Below are positions 1 to 52,740 of a stretch of DNA of 52,740 nucleotides, piece after piece. The stretch is from a virus: positions 1-52,740 of IMG/VR virus record IMGVR_UViG_3300025127_000054. One strand, 5' to 3'. Both the position numbers and the translations under genes were made by a program. How positions within the stretch are numbered: position 1 is the first letter of the stretch; every line of letters begins with the position of its first letter. The notes beneath the pieces are model-generated. The model was given only the letters and a program-made list of their open reading frames with translations, had not been told where the DNA came from and made no database searches.

Positions 1-185
1 GGCATGTCATAAGGACCGTCAAGTTTCTTTTTATATTCTCTCTCATCTAATACTTCATTAATAAGTTGTTTTAATTCAACCTTCAATGCATCTGATAAAA
101 GATTCATTTTATTCACCTGCATGGGTGAGATAGCAGCACGTTGTTCTTCTATAGATCTACCGCTACCACCTTTACCATACGACAT
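1..185 (-). CDS. Hypothetical small protein, 3' end cut by the window edge
   Basis: A minus-strand reading frame starts at ATG 185-183 and stays open for 61 codons to the window edge, so the C-terminus is missing. The visible protein begins MSYGKGGSGRSIEEQRAAI, a short Gly/Ser-rich head. It continues with a charged, probably helical segment containing VELKQLINEVLDEREYKKK. AGGG lies just before the start codon, and the gene follows the 97-aa gene after a 10-nt gap, so the two are probably co-transcribed. I do not recognise a family or function. The consistent charge pattern and the spacing argue that it is a real gene. Confidence 0.6.
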   Translation of the reverse strand, partial: MSYGKGGSGRSIEEQRAAISPMQVNKMNLLSDALKVELKQLINEVLDEREYKKKLDGPYDM

Positions 186-195
186 ACCCTGTGTG

Positions 196-489
196 TTAAT
201 CACGTTGCCTCCAATCATCAGATCTACTATTTTTAAAGAAATCTGCTATATCTTCTGCACCTTGAAATCCTCTTTTAGATTTACGTGGATCACCTATATC
301 CAAATACTTAAGACAAGATCCGTCTTCATCTATTGATAATCTTCTTGCTTGACTTAACATACCTCTCGCTGATGTGTTTGCCTTTGATAATTTCTCTGCC
401 CATATCATATCATCTATTCCTACTTCTGTTCCTGCTGCAATTGATTTGCAGATTCCTTCTAACCGAAGGCGGTATTGTGTAGATAACAT
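196..489 (-). CDS. Conserved hypothetical protein of T4-like marine phages (97 aa)
   Basis: This 97-residue protein starts MLSTQYRLRLEGICKSIA and ends in a DDWRQRD tail. The pattern (an N-terminal helix, a DDMIWAEKL segment, a GMLSQARRL segment, then an acidic C-terminus) resembles a small conserved protein I associate with T4-like cyanophages. That is from memory and has not been searched. No catalytic motif, signal peptide or membrane segment is visible. It is likely in the same transcript as the small genes upstream, beginning at the promoter near 1000, and is followed after 10 nt by another small gene. Its function is unknown. It is probably not structural, because it lies outside the tightly overlapping morphogenesis cluster. 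Confidence 0.75.
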   Translation of the reverse strand: MLSTQYRLRLEGICKSIAAGTEVGIDDMIWAEKLSKANTSARGMLSQARRLSIDEDGSCLKYLDIGDPRKSKRGFQGAEDIADFFKNSRSDDWRQRD

Positions 490-522
490 TTACTAATATG
501 TTTGATAAGTTTGTACTATCTA

Positions 523-645
523 TTAACCTAACAAATACCTTTTTATTTTCCGTTCTGATTTCAAAAGAAATCTACTGATTCTTGTAAGAATTGGTACATT
601 TTTTCTTCTATAAACTGGTAGTATTTCTTTGAAACGATGTGTCAT
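523..645 (-). CDS. Possible 40-aa basic peptide, uncertain
   Basis: A 40-codon frame starts at ATG 645-643, overlapping the TGA of the upstream 54-aa gene (ATGA overlap), and ends at TAA 525-523. The product starts MTHRFKEILPVYRRKN and is rich in Arg and Lys, with no recognisable domain. The start/stop overlap is the main support. Against it, another frame over the same bases (561-641) encodes a peptide of similar plausibility, and the region could simply be non-coding up to the 97-aa gene at 489. Confidence 0.3.
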   Translation of the reverse strand: MTHRFKEILPVYRRKNVPILTRISRFLLKSERKIKRYLLG

Positions 646-806
646 TGCCAATATTCGTCAAGTACATCAAAGCATTTATTAAGGTATTCATTCGCTCCTA
701 TACATTCCCACTTACCTTTCTCTCCGATCTCACACTTGTAGTGTAGTTCTCTTTTGAGTTGCATTAGTCTATTGGTCATTGCAACCTTGTCTAGTCTTCC
801 GTTCAT
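642..806 (-). CDS. Conserved small phage protein (54 aa)
   Basis: ATG 806-804 to TGA 644-642 encodes 54 residues, beginning MNGRLDKVAMTNRLMQLKRE and ending LDEYWQ. It is a compact, charged, mostly helical protein with two Cys residues (C25 and C35). The sequence resembles a small protein that I recall as common in T4-like cyanophages; no function is known to me. It starts one base after the stop of the 52-aa gene (TAATATG arrangement), so the two are likely translationally coupled. Confidence 0.7.
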   Translation of the reverse strand: MNGRLDKVAMTNRLMQLKRELHYKCEIGEKGKWECIGANEYLNKCFDVLDEYWQ

Positions 807-807
807 A

Positions 808-966
808 TTAGTCCTCTAATATACAATACTCTGCAGCATGGGGATTATTAAAATCTGGTAGATCTTCCCTTGCTTGTTTTATAGCGTTATACGCATCGTC
901 TGCATACTCACAAATTTCATAGTGAGCGTTAAGGTTATCATGGTAACCTACTGTGTAATGTGACAT
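808..966 (-). CDS. Hypothetical small protein (52 aa)
   Basis: ATG 966-964 to TAA 810-808 encodes 52 residues: MSHYTVGYHDNLNAHYEICE, then an AYNAIKQAREDLP helix and an acidic end. It is acidic and soluble-looking, with no known motif. It is the first gene after the sigma70-like promoter at 1001-1009, about 30 nt downstream of the expected transcript start, and no clear Shine-Dalgarno sequence is visible. The 1-nt spacing to the 54-aa gene and the protein-like composition support it. Function unknown. Confidence 0.65.
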   Translation of the reverse strand: MSHYTVGYHDNLNAHYEICEYADDAYNAIKQAREDLPDFNNPHAAEYCILED

Positions 967-984
967 TTTAACAGCACAATTCTA

Positions 985-1009
985 CTATACTAGCTATAAT
1001 AGTATAGCA
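985..1009 (-). promoter_or_regulatory. Sigma70-like extended -10 promoter within an inverted repeat
   Basis: On the minus strand TGCTATACT (1009-1001) fits an extended -10 element (TGnTATAAT). No good -35 hexamer lies at 17 nt, as is usual for extended -10 promoters. The -10 falls inside a perfect 8-bp inverted repeat, CTATACTA-7 nt-TAGTATAG (985-1007), which could be an operator. Transcription would start near 994 and feed the small genes at 966 and below. This is separate from the late-promoter system seen in the virion genes, and suggests early or middle expression of the left-hand unit. Confidence 0.45.
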
Positions 1010-1033
1010 CTTGAGTATGTAGTTTGGTATCAA

Positions 1034-1186
1034 TTATTGCTTTTTGCTGATATTACTGGGTTGCTTACAGCAACTCTCATCATGCTCTTTTTGTAGAGCA
1101 TCTATAGCGTTCTTAATTGTAGTGATACGCTTTTTTGTTTGTTTTTGGGAGTTTTCCACTTCTGATTTTTGTTCCTGATGTCTCAC
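1034..1186 (-). CDS. Possible 50-aa peptide with GTG start, overlapping the basic protein
   Basis: In the +1 frame relative to the 222-aa gene, a frame opens at GTG 1186-1184 (or GTG 1192-1190) and ends at TAA 1036-1034, extending beyond the upstream gene's stop. The 50-residue product is highly charged and probably helical, with the segment TTIKNAIDALQKEHDESCC. The protein-like composition outside the overlap (below 1113) is what supports it. It has no ATG, a start embedded in another gene, and no family match I know. It could be a small overlapping gene or chance. Confidence 0.35.
   Translation of the reverse strand: MRHQEQKSEVENSQKQTKKRITTIKNAIDALQKEHDESCCKQPSNISKKQ
1060..1101 (-). other. 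Two adjacent inverted repeats (hairpin potential)
   Basis: ATGCTCT/AGAGCAT arms (1082-1088 and 1095-1101, 6-nt loop) are followed by GTTGCT/AGCAAC arms (1060-1065 and 1069-1074, 3-nt loop). They lie just past the stop of the 222-aa gene, at the end of the morphogenesis cluster. Neither is followed by a T-run on the minus strand, so they are not classical rho-independent terminators. They might protect the 3' end of the late transcript, or be part of the possible 50-aa coding frame. Confidence 0.35.
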
Positions 1187-1781
1187 CTTCACCTTTTGGA
1201 TTTTTACCTGGATTGGATTTCCCTAGATTTACTGATTTGCTTGGTTTCTTACTTTGTGTATCGTGTAGTCTTGCAGGTTTGTCTTTGTCTTTTGTAATTA
1301 CTGATTCTTGACCATGTTTACGACCAAGACGACGCATTACTTTTCCAAATCTACGTTTTGACATTCCTTTTTTAGGACTTGTTTGGTACGTGACCTCACG
1401 ACCTGTACCTTCTTTGCCATCGTCAGATTTGTATTTATACTCTCCTACACCCTTCTTGTAACCAATACCCTTTTTCTTTAAATCTTTTTCGAGACCTTTA
1501 CGTTTAGCTCGATTTTCTTTTTCATCTGATCCTCTGTCAGCACTTATGTTACCAGTCTGTTTTGTCTTAGACTTACTTAACATACGTGTAGTAGGGTTGC
1601 CCTCTACTAATTTTACGAAATCCTGATAATACATAACCTTTAAGTTTTCCTTTTGTGCTAACTTATTGGCAGTTGCATACATGACACTTTTAGCGTCATC
1701 ACCATATAAGCGATTGAAACTTTTCTTTTTGCGTTTCATCGCCATTACAATTTTTTCTGCCTTTTGATTAACAGCTGGCAT
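1113..1781 (-). CDS. Very basic hypothetical protein (222 aa)
   Basis: The 222-residue product is extremely rich in Lys and Arg. The first ~60 residues look folded (KAEKIVMAMKRKKKSFNRLY, then an ATANKLAQKENLKV segment). The middle is low-complexity and charged. Residues ~130-180 carry a conserved-looking block with SPKKGMSKRRFGKVMRRLGR, and the tail is Lys/Gly/Ser/Pro-rich and probably disordered. The start overlaps the stop of the 177-aa gene (TAATG), placing it in the late morphogenesis unit. The composition suggests nucleic-acid binding or packing against DNA in the capsid, but this is inference; no family is recognised. It occupies a position near gp16 where the large terminase gene would be expected. 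Confidence 0.75.
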   Translation of the reverse strand: MPAVNQKAEKIVMAMKRKKKSFNRLYGDDAKSVMYATANKLAQKENLKVMYYQDFVKLVEGNPTTRMLSKSKTKQTGNISADRGSDEKENRAKRKGLEKDLKKKGIGYKKGVGEYKYKSDDGKEGTGREVTYQTSPKKGMSKRRFGKVMRRLGRKHGQESVITKDKDKPARLHDTQSKKPSKSVNLGKSNPGKNPKGEGETSGTKIRSGKLPKTNKKAYHYN

Positions 1782-2314
1782 TATCCACCAACTACTTGTA
1801 TCTCTTCTAATGCTATGGCATTGCCTGTGACTGCTACTTTAGTAGCACGTTTCATAACTGCCTGAGAACCAGAAGCATATGTGTAATCTGCAGATGCACT
1901 GGAAGAATCTATATCGGTGCTAACGAAGTTACCTACAACTGCAGTTATCTTTTTACCTGCAGTTCCTGCAGAAAGAAAGTTGCTATCAATAGCAGGTGAA
2001 GTACCATCATCTTCTACAGCAATAAAATCGCCCACTGAAAATGGATGACTTGATGATGTTTCTTGTAGGTGTCTACCTAATGTATAATCTGCTGTGGAAT
2101 CATCAACACCTTTTACAATTTTTGCATGACCAGGCTTACCACCTTTAAGTAGTATTGCTTCGTCTTGAATTATTGTAATTGCAGGACCGTCATTAAATGC
2201 TACAGTAGCATCTCCTGCGGTTGCTACAACACGATAGAATCCAGTCTTTACAACTTGATATTCTGTCGCACCTGCTGCAATGGCGTTAGTACTTAATACG
2301 TTTAGAACTGTCAT
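1781..2314 (-). CDS. Beta-rich putative virion protein (177 aa)
   Basis: The product starts MTVLNVLSTNAIAAGATEYQ and is Ala/Thr/Ser/Gly/Val-rich with alternating hydrophobic residues, which suggests a beta-sandwich. It has no signal peptide and ends in ALEEIQVVGG. It overlaps gp16 by 4 nt (ATGA) and the 222-aa gene by 1 nt (TAATG). A CATAAATA late-promoter match lies 32 nt upstream, within gp16. The promoter, composition and neighbours suggest an abundant late structural protein, possibly a head decoration or head-associated protein. I cannot assign a named family. Confidence 0.75.
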   Translation of the reverse strand: MTVLNVLSTNAIAAGATEYQVVKTGFYRVVATAGDATVAFNDGPAITIIQDEAILLKGGKPGHAKIVKGVDDSTADYTLGRHLQETSSSHPFSVGDFIAVEDDGTSPAIDSNFLSAGTAGKKITAVVGNFVSTDIDSSSASADYTYASGSQAVMKRATKVAVTGNAIALEEIQVVGG

Positions 2315-2745
2315 TTCTTGTCTGTTGTCTTGTCTTCCGTATCTTTATTTATGTTTTTTAACATCTTCTGTAAATCAGTAGTGCTTCCTACGAAGAGTGC
2401 ATTAGTAGTATTGTTAGTCACCTTCTTATCTTCTGCATCCAATTCTTTCATCTTTCGTTGTAAATCTATAAGTTTCTCTGTAGTATCTGCAACGTTTTTA
2501 ATCATTAATGCAGCAACTTCATATGCTCTTGGATGATCACTGCTCTGTGCGACCTCTAGGATCCCATCTACTGCCTCTTGTCCTTTAGAAACTAGATTAT
2601 GCATCTGTGCACGTGCAGTCTCGTAGTCATGTCTTACATCATCCTCTTGACTTTTCTTAAGAAGAGGTTTAACTTTATCGACATGCTTCTTCAAATCACC
2701 TTTCGGTTCTTCTCCAAATGCTTTATCTAGTCCAGAAAATTCCAT
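2311..2745 (-). CDS. gp16: Small terminase subunit, gp16-like
   Basis: This 144-aa acidic, helical protein is near the size of T4 gp16 (164 aa). It shows the family pattern: an N-terminal DVRHDYETAR...NL segment, a central helix with HPRAYEVAALMIKN, then DTTEKLIDLQRKMKEL, probably a coiled coil. A polar Asn/Thr-rich linker leads to a charged tail. Small terminase forms a ring that binds DNA and stimulates the packaging motor gp17. It directly follows gp15 (1-nt TAATG overlap), the T4 order 13-14-15-16. The partner gp17 is not next to it in this window. Confidence 0.9.
   Translation of the reverse strand: MEFSGLDKAFGEEPKGDLKKHVDKVKPLLKKSQEDDVRHDYETARAQMHNLVSKGQEAVDGILEVAQSSDHPRAYEVAALMIKNVADTTEKLIDLQRKMKELDAEDKKVTNNTTNALFVGSTTDLQKMLKNINKDTEDKTTDKK
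2346..2353 (-). promoter_or_regulatory. T4-type late promoter CATAAATA for the 177-aa gene
   Basis: CATAAATA reads on the minus strand within the 3' end of gp16, 32 nt before the ATG at 2314. It shares the same eight bases and similar start-codon spacing with the matches at 13528, 22812 and 28417. T4 late promoters (TATAAATA) are read by RNA polymerase carrying the phage sigma gp55. Because it lies in coding sequence, a chance match is possible. Confidence 0.5.
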
Positions 2746-3776
2746 TAGATGTTCTCATCCTGTCCACTTACAGGATTATATTTCTTCATGTCAGTATACT
2801 CAGAGAACAATTCACCAAATCCAAAGTCGTCATCAGATTCTACTAAAGCATGATCATCAGCATTAACTATGAATACATTTGATCCTACACTATGTACAGT
2901 AGGAGTTGTCTTCTCATATCCTCTAATAACACTTAGATTATTACCAACCTTGTTAGAGACTCTCATGAGTTCATTACCAATGTATATGTTGTCCCATTGA
3001 TTGATACCAGAAGCATTGGCAACTGCAAATCCAGTAGCAGTTTTACTAATAGTTCCAGAAAGAGTTGTTGCTACTGTACCATCTCTATCAATAGTAGATT
3101 CTGGTTGTACAGTATATCTCTTTGCTCTTGGTGCTGTAGCAGTGTCTGTATTTGCGTAGTAATCGACTTGAGTCTTCCTGACAACTTTTGCATCTGTGAC
3201 AGGACCGTAAAGGTATGTTTTAGCAGTAAATGATAGAGTGTATATAATTGCTCTACGAGTTGCAAAATCTCCCTCATAATCATCTTCATAGTCTATATTG
3301 TTTAAGACTATAGGTACGTCTTTAGTTTCTCCAACAGTTGTTAATAATTTTACAGATAGATTATAATGAGGTTGGAATATAGGTAATATCTGTTCTATAA
3401 TTTGCAGTCCATCATCTTGGTTCTTTGCTATGACTGCTAACTCAAAACCTATGTTATATGGCACAGGCATGTATACATTTTTATTTTCGTCTGAGTCTTT
3501 CTTAAATTTAATTTTTTGTGTAGGTGAAACTTTTCTTGTTGCATCATATGATATATCATTAATCTCAAATGAAAGTCTTGGAAGAGTTATCTGTACTCTT
3601 TTATTTGTAGGATCTGGATTCTGATCTAAACGTGCTAAGAATTTTTGTTTAGGACCATATGCAAGAGGTACTTTCATAACCTCATCCGATCTACGGATTT
3701 CTATGTTATTAAACAGAGTTCCGAAAGATACAATTGTCTTACGAAATATTTCGTTGTATGAATAAGTTCCTAGCAT
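2745..3776 (-). CDS. gp15: Tail sheath terminator/stabiliser, gp15-like, with added C-terminal module
   Basis: The 343-aa product aligns by eye with T4 gp15 (272 aa): an N-terminal YNEIFRKTIVSFGTLFNNI, RRSDEVMKVPLAYGPKQKF, then VQITLPRLSFEINDISYDA, PYNIGFELAVIAKNQDDG, IEQILPIFQPHYN, and DFATRRAIIYTLSFTAKTYL followed by YGPV. gp15 caps the completed tail and sheath and joins the tail to the neck. After residue ~230 there is an extra ~80-residue module with IGNELMRV, VIRGYEKTTPTVHSVG and an acidic tail. T4 gp15 lacks it, and related modules occur in the giant, 1445-aa and 2415-aa proteins. The start overlaps the gp14 stop by 1 nt (TAATG). Confidence 0.93.
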   Translation of the reverse strand: MLGTYSYNEIFRKTIVSFGTLFNNIEIRRSDEVMKVPLAYGPKQKFLARLDQNPDPTNKRVQITLPRLSFEINDISYDATRKVSPTQKIKFKKDSDENKNVYMPVPYNIGFELAVIAKNQDDGLQIIEQILPIFQPHYNLSVKLLTTVGETKDVPIVLNNIDYEDDYEGDFATRRAIIYTLSFTAKTYLYGPVTDAKVVRKTQVDYYANTDTATAPRAKRYTVQPESTIDRDGTVATTLSGTISKTATGFAVANASGINQWDNIYIGNELMRVSNKVGNNLSVIRGYEKTTPTVHSVGSNVFIVNADDHALVESDDDFGFGELFSEYTDMKKYNPVSGQDENI

Positions 3777-4702
3777 TAGATTGTGTTATCAGTAATAGAT
3801 CCGACTGAACCAAATGGGTTTGCTTCAGTAAAGTCAATGATCTGATTGTCAAGAGTTTCAAAGTCATTGTTTTGATCGTACTCAGTATTAGCATTGTCGA
3901 TCGTATTATATGTAGCAGTTGTAAAGGATGCACCCGAAGTACCACCTGTCAAAGTTTCTGGTACTGTAAATGTTCCAGAACGATTAATAACAATAAGTGT
4001 TCTTGTAGAATTATCCCAAGATTTAACCTCAGCAGTTACGTTAGATGTACCCCCAGTGACAGTTTCACCAACGGTAAAGTCTCCAGTACCACCTGCAACA
4101 AGACCAACTGTAATAGCATTTGCAAAAGCAGTCTCGATAGCATCGAGTTCTGTAATACCTGTATTGATCTCTTCGTCGCTGTACTCGAATAGTTCACATT
4201 GACACTCCCAAACATAGTTTCTACCTAACTGATAGAAAGGTCTTTCTACTTCTACAAATTTTATTTCAAACAGATGTTTAGTTATAGGAAACCAAATTAA
4301 ATCCCCTTCGTTTGGTCTCCCTTCGACGTTAAGGACTGTAGAATCGTCCACGTTTTCTTTAAATTTTTCACGGGAGAATATAAAAGTTGTCTTGTCTTCA
4401 ATACGGATTCCAAATTTTGTAAGTAACTCACCTTGTCCTTCCCATCCTTCAACATTATTGACGTAAGCTCTGATAGGTTTCGCTGACTCAAATTTTCCAT
4501 CCGAATCTTCCTCAAAGATTGAATCTTGACTGACAATCGTTCTCGGAACATAGTAAATGTCTTGCCCATAAATCTCGATACTTTCTACAACTAAGTTTTC
4601 AATAAATTTTTGCTCCTGTGCAGAAGCATTTGCTTTCAATCTTCCTGCACTAGCATAGTTAGACTGAACGTAATCTTGAGCTGGTGAATTCTGTATTGCC
4701 AT
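3776..4702 (-). CDS. gp14: Neck protein, gp14-like, with inserted beta module
   Basis: The 308-aa product follows gp13 after 1 nt and precedes gp15, as in T4. The first ~195 residues match the gp14 family: YGQDIYYVPRTIV, EDKTTFIFSREKF, RPNEGDLIWFPITKHLFEI, FVEVERPFYQLGRNYVWEC and FEYSDEEINTGI. gp14 with gp13 completes the head-to-tail connector after DNA packaging. Residues ~196-268 form an additional Gly/Thr-rich module with two copies of a pattern GDFTVGETVTGGTS / GTFTVPETLTGGTSGA, not present in T4 gp14. The conserved C-terminal NNDFETLDNQIIDFTEANPF follows. The extra module explains the length over T4 (256 aa). Confidence 0.93.
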   Translation of the reverse strand: MAIQNSPAQDYVQSNYASAGRLKANASAQEQKFIENLVVESIEIYGQDIYYVPRTIVSQDSIFEEDSDGKFESAKPIRAYVNNVEGWEGQGELLTKFGIRIEDKTTFIFSREKFKENVDDSTVLNVEGRPNEGDLIWFPITKHLFEIKFVEVERPFYQLGRNYVWECQCELFEYSDEEINTGITELDAIETAFANAITVGLVAGGTGDFTVGETVTGGTSNVTAEVKSWDNSTRTLIVINRSGTFTVPETLTGGTSGASFTTATYNTIDNANTEYDQNNDFETLDNQIIDFTEANPFGSVGSITDNTI

Positions 4703-4703
4703 A

Positions 4704-5510
4704 TTAGCCTACAATATCCAATGGTGGTGTTTCATAACGATCACGAAGATCTTTTTCAAGATCTGCCTTGAATGTACTAGCATCTTCAAGGATTTGACGA
4801 CCATTAAGAGTCACCCCACCTAACATTTGAATACCATCATACTTGCTTAAGTTTCTACCCCATTGCTGTTGGAATAGTGCCTCAACATAATCCTTCAACC
4901 AGTTATCATTATACATGTCTGTATAGGTATCTGGATCTTGACGCATTGTCATGTCTACCATTATATAGTCTCCTACTGTGAGGTCGTCCCAGTCAAAGTC
5001 TAAGTAAAGTCTATTAGAATGTTCATTCCATTTAACTCTTCTATTTGCTTGAGAGTTAGTTACAAAGTCAAGAGTTTCTAAGTATTGAGATGTTAGGAAA
5101 TAGTGTAATATCTGTCCATGAGTCATGGAGTAGATATCATTTAAAAATATTTGATATTTAATATTGAAAATATTACCTGGTACTATACTTGATGCACCTA
5201 TGTTTGTATATACATGGTTAACACCTAAAGTACCTGGTGGTGTAGATACGTAATTATCTTGTCCATACCAAGGAGTTGATCCTTCTTGAGTAAATCCTTT
5301 TGCCTGTGTTTTGATAGCTTCAGTAACTTCAATTCTCATAAAGGTTTGAATACTACCATTGTAATGATATTCTTGGTAGTAATCTATTGCCTCTTCTATC
5401 AAATCATCTAGTTGTTCAGTCGCAACGTTAATATCTATCGTAGGATATCCTAATCTACGAAGAGCATAGTCTTTTAATTCTGTTTTACTTGCAGGTCTTG
5501 TAGCAGACAT
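4704..5510 (-). CDS. gp13: Neck protein (head completion), gp13-like
   Basis: The 268-aa protein begins MSATRPASKTELKDYALRRL, followed by GYPTIDINVATEQLDDLIEE and ALDYYQEYHYNG-like residues (here AIDYYQEYHYNGS). Later it has FNIKYQIFLNDIYSM, an aromatic-rich central core, NRLYLDFDWDDL, and DNWLKDYVEALFQQQWGRNL near the end. This is the gp13 neck family pattern. gp13 and gp14 bind the portal after packaging and provide the attachment site for the tail. It is slightly shorter than T4 gp13 (309 aa). It starts 6 nt after the tail-fibre stop and leads the gp13-14-15-16 group. Confidence 0.92.
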   Translation of the reverse strand: MSATRPASKTELKDYALRRLGYPTIDINVATEQLDDLIEEAIDYYQEYHYNGSIQTFMRIEVTEAIKTQAKGFTQEGSTPWYGQDNYVSTPPGTLGVNHVYTNIGASSIVPGNIFNIKYQIFLNDIYSMTHGQILHYFLTSQYLETLDFVTNSQANRRVKWNEHSNRLYLDFDWDDLTVGDYIMVDMTMRQDPDTYTDMYNDNWLKDYVEALFQQQWGRNLSKYDGIQMLGGVTLNGRQILEDASTFKADLEKDLRDRYETPPLDIVG

Positions 5511-5516
5511 AGTTTA

Positions 5517-8500
5517 TTAACCGAATGAACTGATAGTTAAGTTAGTTACATCATTAGCACCAACTGTTTCTCCTTTCTTAAAGAATCCAGATACATTATC
5601 AACTGTGACCGATGAGGAATCCATGGCTGTTATAACTCCCGAACTGTTGGAAGTTGTTCCAGTCAGTGTTGCTCCAATCTCCATAGTTGTGATGTCGGAT
5701 AGACTGAAGGTAGCATTAGTGAATACAGTTGCAACGTTAACAGTTGCGTTAGTAAAGATCGTAGCAATATCAATTGTTGCTCCATTTCCATGAATCTCTG
5801 ATACTGGGATTGTACATCCATTTCCATGAATTGCAGATACTGGAATCTGTGCTCCATTTCCATGAATCGCTGTGACATCAAAGGTAAGATCAGCACCACC
5901 GCCACCACCTAATTGAGCATCGGCAACTGTAACTGTCTCATTAACAATGAAACCTGATCCATCATCTGTGACAGTGATAGAATCAACAGTACCACCAACT
6001 CCAATAACAACGGTGAATGTTGCATTAGCACCTGATGCCTGAGTAGCATAATCAGATGTTCCTAAGGTATAAGTGCCAGGAGTTCTTGATGAATCAGTTG
6101 CACCAAAGTTTCCTACGGTCTTAATACCAGATGCATTAGCGTTAACAATAGTTATAACTTCGGATGCTGCATATCCAGATCCATCGTTATTAATTGTTGC
6201 ATCTGTTATAACTCCATTTGAAGTTGTAATATCAAGAGTCAATCCAGTTCCTGATCCAGATGATGTTGTAGCGATAGCAGTTCCGTTTGCGTATCCTGTA
6301 CCTGGATCGCTGAATGAACCAAGAGTCTTAACGCCACCTGAGTTAGCATTTACGATTGTAATAGTATCTGAAGCTGTATATCCAGATCCATCATCATTAA
6401 TTGCTACTGCTGTAATCGCACCAGAGGCATCTACAGATGATATGTCAACGGTAAAGTTTGAACCAGATCCATCATTGGTTGTTGCGATTGCAGTTCCAGT
6501 TGCGTATCCTGTTCCTGCAGTAGCGATAGATCCAAGTGTCTTAACACCAGATGCATTAGCATTTACGATTGTAATAGTATCATCAACTGCGTATCCAGAT
6601 CCTGCACCATTTATTGCTACACCTGTGACAACTCCATTTGAAGTTGTTAAGTTAAGTGTTAAACCAGATCCAGAACCAACAGTTGTTGTAGCAATAGCAG
6701 TTCCGTTTGCATATCCTGTACCACCTACAAGTGTGTCAACTGTTGCTGCACCACCTGCGTTAGGGTTCGTAATTGTGATTGTATCACCTGCAGCATATCC
6801 TGTTCCTACAGCATTAATAACAACGTTTGTTATTGCTCCGTTTCCATCGACTGTAGTATTGACTGTTAGGGCATCATCACCAGATCCAGAGTTTGTTGTA
6901 GCAACACCAGTTCCTGCTGAAAATCCACCAACACCACCAGATAATGTACCCAAGTTAAGAGTATCAACACCACCAAGATTGGAGTTAGGAATTGTTATTG
7001 TTTCTCCTATCACATAATCAGTTCCTGCTTGATTCAATGCAATTGCTGTAATAGCACCATCAGCATTTACTGTAGTATCAACTGTCAATCCAGTTCCTAA
7101 TGCAGATGCTGTTGTGGCAACGTTTGTCCCAGCTGTGTATCCACCAACACCATTTGATGATATTGATCCAAGAGTGACAACTGAACCAGGTGTAGGATCA
7201 CCAGATAGATTTAGTTTTAATGTAGTAGAAGTTGCAAGATTATTCAACATTGCTTTGAGTTGCTCAAACGCATGATCAAGTTTTGTTTGTACTCTTGCTT
7301 CTGTATGATATAGATTAGTTCCTTCTGCAAGGTTTGTAGTAGTCTTCTGACTTAGATCTAAGTTTGCACCAGTCGCAGCAGCAACTCTTGCATCTGCTCT
7401 AGTATCTGTAAAGAATACGTTTGTAGATCCTTCAGTTAGATTATCAGTATTGATATCTGACTGAGTTACAGCAAGTCCACCTGCACCATCATGCTCAATA
7501 CCTGTACCATATGTAAAGTGTCCTCTGGTTCTTGCAGCAGTAGTGTATAGATTATTAAGTCCTTCAGATAAAGCATCAGTATCATGATTATTAATATTCG
7601 CTGCTTGAGTTGCAGTTCCAGTTAAATTACCTGTAATAGTAGTGATGGCAGCAGCGTCAGCAAAAACGTTCATGTACTTTTTAGTACTAGAACCTAGACT
7701 GTATACTCCATTTGTATCAGGAATTATATTAGCTGATTCAGTTGTATTTGCTACAAGATTACCTGTGACATTACCGACCAAATTACCTGTAGTAGTACCA
7801 ATAGAAGCAGCATCAGCAAAAATATTTTGCCATTTTAAGGTAGAAGAACCTAAATCATATGTTGAATTTAAAGCAGGATCTATATCCTTAGCTTGAGTTG
7901 TTGCAGCTTCAAGATTACCAGTAAGATTACCAACTACATTACCTGTGACAGTACCAATAGAAGCAGCGTCAGCAAAAATATCTTGCCATTTTAAGGAACT
8001 AGAACCTAAGTCGTATGTTGAATTTAAAGCAGGTTTAATATCTTTAGCTTCAGTTGTAGCTGCTAAAAGATTACCTGTAAGATTACCAACTACATTACCT
8101 GTAGTAGTAGCAATAGCAGCAGCATCAGCGTAAATATTTTGCCATTTTAAGGTAGAAGAACCTAAATCGTATGTTGAATTTGTATCGGGTTTAATATCTT
8201 TAGCTAAAGTGGTAGCTGCTACAAGATTACCTGTGACATTACCAGTCAAATTACCTGTAATAGCATCAATATTTCCTGCATCAGCATGAATATTTGCCCA
8301 TTGTTTAGTGCTAGAACCTAAATCGTACGATGAATTTAAAGTAGGAACTATATTTTTGGATTCAGTTGTAGTTGCTACAAGATTACCCGTTACATTACCG
8401 ACCAAATTACCTGTGGTGGTGGCGATTGCAGCAGCATCAGCATGAATATTTGCCCATTTTAAGGTAGAAGAACCTAAATCGTACGATGAATTTAAAGCAG

Positions 8501-11500
8501 GTTTAATATCTTTAGCTTCAGTTGTAGCTGCTACAAGATTACCAGTAAGATTTCCTATTACATTACCTGTAGTAGTACCAATAGAGGCAGCATCAGCATG
8601 GATATTTGCCCATTTTAAGGAACTAGAACCTAAATCGTATGTTGAATTTATAGCAGGATCTATATCTTTAGCTTGAGTGGTAGCTGCTACAAGATTACCT
8701 GTTACATTACCAATTAAATTACCTGTGGTAGTAGTAATGGTAGCAGCATCAGCATGGATATTTGCCCATTTTGCAGAACTAGAACCTAAATCATATGTTG
8801 AATTTGTTTCAGGTTTAATATCTTTAGCTAAAGTGGTAGATTTTATAAGATTACCTGAGAAAGAAGTAGCAGTAATTACGTTAGAAGCAAAATTACCAGA
8901 TGCATCACGTAAGACTAAGTTGTTTGCAGCGTTTGTACTTGCAGATGCTACGTTGATTGTAGTATTACCAGATACACCATCAGCATTTGTTAGTGTAATA
9001 CCAGAAGATGCTGTGACTTGGAACGTACGATGAGCATAACTATTCGCACCATCTCTGACCATATATCCTGTACCAGTCTGTGCAGCAAGTGCAGTTATAT
9101 CTGCATCATTAAATGTAACTGTAAGTGTTGGATCAGAAGCACCATTGATTGATACTGAACCATCTACTACACCATCAATAGTAAGTGTTCTTGCAGTCTT
9201 CCATGCATCAGCAGTTGATGCGTTTCCTAAGAATCCTGCAGCAGCACCAGTTCCAGTTGCAGCAGTGATTTGTCCTGCAGAGAAATTACCAGATGATCTA
9301 GTTACAACACTATTACCAGTTGTGTCTGTAGCACTTGTAGTTAATCCATCAAGGAAATCTGCGTTAAGATTATTGACTTTAGTTGAAGATGCAACTACGA
9401 ATGGTGCAACACCCTGAGCAAGTTGAGAAATTATCTGACCATCAACTGTTGCTGTACCATCAACATTTAAGTTATTATCAATATCAACAGATGTACCTGC
9501 ACCAGTGACATTTAAAGAACCAATTCTTAATGCAGCATCAGTTCCTGAGAAAACTTCACTACTATTAGTAGCAGTAGTTAAGAAAGTAAATTCTTGAGTT
9601 GATCTATCAAATCCAAAGAAACCAAGTTTAGCAGATCCATCAAAATATCTAAATTCAATACCCCTATCTTTACCATCGTTTGATGCAGGAGCAGTATCAC
9701 CACCTAGAGTAAATACAGGATCATCTATAGTGACCGTTGTTGAGTTAACTGTAGAAGTTGTACCATTAACTGTAAGATTACCTGTGACAATTAAGTTAGA
9801 CTGGGCATTAACATCTCCAGCTACAGTTAAATCACCTTGTGATACTGTATTACCATTGTCGGTATCTATCGTAAACTTATCAACAGCACCAGCTGTTTGT
9901 ACTTTGAAGAACTTATTATCTGCCTTAACAATTAATTGGTTCTCAACGATTGTTGAACCTGATATATTTGCACTACTATTAAGATCAAGAGCACCTGATA
10001 ATTCAGTTCCACCATAAACCCTAAGCCCGCCACCAACTGCTAAGTTTTTACCAATACCTGCACCACCAGTAAGTCTTACAGCACCATCAGCAGCATATGT
10101 TCCTGTAAGAGTTTGTTCTGTATTATTTGTAAATGTATTGACACCAGATGTTTGGAATGTATCGTTAATCTGAGTTCCATCATTAACAGTTAAGGTACCG
10201 ATAATAGTTGTATTACCGTTATCAGTATCAACTTGAAACTTAGTTGTCTGGGCAGCATTTCTAACTTCAAAAATTTCGTTATCACCTGCAACAAGTAAAG
10301 AATCGTTGATAGATGTTTGACCTGCAACAGTTAAAGAACCAGATATATTAGTTGATCCATCAGCTGATGAAACAGTAAATTTATTAGTTGTACCTGTTCT
10401 AACTGCAAAGTTTGCATCTACATTCATTGCACTGTTAAATTCAGATGCACCTGTGACAGTTAATTGTCCACCAATAGTTGTATTACTATCGACATTAAGT
10501 GTTGAATTTAATTCAGTATGACCATCAGCAGTCAGCGTACCTTCAATATTAGTATTACCAGTTACGTTATCGACAAAGAACTTATCAGTCGTTCCGTTTC
10601 TAACTGCGAAATCAGCATCAATATCAGTAACACCATTAATATTAACTGTACCTTCAATTACTGTATTACCATTATCTGTATCTACTGTAAACTTATCAAC
10701 TGCAGATCCATTTTGAATCTTAAAGTTTTCATTTGATGCATTGATAGTGACAGAATCTTGAATAGTTGTATTACCTTCGACATTCAAAGTACCTTGAATA
10801 TCTGTATCACCAGTTGCACCAATAACACTAAACTTCTCTGTATCACCACTGTTTAATTTACCAACTGAGAACTTCTCTCCTGACGCTGTAGCACCAACGT
10901 ACAAGGATTTCATAATACCTGCACCACCATGTGCTTTTATAGTGGAGAAGTTATGAGAAGCATAAGAAGGAGATGCTTGATAAGTGTCACCAAAACGACC
11001 TCTGTATCTAACTCTCAACCAGTTCAATCTAGATTCAGTTTCTGTTGCACTATCCTTAACTTCAATAGGACCATTAACATGCAACGTACCATCAATCAGA
11101 CCAGATCCTGCTACATAGAAACCACCATCAAGTCTAAGTGCACCATAATCACTTGATTGAATCTCCCAAGCACCAGTAGTTCCGTTCTTGGCAGTAGTAA
11201 TATCGTTTGTGCTTTCTAAATGAATATCACCTGATATAGCAGCATCAGCGTTAGCATCTATATTACCAGTGACTGTGAGGATACCACCTACATCAACATT
11301 ACCTGTAGTGGTATGAAGTGTAGTTTTAGTAGTTCCTGATCCGTTTTTAAGTTCTAAGGTCTTAGAAGCACCTTGGAATACAATATTATCATCAAATCTA
11401 CTTGTAGAATTAGCACGGAATGTACCATCTACATCTAATAATCCACCAATATTAACATCATCTCCAATACCTGCACCACCTGCAACCACCAAATCTCCAG

Positions 11501-13490
11501 TAGTATTAGATGTTGAGTTTGTATTTGTTGTAAGTTTTAAGTTACCTGCAGTTATACCTGACGCTGTTCCACTAAAGACCTCTGAAGTATTTGTGGCGTT
11601 GTGTAAAAATGTGAATCCTCCGACGTGTCCTCCGAGGTCGGTGTATGAGTCATCATATCCAAAGAAACCAACTCTTGCTTGATTATCGTAATATCTGAAC
11701 TCAACACCACGATCTTTATTGTCATCACTAGCAGGAGCAGTATCGCCACCAAGAGTAATGATGGGATCATCCACTGTTGTAACTGTTGAATTAACTGTCG
11801 TCGTCGTACCATCTACTTGTAAATCTCCGTGAACTCGTACTAATCCAGTGATTGCTCTATCATCACCTGGATCAAGATGCATTGTAGCATTTGAAGTTGC
11901 AATATAGTTGTCTTGGAATCTTGCATCTTCAACATGAACTTTACCAGTAGCAGCAGATGCATCGATGTCAACAACATCTTCTGCAGTAAGAGTTAATGTA
12001 CTTGTGCCAGATCCTGCGTTAGTAGAAGCAATAGTAAAGTTTCTAGCAGAAGAACTATTCTGTGAAAGTTCAATATTAAGAATACCATCACCAGATTTAA
12101 CAATCTGTTGTGCTGTAGCACCATCAAGAATGAAATCAGGATCACTGAATAAAGTCTTTACATTAATATCTACTTCACCGTTGCCACTATCACCTGTGTT
12201 ATTAGCAGCAAATAATAAACCACCTGAGGTATTCTTTACATTTACATAATTTATTCCAGTAAATCCTCTGTATCCTGTTGTTGTGGTGAGTTCTTGATCT
12301 AATTCAAAATGCTCAACAGAATTACCATCAGCAAAAGATACTCTATTGTTTTGTAATTGTGTATTGTCTATACCTGCAGCAGCAACAGTTACATGACCAC
12401 CTGCAGTTACGTCAAAGTCTTCTTGGGCAAAGGATGCCAATCCTTTCTGTTCTGTGCTTTCGGCAGCGAGATATCTCCACCCGCCAGTGTCACCGCTACT
12501 ATGAGTAGGAGCACCTGCACCTGCAGAAATAGATTGTAATGCTTGATAAACTTTTGAAGCATTCTTAATAATATCATACCTAACGTATGAAGTCGCTGCA
12601 TTATAATCTAGGGCAGTTGTACCTTCTACAGCTGTAGCGATAGGTACATTAGTTGCAGATGTTAATCTACCACGGTCATCTACAGTGAACTTAGTAGCAT
12701 TAACTGTCTGTGTACCAAAGGGTTCTGAACTAGAACCAACAGCATTTACAGATGTCAGGGATTCCGTATTATAGTTACCTGGTACTACAGCAGTTGCAAC
12801 AATATCTATTGTTGGGTTTCCAGAAACACCATTACCATTAACTATAGAAATTCTTGTAGCAGTACCAGTAATAGTTCTGGTTGCCATATTTCCACCACTG
12901 GTTCTTGATATAATACCAGTAGTAGTAAGTCCTGATATTGCAACCAAGTCAAGGTCATATGGTTGAGCAGAAGAACCTTCTACAGTTCCGTTTAAATTAT
13001 AATCAGCAAGTGTTGATGGGAAAGAAGCGTTTGTTATTCTACCTTTTGCATCTACTACAACTTTTGTGTATGTACCAGATGAATTACCAGTACCATCATA
13101 ATGAGGTAGTGTTGGTAGAAGTTCTAATGAAGCAACAAGGTTTAAGTTTGTAGATCCGTCAAAGTTTCCTGTAGCAGTAACGTCTGAGGAAAGTTGAATC
13201 TGTCTAGTTGAAGCAAGTCTAGCAGCAGTTGATGAATTACCAATTATAGTCGCAGTTATAGTACCTGCAGCAAAATTACCATCTGCATCTCTTTGTACAA
13301 GAGTATTTGCAGTGTTTGAAGTTGATTCTACTGGGCGTTCATATCTCAGAGTGTTCCATGCAGATACACCATCACCGATTTTAAATCGACCTGTATCTAA
13401 CTCAATACCCAATTCACCTTGAGCAAGAGTAGGGTTTGCGTTTGCCCATTCCTGAGCACCACCCCTTCTTAATTGTAATCTATTTGCCAT
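5517..13490 (-). CDS. Large repeat-built tail fibre protein (2657 aa)
   Basis: The N-terminus (MANRLQLRRGGAQEWANANP then LAQGELGIELDTGRFKIGDG) is the short domain found at the front of many phage tail fibres and major tropism determinants, probably the virion-attachment end. Then come a chitin-binding-like module (~294-342, with Y-x2-Y and APTHSSG), a TLGGDTAPAS module in two copies (~557-642 and ~1239-1311), a series of short 'TV.G.T.I.G.L.V' beta repeats, and eight ~52-aa repeats carrying YDLGSS (~1542-1951). Six ~70-aa GSGYxxxDTITI repeats follow (~2104-2531), then three 12-aa IHGNG repeats near the C-terminus. No S74 chaperone domain is seen at the end. It has its own late promoter at 13528 behind a terminator. 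It probably acts as a host-recognition fibre. Confidence 0.88.
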   Translation of the reverse strand: MANRLQLRRGGAQEWANANPTLAQGELGIELDTGRFKIGDGVSAWNTLRYERPVESTSNTANTLVQRDADGNFAAGTITATIIGNSSTAARLASTRQIQLSSDVTATGNFDGSTNLNLVASLELLPTLPHYDGTGNSSGTYTKVVVDAKGRITNASFPSTLADYNLNGTVEGSSAQPYDLDLVAISGLTTTGIISRTSGGNMATRTITGTATRISIVNGNGVSGNPTIDIVATAVVPGNYNTESLTSVNAVGSSSEPFGTQTVNATKFTVDDRGRLTSATNVPIATAVEGTTALDYNAATSYVRYDIIKNASKVYQALQSISAGAGAPTHSSGDTGGWRYLAAESTEQKGLASFAQEDFDVTAGGHVTVAAAGIDNTQLQNNRVSFADGNSVEHFELDQELTTTTGYRGFTGINYVNVKNTSGGLLFAANNTGDSGNGEVDINVKTLFSDPDFILDGATAQQIVKSGDGILNIELSQNSSSARNFTIASTNAGSGTSTLTLTAEDVVDIDASAATGKVHVEDARFQDNYIATSNATMHLDPGDDRAITGLVRVHGDLQVDGTTTTVNSTVTTVDDPIITLGGDTAPASDDNKDRGVEFRYYDNQARVGFFGYDDSYTDLGGHVGGFTFLHNATNTSEVFSGTASGITAGNLKLTTNTNSTSNTTGDLVVAGGAGIGDDVNIGGLLDVDGTFRANSTSRFDDNIVFQGASKTLELKNGSGTTKTTLHTTTGNVDVGGILTVTGNIDANADAAISGDIHLESTNDITTAKNGTTGAWEIQSSDYGALRLDGGFYVAGSGLIDGTLHVNGPIEVKDSATETESRLNWLRVRYRGRFGDTYQASPSYASHNFSTIKAHGGAGIMKSLYVGATASGEKFSVGKLNSGDTEKFSVIGATGDTDIQGTLNVEGNTTIQDSVTINASNENFKIQNGSAVDKFTVDTDNGNTVIEGTVNINGVTDIDADFAVRNGTTDKFFVDNVTGNTNIEGTLTADGHTELNSTLNVDSNTTIGGQLTVTGASEFNSAMNVDANFAVRTGTTNKFTVSSADGSTNISGSLTVAGQTSINDSLLVAGDNEIFEVRNAAQTTKFQVDTDNGNTTIIGTLTVNDGTQINDTFQTSGVNTFTNNTEQTLTGTYAADGAVRLTGGAGIGKNLAVGGGLRVYGGTELSGALDLNSSANISGSTIVENQLIVKADNKFFKVQTAGAVDKFTIDTDNGNTVSQGDLTVAGDVNAQSNLIVTGNLTVNGTTSTVNSTTVTIDDPVFTLGGDTAPASNDGKDRGIEFRYFDGSAKLGFFGFDRSTQEFTFLTTATNSSEVFSGTDAALRIGSLNVTGAGTSVDIDNNLNVDGTATVDGQIISQLAQGVAPFVVASSTKVNNLNADFLDGLTTSATDTTGNSVVTRSSGNFSAGQITAATGTGAAAGFLGNASTADAWKTARTLTIDGVVDGSVSINGASDPTLTVTFNDADITALAAQTGTGYMVRDGANSYAHRTFQVTASSGITLTNADGVSGNTTINVASASTNAANNLVLRDASGNFASNVITATSFSGNLIKSTTLAKDIKPETNSTYDLGSSSAKWANIHADAATITTTTGNLIGNVTGNLVAATTQAKDIDPAINSTYDLGSSSLKWANIHADAASIGTTTGNVIGNLTGNLVAATTEAKDIKPALNSSYDLGSSTLKWANIHADAAAIATTTGNLVGNVTGNLVATTTESKNIVPTLNSSYDLGSSTKQWANIHADAGNIDAITGNLTGNVTGNLVAATTLAKDIKPDTNSTYDLGSSTLKWQNIYADAAAIATTTGNVVGNLTGNLLAATTEAKDIKPALNSTYDLGSSSLKWQDIFADAASIGTVTGNVVGNLTGNLEAATTQAKDIDPALNSTYDLGSSTLKWQNIFADAASIGTTTGNLVGNVTGNLVANTTESANIIPDTNGVYSLGSSTKKYMNVFADAAAITTITGNLTGTATQAANINNHDTDALSEGLNNLYTTAARTRGHFTYGTGIEHDGAGGLAVTQSDINTDNLTEGSTNVFFTDTRADARVAAATGANLDLSQKTTTNLAEGTNLYHTEARVQTKLDHAFEQLKAMLNNLATSTTLKLNLSGDPTPGSVVTLGSISSNGVGGYTAGTNVATTASALGTGLTVDTTVNADGAITAIALNQAGTDYVIGETITIPNSNLGGVDTLNLGTLSGGVGGFSAGTGVATTNSGSGDDALTVNTTVDGNGAITNVVINAVGTGYAAGDTITITNPNAGGAATVDTLVGGTGYANGTAIATTTVGSGSGLTLNLTTSNGVVTGVAINGAGSGYAVDDTITIVNANASGVKTLGSIATAGTGYATGTAIATTNDGSGSNFTVDISSVDASGAITAVAINDDGSGYTASDTITIVNANSGGVKTLGSFSDPGTGYANGTAIATTSSGSGTGLTLDITTSNGVITDATINNDGSGYAASEVITIVNANASGIKTVGNFGATDSSRTPGTYTLGTSDYATQASGANATFTVVIGVGGTVDSITVTDDGSGFIVNETVTVADAQLGGGGGADLTFDVTAIHGNGAQIPVSAIHGNGCTIPVSEIHGNGATIDIATIFTNATVNVATVFTNATFSLSDITTMEIGATLTGTTSNSSGVITAMDSSSVTVDNVSGFFKKGETVGANDVTNLTISSFG
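5780..5870 (-). repeat. 36-bp tandem repeat (IHGNG motif) at the fibre C-terminus
   Basis: Three copies of a 12-codon unit (AIHGNGAQIPVS, AIHGNGCTIPVS, EIHGNGATIDIA) lie back to back. The plus-strand string tccatttccatgaat recurs about every 36 bases. Two 11-codon units with IFTNAT/VFTNAT follow immediately (~5695-5765). The short regular period suggests rungs of a beta-helix or triple beta-spiral. Confidence 0.75.
5900..7180 (-). repeat. Six ~70-codon GSGY/DTITI repeats in the tail fibre
   Basis: Each unit runs roughly KTLGS-x5-GTGYAxGTAIATT-xxGSG...TVDxT...GAITxVxIN-xxGSGYxxxDTITIVNANxxG. The first and last copies have diverged most. Units 3, 4 and 5 are nearly regular, suggesting recent tandem amplification. 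The Gly-Tyr turns and alternating Thr/Ile indicate repeating beta structure. Confidence 0.75.
7640..8865 (-). repeat. Eight ~156-bp tandem repeats (YDLGSS) in the tail fibre
   Basis: The protein unit is about 52 residues: N-S/T-Y-DLGSS-x-KW-NI-ADAA-I, then TTTGN-(L/V)-x-GN(V/L)TGNL-AATT-x-AKDI-P. Eight copies can be counted by YDLGSS/YSLGSS. DNA similarity is still evident between copies, for example cattttaaggtagaagaacc near 7830, 8140 and 8455. The last copy (YSLGSSTKKY) is the most diverged. Confidence 0.85.
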
Positions 13491-13527
13491 TTTTAATTAG
13501 GACTTTAACTATAACATGCTTCCAAGT

Positions 13528-13535
13528 TATTTATG
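13528..13535 (-). promoter_or_regulatory. T4-type late promoter CATAAATA for the tail fibre
   Basis: CATAAATA lies in the 63-nt gap between the 76-aa gene and the fibre gene, 38 nt before the fibre ATG. It is non-coding sequence and follows immediately after a terminator, so the fibre gene probably starts a new late transcript. Confidence 0.75.
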
Positions 13536-13538
13536 CTC

Positions 13539-13563
13539 AAAAAAGAAGGGAACTTATGTTCCC
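13539..13563 (-). terminator. Rho-independent terminator after the 76-aa gene
   Basis: On the minus strand a perfect 6-bp stem GGGAAC-ATAA-GTTCCC (13563-13548) is followed by TTCTTTTTT. The stop codon of the 76-aa gene lies inside the loop region. It ends the transcript coming from the upstream baseplate genes just before the fibre promoter. Confidence 0.8.
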
Positions 13564-13784
13564 TCAGTTTCTGTTTCAGTTTCTACTGGAGGCTCTTCAT
13601 CCACTACTGGTGGATTGTAATACTCCAATGCTTCTAAAGCACCTTGAAGCTTTAATGCTGTTGCCTCATTCTCTCGAATTTTGTTGGCAAGTTGTTTGTT
13701 TTCCTCTATGCATTTTGCATATCGTTCCTTAAATTGACGCATCATTTCAACTTGAGAAACCTTTTCCAATGTACTATCGGTCAT
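13554..13784 (-). CDS. Small coiled-coil protein (76 aa)
   Basis: The 76-residue product begins MTDSTLEKVSQVEMMRQFKE. A long heptad-like helix (~10-55, with MRQFKERYAKCIEENKQLAN and a following ALKLQGALEALEYY) is followed by a Pro/Glu/Thr-rich acidic tail with VDEEPPVETETETEGT. It starts 2 nt after the 73-aa gene and ends within a terminator. Its position between the large structural genes suggests a small virion component or an assembly chaperone; no family is recognised. Confidence 0.75.
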   Translation of the reverse strand: MTDSTLEKVSQVEMMRQFKERYAKCIEENKQLANKIRENEATALKLQGALEALEYYNPPVVDEEPPVETETETEGT

Positions 13785-13786
13785 AA

Positions 13787-14008
13787 TTAATTGTTAGCTA
13801 ACTTTAGTAGTAGAGATTTGATCTCACTCATATCAGATTTTAGCAGAGAAACATCATTTTGTAAAGTCTCAAATTGTTGTTTCTTAACTTGTTCAGCCTT
13901 ACGAGCAGCCATATACTTTTTATAAGTATCTTGATCTGCACATGAAAGAGATCCAGTTGATGAATCTCTAAACCATCTTTCGGCATCTTGTACGGGAATT
14001 TGGCTCAT
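13787..14008 (-). CDS. Small coiled-coil protein (73 aa)
   Basis: The product begins MSQIPVQDAERWFRDSSTGS. It continues with a charged helix (KKYMAARKAEQVKKQQFETL) and a second heptad segment (VSLLKSDMSEIKSLLLKLAN) at the C-terminus. The ATG overlaps the stop of the 2415-aa gene by 4 nt, so it is translationally coupled to that protein. The DAERWFRD-SSTGSL N-terminus could be a docking peptide. It may act with the 2415-aa protein or the following 76-aa protein, but no direct evidence is visible. Confidence 0.75.
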   Translation of the reverse strand: MSQIPVQDAERWFRDSSTGSLSCADQDTYKKYMAARKAEQVKKQQFETLQNDVSLLKSDMSEIKSLLLKLANN

Positions 14009-17000
14009 ACTGCAAGTGCTATTGCTCTAAAGTCTTTGATGATAGGTGAGTATGCCTGATTAGGTGATACGAATATAACTTTAATTTGATACTGGTCAAA
14101 ACTTAGTCCAGATACCTCATATTCATATTCATAAAATACTTCTCTTTCCGACGTTGCAGGTATTTTAGCACCTGTTGTTGGGAAAAATTCATAACCTAAT
14201 TGTTGTATTGGATCTGTTGATCCAACTGGACGTACTCTATATAGCACCTTAATCTCACTGCCTGTTGGACGGTATCCACTGAAGTATATTTTAATAGATC
14301 CAGAGGCATTTACAAGGTTTGCAACACGAGTAATATACACAGCATCATGTTCATCACCAACAGATAGTTTAGCAGTATTACTATTGGTTGGTTTATTGAT
14401 TCTATTTGATACACATGTAATTGACATTCTATCAGTATCAATGACTGGTGATAGAGTTGTCACTCCACTGGTCATTGTAAGATCCATTCTGAATGACTTA
14501 GCACCACTAAGTTCAGATGATTCATTGATACCTGAGCATATTAGAGAAGGTGCCAATAAAGGATTATCTTCACTTAATATTATATCGCTGAATACACCAT
14601 CATTAGAGAATGATGATTCTAGAACTTGATTACCATCATTGATTGATGTACCACTGATAGTATTAATTCTTGCAGCAAGACCAGTTTTAGGAAGTAACAT
14701 TCTTTCAATCTGAGGTACTAAGATCTCATATTGAATATTTTGTGTTGCGACTGTATTAATTCCACCACCCACAATACCAAGTCTAGCAATAGAACTGGTT
14801 GTGATTTCATAACTGTCAAGAGTTGGATTCATAATACCAGTATGTGTCTTGTTGATTTCTGTTAAAGGAATACCATCAAGGTTATAACATTCAATAACTG
14901 TTTCGTCAGCATGAGATCTTCCAGTTGTACCGTTTAATCCCCTCTCATGAACAGTTATTGTTTTACCATCAGTACTGATTGCACTGTAGGATACAATTTC
15001 AGCAAATGTAGCAGCAAGACCTTGAGTAGAATTCCAAATTCTAGCATAGCCAGGATTACTTGCACTTATTGCTGCACCATTAATAATCTTATGGAATGCA
15101 GTTGCATCATTAACAGAGACCGATGTATCACTAGCAGATATAGATGCAGTCAAGTAAGTTGGTGATACTTCTGATTCTACATTTTCTACAGTAACATTAT
15201 TCAACGGATCATGCATACCATGATTACTATGGAATATTTTTACTTTTCTTTGAGTTGTAGCATATGTTGGTGTTGCATCAGGGAAAGCAGGTTGTATAGC
15301 ACCACTTGATACTGCGTCTCCTGCAGGAACAAAGTTAGTTCCTGAACTAGGAAGTGTTGTTTGCTGACTTGCAGTACCACCACCTGCACCATCTCCTGTA
15401 ATAGTCTCACTATTTGAGAATGCTTTAGAAGCATAGTTTATAGCAAGAGTTGTGCTGTTTGTGACAGCAGTGATAGTAGCAGTAGCACCTGATGTGCCTC
15501 CTGTAATTACGTCTCCGATTGCATAACCAGATGTAGCAGCAACAGTTAATGTAGCAGTTGTTTTAGATGAAACAATGCCATTTGTAGTAGAAGAACCTTG
15601 TACGAATGTTCCTGTAATATCTTTGATAGTTAACTGTACACCCTGTGTAGTATCGACAAACGAAGCAATTGTACCTTGTGCTAATGATGTCTTCTGATAG
15701 ATACGAGCACCTATTGTATAAGGAGTAGTTGCAATCTGTGAGTTCATATTCAATACAATTTCTGGTACGAATGTTTGAATAGGATCTCTTCTTAATAAGA
15801 GTTTACCACCATTACCTTCTTCAAGTGAAATGTTATTTAAAACTAATTTACTACTTGCAGTATTGTTAAAGTCTGCTCTATAGATTGCAAATTTAAGATC
15901 TTCATACTGGTCTGCAGTCCATGTAGATGCGTTCTGTGATTTGAATAGAACACCTGCATATGGTTGCTCAGATATAGTTCTGTCACCAGTAATATCAATT
16001 TCACCCATTCTTGATATCCAAATCTTATATGAGTTAGAGTCAGATAAAAGAACGAAACAATGTTCAATTGACTGTGGGATGTAAACTGGTGCTCTAAATG
16101 TAAATTTAGTTGCAACAGCACCTGTCTCAGATATCTGAATATCTGCAGGTTCTTTAGTGACATCAGAGAATGGTAGAATACTTGTTGTTGGATATCCATT
16201 TTCCATTGTTCTAATTTGCATAGAAACAGGAATGTTTGTATCCTTAGTATTAAAGTAAACATCTACAGATGTTATGAATACTCCACCAGTTTCATCACTA
16301 ATGAATGACTGTGCAAGAGGGTCATACCAACCGATTTGTCTTGTCTCAGTTCTAGTAGAACGAACTGTTCTATCTTGAGTAACTGTATCACGAACAACTT
16401 CAGCGTTTCTAACAGCAAGAACATTTTCACGGACTCTATTAAGAGTTCCTTTTGCTTCGTATTCTACTTCAGCAGATGAATCTACTGCTCCTGCTAATCT
16501 TGAATCTTCTTGAGAAGTGGTCAATCTCATTGTTCTTGTACCAGTTCTCCATCTTGGATTACCAGGTACATTTGTTGGAGGAATAAAGAATGAACCTCTT
16601 AACTTACCAAAACGGTCAGATACTAATCTACGATCTTTAATAACTGCTTTAGCACCAGATGTTCCGATAATAACTTCACCAACTTGGAAATTACCAAAGA
16701 ATTGTCCAGTTGCTTGGTTTGCACTTGCTGCTAAATCTATGTTTAGAATTGCAGTTGTAGATGCATAAGATGAAGGTAATACACTATCATCATATGGATT
16801 GTATGCAAATGTTGCATTAGGTGTTGCTACTCTGAATCTAGCACCAGATGTTTGACCTATAACTGTCTCACCAATAACAAAAGGTGTTGAGTTTGTACGA
16901 TTATCTGTTGATGGATCTTTAATAAGTTCAACGACTTTAGGAGTAATGTATTCATCAATTGATCTTCCATCGAAGAAAGCATATACTCTTGTTCTTGGTT

Positions 17001-20000
17001 TTAGTCTTTCAACTACAAACTTAACGTTTCTAGATCTAATCCAAGGAATAACTGTGGTTGAAACAATACTATCTCCTAATGATCTACGATCTATTCTAGG
17101 TATAACTCTTGATCTTACACCTGTTCTTGTTTGTCCAGTTGTAACTTCAATATCAGTTATTCTATTAACACGACGCATACCACGACCACCCCAAACATCA
17201 GGTCTTGGTGATCTACCGATATCCTCTTCTAACCATCCAGAGTTTCTTTGAACTCTTGAACCAATAACTCTTTCAGTTGTCCACTGATCTCTCCACGCAC
17301 CCCATTGGATAGGAGCAAAACCATTTTGATCAAGATTCATTTCAGATGATACCGCTTGGAAATCACCTTCTACTTGTGTTACTTGAACTGGAAGTCTCTG
17401 TGTATCTAACCAGTCATCAGATGCAGGAGTTAAATCAATACGTCCAATGTAAGTAAATACGTTGAATGGGTTGATGTTCTCAACTCTAGAAGCATATGGT
17501 TGATCAATAATCTTTAGTTCTGTATATGGCAGAGTAATTAGAGGACCAGTTGCTTGGAAATTAGTTGATAGTGAATTATTAATCTCAAGACCTATGTTTG
17601 TAGTGTAGTGAGATGCTCTAGCATAACCTTGTTTGAAATCTAATGCAGCACTAAAGTCTTCGTTTTGTGTGTCTGACTTACCGTGATCTGAAAAATCATC
17701 TACAATAAAACCATTCTTAAGACGGTCTTTGCCATCTGCGTCTATAATCTTGGTATTATAAGTATCAGTCTCTAATAAGTTTAACGAAGTATAGTATTCT
17801 ACTTGATCTAATCTACGTTCTATACCACCGATATCACGCATGGTATAACGTTTGTTATCAGATCTCACTATCGCAACATCTGCTTCAGGATCAAAACCAT
17901 ATGGTTTATGATTTATGACTGCTAAGAGCATACCATCTTTTAAATCATCTGGTTCTAAAGGTCTTTCAGCAGATTTACCTTTGATAATTTGGAACTCACC
18001 ATCAGGAGATATGAATGCTTTGTCAGTTCTTGGTAGATACCAATCAAAATCACAACGCATACTTGTATTGATTTTAGGAACGTCAAAGACTGTAGCAGTA
18101 GGAGTACCACTTACATTGAATAATCTTGAATTAAAATCAAATGTAGATGCTTGAACATATGCAGGTGATGCAACTGTTCCAGTTCCAGTATATAAATTCC
18201 TAACACCTGGTCTAAAGTCCAGATAATCTGCCATAAATTTGACACCAAAGAACGGAATATCACTATAATCTGTAGAAAGATATGACTGACCTCCAAAGTA
18301 ATCGCCAGTCGCAGAGTGTGTGTAGTAATCAATAACTACTTTTAATTTTCTAAGAGGAACTGCAACACCTTTCTTTCTTACAATCTTAGAAATATCGTAT
18401 ATAAATCCAGTTTGATTTACTTCAAGGAAGTAGTTATCAGTAACAACTTTAGATCCTGCAATAATTGATCCTGCAGAGTCATTGATAATAGCACTAATAG
18501 CAATACCACTGCTATTAACACCATTGATAGTTTCACCTGCAACAAATACTCCTTCAAGATATACTAATGATAGTGTCAAACTACCTGAAGCAAAGTCAAT
18601 AACTTTTGCTCTTGCCTTAGAAGTTGCACCTGTTACAATAGTACCAGTAGCAAAGAATGTTGGTTCTACAATAGTGACAGAAGGTAATACTGGATCTGCA
18701 TCATCAAATGATTCATATACAGCATGTAATCTATAACAGTCTGATACACCTAAAGATATTTCTCTATCTTCAATACGTGTACCAAATAAGTTAGAGTAAG
18801 TTAAATTATAATTTTGCTTGTCTAAATTTTGTATAGTCTTATTAACCTTCATAACAAACATCTGATTTTCAGTCTTTGTTTTTCTGGTTGCTATATTCTT
18901 AGATATTGTAGCAGTAACTTTTACAGATGTAATTGATGTTAAGTTTTCAACCTGTAAAGTAGTTTGTTCAGATGATGTAAAGGTTGTATAACCAATAGTA
19001 CCAGATGATGATGTGTTTAGAGGTATCTCAGCACCTACAGCATAAGAACTGTTTGATCCTGCTAATACAACTATAGTATAGTTTTCATTTGTAATAGAAG
19101 CAAACTGTTCATTTTCTGGAAGAGTAATTGATATAGAGTTAGAAGATACTGTTTGTGCATCAAATGTTCTTCTGACAGTCATAGATTCATCAGAAATTGA
19201 TTTGATATACTTCTTAGGCATTGGACTAAGAAGATCTGCATTTTCTACTTCAAATAGTTTTGCACGGTATCTTAATAATGCAGTATATGTACCTGCAGAA
19301 GGAGCAGCAGTAGGATCTACTTTGACTGTTTGTCCTGTAGCTGATGTATAATCAAATATAGATGATATACCTGTTGTAGGTAATGCATTAGGATCTACCT
19401 TATCTACATCAACATATTGTGTATTATTGAAATATAATCTATCGCCAGGTCTTAAATCTAAAGCAAAGTTTGATTGTAAACCAGTAATTTTTTCTGCACT
19501 ACCTGTAGCATCATATGTAAATGTACTACCTTGTACAACTGCAACATCTTCAAGAATAATATCAGCACTAAACTCTACAGCAGATGTGCTTTCATCTCTT
19601 GCTACAAGTTGTCTTGCATCAGAGAAGTTATAATAGTGAATATTATTAACTGTATCTAAATTTAATCCATCAACAGTTATCATTTCACCTGCTTGGAACT
19701 GACCTTCAACTTGATACAAGTCAATATGATCAGCAGAGAATGTTTCTGTGACGTATCCTCTTGCACCAGATGTAGCACCAACAACTTGAGAACCTGCAGT
19801 TACACTAACTGAAGCTGCCATATCCAAAATGGTAAACATTTGAATATCAAACAATACTGTCTTATAAACATCATCTGCATCACCAAATGTTGCGTCTAAA
19901 TTTTGAGAATATTCACACGATAATATACGAGCATAACCTATAATATTACCTGCACCTGTACCTGGTGAACTTGTAAATGCATCTCTTATCTGAGCAACTT

Positions 20001-21252
20001 GATATGCATTAGCTAATGAAGAACCTGTAGCATTAGGAAATCCATATATGTTGTTTACATTTACAAAGTTTCCAACCTCAAAAGGTATATTTACATTCTG
20101 TGCAGACTGTGTATCTCTTGGTTTTTCTAAGTCAACATATGTTGGAGATAAAGTAGAAACTCTATATCCTTTTACATATGCAGTACCAGGACCAAACTCA
20201 ACTGCATACATGTTTTCTGCAGTGGTATTACCTTGAGATGTTGTAGAACCTACAGCATAAACACCATTATTAAATGTATTATCTAAGTTCTCTCTAATAT
20301 TAATGTCAAAATCTTTTACAACGTAATCACCAGATTCCTCAAAGGTTCTGGTTGCCATTGTTTTTTCTAATTCACTATATGCACTACGATCTACTAACTG
20401 TTCTACTTTAGAGTTATTGATACGTAATAGTTCAATAAAGTCTTTATCAGCATCATCTGTAAGAAGTTTCTTAACTAAATTTGTGGTGATTCTAAATCTA
20501 TGAGAACCAGGAGCAGCATAGTTAGATGTTCCTGCAGCATTATCGTTGAGGCTAAGGTCATCTTCTGGGGTGATGATTGACTCTTGAATATCAAGTCCGA
20601 TACGATAGGAGGGGTTGGTTCCATACTGATCTAATAGAATGTATTGATAAGGTACATCAACAAAGAAACCTCTAATAAAGTAAACACCATCTTGAACATA
20701 TGCAACAGAACCAGTCTGTAATGCACCTGTAGGTAATAACTGTGCAAATGGTGATCCAACTTCAATCAAAGTTGTACCGAAAGTTATTTCAGTATCAGTA
20801 ATTAACTGTTCATTGTTGGAAAATGATTGTTGTGTATTTCCTGTACCACCTGATTCAATATACTTAACATATAATGTGATATAACCTTTTGTAGATACGG
20901 TATCAGAAATACTATATAATACTTTTGCTTTGACTCCTGATGTCAAACCAGTAATAATTTTATCTGTAAGTTGAGATCTATACAATTCAACGTCAGCACC
21001 CAAGAAAGACTCTTGAACTAAGATACAGTCAACGTTTAAGTCATAACCAACTTGACCTGGTATAACCATTGCACCATCTTTGAATAGATGTGCACCAACG
21101 TTTTCAACCTGATTCTGCAAGATACTTTGCATCGAAGTAAGTTCTCTTGCCTGTATTGGAAAACCAGGACGGAACAGTACTCGATAAAAGTTCTTCGTTT
21201 TATCAAAGTCGTCGTAATACGGTGTTACGTTTAAATTAGTATTTTGTGCCAT
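14005..21252 (-). CDS. DUF4815-type baseplate/tail structural protein (2415 aa)
   Basis: The N-terminus (NVTPYYDDFDKTKNFYRVLF, then RPGFPIQARELTSMQSILQN) matches the DUF4815 family of large tail proteins of marine T4-like phages. Further recognisable segments are VIPWIRSRNVKFVVERLKPR with TRVYAFFDGRSI (~1400-1432), YDPLAQSF...GGVFITSVDVYFNTKD (~1638-1670), and a C-terminal beta domain ending IIKDFRAIALAV. Between these are repeated GExVxGxTSGAxA beta modules (~900, ~1490, ~1900) and a SATDTSVSVND-like module near 2050. It follows gp8 with a 1-nt TAATG overlap, the position of T4 gp9/gp10. It probably forms peripheral baseplate or fibre-base structure. Exact equivalence to a T4 gene is not established. 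Confidence 0.85.
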   Translation of the reverse strand: MAQNTNLNVTPYYDDFDKTKNFYRVLFRPGFPIQARELTSMQSILQNQVENVGAHLFKDGAMVIPGQVGYDLNVDCILVQESFLGADVELYRSQLTDKIITGLTSGVKAKVLYSISDTVSTKGYITLYVKYIESGGTGNTQQSFSNNEQLITDTEITFGTTLIEVGSPFAQLLPTGALQTGSVAYVQDGVYFIRGFFVDVPYQYILLDQYGTNPSYRIGLDIQESIITPEDDLSLNDNAAGTSNYAAPGSHRFRITTNLVKKLLTDDADKDFIELLRINNSKVEQLVDRSAYSELEKTMATRTFEESGDYVVKDFDINIRENLDNTFNNGVYAVGSTTSQGNTTAENMYAVEFGPGTAYVKGYRVSTLSPTYVDLEKPRDTQSAQNVNIPFEVGNFVNVNNIYGFPNATGSSLANAYQVAQIRDAFTSSPGTGAGNIIGYARILSCEYSQNLDATFGDADDVYKTVLFDIQMFTILDMAASVSVTAGSQVVGATSGARGYVTETFSADHIDLYQVEGQFQAGEMITVDGLNLDTVNNIHYYNFSDARQLVARDESTSAVEFSADIILEDVAVVQGSTFTYDATGSAEKITGLQSNFALDLRPGDRLYFNNTQYVDVDKVDPNALPTTGISSIFDYTSATGQTVKVDPTAAPSAGTYTALLRYRAKLFEVENADLLSPMPKKYIKSISDESMTVRRTFDAQTVSSNSISITLPENEQFASITNENYTIVVLAGSNSSYAVGAEIPLNTSSSGTIGYTTFTSSEQTTLQVENLTSITSVKVTATISKNIATRKTKTENQMFVMKVNKTIQNLDKQNYNLTYSNLFGTRIEDREISLGVSDCYRLHAVYESFDDADPVLPSVTIVEPTFFATGTIVTGATSKARAKVIDFASGSLTLSLVYLEGVFVAGETINGVNSSGIAISAIINDSAGSIIAGSKVVTDNYFLEVNQTGFIYDISKIVRKKGVAVPLRKLKVVIDYYTHSATGDYFGGQSYLSTDYSDIPFFGVKFMADYLDFRPGVRNLYTGTGTVASPAYVQASTFDFNSRLFNVSGTPTATVFDVPKINTSMRCDFDWYLPRTDKAFISPDGEFQIIKGKSAERPLEPDDLKDGMLLAVINHKPYGFDPEADVAIVRSDNKRYTMRDIGGIERRLDQVEYYTSLNLLETDTYNTKIIDADGKDRLKNGFIVDDFSDHGKSDTQNEDFSAALDFKQGYARASHYTTNIGLEINNSLSTNFQATGPLITLPYTELKIIDQPYASRVENINPFNVFTYIGRIDLTPASDDWLDTQRLPVQVTQVEGDFQAVSSEMNLDQNGFAPIQWGAWRDQWTTERVIGSRVQRNSGWLEEDIGRSPRPDVWGGRGMRRVNRITDIEVTTGQTRTGVRSRVIPRIDRRSLGDSIVSTTVIPWIRSRNVKFVVERLKPRTRVYAFFDGRSIDEYITPKVVELIKDPSTDNRTNSTPFVIGETVIGQTSGARFRVATPNATFAYNPYDDSVLPSSYASTTAILNIDLAASANQATGQFFGNFQVGEVIIGTSGAKAVIKDRRLVSDRFGKLRGSFFIPPTNVPGNPRWRTGTRTMRLTTSQEDSRLAGAVDSSAEVEYEAKGTLNRVRENVLAVRNAEVVRDTVTQDRTVRSTRTETRQIGWYDPLAQSFISDETGGVFITSVDVYFNTKDTNIPVSMQIRTMENGYPTTSILPFSDVTKEPADIQISETGAVATKFTFRAPVYIPQSIEHCFVLLSDSNSYKIWISRMGEIDITGDRTISEQPYAGVLFKSQNASTWTADQYEDLKFAIYRADFNNTASSKLVLNNISLEEGNGGKLLLRRDPIQTFVPEIVLNMNSQIATTPYTIGARIYQKTSLAQGTIASFVDTTQGVQLTIKDITGTFVQGSSTTNGIVSSKTTATLTVAATSGYAIGDVITGGTSGATATITAVTNSTTLAINYASKAFSNSETITGDGAGGGTASQQTTLPSSGTNFVPAGDAVSSGAIQPAFPDATPTYATTQRKVKIFHSNHGMHDPLNNVTVENVESEVSPTYLTASISASDTSVSVNDATAFHKIINGAAISASNPGYARIWNSTQGLAATFAEIVSYSAISTDGKTITVHERGLNGTTGRSHADETVIECYNLDGIPLTEINKTHTGIMNPTLDSYEITTSSIARLGIVGGGINTVATQNIQYEILVPQIERMLLPKTGLAARINTISGTSINDGNQVLESSFSNDGVFSDIILSEDNPLLAPSLICSGINESSELSGAKSFRMDLTMTSGVTTLSPVIDTDRMSITCVSNRINKPTNSNTAKLSVGDEHDAVYITRVANLVNASGSIKIYFSGYRPTGSEIKVLYRVRPVGSTDPIQQLGYEFFPTTGAKIPATSEREVFYEYEYEVSGLSFDQYQIKVIFVSPNQAYSPIIKDFRAIALAV

Positions 21253-22784
21253 TAGAACTCGATTACGATTTTAATATCTTCTACTTGGTCGTTCGCACGA
21301 CTGATTGCTCGCCTATTATCTATGTAAACAACGTCACCGCTATTTGACTCGATTTCAGGTTTAGCATACCCATTGTTAAATTTCATACCTAAGTCATACT
21401 CTGTATTGTTGATTGTTCTTGCTGATGAGTTAGGAACAGCAGGGAAGTTTACGTCTGGAGCACCAGCCGCACCTGATGTTGCACCACTTACAACGTTTGA
21501 ACCATCAAATTCATTTTGTGTACCAGTAACTTCTGGGAAGATACCATCAACTGCGTTTTGATAATATTTCAAAACTTTAGTTGTAGCATTCCATGAGATT
21601 ACTCGTGCTCTTGCAGTCACGTTTGTACCACCAACAACTCTTGTTTGTGTGATAATTTCGTCAGGAACGTAATTACCTTGGAATGTTGGAGAGAAAATAA
21701 CCGCTTTTGTTGCAGAAACTGTCAAGTCAGAAAGAAGTTCTGCAGTACCATACTTAAGAGGATTAGTAATTAAACCAATTCTTCTGTAGTCGTTATCAAC
21801 TGGGAAGTCTCCTGCACCCTCATCATATGAGAGTTTAGCGTTGATCATGGTTCTAAAAGCACCAAGTTCAACAACTGAGTCCTTACCATGTCCGCCAGGT
21901 GGTGGAATGATAACATCAACTTGTCCACCAGTACCAGTACCGATACCAGTTATGTTGTCTACACTGATTTTACCGAATGTATATCCAGTACCACCAGATG
22001 TTACAGTAGCAGATATAATCTTACCACCGTCAATAACAATAGAAACACGACCACCAGTTCCATCACCGTTGATCGCTACATTATCGTAGGTACCATTGTT
22101 GTAACCAGACCCAGCTGCGTTAATAACAACAGTATCGACTTCACCTGCGACTGCGTTGGTTTGAACAGCAGCGTTGGTGAATACTGGCATGTAGTCGTTT
22201 GAGAAAAACTTAAGAACGCTTGCAACTGGAATAGTGTACATGTACTTCCAACGATACCCATCGCCAGTAGTAATGATGCTAGTGCTAGTACCAGTAGGCT
22301 CGACAGTGCTAGGCTTGCCATTTGGATCGGACGGAGAAGTTCCATTGTAGATTGCTTTATATACTTGATACTGAGAGTTTACGACATAAAAATCAGAGTC
22401 GTAAAGTTTAGTCGCACCAGAAGCAGCAGTTTTACTAGGTGAGTAATCATGACGATACATGTCATAGGTAAAACCTAATCCACCAGTAGTTTGTTCTGGG
22501 GATACCCAGTCAATTCTACGAACAACCTGCACGGTATCTGAAGCCAGCACTCTTTTTAGGGATACCATGTCATCATAAGAACCAGAAAACTCTGAGAATG
22601 AATCCACTGCCTGAGGCGGTGAGTTTTCATTATCCCATGTTTGTGGTCTACCAATGAAAAGATATAACCTATCTCTTGTTGCACCCGCAACCGTATCACT
22701 CTCGGTTGCATTAGGACCTTCAAGTGCCTTTATGAACTTTTGTGCTGAAAAAATTCTAAATTGGTCTGTTAATAGAGCTGCCAT
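21252..22784 (-). CDS. gp8: Baseplate wedge protein, gp8-like
   Basis: The 510-aa product resembles T4 gp8 (334 aa) at both ends. The N-terminal part has RDRLYLFIGRPQTWDNENSP, VVRRIDWVSPE and TGDGYRWKYMYTIPVASVLK; the C-terminal part has DYRRIGLITNPL and GDVVYIDNRRAISRANDQVE followed by DIKIVIEF. gp8 is a wedge component that contacts gp6, gp7 and gp10 in T4. Additional length comes from GSGYNNGTYD...GGTGYTFG beta repeats (~224-300) and a GNYVPDEIITQTRVVGGTN module (~360-420). A late promoter and an AGGAGGAC sequence lie upstream. Confidence 0.93.
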   Translation of the reverse strand: MAALLTDQFRIFSAQKFIKALEGPNATESDTVAGATRDRLYLFIGRPQTWDNENSPPQAVDSFSEFSGSYDDMVSLKRVLASDTVQVVRRIDWVSPEQTTGGLGFTYDMYRHDYSPSKTAASGATKLYDSDFYVVNSQYQVYKAIYNGTSPSDPNGKPSTVEPTGTSTSIITTGDGYRWKYMYTIPVASVLKFFSNDYMPVFTNAAVQTNAVAGEVDTVVINAAGSGYNNGTYDNVAINGDGTGGRVSIVIDGGKIISATVTSGGTGYTFGKISVDNITGIGTGTGGQVDVIIPPPGGHGKDSVVELGAFRTMINAKLSYDEGAGDFPVDNDYRRIGLITNPLKYGTAELLSDLTVSATKAVIFSPTFQGNYVPDEIITQTRVVGGTNVTARARVISWNATTKVLKYYQNAVDGIFPEVTGTQNEFDGSNVVSGATSGAAGAPDVNFPAVPNSSARTINNTEYDLGMKFNNGYAKPEIESNSGDVVYIDNRRAISRANDQVEDIKIVIEF

Positions 22785-22800
22785 TGTATGTGACTATTAT

Positions 22801-22808
22801 GTCCTCCT
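22801..22808 (-). promoter_or_regulatory. Strong Shine-Dalgarno-like AGGAGGAC upstream of gp8
   Basis: AGGAGGAC matches the anti-Shine-Dalgarno core well but ends 16 nt before the gp8 ATG at 22784, farther than the usual 5-9 nt. No other in-frame ATG, GTG or TTG is evident at the optimal distance, so either long spacing is used or the match is incidental. Confidence 0.4.
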
Positions 22809-22811
22809 GTT

Positions 22812-22819
22812 TATTTATG
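22812..22819 (-). promoter_or_regulatory. T4-type late promoter CATAAATA for gp8
   Basis: CATAAATA lies immediately after the stop of the 1445-aa gene, 28 nt before the gp8 start, in the short intergenic gap. Confidence 0.75.
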
Positions 22820-22820
22820 C

Positions 22821-25800
22821 CTATTTCGATCGAACTATTGCAGAATATTCGATACTCTTAATTCTATAAGAGGCACCGCCATTTCCGTTGATAAGTTCTC
22901 CACCTAAAACTGCCTGTGCAGCAGCGTTAGCACCAGTAGTATCACTGGCATTATTAGTGAATGTAACTGTAGGATGTAAGGCATAAGTTCCATCTACAGT
23001 TTGTGGAATACCATATCCACCATTGTTTATAGTAATTGATGCAACCTGATCTCCTGCAGCAGTCATTACTACAGTACCAGTTGCTTGTATATCACCTGTA
23101 TTTTCTATTGCTACAGTAGGAACTGCAGTATAGTTAGTACCCACATTTGTAATCACAAAGTCAACAATAGTATTCTTTTGTGAGAACTCATAAAGATAAC
23201 CTGCAATACCAACATTTATATTATTAGTATTGAAAGGTATAACATCCTTAACTTGTAATACACCTGTTGAAGGTATCCAAGAAACAACAGTTGCTTGTAC
23301 ACCAGATACAGAACCACTAACTATTTCGTTAGTAGAGAAGTTCTGTCCATTACCAGTTGTTTGATCTAATGTTATATTAATCAGTGCAGTGTGTTCAACA
23401 CCCTCTGATAATCCACCTGCAGCAGTAATTGTTGCAAACTTAAATGGTACATCACCATCTTTGATGTTATCACCAACTTGGAATAGAGTTGTGTTAGTAC
23501 CACCCTGTGTTTCTTCAATACCATAAAGTGAATTGTATATACCACCATCAAGTGCAATTTGATTTGCATATGTGGTATTAGCATTACTTAAATCTGGAAT
23601 ACCATCAGGTGCACCAGTTGGTATAATATCTTCAAAAGATCTATCTGCTAATACAGATAGAGGTTCTGTCAATAGATCGATAGAAGAACCTGCAGTTGTA
23701 AGAATTACATGTGGTAATACTCCTGCAGCAGAACTATCTGCAACTCCACCATCAAATTGTACGATAGCATCTTCAGTTGCTGCTCTACCACCATCGATAA
23801 ATGCTAGTTCATCAACTTCAAAGGTAACAAGTAATTCTCTTGTATTAGCATCCCAATCATATACTTTAGCAACTTTGTTATTTTGGTTTTCAACTTTTCT
23901 AATAACTCTATCACCAACATTAAATTTGTAGAGTGATACACCATTAGAATCATTTTGACCAGGATCTAATATAACTCTTTGATCATAGTTAAAGTTTACA
24001 CCACGTGTTAGACCAGTAAATTTACCTGCAGATTTAGAAGTATAACTTATTGTTTCTCTATTAAGAATGATTGATCCAGAGCCAGGATATACGTCAGTAG
24101 AATCAACAAATATGCTTGTATCAGAAGCTGTGACACTCTTAACTAATCCAGTTAAGTAAATTGCAGAAGAGTTAAATGCCTGTCTTGCTCTAGTTTTACG
24201 TTTTAATTGTACTAATTTTGTGAAGATAATATTAGGTACAGAAGTATATCCTGTGCCTGGTTCAGTAATATTAATACCTGTTATAGAACCTTGTGATATA
24301 GTTGCCTCTGCCTTTGCACCTATACCTCCACCACCAGTAATAAGAATATAAGGAGGTTCTTGATAGAACTCACCTGGATTAACAATAGAAACACCTGTAA
24401 CTTTACCTAAAGTATCAATCTCAGCAGCACCTTGTGCACCTTGTCCACCACCACCTTCAAAAATAAGTGTTGGAGGAGTTGCATAACTTCTACCTGCATT
24501 TAATAAAGATAAACCTGTAACTGTTTGGACTATAGGACTACCAGTACCACCAGTTCCTTGACCACCTAAAATTCTTGCTTGTGCAGGACCGAAATAATTA
24601 TCACCAAACTTTGTCATCTTGATATAATCAATTTGACCTGCGTTAGTTGTACTTAAAACAACATTACCTTCAGCACCTTCTGGGAAGTTAATTGCTAATG
24701 GAGGAACTGTTCCTCCTTCAAATATAGGCACACCATAATACTTGGGACCTATAGCATAAGGATATGATGGATTACCTGCAGCATCCTCAGTCATATAATA
24801 TGCATAAGTTCCATTTGGATATTCTGGGGTTTGTGAGAATCTACCATTATAAGCATCCAAAGTTCCTACAACTGCTAAGTATTTCCAGTTACTTGTAGTA
24901 CCACTTGTATGTGTGGGTGCAGTACCACCTGAACTTATTGATGCAGTTGCTTCGTAAATATATCCTGCGTTTCTTACAGTATTATACTGAACATAATTTG
25001 CTGAACTTGACCATGCAGCAGACTCATCAAAGATATAATCATTAACAAGGTCTCCTAATTGATAACCTCTATTAACTAATCTTAGTCCCATACCTGCAGT
25101 GATATAAGCAAAGACATATAGATTACCTGGTGCATCTACAGGAACTGTAAAACGTACTTCTCTCTGTGTGGTAGCACTATTGAATAAACTTACCCATGTT
25201 TGATATGGTCTTTGTGATCCATCAATCCAATATTCTACACCTTGCCCTGAATAAAGATATGCACTATCTCCAACTAATCCTGCATGCCAGCCATCACTCG
25301 TAGTCGATATGAATAGATGTTGAGATGGAGCATTTGAAGAATCTAGTTGATTGAAGACATAGGTCTTTCCTCTATCCAAAGACAAGAAGGTAGGAGATGC
25401 TCCATCAAAAAGAAATTTATTATTAGATACAGTCACAGCATAAGTCACTGTAGTAGCAGTAGTGACTATTGGTCTAGCACCTTGTAATTCTGGAGTAGTT
25501 CTTAATCTATATCCTGATCTTTCTCTAGCATATGTATTACCTGTCCTTCCATAAGGTCCGTAAATTGGATAACCATCAAATGACATACCCAATATTCTAG
25601 AATGTCCATTCGCATATCTTGAATAATCTAATGTAGCACCACTTCCATAGTATCCTTCAATATAATAAGTGTTGTTTACAACTCCTGCAGTACCAGTCTG
25701 TGTAGTACTATCAAGTGTCATATAACCTTCATCACCTGTAAACCCAGACATATATCTGTGGAACTGACAATAATAGTAAATTCTATTATTCTCATCTGGA

Positions 25801-27158
25801 TTCATTATAAACCAAGGTTTGAATTTCTCCTCATAGTCTGCAACAACAGCACCTGAAGAACCTGTGCTATTGTAATATAATGTACCACCATTTAATGTAC
25901 CATCAGCAGTGGTACTAAATTGCATAGGATGACCTTGTGTATGTACTGATGTTATTCCATTACTAGCATCTGCCTGATTCCAAATAATTAAATTATTAGC
26001 ATGTACTTTAATATCTTGTGGAGCAAAGTAATATTGACCAGCTGTGAAAGGACCGAACTCACTTGCATGAGTACCAAAATCAATATAAAAAATACCGCCA
26101 GGAAATGTTCTTGGTGCACCGCTTACTTTAAATGAGAATCCATTGGATCCTAAACATAGGTCTTCTTGAGAAAATGAATCACCTGTAAGAGATCTAAGGT
26201 ATATCCTTGTTACAACATTCTGACCATCTCTAACTAATTTTGATATTATACCTCTACCTGTACCACTAACTTCATCTACGATTCTACCAACTTCTACTTG
26301 TCCTAAAGTTTCATCAACATTAGAAACGTTAAGCATTATATTGTCAAACTCTACTTTAATATTCCAAACAAATACTCTAAGTAAACCCCACTCAAATACA
26401 CCTTTTGTTAGTGCAAATTCATCTATAGTTTTACTTGACTGATAATAATGTGTTTGACTATCAAGAACTGTATCATATACACTTGTATTTTTTACATAGT
26501 CATACTTTACAGTATCAATAGCAAAGTTTATAGGTGCTCCACCAGCTGTACTACCCCACTCTGGGGTATGTAATAGACCACCATTTGCTAATATACCTAA
26601 TGTTTTATTTCTCTGAAAATCTCTAGTGCCAGGATTTGGAACGTCCTTACCACCTCTGAATATAAATGTCTGATTAAAATTTCTATCAAGAACATCTGTA
26701 GAACCACCAGATTGTCTTTCTGTTGCATAAACCTGTGAAGGTTTTGGATGATTGTCTGATACTATAGTTAATCTATCTGTTGTTCTAGCAGGAGTGCCTG
26801 TAGTACCGAATGTTCCTTGAGTTAAACTATTTGGATGACGTTGCCAAATTCTATTAAAATCAAATGAATTTACAACAAAAGGAGTTTCCTGTTCAGGAAT
26901 AATTTGTAATCTTAATGGATCATAACCAAGACCTCTATCAAGAACACGAACGTGAACTATTTGTCCTGAGTCTTCATCTATAATTGGATATAATATTGCA
27001 TCTCTTGTTGGAGTTCCACAACCAGTCACAGTGAGTCTAGGTGGATCTGCCTGAGTATACCCAGACCCACCATTTACAACTCTTACAGCACGGACACCAA
27101 ACGTTTCGTCAAAGATAGGTTCAATGTCGGCACCAGTACCTGGAACGGTTCTTGCCAT
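22821..27158 (-). CDS. Large virion protein with cupredoxin-like and YHYH-like domains (1445 aa)
   Basis: Domains in order: two GxGY beta repeats at the N-terminus (1-90); a cupredoxin-like domain (~353-487) with putative type-1 copper ligands H410, C464, H467 and M470 in GHPMQF and [10 protein letters not shown]; a YHYH-like start (~516-537, [11 protein letters not shown]); a second, degenerate cupredoxin-like domain (~565-692) that ends [11 protein letters not shown] and lacks the Cys/His pair; a chitin-binding-like module (~717-757, with APTHTSG); and the YHYH-family C-terminal part (LDAYNGRF...[12 protein letters not shown], ~765-795). GxGYxxxP beta repeats (~840-977) and further beta modules follow to the end. 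It starts 3 nt after the 409-aa gene. It is most likely a baseplate-associated structural protein; no T4 counterpart is recognised. Confidence 0.82.
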
Positions 27159-27161
27159 TTA

Positions 27162-28391
27162 TTAACTCACTACGTTGATAGTTCCTTGCATTGCAGCATG
27201 GAGTGTACACTGATAATACAGCGTAGAAGGAGCGTCCAAAGGAACAGTCCAATATAATACAGTAGTTCCACTACCAGATTGACCAGTAGTATAAGGAGTA
27301 CCAGTCAAACCTTGAGAAGACTGTATCCTAAATGGATGTCCTCCACCCTCAACACTATTATCAAATGCATAACTAAAACCTCTATGAACATAAAGTGTAG
27401 GGTCTCGGACTGCACCATTAAGTCCTGGTCCTGATATTAAGAAGTCACTACTTGCATCTTCTACAGGTGCACCTATTTCATACCAAGTTAATGGACTTCT
27501 AGTAACTACCCATGAAGTTCCATTATAGAATAGATTATCACCTTGAGTAAGACCTGCAGTGTTTGTATCCGTTAAGGCTGCTAATGTGGTAGTTAATGTA
27601 CCAGAGAAATTGACTGTAAGTGTGTCTCCTGAAACTGCAGTGGTAATATTTGTTCCACCTGCGATTGTTAATGTGTCTGTTTGACTGTCAGCAGTTGTAG
27701 ATCCTGAATCACCTGCAACTGTAGCAAACAAGTTAACAGAACTAACACCTGCGTTATCATCAGCAGGAACCCAGTTAGTTCCATTCCATTTTAAAGTCTG
27801 GTTTAAGTTTGGAGCAGTTGTTGTGACATCGACGTTTGCTAAGTCATCAATACCAGAATATTGTGTTAGTAGTGCTGCTCTAGTATCTCCAACACCACCT
27901 GCTGTTATATTAATGTTTACATAAGGTTTATCATCACCATCTACTGTGAAGAAATAACCAGTATATGTTGCTGCAGCAGGAGCAGCTGCAAGAGATGTAT
28001 ATTCGTTTTTATATTTTACTGTCGTCGGTAAGTCGATTGAACCGTCAGTGCCAGAGAAAGTGCTAGTAATGGAACCAACACCCAAAGTAAGATTACCAGT
28101 TCCGTTGGGAGCGATGTTAATATTTCCATTAGACGAGGAGATGATAGAGTTTCCATTGACATCGAGGGCAGCTGTAAGGTTTGTATAATCCGAGGGGAGG
28201 AATGTAGATCCATTATAACGTAATACTTGTCCTGCAGCAGGGTTTGTGACATTAACTGTAAGGGTTGTGCCATTACCTAATGCAGAATACAATTCTGAAA
28301 AGTTATCGTTGATCTTGTCACCACCAGCTCTCAGGGTATCCCCTGTGTTGTCGTTCGCGATTGTACCAAGACCTAGTGCTTGTTTTGCCAT
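27162..28391 (-). CDS. Structural protein with gp9/gp10-type N-terminus and cupredoxin-like C-terminus (409 aa)
   Basis: Residues ~8-42 carry NDNTGDTLRAGGDKINDNF then SELYSALGNG. This closely resembles the N-terminal motif of T4 gp10 and gp9 (TGDxLxxGGxKINxxF), which anchors those proteins to the baseplate. The middle consists of Thr/Asn/Gly-rich beta segments with W-x-G/NGT-W repeats typical of fibres. The C-terminal ~100 residues form a cupredoxin-like domain with potential copper ligands H352 (GGGHPF), C395, H398 and M401 (YYQCTLHAAM). It has its own late promoter 26 nt upstream and an AGAGGAAG sequence just before ATG. It is probably a short trimeric fibre or plug on the baseplate; the copper-binding role is untested. 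Confidence 0.82.
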   Translation of the reverse strand: MAKQALGLGTIANDNTGDTLRAGGDKINDNFSELYSALGNGTTLTVNVTNPAAGQVLRYNGSTFLPSDYTNLTAALDVNGNSIISSSNGNINIAPNGTGNLTLGVGSITSTFSGTDGSIDLPTTVKYKNEYTSLAAAPAAATYTGYFFTVDGDDKPYVNINITAGGVGDTRAALLTQYSGIDDLANVDVTTTAPNLNQTLKWNGTNWVPADDNAGVSSVNLFATVAGDSGSTTADSQTDTLTIAGGTNITTAVSGDTLTVNFSGTLTTTLAALTDTNTAGLTQGDNLFYNGTSWVVTRSPLTWYEIGAPVEDASSDFLISGPGLNGAVRDPTLYVHRGFSYAFDNSVEGGGHPFRIQSSQGLTGTPYTTGQSGSGTTVLYWTVPLDAPSTLYYQCTLHAAMQGTINVVS

Positions 28392-28416
28392 CTTCCTCTA
28401 GATTTTTGCTATAAAG

Positions 28417-28424
28417 TATTTATG
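28417..28424 (-). promoter_or_regulatory. T4-type late promoter CATAAATA for the 409-aa gene
   Basis: CATAAATA overlaps the stop codon of the giant gene and lies 26 nt before the 409-aa start. The arrangement matches that at 22812, where the promoter sits at the end of the upstream gene. Confidence 0.75.
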
Positions 28425-31400
28425 TGATTATCTCAGGGTCTACTACTTCTTCACCATATTGACTTAAATCTGGTGCAGTCCAGTCATCTGGAACAGAAGT
28501 TTCAACTGCGATATCAGGATTTTGGTATCCAGAACCTTGATTACTCATTGTAACTCCACCAACACCTACAAGTGCTCTAATATTACCTTCAAAACCAGAT
28601 ATAGAGTCAACCCTTACAGTTGGTCTTGTAGTATAACTAGATCCACCAGATGTGACCTGTACCTGTTTAATAAATCCAGTTGTTAGTGCAGCAGTTGCAG
28701 TAGCATCTTGACCAAATACAGATCCAAGATAATCAAATGTAATAAGTGAGTTAGAAGATTCAATAACAGCAACTGTTCTATCTTCAGTTTCACCCTGTAT
28801 TCTAATGTTATCACCAGGTTCTACAGGAGGTACAATTTCAGCAGCATCAACGTCTGCCTCAGAACCAACATATGAGAACGCAACGAATGTAGATCCAAAT
28901 CTAGGAATCTCAGAGAATATGATTCTAGAACCAACAATCTCAAAACCTATACCAGGTTCCTGTATAACACCGTTCAATGAACAGATGATATTGTTCTCTG
29001 GTCTAATTGATGATGACTGTACACCATCAGTCAATGTCAATGAGTAGAACACATCATTACGTTTCAAGTTGAATGACTGACGTAATGAATCAAACTCGAA
29101 TGATATATCATCTAACTGTCTAAGTTTACCAACATAGAATCCTGTGAATGATGCTCCTAAATCAGGTGCTTCAGTAAACTGAATCTGATTAGAGAACGCA
29201 GTATATGCGTTTGTAGCACCTGGTGGTTGTAGAATACCATTGATGAATATCAATAAATGTCCTGCAGGATCTGGTAGATAACTTGTACCATTATTCTGAG
29301 ATAGATTAAAGGTTGTTTGTACACCATCAAATCCTTTGAATGATCTCTTAACTCTTGCTTTAAGATCACCTTTAGCAGAAACTGCTGCCTTATAATTATC
29401 AGTACTCTGAATAGCATCGTTAACATCAAATGTTCCTACAACATCACTTAAGTATGCTCTCTTAAGAGTACCAACAGTCTTGATATCTTGAACAGTTGCT
29501 GTTGCAGCACCCGCAGTTGTTACCTTAGTAGTAATACTTGCATAACCTTGTGGGAAACTTTGTACTCCATAATCACCAACAGTATCACCATTAGTCAATG
29601 TTCCTTGGAACTCTTGTGCGTAGATATAATTATTTGGAATATCTACACCTGTAATTATAGCGTAAGTATTCAAATCTTGAACACCAGATGTAATCTTATA
29701 AAGTCTATTTCCAACTTGGAATGTAGCAAGACTGGATATAATAGAAATACCAAATCTTATATTTCCAGTAGATGCAATCTTAGCACCAACTTTAAGTTCT
29801 AATCCATCATACTTAATAACATCAAGATACTGTCTAGAACTCTCAGGGTAAACAACAGAATTGACTTCAAATGATCCATTTAAGGTTGCAGTATCAACAG
29901 TCAATGTACCACCAGTATTGTCTGTGACAGCAGCTTCATTCTGTAAGAATGATCCTGCAGGTTGTGCAGTAACTGCTGATGTATATCCTTTAAATGGTAT
30001 ATTATCAGTAAAGGTACCTTGTAAATCAATAATATGTAAACGACTCTCTATTGCACTAATCTGAGCAGTTGTAGAGTTGTTTGCACCAACAACATTATCA
30101 GTAATTGCCCAAGGACCTGCAGTCACTTTAACATCAAGATACTTGTAGTTTGCATCTTCAAAGAATCCGTAAACAACACCAGTAACAGAAGCATTACCTT
30201 GTTTCTGTACAGTCTCGTTCATAGTATAAGGACCGTCTGTTATATCACCATCAATTCTAAATCTTTGATATACCTGAACAACTTTACCTGAGTTTTCAAG
30301 AATAGATTCAAGTTCACCATATACATTACTTGATAATCCATATGCATAATCAGCATTGTTCAGTCCACCTGAAAGACCAATCGGAATATCTCTTTCTCCA
30401 TATAACTTAGTAGGAATAGTAATACCATTTTGAGATGTAATCTGAGTATAGTATGTACCAGTCTTAATTTGATTTCTAATAATATCAAGATTATATCTTA
30501 CAAGTCTACCCATTGATTTGGTAGTATAGTTTGCAGCTTCAGTTGAATCATAGAACTTATAGAATCCTGCATTAGGTGAAGGTTCTGTAAGTGTATTATC
30601 AAGTGCCTGTTGCATGTATGTCTGAAGTGTATTAATAGCATACTGCTTGATATTATATTCATTATCAGAATAGAATACTGTGCCATCACCAGACTGATAA
30701 GGATCAAGTGCAGTCTTAGTAAGTTTAACACCCCAAACATATATTCCGCTAGTTCCATCACCTGCATATGACTGAGCACCTTGAGCATTATTAATAATAA
30801 TTTTATTAGATAGAGTTGTGAAACCAAAGGAGAATGTAGTTGTGATAAATGCTCTATACCAACCATTACCAAGAGGAACTACTCCTGAGGCATCATTAGT
30901 AATACCATTTTGAGGTGTGAATACAGAACCTATAGTTCCTGCAGTTAAATTAAGGTCAAAGAATATTCTTTGTACAGCAGCTGTTCCCTCATCAAGTGAC
31001 ATTTGGAAACGAATTGATGTGTATCCTGCTGCCTTAACAAATGCTGAGAATGTAAATGTCTGATTTCCAGTTATTGATTGTGAACCTTCGTCAAATCTTT
31101 GATTAGTTGCGTCAAACTTGATTGTGCCATCATCAAATGTGTCAAATGCATTTAAGTTAAAGTCTCTATTTAAAGTGTGAAGTGCAGTAGTAGTGCTTGG
31201 TACAATCTTTTCAGAAGTAATTGTTTGATCAGGAGCAGCAATACTATTGTTTACAACACTTGCTTCAGTAGCAGTCCAATCTGTTGCAATTGCTTCTGGA
31301 TTAGTAAAGAGGTTAGCACCTGCAATTTGTCCAGTTATATTAGATGTAAGAGTTCTAGCATGTGCAATAGTTTGTACGTTTGTTGGTTTGTTATACCAGT

Positions 31401-34400
31401 CATAACCTGCAGCAACTGCATTAACTACACCTACTGACTTAGATGTTCTACCAACGATAGTATTACCATTTGCCCATTGTGTTCCTGTAAAAGGTCCTAC
31501 AATCAAGAATGATGTATCTTCATTCCATTCTAATACTTTTGCATACGCACCATTGCTTGAATGAATTACTTCACCAACTGTATAGTTTCCAATATTACTT
31601 GTTAATGTAATTTCGTATGCAGTTGTCTTATCTGTAAGATCAGTTGCAATAATATCATGAACTAAATCATCTGTAATATCTGTAATGAAGGTATCATATA
31701 CCCATGAACCTGCTCCAAACTGTGCGTTGACCTGATTTGTAATTTCCTCTTTATAGTAGTTGTAGTTGTAAAGAATATGTTTAGTAGCACTTCTACCTGC
31801 AAGTTTAGCAGGTCCTAAGAAGTCAACTGCAATTTGAACTAACTCTTTAAATCTAGTAACTACAGTAGCAATATCAGTTGGTGTTTCTGTATCTCTATAT
31901 GCAGTTTCATCAGTCTTCAATGCAGCATAATCAGGTGCAGTAAATCCACTGTTGAAATCATATAATCTATTGTTTATTGCATACTCACCAATAACACCTA
32001 CTTGTGATATAGAGTATATGAATGCTCCCAATTCTTTTTCTACATTTATTATTTGTAAATTAGAATCTAAGAATGTTTCTAAAGCTGTTATTGTACTATT
32101 ATTACCACCAGTTTGTAAGTCGGATATCATTCCCTGAATAATATCAACTAAATTTGCTTGACGTACAACCTCAGTATTACCAGTACCAGGATAACTGAAT
32201 GCTGTATATTGTACAGTGTTTAATGAATAACTAAATTCTTCTGATGTTAAACCAGTTGCTTCTTCAGCGATATACTGTCTGTTGAAGTATAATCTATCAC
32301 CTGCAATATTAAAGTCATTATTGGTAGGTGCAATTAAATTATTGACTGCTGTAATTAACGAGTCAACCTCAGTCTTAACAGCATCAAAATAAGTAGAAAC
32401 TCCATTGCCAGGAGTATCCCAGTCACCTGTAATAATATCATTGGTGTTATCATAAGTTAAATCTCCAGTAATTGATTGTTTAATATAAATTGCAAGACGA
32501 TCATGAGCATATATTGATTGAACAGGTTGTAGACGAACATGTCTTAGTTCATTATTATTTCCAAGATAGAAGTTTGCTGCCTCTGTAGTTTTTTCATTAC
32601 CACCATTTTCAATATCATTAGCAACTGCTTGAACAATTAATTGTAAATCAGTCTTACAACGTAATGTACCATCAGTAGATGTACCATTAGCGTTTCTTGG
32701 CATATCTAATGCAAGATCTGGATAACGTAGTAGCATATCGTATGCTGTTTTATCAACAATAACACTAGCATTTTGACGAATCAAATATGCAGCATCACGA
32801 TATCTGTATTGGGTATCTATATCAATTTGATTTGTATAGATTAAATCAGTTGCAGCATCATGATATGATACTGGGAATGGTATTTCTTTAAATCCTTTTA
32901 ATCGTGCACCTGCAAATTCAGCAGCAGGAGATACAGCAGTAACTGTAGCAAGATGATCTGTAGGAGATGCAGTTATAGCATTGTTTAATGTATCTGTTAA
33001 TATGGTGACTAAGTTGTTTTGAGTTGTAATAACATCAGAACAATCTGATAATGAGTAGAATACTTTTGTAACTGCATTTGAATTAGATGCAGTCCATGTA
33101 TGTGTATACTGATCTTCAGCAGCACCTACACCAACATTAACTGTAAATGTGTCTGTAGTATGTGCACTAATTGGTAATACCTGAGCAGATGCAGGGTCAG
33201 TGGATCTTGGATATGTATGAGTTGTAGTATTATTATCTTTAGTACATGTGAATGATAATGAATTATCTGAGATAATTACAGAGTCTCCTGCAACATCGAT
33301 ACCATTGCTTGTAGCAGATACGAACGTATGTGTGTAATTACCACCTGTAGATACCCCATTAGCAAGTCCAGATGCAAACTTATGTGTATAATTACCGCCT
33401 GTCTGAAGAAGTGCTCTTGTGATTCCATTACTTGTTGCAGATACAAATGTGTGTGCGTAGTTTCCACCAGTAGTTATAGAATCAGCAGTAGCAGAAACAA
33501 ATATATGATTAGAAGTGTTTGTAGAAGGAGTGCTTGCTAATGTCTGAACTGTAATTGTGTCATCAGTAACATCAGTAATTGTGACCGCAGTATTATAGTT
33601 AGGATCAGTAGTACGAGGATATGCATGATCTGTAGCATAGTTATCCTGAGCACATCTTAATACTATTGAATTTGTAGCAATCTTAATTGCAGTTCCCTTT
33701 CTTAGATTATGACGACCTATTGTAAGTGTCATGAATCCTGTTGTAGGATTATAATCAACATGTGTAGGAGTAAATTTCCTTAGAGGTGATTTACCAACAT
33801 TGATGCTTAGTTTATTATAGTCTACATTGAATACACTTAACCATTTACCAGTGATAGGATCAGTAGAACGAGGATATGCTTTGTTAGAACTATTGCCATC
33901 CATTGTGCAACTAAATGTGACTGCACCTGATGCTAATTGAATCTTTTCATGTTCTTTAATCTGATGTCCATACTGAACAGCGTTAGTTGCTGCAGATACA
34001 AATGTATGTGCAGAAGTATCTGAAATTGGTGTACCATCACCATTTACATTGACTGTAATTGTAGTTGCAGTTTCATTAGTGATTGTTAGATCATAATTGT
34101 ATGGATAATCATTGCTACTTGCTCTTGGATATGACTTCTGAGCAACGTTGCTGTCTAATGTACATGTGAATACTAAAGAATTAGGTGCGATTCTAACTGT
34201 ATCACCAACACTCAAAGTATGAGATCCAATAGTCAATACCATATCACCTGTAGTAGGATTATATGTTGCATTGGTTGGAGTAAAGTTAGTAGTTGCAAAT
34301 GTCAATTCCATGACACCAGTTGCTGCATCATAAGTTGCACCAGAAGGTGTGTACTGATGACCTGCAAATCCAGTTACAACGTGAGTAGTTGTGTTAGAAG

Positions 34401-37400
34401 GTGTATAACCATCAAGAGTATTAATTGTGATAGTTGAACCTGTAACAGCATCAATAGGAACTGCCTGAGCAACTAAAGGATCACCCTCTATAATTCCACC
34501 CTTAATAGCAGATACGAATGTATGAGTTGTTGTATTTGTAGAAGGAATCTTATCTAGAACAACAACAGTGAATGTAGTTGTAGTTGGAACAGATGCTACA
34601 AATAACCATCTATTACTTGCATAGTCTGTAGATCTTGGATATGGATGATTAGTTGCATTATTATCTTCACCACATGTAAATGTAAGAGATAAATCTTGGA
34701 ACATTATTGGTGTACCAGTTCTCAATCCATGTGCAGCTGCAGTTGTGACTGTCATTACACCAGTTACAGGATTGTAAGTTGTTCCAGTTGTAGCAGTATG
34801 TCTATCTTGCTCTGATCTTGGATATAGATGAACTGTAGCATCACTATCCTGATCACATGTCATCTTGATAGAATTAGGTGCTAACTTAATAGTTGAGTTT
34901 GCTTTACTTACACCACCAGATGTTGCACTTACAAATGTATGAGCAGTGACGTTAGTGGAAGGAATACTATCTAAAACTTGTACATCAAATGTGTTTGTTG
35001 TGACGTTAGAAATAGGAATCCACTTATTACTTACAGCATCAGTAGATCTTGGATAGTCATGGTTTGTAGCATTATTATCTTGTGCACAAGTAAATCTCAA
35101 TGAGTTATCTGCAATCTTAACTTTCTCACCATTAGAGAAGTTATGACCTGCAATAGTCAATGTCATGATACCTGTTGAAGGTACATATACTGCATTTGTG
35201 ACTGTATGAGTTGTTGGAGCAGGAAGACTATGACTTCCAATGTTTATCTCAAGTGCACCTGTGGTAGCATTATATGTTCCTGATTGAGGTTGGTAATTAA
35301 CTGTTGGTGATTTACCAATATTAACTGTGATTGTATTATCTCTCTTAGTAAGACCGTTCTCAAGAGCAGAAACAAATGTATGAAGATATTGATCAGCAAC
35401 AGCACCTATACCAACATTAACTGTAAATGTATTATCTGTCTTAGCAGTAATTCTTAACCATCTTTGTGCGTATGGATCTGTAGAACGAGGATATGAATGA
35501 GTTGTCTTATTACCATCTTTAGTACAACTAAATGTTAGAGAATTTAATTCAATTCTAACTTCATCAGTTAGTGTAAGACCATGTGCATTACTGGTAATGA
35601 CCATATCACCTGTTGTCTGGTTATATGATGCATTTGTTGCTGTAAATGTAGTACCATTAGTCCAGATTGGTAATGATGTATTATAACCAGGATCGTCAGT
35701 TCTTGGATAAGAGTGTATAGTTCTGAAATTATCTTGTGAGCACTTAAATGATACTGCATCTTTGGAAAGTCTTAGAGTTTCTCCAGAACGAACCATTGAA
35801 TTAGGTAGTGCATACTTGAATACATGAGTTGTAGTATTACTTGAAGTACCTACGTTTACAGTAAATGTATTTGTAGTAACGTTGCCTATTGCAATCCACT
35901 TATTATAGTAAGGATCAGTAATTCTAGGATATGCATGATCTGTAGCATTACTATCTTGAGCACATGTAAAGACGAGTGAATTTACACCAAACATCACTCT
36001 ATCACCAACATAGAATCCATGATTAGCAATAGTAATTGTCATCACACCTGTTGATGGATTATAAGCAATTCCCTCAGGTGTATACTTCCAACCAGTTCTT
36101 AGATCATTGTCTCCAATGTCCATTGTTAAGAATCCAGTCTCACCGTCATAAGTACCATCTGTTACTGTGTAATTTACAGTAGGAGATTTACCAACATTAA
36201 CACTAAAGTTATTTGCATCAATTCTTGTGACTTCCATCCAACCTTGACCAGCTGGATCATCAGGACGAGGATAAGATTGTGATACTGTATTACCATCAGA
36301 TGTACATGTCATGGTAATAGAATTTGGTTTTAACTTTATTCTATCACCAGTCTGAATGTTGTGACCGTTAGATGTAATAGTTAAAACACCAGTGGTAGCA
36401 GTGTATGTGGCATTTGATGCAGTAATTTCACGAGGTGAAAGTAATCCGTGACTGGAGCTGGTAAGAACCATATCTCCAGTTGCAGCATTATAAGTTGCAC
36501 CTGTAGGAGTGAAGTTTACAGCAGATGGATAATCAGAATCTTGTAAAGTTCCATCATACTTCTGTGTAAATGAATGACTTGTATCTTGAATATCCCAAGG
36601 AACGTTATTAATAACAAATTTTGATATCTTCTCTACAATTTCAGTTGCAAATACTTCTTGTGGAACATCACCTTCAATAGTTCCAGTTGCTATTGATATT
36701 GGGTTAGTTGTTCTATCAATATAAGATGCAGATGTATTCCAAATATGACTATTACTACCATTACGAAGATCATCTACTAATGCTTGTATAAGAACTTCAA
36801 GTCTTGTCATAGCAACAGCATCTCCACCTTTAACAGTATGAGCAGGGAATACCTGTTTCATAATGTACAGTGCTTCTGCCTTTATTAGATCTTTATTTAA
36901 TAATATGTGATCAGCAGCGTTTAAGTATCTGTGTGTTCTACCAACAAATCCAGCTGGTGCACCAGTAGTACGAGATGTTGCTAATATTGAATCATTATTA
37001 AACTCATCTCCAATAGCAGGAGCAACATAACCAGACCAATCTTCAGTATATGTTTGACCGTTAGAACCATCAAAATGAATTAATAACTTAGCATTTGTAT
37101 CACCTTGGTGTATTCCAGTTTGAGAAGTAAATGCTGATGTATAACGGTTAGTAGCAGATGCTCTAAATTCATCAATATATCCTGTAAATCCATTAGCACC
37201 GTTATAATCCATACCGATTCTAATTGGTTTAGCAGCAAAGTTGCTACTATCAGTTCCAGTACCAACTTCAACACCATTAAGATATATCTTAGTAGTTGTA
37301 GAAGATCTAACAATCGCTACATGATACCAAGTGTTATTATTAACAGTTGTAGCACCAGAAGTTACGAGATCTGATCCATTTACATTATAACGAATCTGAG

Positions 37401-40400
37401 CTGCTTCTAGATAAATTCTAGCAGCAACCTCAGTTGCATTTTCTCTTTGATCTACTAGAGTTGCAGTTCCAGATATTGATCCAGAACCAGGATTCATCCA
37501 GAACTCTATAGTAAATGCAGCAGTTCCCCATCCAAATTCACTAGAAGAAGCAATATTTACATAATCTCCTGTACCATCTAATAATAATGATGATCCACCA
37601 AACTTAAATGAAGCAGTAGAAAGTTGTGCATTACCTGCAAATGCAATAGAGTGAATATCTTGTCCATTGTATTGACATCTACCAATCTTACCAAGATAAA
37701 CTGTTTGTCTTGCTTGACTGAAACCAACAACCTCTGCCTTTGTACCTTCACCACTTCCTACAGAACCAATTCTGATATTTTGACCTGCTACAAAGAAACC
37801 AGTTCCTTTCTTATTATCAAATGTGATCTTACGGATCTTAGCATCTTCTCCTGCAGTAAAATCACCACTAGAATTACCATACTCTAATTTGTAATTTCTA
37901 ATATCCTCTCCTTCTTGGATTGTGCCACTAGCATTATCATATGGAATTACATAATTATTGATTTGCTCATTAGCAGGGAAGTTTTCGTTGAATGGAGTAT
38001 TATTATCTGTATAATTAACAATATTAACCTGAGAGTTAGCAATGTTATCAAGAACAACGTTTGGATATGTCTGTGATGTAATTCTGTTGAATAGTAAACC
38101 AAAGAATGATGATCCTGGTGATATATTAACCTGTCCAATAAACTCATTAGTTGTAGGATCTTGATATACACTAGATGCAGTAACCTGTGCTACAACACCT
38201 GATTGTGCAGCAATAATATAGTCATTGAGTTGAATATCAAATAATCCTGGTGTGGACTGATATGTACCTGCAGTCTTACTTAAAGTTAAAGTATTTGTGA
38301 CTGATATATCAGTGCTGTATACAGGAACATCTTCCTGATGTGAAACAGCAGTTGTACCTGACTGTGCTCTGACCACAGTAAGTGTTGTAGAATTACTATT
38401 TTGTACAACAGCAGTTACCTTAACAATCTCCGATCCAAACTGATAATTATTTTGTAATGTAAATGTTCCTGCAGGAACTACAGCATCTGCTTGAGTATTA
38501 TCAACTCTATATGCTACTACTTCTATAGAAGTTGTAGAAGTACCAACAGTATAACGTAATTGTGCAAGAGGTGTTTCCTGACCTGTCTGTAAGTTAACTC
38601 TTTCAACTTTTGCAGTATTACCTTCAAAGTTAGAAACTTGCTCATTAAATATAAACAATCCACCACTAGCAACAGTACCATTTACAGAATAAACTGTGCC
38701 AGAGAATGCTGCACTACCTGTTGCTAAAGTTCCAGTTATAGTCTCGTTTGCTTGGAATGTGCTTAGACTAATAGTTCCAGTTATAGTATTACCTAATATA
38801 CTGGTAATTGTCATTGCAGCACCAGATGTTTGACCTGTAAAGACTGTACCTGCAGTAATATCTGCATTATCAGGGAAGTTGCTTGTAGATACAGGATCAA
38901 TAACTAGAGATACACTTCTTGTTGCAATATTAGCAGAGAATCCAGTAGCACTAACAGTACATAATTCACCACCACCGCCACCTGCAGTAGGTAATATAAA
39001 TGTTCCTTGAGTTATGAAACCAGTAATAACATTACCAACAACTTTTGTGACTGTTAAACGAGCACCAGATGAAGTACCTACAACAGTATTACCAATACTA
39101 GGGAAAATACCACTAATATTACTAAAGTTTAAATCAACTGTTTGTATAAGATTGATAGTAACGTTTACATACTTAACACTAGCAGGAGGTTGTGGTGGTT
39201 CAACAAATACAATAGAGTCCTGCTGAATACTAAATGCAGTGCCAGGTGTTTGTACAATACCATTAAGAACAATCATTAACTGGTTTGCGTTAGCAACAAT
39301 ATTAGTCTGATTAACTTGTAATGGGAACGCAGTTCTTTCACCGTCGAATAGAGATGATATATCATCAATTCTCTGTACAACAGATGTTAGGATGTTCTCA
39401 GAAGATGTTAATCGTTTCTGTCTGAATAATACTTCGGTGTTATTAAATTCTGTGTAAACTGGTTCAACAAGAGCAAAGTTTTGGATATTAGGAACAATCG
39501 CTTCTTGTGCTAATTCAACTGATTTTGTTAATTGGAAGAATGTCTCTTTATTAGGAATAAATCCATACTCATTTAAGTTAAGTTCACCAAATACTTTGAA
39601 TGATGCAGGGTGTACGTTCTTGATAAGAATCTCTTTCCACTCACTAATAGAAGTAGAAGATTTAACAGCATAAGAGAAGTCCTGATAATAGTAAGAGTCT
39701 TGAATCTTCTGAATAATCTCAGATGGTTTACCAACATCATCAATAAATTGACCTGTAGTTTTAGTAATAGATCCAATCTCAAGAACACCACGAGCAATCT
39801 TAAGATCTGTAATGATACCAGAAGATTTAGATATAACACCAGTAATTCTTTGATTCGCTGCAAAGTCTCCAGTGTAATCAACAATCTTAAGTACTCTAGG
39901 TCCTACCTGCCAACCAGAGTTAGTAGAAACAAATCCCTGTGCAGTTGCAGTATCAAGTGAATCACCTTGATATACAAGTTCTCCTTCTAGGAATGTTGAT
40001 GTAATAACGTTTGCAGTAGCAGATCCACCGAATGATTCAGTTAATACTTGTTGACGACCTGTACCTGCGTTAGAGAATGATAATGCATCACCAAGTGAAG
40101 CGTTAGCAGCAGTAATAGCAAGTTTTAATTGATCTTCTTCTAGTGAGTTTGCAGTACCAGATATAGCATAGTAAGTTGTACTACTATTCAATCTACCAAC
40201 AGCACCTGATGCAAGAGGGAACTCAGCACCATCACCAGTATCAACAACATTCAATGTAACTGCAGCACCATTTGCAATACCATGTGGGAAAGCAAACTGT
40301 AGTAATCCTAAGTCAAGGTTTACAACATAGTTGAATGAAGATCTCAGTGCAACAGTTGGAGTTGAAGAATATCCTGCACCAGGATCTTTAACAATAATAA

Positions 40401-43400
40401 CATCTAATCTACCATTCTTAATTGTTGCTTCAGCAACAGCACCAGAACCTCCACCACCAGTGATAACAACAGCAGGTGCCTGTGAATATCCAGTACCTGG
40501 ATCTGTAATAGTAATACTATCAAGTATACTTGTAGAAGTAAGCTGTGCGTTTATTGGGAATGATATTTCAGGGCGTAGTGTATAGTCATGTGGATAATCA
40601 TAACCAAAGTTATTGTTCTTAAGTTTCTTAATCTTACCTACATTAGTTCCTGAAGTAAAGATAGATGCTCCTGTACCTGCAGATGGTATAACAACTACTA
40701 ATTCTGCACCTGATCCAGTCAAACCCGATCCAAGAATACCTGGTATGGCGTTAATATCAATAGTTGCTGTAGTATAATTTTTACCTGGCGATGTTACAAC
40801 AACGTTGTTTATCTGACCTGGTATTGTAGATCCTTCTGCATCAGTTCCATCTGCAACAGTGATAGAAACGAATCCACCCTCTCCATCACCACCAATAGAA
40901 ACTCCACTATAAGTTCCTACTGCATATTCAGTACCTGGTGCATTTATCTGTACTCTTTCAATTTGTCTACTTGATGTAATACCACTAACAATAGGCAACT
41001 TAGTATAGAAACCACCTGGATTGACAATACGAATATCACCAATAGAACCAACCGCTTTGGTAGAACTTGTCATATAAGATGCTTGTGATATAGTTGCAGC
41101 ACCTTCTGGTTCATTAGCAAGTGGGAACTTGAGTATATCAGCACCCTTAGTAATAGTTGCACCTGCAATAGAACTAATCTCAAATGTTCCGTTATATGGA
41201 GAATCTACAACATCAAGGTAGCTGCCAGGTACCACTGGGCTATCAGTGCCTGTTCTTGATGGATCAAAGTAATATGATATATTTGTTACTATACTTCTAT
41301 CAACTTTAAGCTTTACTGTAGGAGTTGGTTGTCCACCACCAGTAACACCAGGTGTACCAACTCTTTCTATAGAGTTGAATGAATATTCTAGTTTGTATAG
41401 ATTATCTTTTGCAAATGATAAGTTTCCACCCGCCATAGATGAATGACTTAGGTCAAACAAATACTGATGACCATAATACATCTTTAATGTAGGTGATTTA
41501 ATAAAGATACTTACATCAGATGCTGATGTAGCAGGAGCAGTTAGAGCAGCTGTCTTTAACTTGTAAGTAAATTCAAGAGGACTTACAACAGTCTGTACAG
41601 CAAATGCACCATCATATTCATCATATGAAGTGGCACCAATAGTTTGTGTTGGGTTTCCATCAACATAAACCATATCACCTGTAGATAAGTAATGACTTGT
41701 ACTTGTAATAACATACACTTCATCACTATTTGCTACAGCAGTTGCTTGAAGAATCTTAGTTAAATTAGCAACTAGAGTAATTTTAAGAACACCTGTTAAT
41801 CCAGCTATTGTTGCTTGAGAGTAATCAGCGTTCCATGTAATTGCACCAGATCCTATAGTAACTACAGATCCAACAATATATGCAGATGATCCAGAAACTT
41901 GATCTATTCTTACAGAGTAGTCAGCATCAGCATATGGTTTGAATGTTGCGAATGAGTCTAGATTACCTGTGCAAGAGTTAATAGTAAATTTAGCATCTCC
42001 ATTACCACCAGTTACTACAACTTCATCACCAACTTTATATCCACTACCTGCAGCGTTTCCTATAGTAATAGTTTGTATAACACCACCAGATGCAGTGTAA
42101 TTAACGATTAATCCAGTTGCCTCACCATTAGTTGTAGTTGTAGGAATACTATCACCAGTATTAGGATAACCTGTACCTGCTGCACTTAAAGCAATAGTTG
42201 CAGGTATATCTGCTATTGTACCATCTAAATCAAAACCATCTAAGTTGATAATAAATGTGCCAGGTGTTTGATTATTAATTTCTGCAAAAGTATAGTTTGT
42301 TATTTCATTGATATCATTAGGAATTGCACCAGTAATACCATAACTACTCTGCTCATTAAATTGTTCTGTAGATAATTGACCAGTGTTTAGATCATTACTC
42401 CAAGCATTATTATTAACTGCTAGGTAAACCTTATTATTTGCATCATCCTTTCTAATAATATAACCACTATTAACAAATTGACCAGAATCATTCTTTAATA
42501 CTAATTTAGAACCAATACTAAAGTTAAATGCTTGGTTAACAGTTAATTCTTGAACATTATCAATTTTAATTGTAGGTGTGACTTTAAAGTAGTATCTGTC
42601 TTTAACAACTGCAGTTACTTTCAGTTTTTGTGAACCTGGTGAAGGAACAGTAGCAGTTCTAGAACTCCAAACATCTTGAACATGAGATAGTGTCTCAGTG
42701 TCCTCAGTCATGGTTGTAGTACTATCATCAAAGTCTAATGATTGATAACCTGCATCACCTAGAGCGAAACCATTTACATTTATTGTGAGAGGTGAACCAA
42801 TAACAGGAGTCACAGCAGTTCTTGTGAAGGTTATACCAGTATTAGGTTTCTTACCCTGATTTCCTAATCTTGCTGCATCTGCAGGTTTGTCAACCTTAAT
42901 ACCATATCCTGCATATTCAATGTAATCATAACGACTCATTGCATCAGTAAACCATGCATCATCAACCCAGTCATATGAAAGACCATATGCACCTGCAGTA
43001 GGTAATGCTAGTATATCAGTTGGAACTGTTGGTGTGACTGCTCTATTTCTTAAACGTAAGTGATCTATGTGGAATTGACCCTGTTCATTAGATCTAAACT
43101 GACCTAATGTACCATTTGCACCAGGTATATTACCAAAGTATAGATCTTTAGCACCTAGTGATGTTCCTGATATAGTACCAGTAAGAACTTCTATTCCGTT
43201 TACATATGCCTTAAATGTATCACCACTCTTAGTTACTGCAATTGCTTGCCATGTATTATCAGCATATAAGTTTGTTTGAGATGATGTTAGAGAACTACCT
43301 GCAGAGTTAATACTTGTACTACTATTAGTGATAGTCATTGTCAAAGGACCACTCGGACCTGCAGAAGACTGATCATAGTATAAATGTAGTCCACCAGTAG

Positions 43401-46400
43401 ATACTGTAGCATCACCTATAGCAAAAAGTGTTTCTTTAGGCTGGGAGAATACATTACTGTTTGTAGCATCCTTGAATATAAAGAATTCTAATGTCCAATC
43501 TCCTGCAAGTTTTTGTCCTAAGTCTGCAGCTGCAAATTTAATATTAGTATTTGTCCAAACGCTTGGTGCTGCTGTTGTTGCACCTAAGATCTTACCCCAT
43601 CCATTTGTATTGTCATAACTAAACGAGTCGCTTGTGCTTGTAAGAGCAGCAGTATAATGGGTTGTAGTATCTGTAAGAGCACTAGATGTGAATGGTATAA
43701 CAAATTCATTTCTATTCCAATAAGTCTGACCAAATACATGTACATCACCAGATGTATCAACATCTAAAGCATGTGCCTGTAAACCTTCTATATTATCAGC
43801 AGTAAATTCTGTAGTTGTATGATTCTTAATAGTACCATTATAACCAATCTTAAGAGTATCAATTGTTTTGTACTCATTAGTATTATTATCTCTAGTATAT
43901 GCAATATTAAGATCACCAAATAAGTCAATAGCAGACTTACCACAGGATGTAACATCTCTGCCTGGTGTTAGATAACGATAGTTCCAAAGTAAAGCACCTG
44001 TACTATCAATCTTACCAACCCAAACACTGTCTCTATCAGTATCATTTGCTTTTTGTCTACATGTAGCATTAATATAGATTTCATTAAATTCATCTATTGC
44101 AATGCTAGTGTCTATCATAGAATGTAGAGAACTAGCATAAGTATTGATCCAGTCAACAGTAATGGCATTGACTCCAATCTGACACTTACCAACAGCAACA
44201 TCAACATCTAAAGCGTTTGCTGTAGATGCAGTCTCCATACAGAAATAAACATCTTGTGAACCTGTTGCTTGGTTGTAATTACAGATAATATCAGTAATTC
44301 TTTCAGATTTATTTGAAGAAGCAAATTTTCTCTTAATAGCAAAATTACCTGATGTATCAATAGATGCTATAAATGCATCATCAGGGTTTACAGAGTTTGT
44401 ATTTGTATGTCCACCGATTATATAACGAGTTGCACTATACTTTTTAATTATTGAGATATTATCAGCACGAGTACTACCAGATATACCTGCATATGCTTTT
44501 TGGAATGAAAGTGTTGCACTTAGACCGTTTGCTGCCTGTGTATACTTACAAAGAATTATATCAGGATTATATGCATTAAGAATATTGCTATTTGGTTTGT
44601 TAATACCTACAACCCAAATATCATCACCATCAACATATAATGAATTAAATTCTGCGTAATTTAATCCACCAGAGAGTTCAAGAGTTTTTGACCATTCTTT
44701 AACACCAGTTGCTGATAATTTAGAGACGAATGCAACGACGTTGCCACTTGAGTCTTTTGTTTTACCACAGATGAATACTTCCTTGTTATCGTTAACGAAG
44801 GTATCATTGACTTTGACATAATTGTTATTATTAATGAATGATAGGTAGTAATCTGCTTTTTTAAAGATCTGTGGATGTGAAAGTATAACTCTTGGATTTG
44901 CTGAGTATCCAGAACCAGAATTAATAATATTAACAGAATCAATAGAACCTACAGTAGATACAACTGCTTCCAACTCACCATCTTGACCGCTAGTGCTATC
45001 AATGATGATTGTAGGAGGAATATCAGTATTGTATCCAGATCCAGTTTGTGTAATTTGTATTTCTTCTATACCTCTATACTGACGAACAGCAAACTGTTTG
45101 TTAGTATTATCCATCACAGGTGTATAATCAACAAATATACTGTCACCTGCAACTAAGTTGTGTGGATTAGAAGTTGTTAAAACACCAAAGTTATTACCAC
45201 TTATACTTTCAAAGGTGTAAGTAGCAACTGACTCACCTTTAATACGAGAAACACGTGCAGAAGCACCGTCTCCACCAGTTCCTGTATTATCAAAAACTAA
45301 ACGGTCATTTACCTGATATGATAGACCTGAGTTCTCAATAGTAAATCCAGTAACGTTAGCATCTTCAAATTTGTTAGTTGTTTCTACTTCAATATCAACT
45401 TTTGAGTCAAATCTAACTTTAGGGAAGTAATCAAATAGTTGTAAAGGTGATTCTTCAAATAACTGTCCAAGATTTGCAACATCTTGTTCGTCAGCATCTA
45501 TTTGTCCATCTCTATTAGTATCTTCTGGATCAAATAATAGTATTAGACCATCTTCAGTTGTTAGAGCATTAGTAGAAGCGTTAGGTGCTCTTTCAACATC
45601 AATATCAACATTTTCATATGGATCACGATATCTTACAACACCAGTTGGAATATTTTGCTGTACAGCACTTGTGCTTAAGTTCCAACTATCAACAACAGAG
45701 TTAAAACTAGGACCTAAGACATAAGGGAATTCTGGATTACCTGATTCAGTAGCATCAATAGTAACAAAATAACAATATCTACCTGTAGGATACTCAGGTG
45801 TCTTACAGAATCTACCATTATACTGGTCTAGATCACCAAGGTTAAAGATATACTCATAGTCTTCAACAAAATTACCTGCTGCCTCTGCACTAAGCAAAGG
45901 ACCTGCAGTTCTTACAGGAGTTGGATTAGTATCACTTTGTACAAGAGCAGTCTGTAGTCTATATGAAGTTCTTAGTCTTGTAATAGCAGATGCTTGATCT
46001 GTAGGGTCAGTATATCCATAAGGACCGTATATTGGGTTTCCATCAAATGCCCAACCAATAATAGGAGAGTGAGTTAACTGTGTTTCTTGTTCAGTTATAG
46101 TACCTACGGTTGCTTCTTGTAGGTTATCACCAAGAATGAAACGTAATTTTTGTGGATTTGATAAATGAGCATATTCTCCACCATACTGATTATTATATCC
46201 TTCAAATACTCCACCTTTAGCAGCGTCTAATACAGATGTTGCTTGTAAGTTATATGTCCACTTAAATACTGAAGGTGTAAAGACTGCATCTTGACCAACA
46301 GATGTCATATTAATAAGAGTAGTTCCTTGAACGTATCCAATACCACGGTTGACAATAGTAATACTTGTCACTCTACCTGCGTTTTCACCATCAGTGTCTA

Positions 46401-49400
46401 TGGTAGCACGAGCAACAGCACCAAATCCAACACCTTGAATACTAACTTCAGGTGCTGTAGTATATCCTGAACCTGCAGAGATGATAGCGATAGAAATGAT
46501 TCTACCATTACTTACGATAGGCTGGGCGACGGCTCCTGAACCAGAAGATAGACTTACAGTCGGTGCACTGGTATAAGAAGTACCACCATTGGTAATATTA
46601 ACGGTATTAATAGGACCTCTGACACTTGCAGTGCCCGCAGCACCAGTTCCTCCGCCACCAACAATAGTAATAGATGGTTGTGAAGTATATCCTGTACCAC
46701 CTGCATTAATTAGAATTCTTGATACAACACCTTTAGTAATAATAGCAGTTGCTGCTGCTCCTGAACCGCCTCCACCAACGATTGATACTAGAGGAGAAGA
46801 TGTATAACCAGAACCACCTGCTGTTACTGTAATCTCAGAGATAGAACCATTAACTATAACACTAGCAGTAGCACCTGTACCTCCACCACCAGAAATAGTG
46901 ATAACAGGAGGAGATGCAGCATCATAACCTTGTCCTGCATTAGTAATAGCAATACTGGTTATAGCACCGAAAGTTTTACTTTGTGTTGACTTATATGACC
47001 ATACAGAAACACCATTTACCCATGTACCAATAGGACCTGAAGAAATAGTGTTCTTTGTAGATATTGTAGTAGGTAATGCAGGGAATCTGTTTAATTTACG
47101 TTGGTTGCCAGGTAAAAGAGCAGAACCAGGAAAAGGACCTATAGAATAGTTTGGTATACCAGTTGATGCAACGTAAGTATGATTATCATTAAAGAATGAG
47201 TTTTGTATATTAGTAGTATAAGGACCTACTGCATTTAAAATTGTACTGGTATCAGACTTACCTTTGTTTAAGTCAACTGATACTAGAATATTACCCTGAG
47301 GTACGATCGCTGCAGGTTGTGGTAGTGCATACTGGAATACTGTCTCACTATCTCTTGATGTGACAGTAAATGTACCATTATAGATGATTGGGTTTGCACC
47401 ATAGACTGTAACCTGATCTCCAACTAACAAACCATGATTGTTAGCACAAGTAACAGTTGCAGATTGGTTATTTACACCACCAAATGTAACACCACTAACA
47501 GTAATCAGTTTTTTAACGTTGTATAACCAAGTTGTAAGTAAAGGAGATGTTCCAGTACCACCTAACTTAGAAACTGTTAGTTTATCACCTTGCAAGTAAT
47601 AAGAACCTGTGTCAGTTAGAGATGTTTGTTGTGCATCAACAATACCAACAACATTCATCACAACTTCTTGTGGTGTGTCTTTATTAATCTTTACTTGGAA
47701 GTTTGATGTAACTTCAGTAGCAGAATCCCAGTCCTCTACAACTCCGTTTGCTGAACGAGTACACTCAATGAACTGGTTAAGTGATTTTTCCTTATATTGT
47801 ACTAATTCTGCAGTAGCACCCGAACCAATTATGAATTCACCGTTTCTTTCTGGCCAACCAATAGTAGAGTCAACCGTAATGATTGAGTCGGTTTGATTTA
47901 ATGGTTCAGCAAGTTTTGTCTTATAAGGTACGGTAAACGTTCCTGTAATAGTTTCTTCAGACAGAACAAGTTCAAATATTTCTACTGTAGATGTTTTGAT
48001 TGAAATATAGTTTTCAACTAACGCAGATGCAGCTCTTACATTAGGATCCGCAATATCTGCTTCTTGTTGTAGAAGACCATCTCTAATGTCTGTAGCAAGT
48101 CCAGAAACCTTAGTTGCTCTTAAAATAGTATCAATAGACCATGTTGCAGCAGATGGTTTGATAATCTGATCTTTTGGATATGATATACTTACGGTTTCAC
48201 CGTATAATAACTTGAATAGATACGCAATACTGAATGATGTACCCTTTGCGGAGTAGAAATCTTTAATAGTCTTGATTGCTGTACGAACATCAATCTTTGT
48301 ATAGTCTAGTTCTGGTACATCGGGTAAGAACTGTTGTGTATACTTGTCTAATAAACGTTTTACAAATAATGCGTCAAGACATTTTACCTCTGTATCAACA
48401 GAAGCAGCTGAGGCAGTAGTATTGTTAGAGAATACTGCATTACCATCTTCCGTGTATTCTACGATACCAGATGCAGCACGTGCACATCCTACGAACTGTG
48501 CTTTATTATATTCCTTACCTGCCTGATTAACTTTAAAACCTGTAACCTCGTTTAAACCTATATCCGCAGACGCTTCAGCACTTGGAGGTGCTTGAATTAC
48601 AACAGAAGGGGGATTTGCAGCAGAATATCCAGTTCCGAACGCACTTACGTTAATATCTGTAATTGCACCGTTAAATATTGCAGCAGTTGCGGTAGCACCT
48701 GTACCACCTGCGTATGCTCCAGTACCATCTACACGTTTATCAACAATATAAACGGAAGGAACTTCATCATATCCGCTTCCTCCGTTAAGTATATCGATAC
48801 GAATAACTCTTCCGTCTCCGTCAACAACAACTTCTAGTACTTGTGCACCAACAGGATCTACAATCGCTACTCTTGGAACGGATGTATAACCTTGTCCTGC
48901 GTTAATTGTAGTAATAGATGCAATAGTTCCGTCTGCAGCAAGAACTGTTTGGAAAGATGCTCTGATTGGATTATTACCAGTTGGTTCATCAACATACACT
49001 GTAGGAGGAGTTGTATATCCAAATCCTGCATTTACTATTGTTAAACCACCACTAATAGATCCACTAGATAACGTCGGAGTGGCAACTGTAGCACCGCCAG
49101 GTTGTCTAAAAGTGATTCTAGGTGTAAATGTATATCCAGAACCTGATCCAACTAATTCTACACCAGTAACAGCACCATTAGTTACTGTTGCTTTCATTGT
49201 TGCCTGTGTAGATCCAGTCTTAGTTGGAGACTGTACCTGAACAACAGGAGGGTTTGTATCACTATAACCTTTACCACCATCAAGAAGACTTACACTCTTG
49301 ATACCATTTACTAATGCTGTTGCTGCACCACCAGATCCAGTAGTTGTGTTAATAGAAACTTTTGGTGGATATTCAAATCTATAATTACTACCATTTACAT

Positions 49401-50352
49401 TAGTTGAGATAGCAGTAAGTTGACCTGCATCATTTACTCGTGCAAAACCTTCCGCACCACTACCAAAAGAAGGTACAGGTGCTTCTATAGAGTATAATGA
49501 TAAAAATCTACCGTTTGTAGGTGCGGTAGCAAATAGAAAGTCTGCACCATCTATAAAGTAATCTACTTTGGGTATTAATAATCTTTTGTCGTATATTGCA
49601 ATTACATATTCATCTACAATTGGTTCGTATGCTAAACCATTACGTGTTATTCTAAATTGTGTCTTACCTTCACCAAAGGAGTTAGAAATATTATCGAGTG
49701 CAACAATCTGATTCTCTACAAAACCATCTAGGTATGTAATAAAGGTGTTTATAGCATCATCAGAAGGAATCTTTGTTCTAGGAGCAGTTGCATAGGTAAT
49801 AGTGGTTCCATTGACCGTGTAATCGGTCACAGGGGTCAATACCTCGCCATATACAGACACAATCAAATGTTGTGCAGATGGAGGTGCAATTGGATTGTCT
49901 TGAGATGTTAGATTAAACTGAGTAGTAGTGCCATCAAAGTCATTAATAGGTGTGGCAAGGTTAACAAACTTAAGTTTTACCTGATCGTATGAAATACCTG
50001 GTGAAAGAGCAATGTTTGGAGAACTGGTTATACTCTCATAGTAGATAACCTCATTACCTATAAGAATAGATCCAGACTCTTCTAAGAACTGGTCAATTGA
50101 CTCTACAACAATATTTTCACTATCTGCAGTTATTGCTTCTACTAATTTTGTCTTACCATCTAATATACCAACGTCTAACCTATCAATATCAAGGTATCCG
50201 AGAAAATTGTTTAGAATATTCTGCCCAAGACCAGTCTTCTCTTGAGATTGGTAGTAATACTCAAGAAATCTATTGAATAGTGGATAGTCAGACTCGATAA
50301 ATTCGGGAGTCTGGGCAACAATTGCCTGTGAGACTTTGTTGATATTTGTCAT
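28420..50352 (-). CDS. gp7: Giant gp7-like baseplate wedge protein with many inserted domains (7310 aa)
   Basis: This single frame of 7311 codons lies between gp6 and gp8, the position of T4 gene 7 (1032 aa). Segments resembling the C-terminal half of gp7 are widely separated: SDYPLFNRFLEYYYQSQEK (~20-40); DFYSAKGTSFSIAYLFKLLY (~690-730); and YYYQDFSYAVKS...ISEWKEILIKNVHPASF (~3550-3600). Other regions by residue: LNGxxQxPG modules (~115-300, ~3665-3735, ~6998-7161); GxGYxxxP beta repeats (~330-650, ~1125-1350); YHYH-like (~1420-1555); EF-hand loop (~1609-1620); propeller-like repeats (~1840-2217); LamG-like (~2285-2431 and ~4233-4438); helical DLxxGGN modules (~4471-4580, ~5848-5950, ~6056-6098); 11 Cys/YPR repeats (~4680-5720); CBM-like jelly roll (~6351-6548). 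It probably nucleates the wedge through the gp7 segments and displays glycan-binding modules outward. Confidence 0.87.
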   Translation of the reverse strand: MTNINKVSQAIVAQTPEFIESDYPLFNRFLEYYYQSQEKTGLGQNILNNFLGYLDIDRLDVGILDGKTKLVEAITADSENIVVESIDQFLEESGSILIGNEVIYYESITSSPNIALSPGISYDQVKLKFVNLATPINDFDGTTTQFNLTSQDNPIAPPSAQHLIVSVYGEVLTPVTDYTVNGTTITYATAPRTKIPSDDAINTFITYLDGFVENQIVALDNISNSFGEGKTQFRITRNGLAYEPIVDEYVIAIYDKRLLIPKVDYFIDGADFLFATAPTNGRFLSLYSIEAPVPSFGSGAEGFARVNDAGQLTAISTNVNGSNYRFEYPPKVSINTTTGSGGAATALVNGIKSVSLLDGGKGYSDTNPPVVQVQSPTKTGSTQATMKATVTNGAVTGVELVGSGSGYTFTPRITFRQPGGATVATPTLSSGSISGGLTIVNAGFGYTTPPTVYVDEPTGNNPIRASFQTVLAADGTIASITTINAGQGYTSVPRVAIVDPVGAQVLEVVVDGDGRVIRIDILNGGSGYDEVPSVYIVDKRVDGTGAYAGGTGATATAAIFNGAITDINVSAFGTGYSAANPPSVVIQAPPSAEASADIGLNEVTGFKVNQAGKEYNKAQFVGCARAASGIVEYTEDGNAVFSNNTTASAASVDTEVKCLDALFVKRLLDKYTQQFLPDVPELDYTKIDVRTAIKTIKDFYSAKGTSFSIAYLFKLLYGETVSISYPKDQIIKPSAATWSIDTILRATKVSGLATDIRDGLLQQEADIADPNVRAASALVENYISIKTSTVEIFELVLSEETITGTFTVPYKTKLAEPLNQTDSIITVDSTIGWPERNGEFIIGSGATAELVQYKEKSLNQFIECTRSANGVVEDWDSATEVTSNFQVKINKDTPQEVVMNVVGIVDAQQTSLTDTGSYYLQGDKLTVSKLGGTGTSPLLTTWLYNVKKLITVSGVTFGGVNNQSATVTCANNHGLLVGDQVTVYGANPIIYNGTFTVTSRDSETVFQYALPQPAAIVPQGNILVSVDLNKGKSDTSTILNAVGPYTTNIQNSFFNDNHTYVASTGIPNYSIGPFPGSALLPGNQRKLNRFPALPTTISTKNTISSGPIGTWVNGVSVWSYKSTQSKTFGAITSIAITNAGQGYDAASPPVITISGGGGTGATASVIVNGSISEITVTAGGSGYTSSPLVSIVGGGGSGAAATAIITKGVVSRILINAGGTGYTSQPSITIVGGGGTGAAGTASVRGPINTVNITNGGTSYTSAPTVSLSSGSGAVAQPIVSNGRIISIAIISAGSGYTTAPEVSIQGVGFGAVARATIDTDGENAGRVTSITIVNRGIGYVQGTTLINMTSVGQDAVFTPSVFKWTYNLQATSVLDAAKGGVFEGYNNQYGGEYAHLSNPQKLRFILGDNLQEATVGTITEQETQLTHSPIIGWAFDGNPIYGPYGYTDPTDQASAITRLRTSYRLQTALVQSDTNPTPVRTAGPLLSAEAAGNFVEDYEYIFNLGDLDQYNGRFCKTPEYPTGRYCYFVTIDATESGNPEFPYVLGPSFNSVVDSWNLSTSAVQQNIPTGVVRYRDPYENVDIDVERAPNASTNALTTEDGLILLFDPEDTNRDGQIDADEQDVANLGQLFEESPLQLFDYFPKVRFDSKVDIEVETTNKFEDANVTGFTIENSGLSYQVNDRLVFDNTGTGGDGASARVSRIKGESVATYTFESISGNNFGVLTTSNPHNLVAGDSIFVDYTPVMDNTNKQFAVRQYRGIEEIQITQTGSGYNTDIPPTIIIDSTSGQDGELEAVVSTVGSIDSVNIINSGSGYSANPRVILSHPQIFKKADYYLSFINNNNYVKVNDTFVNDNKEVFICGKTKDSSGNVVAFVSKLSATGVKEWSKTLELSGGLNYAEFNSLYVDGDDIWVVGINKPNSNILNAYNPDIILCKYTQAANGLSATLSFQKAYAGISGSTRADNISIIKKYSATRYIIGGHTNTNSVNPDDAFIASIDTSGNFAIKRKFASSNKSERITDIICNYNQATGSQDVYFCMETASTANALDVDVAVGKCQIGVNAITVDWINTYASSLHSMIDTSIAIDEFNEIYINATCRQKANDTDRDSVWVGKIDSTGALLWNYRYLTPGRDVTSCGKSAIDLFGDLNIAYTRDNNTNEYKTIDTLKIGYNGTIKNHTTTEFTADNIEGLQAHALDVDTSGDVHVFGQTYWNRNEFVIPFTSSALTDTTTHYTAALTSTSDSFSYDNTNGWGKILGATTAAPSVWTNTNIKFAAADLGQKLAGDWTLEFFIFKDATNSNVFSQPKETLFAIGDATVSTGGLHLYYDQSSAGPSGPLTMTITNSSTSINSAGSSLTSSQTNLYADNTWQAIAVTKSGDTFKAYVNGIEVLTGTISGTSLGAKDLYFGNIPGANGTLGQFRSNEQGQFHIDHLRLRNRAVTPTVPTDILALPTAGAYGLSYDWVDDAWFTDAMSRYDYIEYAGYGIKVDKPADAARLGNQGKKPNTGITFTRTAVTPVIGSPLTINVNGFALGDAGYQSLDFDDSTTTMTEDTETLSHVQDVWSSRTATVPSPGSQKLKVTAVVKDRYYFKVTPTIKIDNVQELTVNQAFNFSIGSKLVLKNDSGQFVNSGYIIRKDDANNKVYLAVNNNAWSNDLNTGQLSTEQFNEQSSYGITGAIPNDINEITNYTFAEINNQTPGTFIINLDGFDLDGTIADIPATIALSAAGTGYPNTGDSIPTTTTNGEATGLIVNYTASGGVIQTITIGNAAGSGYKVGDEVVVTGGNGDAKFTINSCTGNLDSFATFKPYADADYSVRIDQVSGSSAYIVGSVVTIGSGAITWNADYSQATIAGLTGVLKITLVANLTKILQATAVANSDEVYVITSTSHYLSTGDMVYVDGNPTQTIGATSYDEYDGAFAVQTVVSPLEFTYKLKTAALTAPATSASDVSIFIKSPTLKMYYGHQYLFDLSHSSMAGGNLSFAKDNLYKLEYSFNSIERVGTPGVTGGGQPTPTVKLKVDRSIVTNISYYFDPSRTGTDSPVVPGSYLDVVDSPYNGTFEISSIAGATITKGADILKFPLANEPEGAATISQASYMTSSTKAVGSIGDIRIVNPGGFYTKLPIVSGITSSRQIERVQINAPGTEYAVGTYSGVSIGGDGEGGFVSITVADGTDAEGSTIPGQINNVVVTSPGKNYTTATIDINAIPGILGSGLTGSGAELVVVIPSAGTGASIFTSGTNVGKIKKLKNNNFGYDYPHDYTLRPEISFPINAQLTSTSILDSITITDPGTGYSQAPAVVITGGGGSGAVAEATIKNGRLDVIIVKDPGAGYSSTPTVALRSSFNYVVNLDLGLLQFAFPHGIANGAAVTLNVVDTGDGAEFPLASGAVGRLNSSTTYYAISGTANSLEEDQLKLAITAANASLGDALSFSNAGTGRQQVLTESFGGSATANVITSTFLEGELVYQGDSLDTATAQGFVSTNSGWQVGPRVLKIVDYTGDFAANQRITGVISKSSGIITDLKIARGVLEIGSITKTTGQFIDDVGKPSEIIQKIQDSYYYQDFSYAVKSSTSISEWKEILIKNVHPASFKVFGELNLNEYGFIPNKETFFQLTKSVELAQEAIVPNIQNFALVEPVYTEFNNTEVLFRQKRLTSSENILTSVVQRIDDISSLFDGERTAFPLQVNQTNIVANANQLMIVLNGIVQTPGTAFSIQQDSIVFVEPPQPPASVKYVNVTINLIQTVDLNFSNISGIFPSIGNTVVGTSSGARLTVTKVVGNVITGFITQGTFILPTAGGGGGELCTVSATGFSANIATRSVSLVIDPVSTSNFPDNADITAGTVFTGQTSGAAMTITSILGNTITGTISLSTFQANETITGTLATGSAAFSGTVYSVNGTVASGGLFIFNEQVSNFEGNTAKVERVNLQTGQETPLAQLRYTVGTSTTSIEVVAYRVDNTQADAVVPAGTFTLQNNYQFGSEIVKVTAVVQNSNSTTLTVVRAQSGTTAVSHQEDVPVYSTDISVTNTLTLSKTAGTYQSTPGLFDIQLNDYIIAAQSGVVAQVTASSVYQDPTTNEFIGQVNISPGSSFFGLLFNRITSQTYPNVVLDNIANSQVNIVNYTDNNTPFNENFPANEQINNYVIPYDNASGTIQEGEDIRNYKLEYGNSSGDFTAGEDAKIRKITFDNKKGTGFFVAGQNIRIGSVGSGEGTKAEVVGFSQARQTVYLGKIGRCQYNGQDIHSIAFAGNAQLSTASFKFGGSSLLLDGTGDYVNIASSSEFGWGTAAFTIEFWMNPGSGSISGTATLVDQRENATEVAARIYLEAAQIRYNVNGSDLVTSGATTVNNNTWYHVAIVRSSTTTKIYLNGVEVGTGTDSSNFAAKPIRIGMDYNGANGFTGYIDEFRASATNRYTSAFTSQTGIHQGDTNAKLLIHFDGSNGQTYTEDWSGYVAPAIGDEFNNDSILATSRTTGAPAGFVGRTHRYLNAADHILLNKDLIKAEALYIMKQVFPAHTVKGGDAVAMTRLEVLIQALVDDLRNGSNSHIWNTSASYIDRTTNPISIATGTIEGDVPQEVFATEIVEKISKFVINNVPWDIQDTSHSFTQKYDGTLQDSDYPSAVNFTPTGATYNAATGDMVLTSSSHGLLSPREITASNATYTATTGVLTITSNGHNIQTGDRIKLKPNSITMTCTSDGNTVSQSYPRPDDPAGQGWMEVTRIDANNFSVNVGKSPTVNYTVTDGTYDGETGFLTMDIGDNDLRTGWKYTPEGIAYNPSTGVMTITIANHGFYVGDRVMFGVNSLVFTCAQDSNATDHAYPRITDPYYNKWIAIGNVTTNTFTVNVGTSSNTTTHVFKYALPNSMVRSGETLRLSKDAVSFKCSQDNFRTIHSYPRTDDPGYNTSLPIWTNGTTFTATNASYNQTTGDMVITSNAHGLTLTDEVRIELNSLTFSCTKDGNKTTHSYPRSTDPYAQRWLRITAKTDNTFTVNVGIGAVADQYLHTFVSALENGLTKRDNTITVNIGKSPTVNYQPQSGTYNATTGALEINIGSHSLPAPTTHTVTNAVYVPSTGIMTLTIAGHNFSNGEKVKIADNSLRFTCAQDNNATNHDYPRSTDAVSNKWIPISNVTTNTFDVQVLDSIPSTNVTAHTFVSATSGGVSKANSTIKLAPNSIKMTCDQDSDATVHLYPRSEQDRHTATTGTTYNPVTGVMTVTTAAAHGLRTGTPIMFQDLSLTFTCGEDNNATNHPYPRSTDYASNRWLFVASVPTTTTFTVVVLDKIPSTNTTTHTFVSAIKGGIIEGDPLVAQAVPIDAVTGSTITINTLDGYTPSNTTTHVVTGFAGHQYTPSGATYDAATGVMELTFATTNFTPTNATYNPTTGDMVLTIGSHTLSVGDTVRIAPNSLVFTCTLDSNVAQKSYPRASSNDYPYNYDLTITNETATTITVNVNGDGTPISDTSAHTFVSAATNAVQYGHQIKEHEKIQLASGAVTFSCTMDGNSSNKAYPRSTDPITGKWLSVFNVDYNKLSINVGKSPLRKFTPTHVDYNPTTGFMTLTIGRHNLRKGTAIKIATNSIVLRCAQDNYATDHAYPRTTDPNYNTAVTITDVTDDTITVQTLASTPSTNTSNHIFVSATADSITTGGNYAHTFVSATSNGITRALLQTGGNYTHKFASGLANGVSTGGNYTHTFVSATSNGIDVAGDSVIISDNSLSFTCTKDNNTTTHTYPRSTDPASAQVLPISAHTTDTFTVNVGVGAAEDQYTHTWTASNSNAVTKVFYSLSDCSDVITTQNNLVTILTDTLNNAITASPTDHLATVTAVSPAAEFAGARLKGFKEIPFPVSYHDAATDLIYTNQIDIDTQYRYRDAAYLIRQNASVIVDKTAYDMLLRYPDLALDMPRNANGTSTDGTLRCKTDLQLIVQAVANDIENGGNEKTTEAANFYLGNNNELRHVRLQPVQSIYAHDRLAIYIKQSITGDLTYDNTNDIITGDWDTPGNGVSTYFDAVKTEVDSLITAVNNLIAPTNNDFNIAGDRLYFNRQYIAEEATGLTSEEFSYSLNTVQYTAFSYPGTGNTEVVRQANLVDIIQGMISDLQTGGNNSTITALETFLDSNLQIINVEKELGAFIYSISQVGVIGEYAINNRLYDFNSGFTAPDYAALKTDETAYRDTETPTDIATVVTRFKELVQIAVDFLGPAKLAGRSATKHILYNYNYYKEEITNQVNAQFGAGSWVYDTFITDITDDLVHDIIATDLTDKTTAYEITLTSNIGNYTVGEVIHSSNGAYAKVLEWNEDTSFLIVGPFTGTQWANGNTIVGRTSKSVGVVNAVAAGYDWYNKPTNVQTIAHARTLTSNITGQIAGANLFTNPEAIATDWTATEASVVNNSIAAPDQTITSEKIVPSTTTALHTLNRDFNLNAFDTFDDGTIKFDATNQRFDEGSQSITGNQTFTFSAFVKAAGYTSIRFQMSLDEGTAAVQRIFFDLNLTAGTIGSVFTPQNGITNDASGVVPLGNGWYRAFITTTFSFGFTTLSNKIIINNAQGAQSYAGDGTSGIYVWGVKLTKTALDPYQSGDGTVFYSDNEYNIKQYAINTLQTYMQQALDNTLTEPSPNAGFYKFYDSTEAANYTTKSMGRLVRYNLDIIRNQIKTGTYYTQITSQNGITIPTKLYGERDIPIGLSGGLNNADYAYGLSSNVYGELESILENSGKVVQVYQRFRIDGDITDGPYTMNETVQKQGNASVTGVVYGFFEDANYKYLDVKVTAGPWAITDNVVGANNSTTAQISAIESRLHIIDLQGTFTDNIPFKGYTSAVTAQPAGSFLQNEAAVTDNTGGTLTVDTATLNGSFEVNSVVYPESSRQYLDVIKYDGLELKVGAKIASTGNIRFGISIISSLATFQVGNRLYKITSGVQDLNTYAIITGVDIPNNYIYAQEFQGTLTNGDTVGDYGVQSFPQGYASITTKVTTAGAATATVQDIKTVGTLKRAYLSDVVGTFDVNDAIQSTDNYKAAVSAKGDLKARVKRSFKGFDGVQTTFNLSQNNGTSYLPDPAGHLLIFINGILQPPGATNAYTAFSNQIQFTEAPDLGASFTGFYVGKLRQLDDISFEFDSLRQSFNLKRNDVFYSLTLTDGVQSSSIRPENNIICSLNGVIQEPGIGFEIVGSRIIFSEIPRFGSTFVAFSYVGSEADVDAAEIVPPVEPGDNIRIQGETEDRTVAVIESSNSLITFDYLGSVFGQDATATAALTTGFIKQVQVTSGGSSYTTRPTVRVDSISGFEGNIRALVGVGGVTMSNQGSGYQNPDIAVETSVPDDWTAPDLSQYGEEVVDPEIIT
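33190..36320 (-). repeat. Eleven-copy C-x2-D-x8/9-YPR repeat in the giant protein
   Basis: The core is F(T/S)C-x2-D(N/G/S)N-x4-(H)-x-YPR-x2-DP, followed by ITxVTxxTFTVNVG and THTFVSA. It is preceded by Y-N-x-T-TG-x-M-x-(L/I)-TI-x-x-H-x-L-x-x-G. Copies centre near 33215, 33615, 33875, 34130, 34640, 34815, 35055, 35490, 35705, 35930 and 36270. Spacing varies from about 180 to 510 bp. Extra THTFVSATSNG units occur near 33300-33490. The invariant Cys, Asp and Tyr-Pro-Arg are preserved in all eleven. Confidence 0.85.
37040..37655 (-). other. Second LamG-like lectin domain within the giant protein
   Basis: Residues ~4233-4438 show the concanavalin-A/LamG signature: SLLLDGTGDYVNIASSSEF, FTIEFWMNP, NNTWYHVAIVRSSTTTKIYL, NGVEVGTG, IRIGMDYNGANGFTGYIDEF and an LLIHFDGSNG end. 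This is the Laminin_G_3 pattern, often carbohydrate-binding in phage and bacterial surface proteins. Confidence 0.85.
43060..43500 (-). other. First LamG-like lectin domain within the giant protein
   Basis: Residues ~2285-2431 contain WTLEFFIFKDATN, LFAIGD, GGLHLYYDQ, NTWQAIAVTKSGDTFKAYVN, GIEVLTG, LYFGN and HIDHLRLRNRA, in the order expected for a LamG/concanavalin-like beta sandwich. Confidence 0.8.
43700..44830 (-). other. Propeller-like (SBBP-type) repeat region within the giant protein
   Basis: Residues ~1840-2217 contain repeated blades of the form (V/I)-x-G-x-T-x(5-9)-(D)-A-F-(V/I)-(S/A)-K-(L/I)-(D/S)-x-(T/S)-G-x-x-x-W. Examples are VAFVSKLSATGVKEW, DDAFIASIDTSGNF, and DSVWVGKIDSTGALLW. 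Five or six blades can be traced. This pattern is typical of SBBP/beta-propeller surface proteins. Confidence 0.65.
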
Positions 50353-50367
50353 TAACCTATTAGGTTA
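50353..50367 (-). promoter_or_regulatory. Palindrome covering the gp6 stop and the giant-gene ribosome binding site
   Basis: The sequence TAACCTATTAGGTTA (plus strand) is a perfect 7+1+7 palindrome located directly before the giant gene's ATG. In the transcript it can fold as UAACC-UAAUA-GGUUA. That pairs the only plausible Shine-Dalgarno bases (AGG) and includes the gp6 stop codon. Ribosomes terminating gp6 would open it, coupling translation of the two genes. Confidence 0.45.
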
Positions 50368-52348
50368 CCGCTACTAATGTTGGTGTTTGGTCAAACACTG
50401 TTGGACTCAAACTATTTAGTGGGATTGAAGGAGGTGGAGCAGTTCCAATCGGTGAAATTGTCACTTCAGGACTTACTAAGTTAATAATTGTGCCTGGTGT
50501 TGAGGCAGGTATGGTAGAACTGTTAGCAGGAATGAACTGAATTGGTAATGATAATGCTGTTGGTAATGCAGCTGGATCACTTACAGAACCTGCACCAGAT
50601 GTTGAATCAGTAATTGTTACACCAGTGGTGGCAATATTTGTACCTGTTCCAATAACAGATATAGGACCAAAGGCAATTTCTCCTGTGTCATAGTTGACAG
50701 TCCCTGCAGAAGTGTTAGTAAAGATCTTTCTTGTACCTGTATTGTAGAATGTTCTAAGGTTTCCATATCCATCATCCTCGAATTGTTGATCAACACCTGG
50801 TCTATCTGCTGAACGGAACTGTCCAGAGAGTAGAATTGGTTCTTTTGCTCCATCTGTAGTAAGAGATGTCTTACTTGGTGCGGAGTTATACAAAGCAGAA
50901 CCAGTAGATATTGTATATGTGTTAGTTTGATTGACTATAGGGACGATATATCTCAATAGAGTGACCTGTAGAGATACGTCTGTAATAGCATTATTTGATA
51001 GTGTAATCGCTTTCTCGTATGCTTGTGATCTAAATGTACTGTTAAAGTTGTTTATTTGTGTTTGTGTTGCCCACTGACTGATTGCAGTCTGTACATTTGT
51101 CTTGATAGTAGATGTATCTGAACTACTACCAGTGTCGTAAAGAACAAATACCTTAGTATAGATGTAAAGATTCTCTGGATCAATGATTACAGGGTCAATA
51201 GATGCCATTGCATACTTTCTTAAATCTGCAGCAATAGATTTTTTAGTCGCATCATTAAGTGTAGCACCTGTAGCAGTCTTTACCGCAACGTATACTTTAC
51301 CATATACAGGAGGGTTTAGAGAGTCTCCACCGTATGCTACCACTGCATCTGCATTAGGATATACCTTTTTAGTAAGAATAGCATAGTCTCCTGCAGTCAC
51401 AGCACGATATTGTGAGGAGTAGAACCTTGGAGCATTGTATTTAATAGACTCAATGGTCTCAGCAGCAGTTCCGTTTTGTGATCTTGACACTTTTGTAAGT
51501 GTCACAGCAGCAGGAGAATAACTTTGACCTAGTGTATCCGTCATTCTACCAGTGTATGAGAACCTATCTACGTCATTTGCCTCATTACCAGAGGTAACAA
51601 GATACTCAAACAGTACAACTTCTCCGTCTTTTAATGCTCTACCTACAGAATCATCACCAAATTTGACCTCATAACGCATATCTTCACCCTCTGAAAGGAA
51701 ATATGCACGAGAGGACGCGGTAAGTGAGGTAATTGTATCCACTAAATTGTACAAATCAGAGGTTGTAGAGGATTCGTTTGCCTTTACTCTAACAGAAAGG
51801 GTGTTTATGTCCGCATCTTCTGAGGGAACTTTGTAATTTTGTGTCGCAAATGTGTTTACAACGTACTGGAATGTGACTATAGACCCCTCTTTTAGTACAA
51901 GATTACTAAAAGTTGCTATACCAGTCGTGGCATTTACCTCAGCAGTGGTATCTGCAAGGACATTCCATATATAATTACCACCAGTTGCTACTGCACCTTT
52001 CTTTAATGTAACGGTAGAAGGGTAAGATCCGCTACTTTGTATAGTTTGTACACTTAGATTTACAGTTCCTTGACTTGCTTGTATAGATCTTGGTACATAA
52101 TTTAAGAGTTTTGCTATATTAACTACATTATCACGCACTGTGGAAGAGGGTAGGAACGCCTCATTCATTGCCATGTTCGCATTAAAGGAACTATAGTAAG
52201 TATTATATGACAGTACATCTACCAGATAGTTCAATGTTGCACCATCAAACTCATAATCTGTAAACTCTTTTCTAGTTCTCAGATAAGATTTGATTGACGC
52301 TTTGATGTCATTGAAGTCTAGTGCTGTTAAATTATTCGGTGTTGACAT
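50360..52348 (-). CDS. gp6: Baseplate wedge protein, gp6-like
   Basis: The 662-aa protein is the same length as T4 gp6 (660 aa). The N-terminal region has FNDIKASIKSYLRTRKEF, TDYEFDGATLNYLVDVLSYN and an EAFLPSSTVRDNVVNIAKLL segment with NYVPRS, matching the gp6/baseplate-J family. The central part includes the gauge-like motif VKFGDDSVGRALKDGEVVLF and later NPPVYGKVYVAVKT. gp6 dimers form the ring of the baseplate and hold neighbouring wedges together. The start codon overlaps the gp25 stop (TAATG). The giant gp7-like gene follows 7 nt after the stop. Confidence 0.95.
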   Translation of the reverse strand: MSTPNNLTALDFNDIKASIKSYLRTRKEFTDYEFDGATLNYLVDVLSYNTYYSSFNANMAMNEAFLPSSTVRDNVVNIAKLLNYVPRSIQASQGTVNLSVQTIQSSGSYPSTVTLKKGAVATGGNYIWNVLADTTAEVNATTGIATFSNLVLKEGSIVTFQYVVNTFATQNYKVPSEDADINTLSVRVKANESSTTSDLYNLVDTITSLTASSRAYFLSEGEDMRYEVKFGDDSVGRALKDGEVVLFEYLVTSGNEANDVDRFSYTGRMTDTLGQSYSPAAVTLTKVSRSQNGTAAETIESIKYNAPRFYSSQYRAVTAGDYAILTKKVYPNADAVVAYGGDSLNPPVYGKVYVAVKTATGATLNDATKKSIAADLRKYAMASIDPVIIDPENLYIYTKVFVLYDTGSSSDTSTIKTNVQTAISQWATQTQINNFNSTFRSQAYEKAITLSNNAITDVSLQVTLLRYIVPIVNQTNTYTISTGSALYNSAPSKTSLTTDGAKEPILLSGQFRSADRPGVDQQFEDDGYGNLRTFYNTGTRKIFTNTSAGTVNYDTGEIAFGPISVIGTGTNIATTGVTITDSTSGAGSVSDPAALPTALSLPIQFIPANSSTIPASTPGTIINLVSPEVTISPIGTAPPPSIPLNSLSPTVFDQTPTLVAVT

Positions 52349-52740
52349 TATTCGGGTCTCTTAAGTACGAATGACACAGTTTCCACGAGTGGTTGACCCA
52401 CAATATTATAATCTATAGTGACATTGAATTGATTTGCATCATACTGCTCTACTACAGCAAGATTGTTTATCGTAATTCTGGGTTCATGTTGTCCAACAGT
52501 ATTTAGAATGTCATCTCTAATAGCGTCTGCTGTGAAACCATCCATAGGTTCAAACAATAATTGCCTAACTCCAGAACCTATTTGGGGTTGAAATAACTTT
52601 TCACCAGGTTGAGTCATCACAAGATTCTTTAATGACTGCTTAATAGCATTGTCATTAGATACTTGAGATACATCTTGAGTAAAAGGATTCCTTGCAAAGT
52701 CTACTTTTATATCTTTAAAAGCACGACTAAGGTTTACATC
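52348..52740 (-). CDS. gp25: Baseplate wedge protein, gp25-like (5' end outside window)
   Basis: The frame is open from the window edge through 130 codons to TAA 52350-52348, so only a few N-terminal residues are missing compared with T4 gp25 (132 aa). The start shows DVNLSRAFKDIKVDFARNPF and DNAIKQSLKNLV, followed by TQPGEKLFQPQIGSGVRQLL and FEPMDGFTADAIRDDI, then a central beta strand region and an ETVSFVLKRPE end. These are conserved gp25/lysozyme-like baseplate wedge segments. gp25 connects gp6, gp53 and the first sheath ring. An internal GTG-ATG pair at 52620-52615 is not the true start, since homology continues upstream of it. Confidence 0.95.
   Translation of the reverse strand, partial: DVNLSRAFKDIKVDFARNPFTQDVSQVSNDNAIKQSLKNLVMTQPGEKLFQPQIGSGVRQLLFEPMDGFTADAIRDDILNTVGQHEPRITINNLAVVEQYDANQFNVTIDYNIVGQPLVETVSFVLKRPE

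Follow-up and report, generated by a model that had tools for sequence, protein, structure and literature searches.

The window analysed here, a virus record of 52,740 bases without any N, holds a very long open frame where gp7, a central component of T4-type baseplates, would be expected. This raises the question of whether a protein of 7310 residues is a genuine gp7 and, if so, how it came to be so large. A first-pass annotation of this DNA had proposed that a gene open for 21.9 kb stands in the gp7 position, that three segments resembling T4 gp7 follow one another along it, and that the protein grew by insertion between these conserved elements. We found its core observation to be real and its interpretation as a whole to be partly supported.

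A continuous gene between gp6 and gp8

As shown in Table 1, the gene (hereafter giant gp7) lies on the minus strand, which had previously gone unstated, and the proposed 21.9-kb frame was confirmed, with 0 internal stops across 7310 codons. Its position was also as proposed, with gp6 directly before it and gp8 after it. The window's gp6 matches T4 gp6 (E 1.6e-25), and the gene directly upstream of the gp7 homologue matches the window's gp6 in all 16 other family members (phmmer E ≤ 1e-47), as do the gp6 proteins of T4 and V09. A gp8 match was located downstream in 14 of the 16, with none seen for pf16 and ACG-2014d in the analysed stretch.

Table 1. Features of giant gp7 and its operon neighbours (window coordinates; residues are those of giant gp7).
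Feature	Coordinates	Strand	Residues	Remarks
gp6, baseplate wedge	50360..52348	-		directly upstream of giant gp7; PF21379, phrog_219
Giant gp7 (gp7-like baseplate wedge gene)	28420..50352	-		7310 aa, 780 kDa; P-SSM4 gp7 orthologue
Core segment 1	50179..50337	-	6-58	helical; in 17/17 family members outside the T4 group
Linker-1 barrel, first half	50020..50178	-	59-111	
Nested insertion	48499..50019	-	~112-618	ends +/- about 5; beta-rich, G-x-G-Y repeats
Linker-1 barrel, second half	48382..48498	-	619-657	
Core segment 2	48100..48381	-	658-751	helices with KGT motif; PF23786 at cut-off
Linker 2 with large insert	39778..48099	-	752-3525	2774 aa vs 213 in pf16 and 103 in T4
YHYH domain (PF14240)	45748..46191	-	1388-1535	E 1e-32
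Laminin_G_3 / concanavalin-like domain	43030..43539	-	2272-2441	E 2.2e-7, above cut-off
Core segment 3	39565..39777	-	3526-3596	QDSYYYQDFSY and HPA motifs; 119.5 bits
C-terminal extension	28423..39564	-	3597-7310	3714 aa vs 101 in pf16 and 20 in phiM7
Second Laminin_G_3 domain	37159..37578	-	4259-4398	E 6.8e-23
Diverged repeat array	33205..36273	-	4694-5716	11 YPR motifs
Region matching head spike fibre Rcc01080 (6tb9)	30715..31083	-	6424-6546	phmmer E 9.2e-11
gp9/gp10-like connector	27162..28391	-		directly downstream of giant gp7; PF07880, phrog_677
Baseplate wedge protein, 1445 aa	22821..27158	-		modules common with giant gp7 inserts
gp8, baseplate wedge	21252..22784	-		PF09215
VrlC-type protein with DUF4815	14005..21252	-		without gp7 segment

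Since the window is one metagenomic contig, the gene might be an artefact of assembly or annotation that fuses several genes. However, the same colinear gene is present in the cultured Prochlorococcus phage P-SSM4, whose gp7 (YP_214641.1, T4-GC 397; 7312 aa) has 90.1% amino acid identity over 7308 aligned codons, and as far as the comparisons reach the gene is no accident of assembly. Over 14,642 bases, which take in the initial ~12.2 kb of the gene, another IMG/VR contig (L016) shares 99.39% identity with the window. Residues 1-751 matched 290 IMG/VR relatives, and in all of the best 80, which we examined, the frame was open to the edge of the analysed DNA (71 passed a filter of >730 codons; the remaining 9, examined singly, were likewise open). 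In 25 of the 80 (22 of the 71 and 3 of the 9) the frame ran for ~4,080 codons, the most that the 10-kb flank allows. We give an artefactual fusion next to no chance. Purifying selection acts along the whole chain: relative to P-SSM4, dN/dS was 0.176 for the gene as a whole, and the 15 intervals into which it was divided (14 of 500 codons and a last of ~310) all gave values of 0.096-0.265.

With tblastn, residues 1-751 matched 474 of 50,697 phage records and residues 3501-3660 matched 384, while none of the 47 bacterial or archaeal genome stretches fitting the search pattern encodes a relative. The name gp7 already appears in the records of P-SSM4, P-HM1 and B23, and the Bellamy protein is called 'baseplate wedge initiator'. 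The gene of P-RSM6 is annotated only as a hypothetical protein, the compact gp7 of HTVC008M as 'head closure Hc2', and the PHROG families of giant gp7-type proteins as 'head and packaging'; both head labels are probably misannotations.

The gp7 core and its match to T4

We built profiles of the three core segments from 12 family members, with T4 excluded, and ran them on 20 proteins. Segments 1-3 occurred in order in all 17 proteins outside the T4 group, of which the 12 used for building match by construction and five are independent (X1, Yut2, phiM7, Syn9, and S-PM2d081). The gp7 proteins of T4 and V09 showed segments 2 and 3 only, and no profile scored above zero on the separate C-terminal gene of B23. 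Against T4 gp7, segment 2 scored 25.6 bits at residues 730-758, a value reached by 0 of 2000 shuffled T4 sequences, and segment 3 scored 14.1 bits at 862-892, reached by 1 of 2000 (16.2 bits in V09 gp7). Segment 1 gave no sequence signal on T4 gp7, with 697 of 2000 shuffles scoring equally high. Hence, the three segments that the first-pass annotation likened to T4 gp7 are all present and in order, but two of them, not three, are backed against T4 by sequence alone.

Compact relatives extended the comparison. A profile of 54 of them (from 67 complete ORFs), searched against 177,635 PDB sequences, had a single match below E 0.001, at E 3.9e-4, to the Klebsiella phage gp7 in entry 9f4a. The matching pieces lie in order at residues 663-680, 733-759, and 862-916, the piece for segment 1 scoring -2.3 bits and carrying little weight; T4 gp7 was not among the 14 PDB matches up to E 10. 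A profile of the giant gp7 N-terminus reached gp7 at E 0.11 only.

We also compared fold models with the PDB, in which entries 5hx2, 5iv5, and 9f4a contain gp7. The model of one compact relative (L158, 894 aa) was weak, with a mean pLDDT of 66. Its top two Foldseek matches were nevertheless gp7 (9f4a_A0, E 1.1e-4; 5iv5_BJ, E 1.9e-3), with TM-scores below 0.1, as were its top three VIA-align matches (5iv5_BJ, Z 9.7; 9f4a_A0, Z 9.4; 5hx2_A, Z 8.5), whose Z-scores of 8.5-9.7 stand only moderately above a background where the first unrelated row has Z 6.2. The VIA-aligned span pairs L158 residues 2-612 with gp7 residues 636-856, with segment 3 outside it, and by this structural route the T4 counterpart of segment 1 would start at residue 636. 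Superposition gave an rmsd of 15.7-24 Å, and a value of 15.7 Å implies that the parts differ in placement. By way of the compact relatives and this structural match, segment 1 may be equivalent to part of T4 gp7.

The model of giant gp7 residues 1-770 had a mean pLDDT of 74 and was confident over much of the insert (77-92 over residues 301-620), with core helices mostly at 29-60. Searching the PDB with this model gave no gp7 match, and the matches listed concern the inserts. This result counts against the gp7 reading, although the core may, by analogy with T4, require gp6 for folding. The outcomes that the first-pass annotation named as speaking against it did not arise, with the structural match to gp7 being that of the compact relative and not of giant gp7 itself.

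These results are at odds with published accounts. In the portions of the two papers considered here, T4 Gp7 is stated to be absent from pelagi- and cyanomyophages and apparently substituted by VrlC (PMC7029224), and gp7 is placed among the additional core genes of non-cyanophages (PMC3037559). On the first statement the giant gene would be an unrelated adhesin with VrlC in the place of gp7, and VrlC-type genes do occur in the same operons. However, a gp7 core positioned after gp6 is found in the family members examined, pelagiphage HTVC008M included. In the window, DUF4815 lies in the VrlC-type protein, residues 1625-1802 of which match the phi812 baseplate protein ORF65 (9euf, E 4.9e-50) and which gave no match to the gp7 segment profiles (best 0.1 bits), and DUF4815 was absent from giant gp7 at E 0.01 in Pfam. 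Replacement by VrlC is therefore very improbable, and we are highly confident that the core of giant gp7 is that of gp7.

Insertions that split the core

Growth by insertion between conserved elements, the mechanism suggested in the first pass, is upheld by the linker lengths in Table 2, and a nested insertion adds to it. The segments are spaced by 599 and 2774 residues in giant gp7 and by about 0 and 213 in pf16, and the second gap is 103 residues in T4. Giant gp7 would have grown at three sites, namely the two linkers and the C-terminus. Within linker 1, a small beta barrel probably came first, followed by about 507 residues inserted within the barrel.

Table 2. Spacing of the core segments in gp7 family members outside the T4 group (all lengths in residues).
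Protein	Length	Linker 1	Linker 2	C-terminal tail	Locus
Giant gp7 (window)	7310	599	2774	3714	
P-SSM4	7312	599	2776	3714	
P-RSM6	8573	608	2777	4967	L010, L013; HQ634193.1, 103907-129628
ACG-2014d	6817	607	2795	3193	
Syn19	6483	599	2681	2981	
S-SM1	6180	598	2681	2679	
Syn9	6076	599	2685	2569	
P-HM1	4446	88	2316	1794	
Bellamy	4067	98	2196	1549	
S-PM2d081	3048	93	1560	1179	L181:1531-10677
B23	2845	89	2106	433	L012:5047-16826 (two genes)
HTVC008M	1016	119	493	203	L007:7772-10822
phiM7	1006	1	781	20	L176:5986-9006
Melnitz	896	108	360	222	
pf16	523	-8 (segment profiles overlap)	213	101	
Yut2	503	28	242	65	
X1	498	27	240	62	

Linker 1 is ~90 residues long in P-HM1, Bellamy, and B23. When residues 112-618 were excised and the ends joined, giant gp7 aligned end to end with these three proteins. 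The summed score was 909, compared with 422 when the barrel was omitted and 626 +/- 23 (maximum 695) when it was shuffled 300 times. Joining residue 111 to 619 was the best of a grid of joins, and those a few residues off scored nearly as well (898-905), so the ends of the nested insertion are uncertain by ~5 residues. Several structural matches to the model of residues 1-770 treat ~63 to ~660 as a single domain, in agreement with a nested insertion. Residues ~112-618 are an insertion within an insertion, and the barrel is whole in simpler relatives.

We constructed a tree of the joined cores of 23 proteins, comprising the 17 above and 6 of the 54 compact relatives, with T4, V09, and the C-terminal gene of B23 excluded. 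The seven proteins having a linker 1 of ~600 residues formed one clade (support 0.994), within a tree where several deeper branches were poorly supported. A single clade makes it probable that the nested insertion was gained once.

Two relatives depart from this layout. In phiM7 the protein is elaborated differently, with no linker-1 insert, a long linker 2, and almost no tail. In B23, gp7 is encoded by two genes with a 4-base overlap, the second of which (1081 aa) matches Bellamy gp7 residues 2969-4065 at 41%; this is either a true fission or a sequencing frameshift. With the C-terminal part as its own gene in B23, a single continuous chain is not always required.

Most insert sequence of giant gp7 belongs to no named Pfam family. 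Searching six insert pieces against Pfam at E up to 1 gave sub-cut-off matches only, and residues 1-1400 and 1401-4400, used as sequence queries against the PDB, had no match at E 0.01. The recognizable modules (Table 1) include a YHYH domain, two Laminin_G_3 domains, and a stretch related to Rcc01080, a capsule-binding component of a gene transfer agent. The G-x-G-Y motif occurs 18 times in the chain. Two stretches, a YHYH-region and G-x-G-Y, are common to an insert and the neighbouring 1445-aa protein, at 50% over 56 aa and 47% over 55 aa.

Role of the inserts and comparison with known systems

Published proteomics places a member of the family in virions. Peptides of T4-GC969, the 6180-aa S-SM1 protein encoded directly after gp6, were detected in purified S-SM1 virions in 2010, according to the part of PMC3037559 considered. 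The corresponding part of PMC10665884 gives 91 unique peptides and 27.2% coverage for S-CREM2 ORF122, which lies directly behind a wedge gene and is a candidate counterpart of giant gp7 by gene position. As far as these two sources go, the data are peptides and silent on chain length, which would also fit a precursor that is cut into several virion proteins, as would the separate, overlapping gene for the C-terminal ~1080 residues in B23. We consider such processing unlikely, and one intact chain is likely to be present in the virion.

The wedge of T4 contains one gp7 and two gp6 per complex, with six complexes per baseplate. By analogy, the three core segments would form the gp7 part of a gp6-gp7 wedge, and six 0.78-MDa chains per virion would contribute about 4.7 MDa to each baseplate. 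It is probable that giant gp7, as the baseplate wedge gp7 of a P-SSM4-like Prochlorococcus myovirus, consists of a conserved wedge core bearing surface-exposed, partly lectin-like inserts. We infer that the inserts fold independently into mostly beta-rich modules that loop outward from this core, and several of them are lectin-like or fibre-like. They would most likely make up the baseplate's outer surface, touching host glycans, and may take on part of the work done in T4 by separate proteins.

On exposure and host contact of the inserts specifically, we lean only slightly in favour. The inserts may instead be mainly architectural, building an outer baseplate in replacement of T4 proteins that seem to be lacking here and having little direct contact with the host. 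The outer baseplate is the least T4-like region according to the part of PMC7029224 considered, and the modules common to the 1445-aa neighbour and the purifying selection on giant gp7 also fit an architectural role. However, the inserts contain lectin-like and fibre-like modules, and the lowest identity to P-SSM4 (79%) falls at residues 6001-6500 of the C-terminal extension, as might fit an exposed region. An architectural role is conceivable, and we treat it with some doubt.

Coevolution experiments bear on the reading of host-contacting inserts. In a chemostat study, as far as the considered part of PMC9910659 reports, an 'exceptionally large' hypothetical gene, S-PM2d081, mutated during coexistence with Synechococcus. 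This gene belongs to the gp7 family, with segment scores of 55, 73, and 77 bits. The same account has 18 genes affected early, this one among them, so the link to the host is suggestive only. The portion of the main text of PMC6224464 considered does not name mutations in S-TIM4 ORF_101, a homologue of giant gp7.

We tentatively propose that nested insertions in one cyanophage lineage turned gp7 into a scaffold for accretion and the dominant mass of the baseplate, with this one gene taking over both outer-baseplate and receptor-binding work that is divided among several proteins in T4. If this is true, host range would evolve via module swaps inside an essential wedge subunit. Finding gp7, split by inserts, in myoviruses whose hosts are the ocean's most abundant bacteria fills a gap reported in the considered parts of PMC3037559 and PMC7029224. 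At the least, S-PM2d081 also gains a gp7 identity; per the portion of PMC9910659 covered, this very large 'hypothetical' gene mutates under coevolution.

Among the literature listings searched, with full text confined to open-access papers, none describes a cyanophage gp7 that is giant or split. Already known were the size of P-SSM4 gp7, the longer P-RSM6 protein, and virion peptides of the S-SM1 homologue. The closest known system, P-SSM4 gp7, is an orthologue that follows gp6 in the same gene order, has segments 1-3 at nearly identical positions, and shows no difference of kind, so both the size and the position of giant gp7 were already in databases. Nor is giant gp7 the longest even within our sample, given the P-RSM6 gene. 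The proteins of P-RSM6, ACG-2014d, Syn19, S-SM1, and Syn9 share its linker 1 of ~600 residues, layout, and clade, but their C-terminal extensions range from 2569 to 4967 residues. Those of P-HM1, Bellamy, S-PM2d081, and B23 have the core and a large linker 2, whereas their linker 1 of 88-98 residues lacks the nested insertion.

At the other extreme, the compact relatives X1, Yut2, pf16, Melnitz, phiM7, and HTVC008M carry the same ordered segments after a gp6 gene, but fit all three into proteins of 498-1016 residues with short linkers (linker 1 below 30 residues in X1, Yut2, pf16, and phiM7). T4 gp7 (1032 aa; 5iv5, 5hx2) also follows gp6, resembles giant gp7 by sequence in segments 2 and 3, and is matched over residues 636-856 by the compact relative's structure model. 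In contrast to giant gp7, with its added residues between and behind the core segments, T4 gp7 has an extra ~630 residues preceding a core that lies within about 260 residues. The novelty of giant gp7 is therefore its split, nested design, the gene and its size not being new, and the family, graded in length between 498 and 8573 residues, is a resource on how an essential machine part grows via nested domain insertion.
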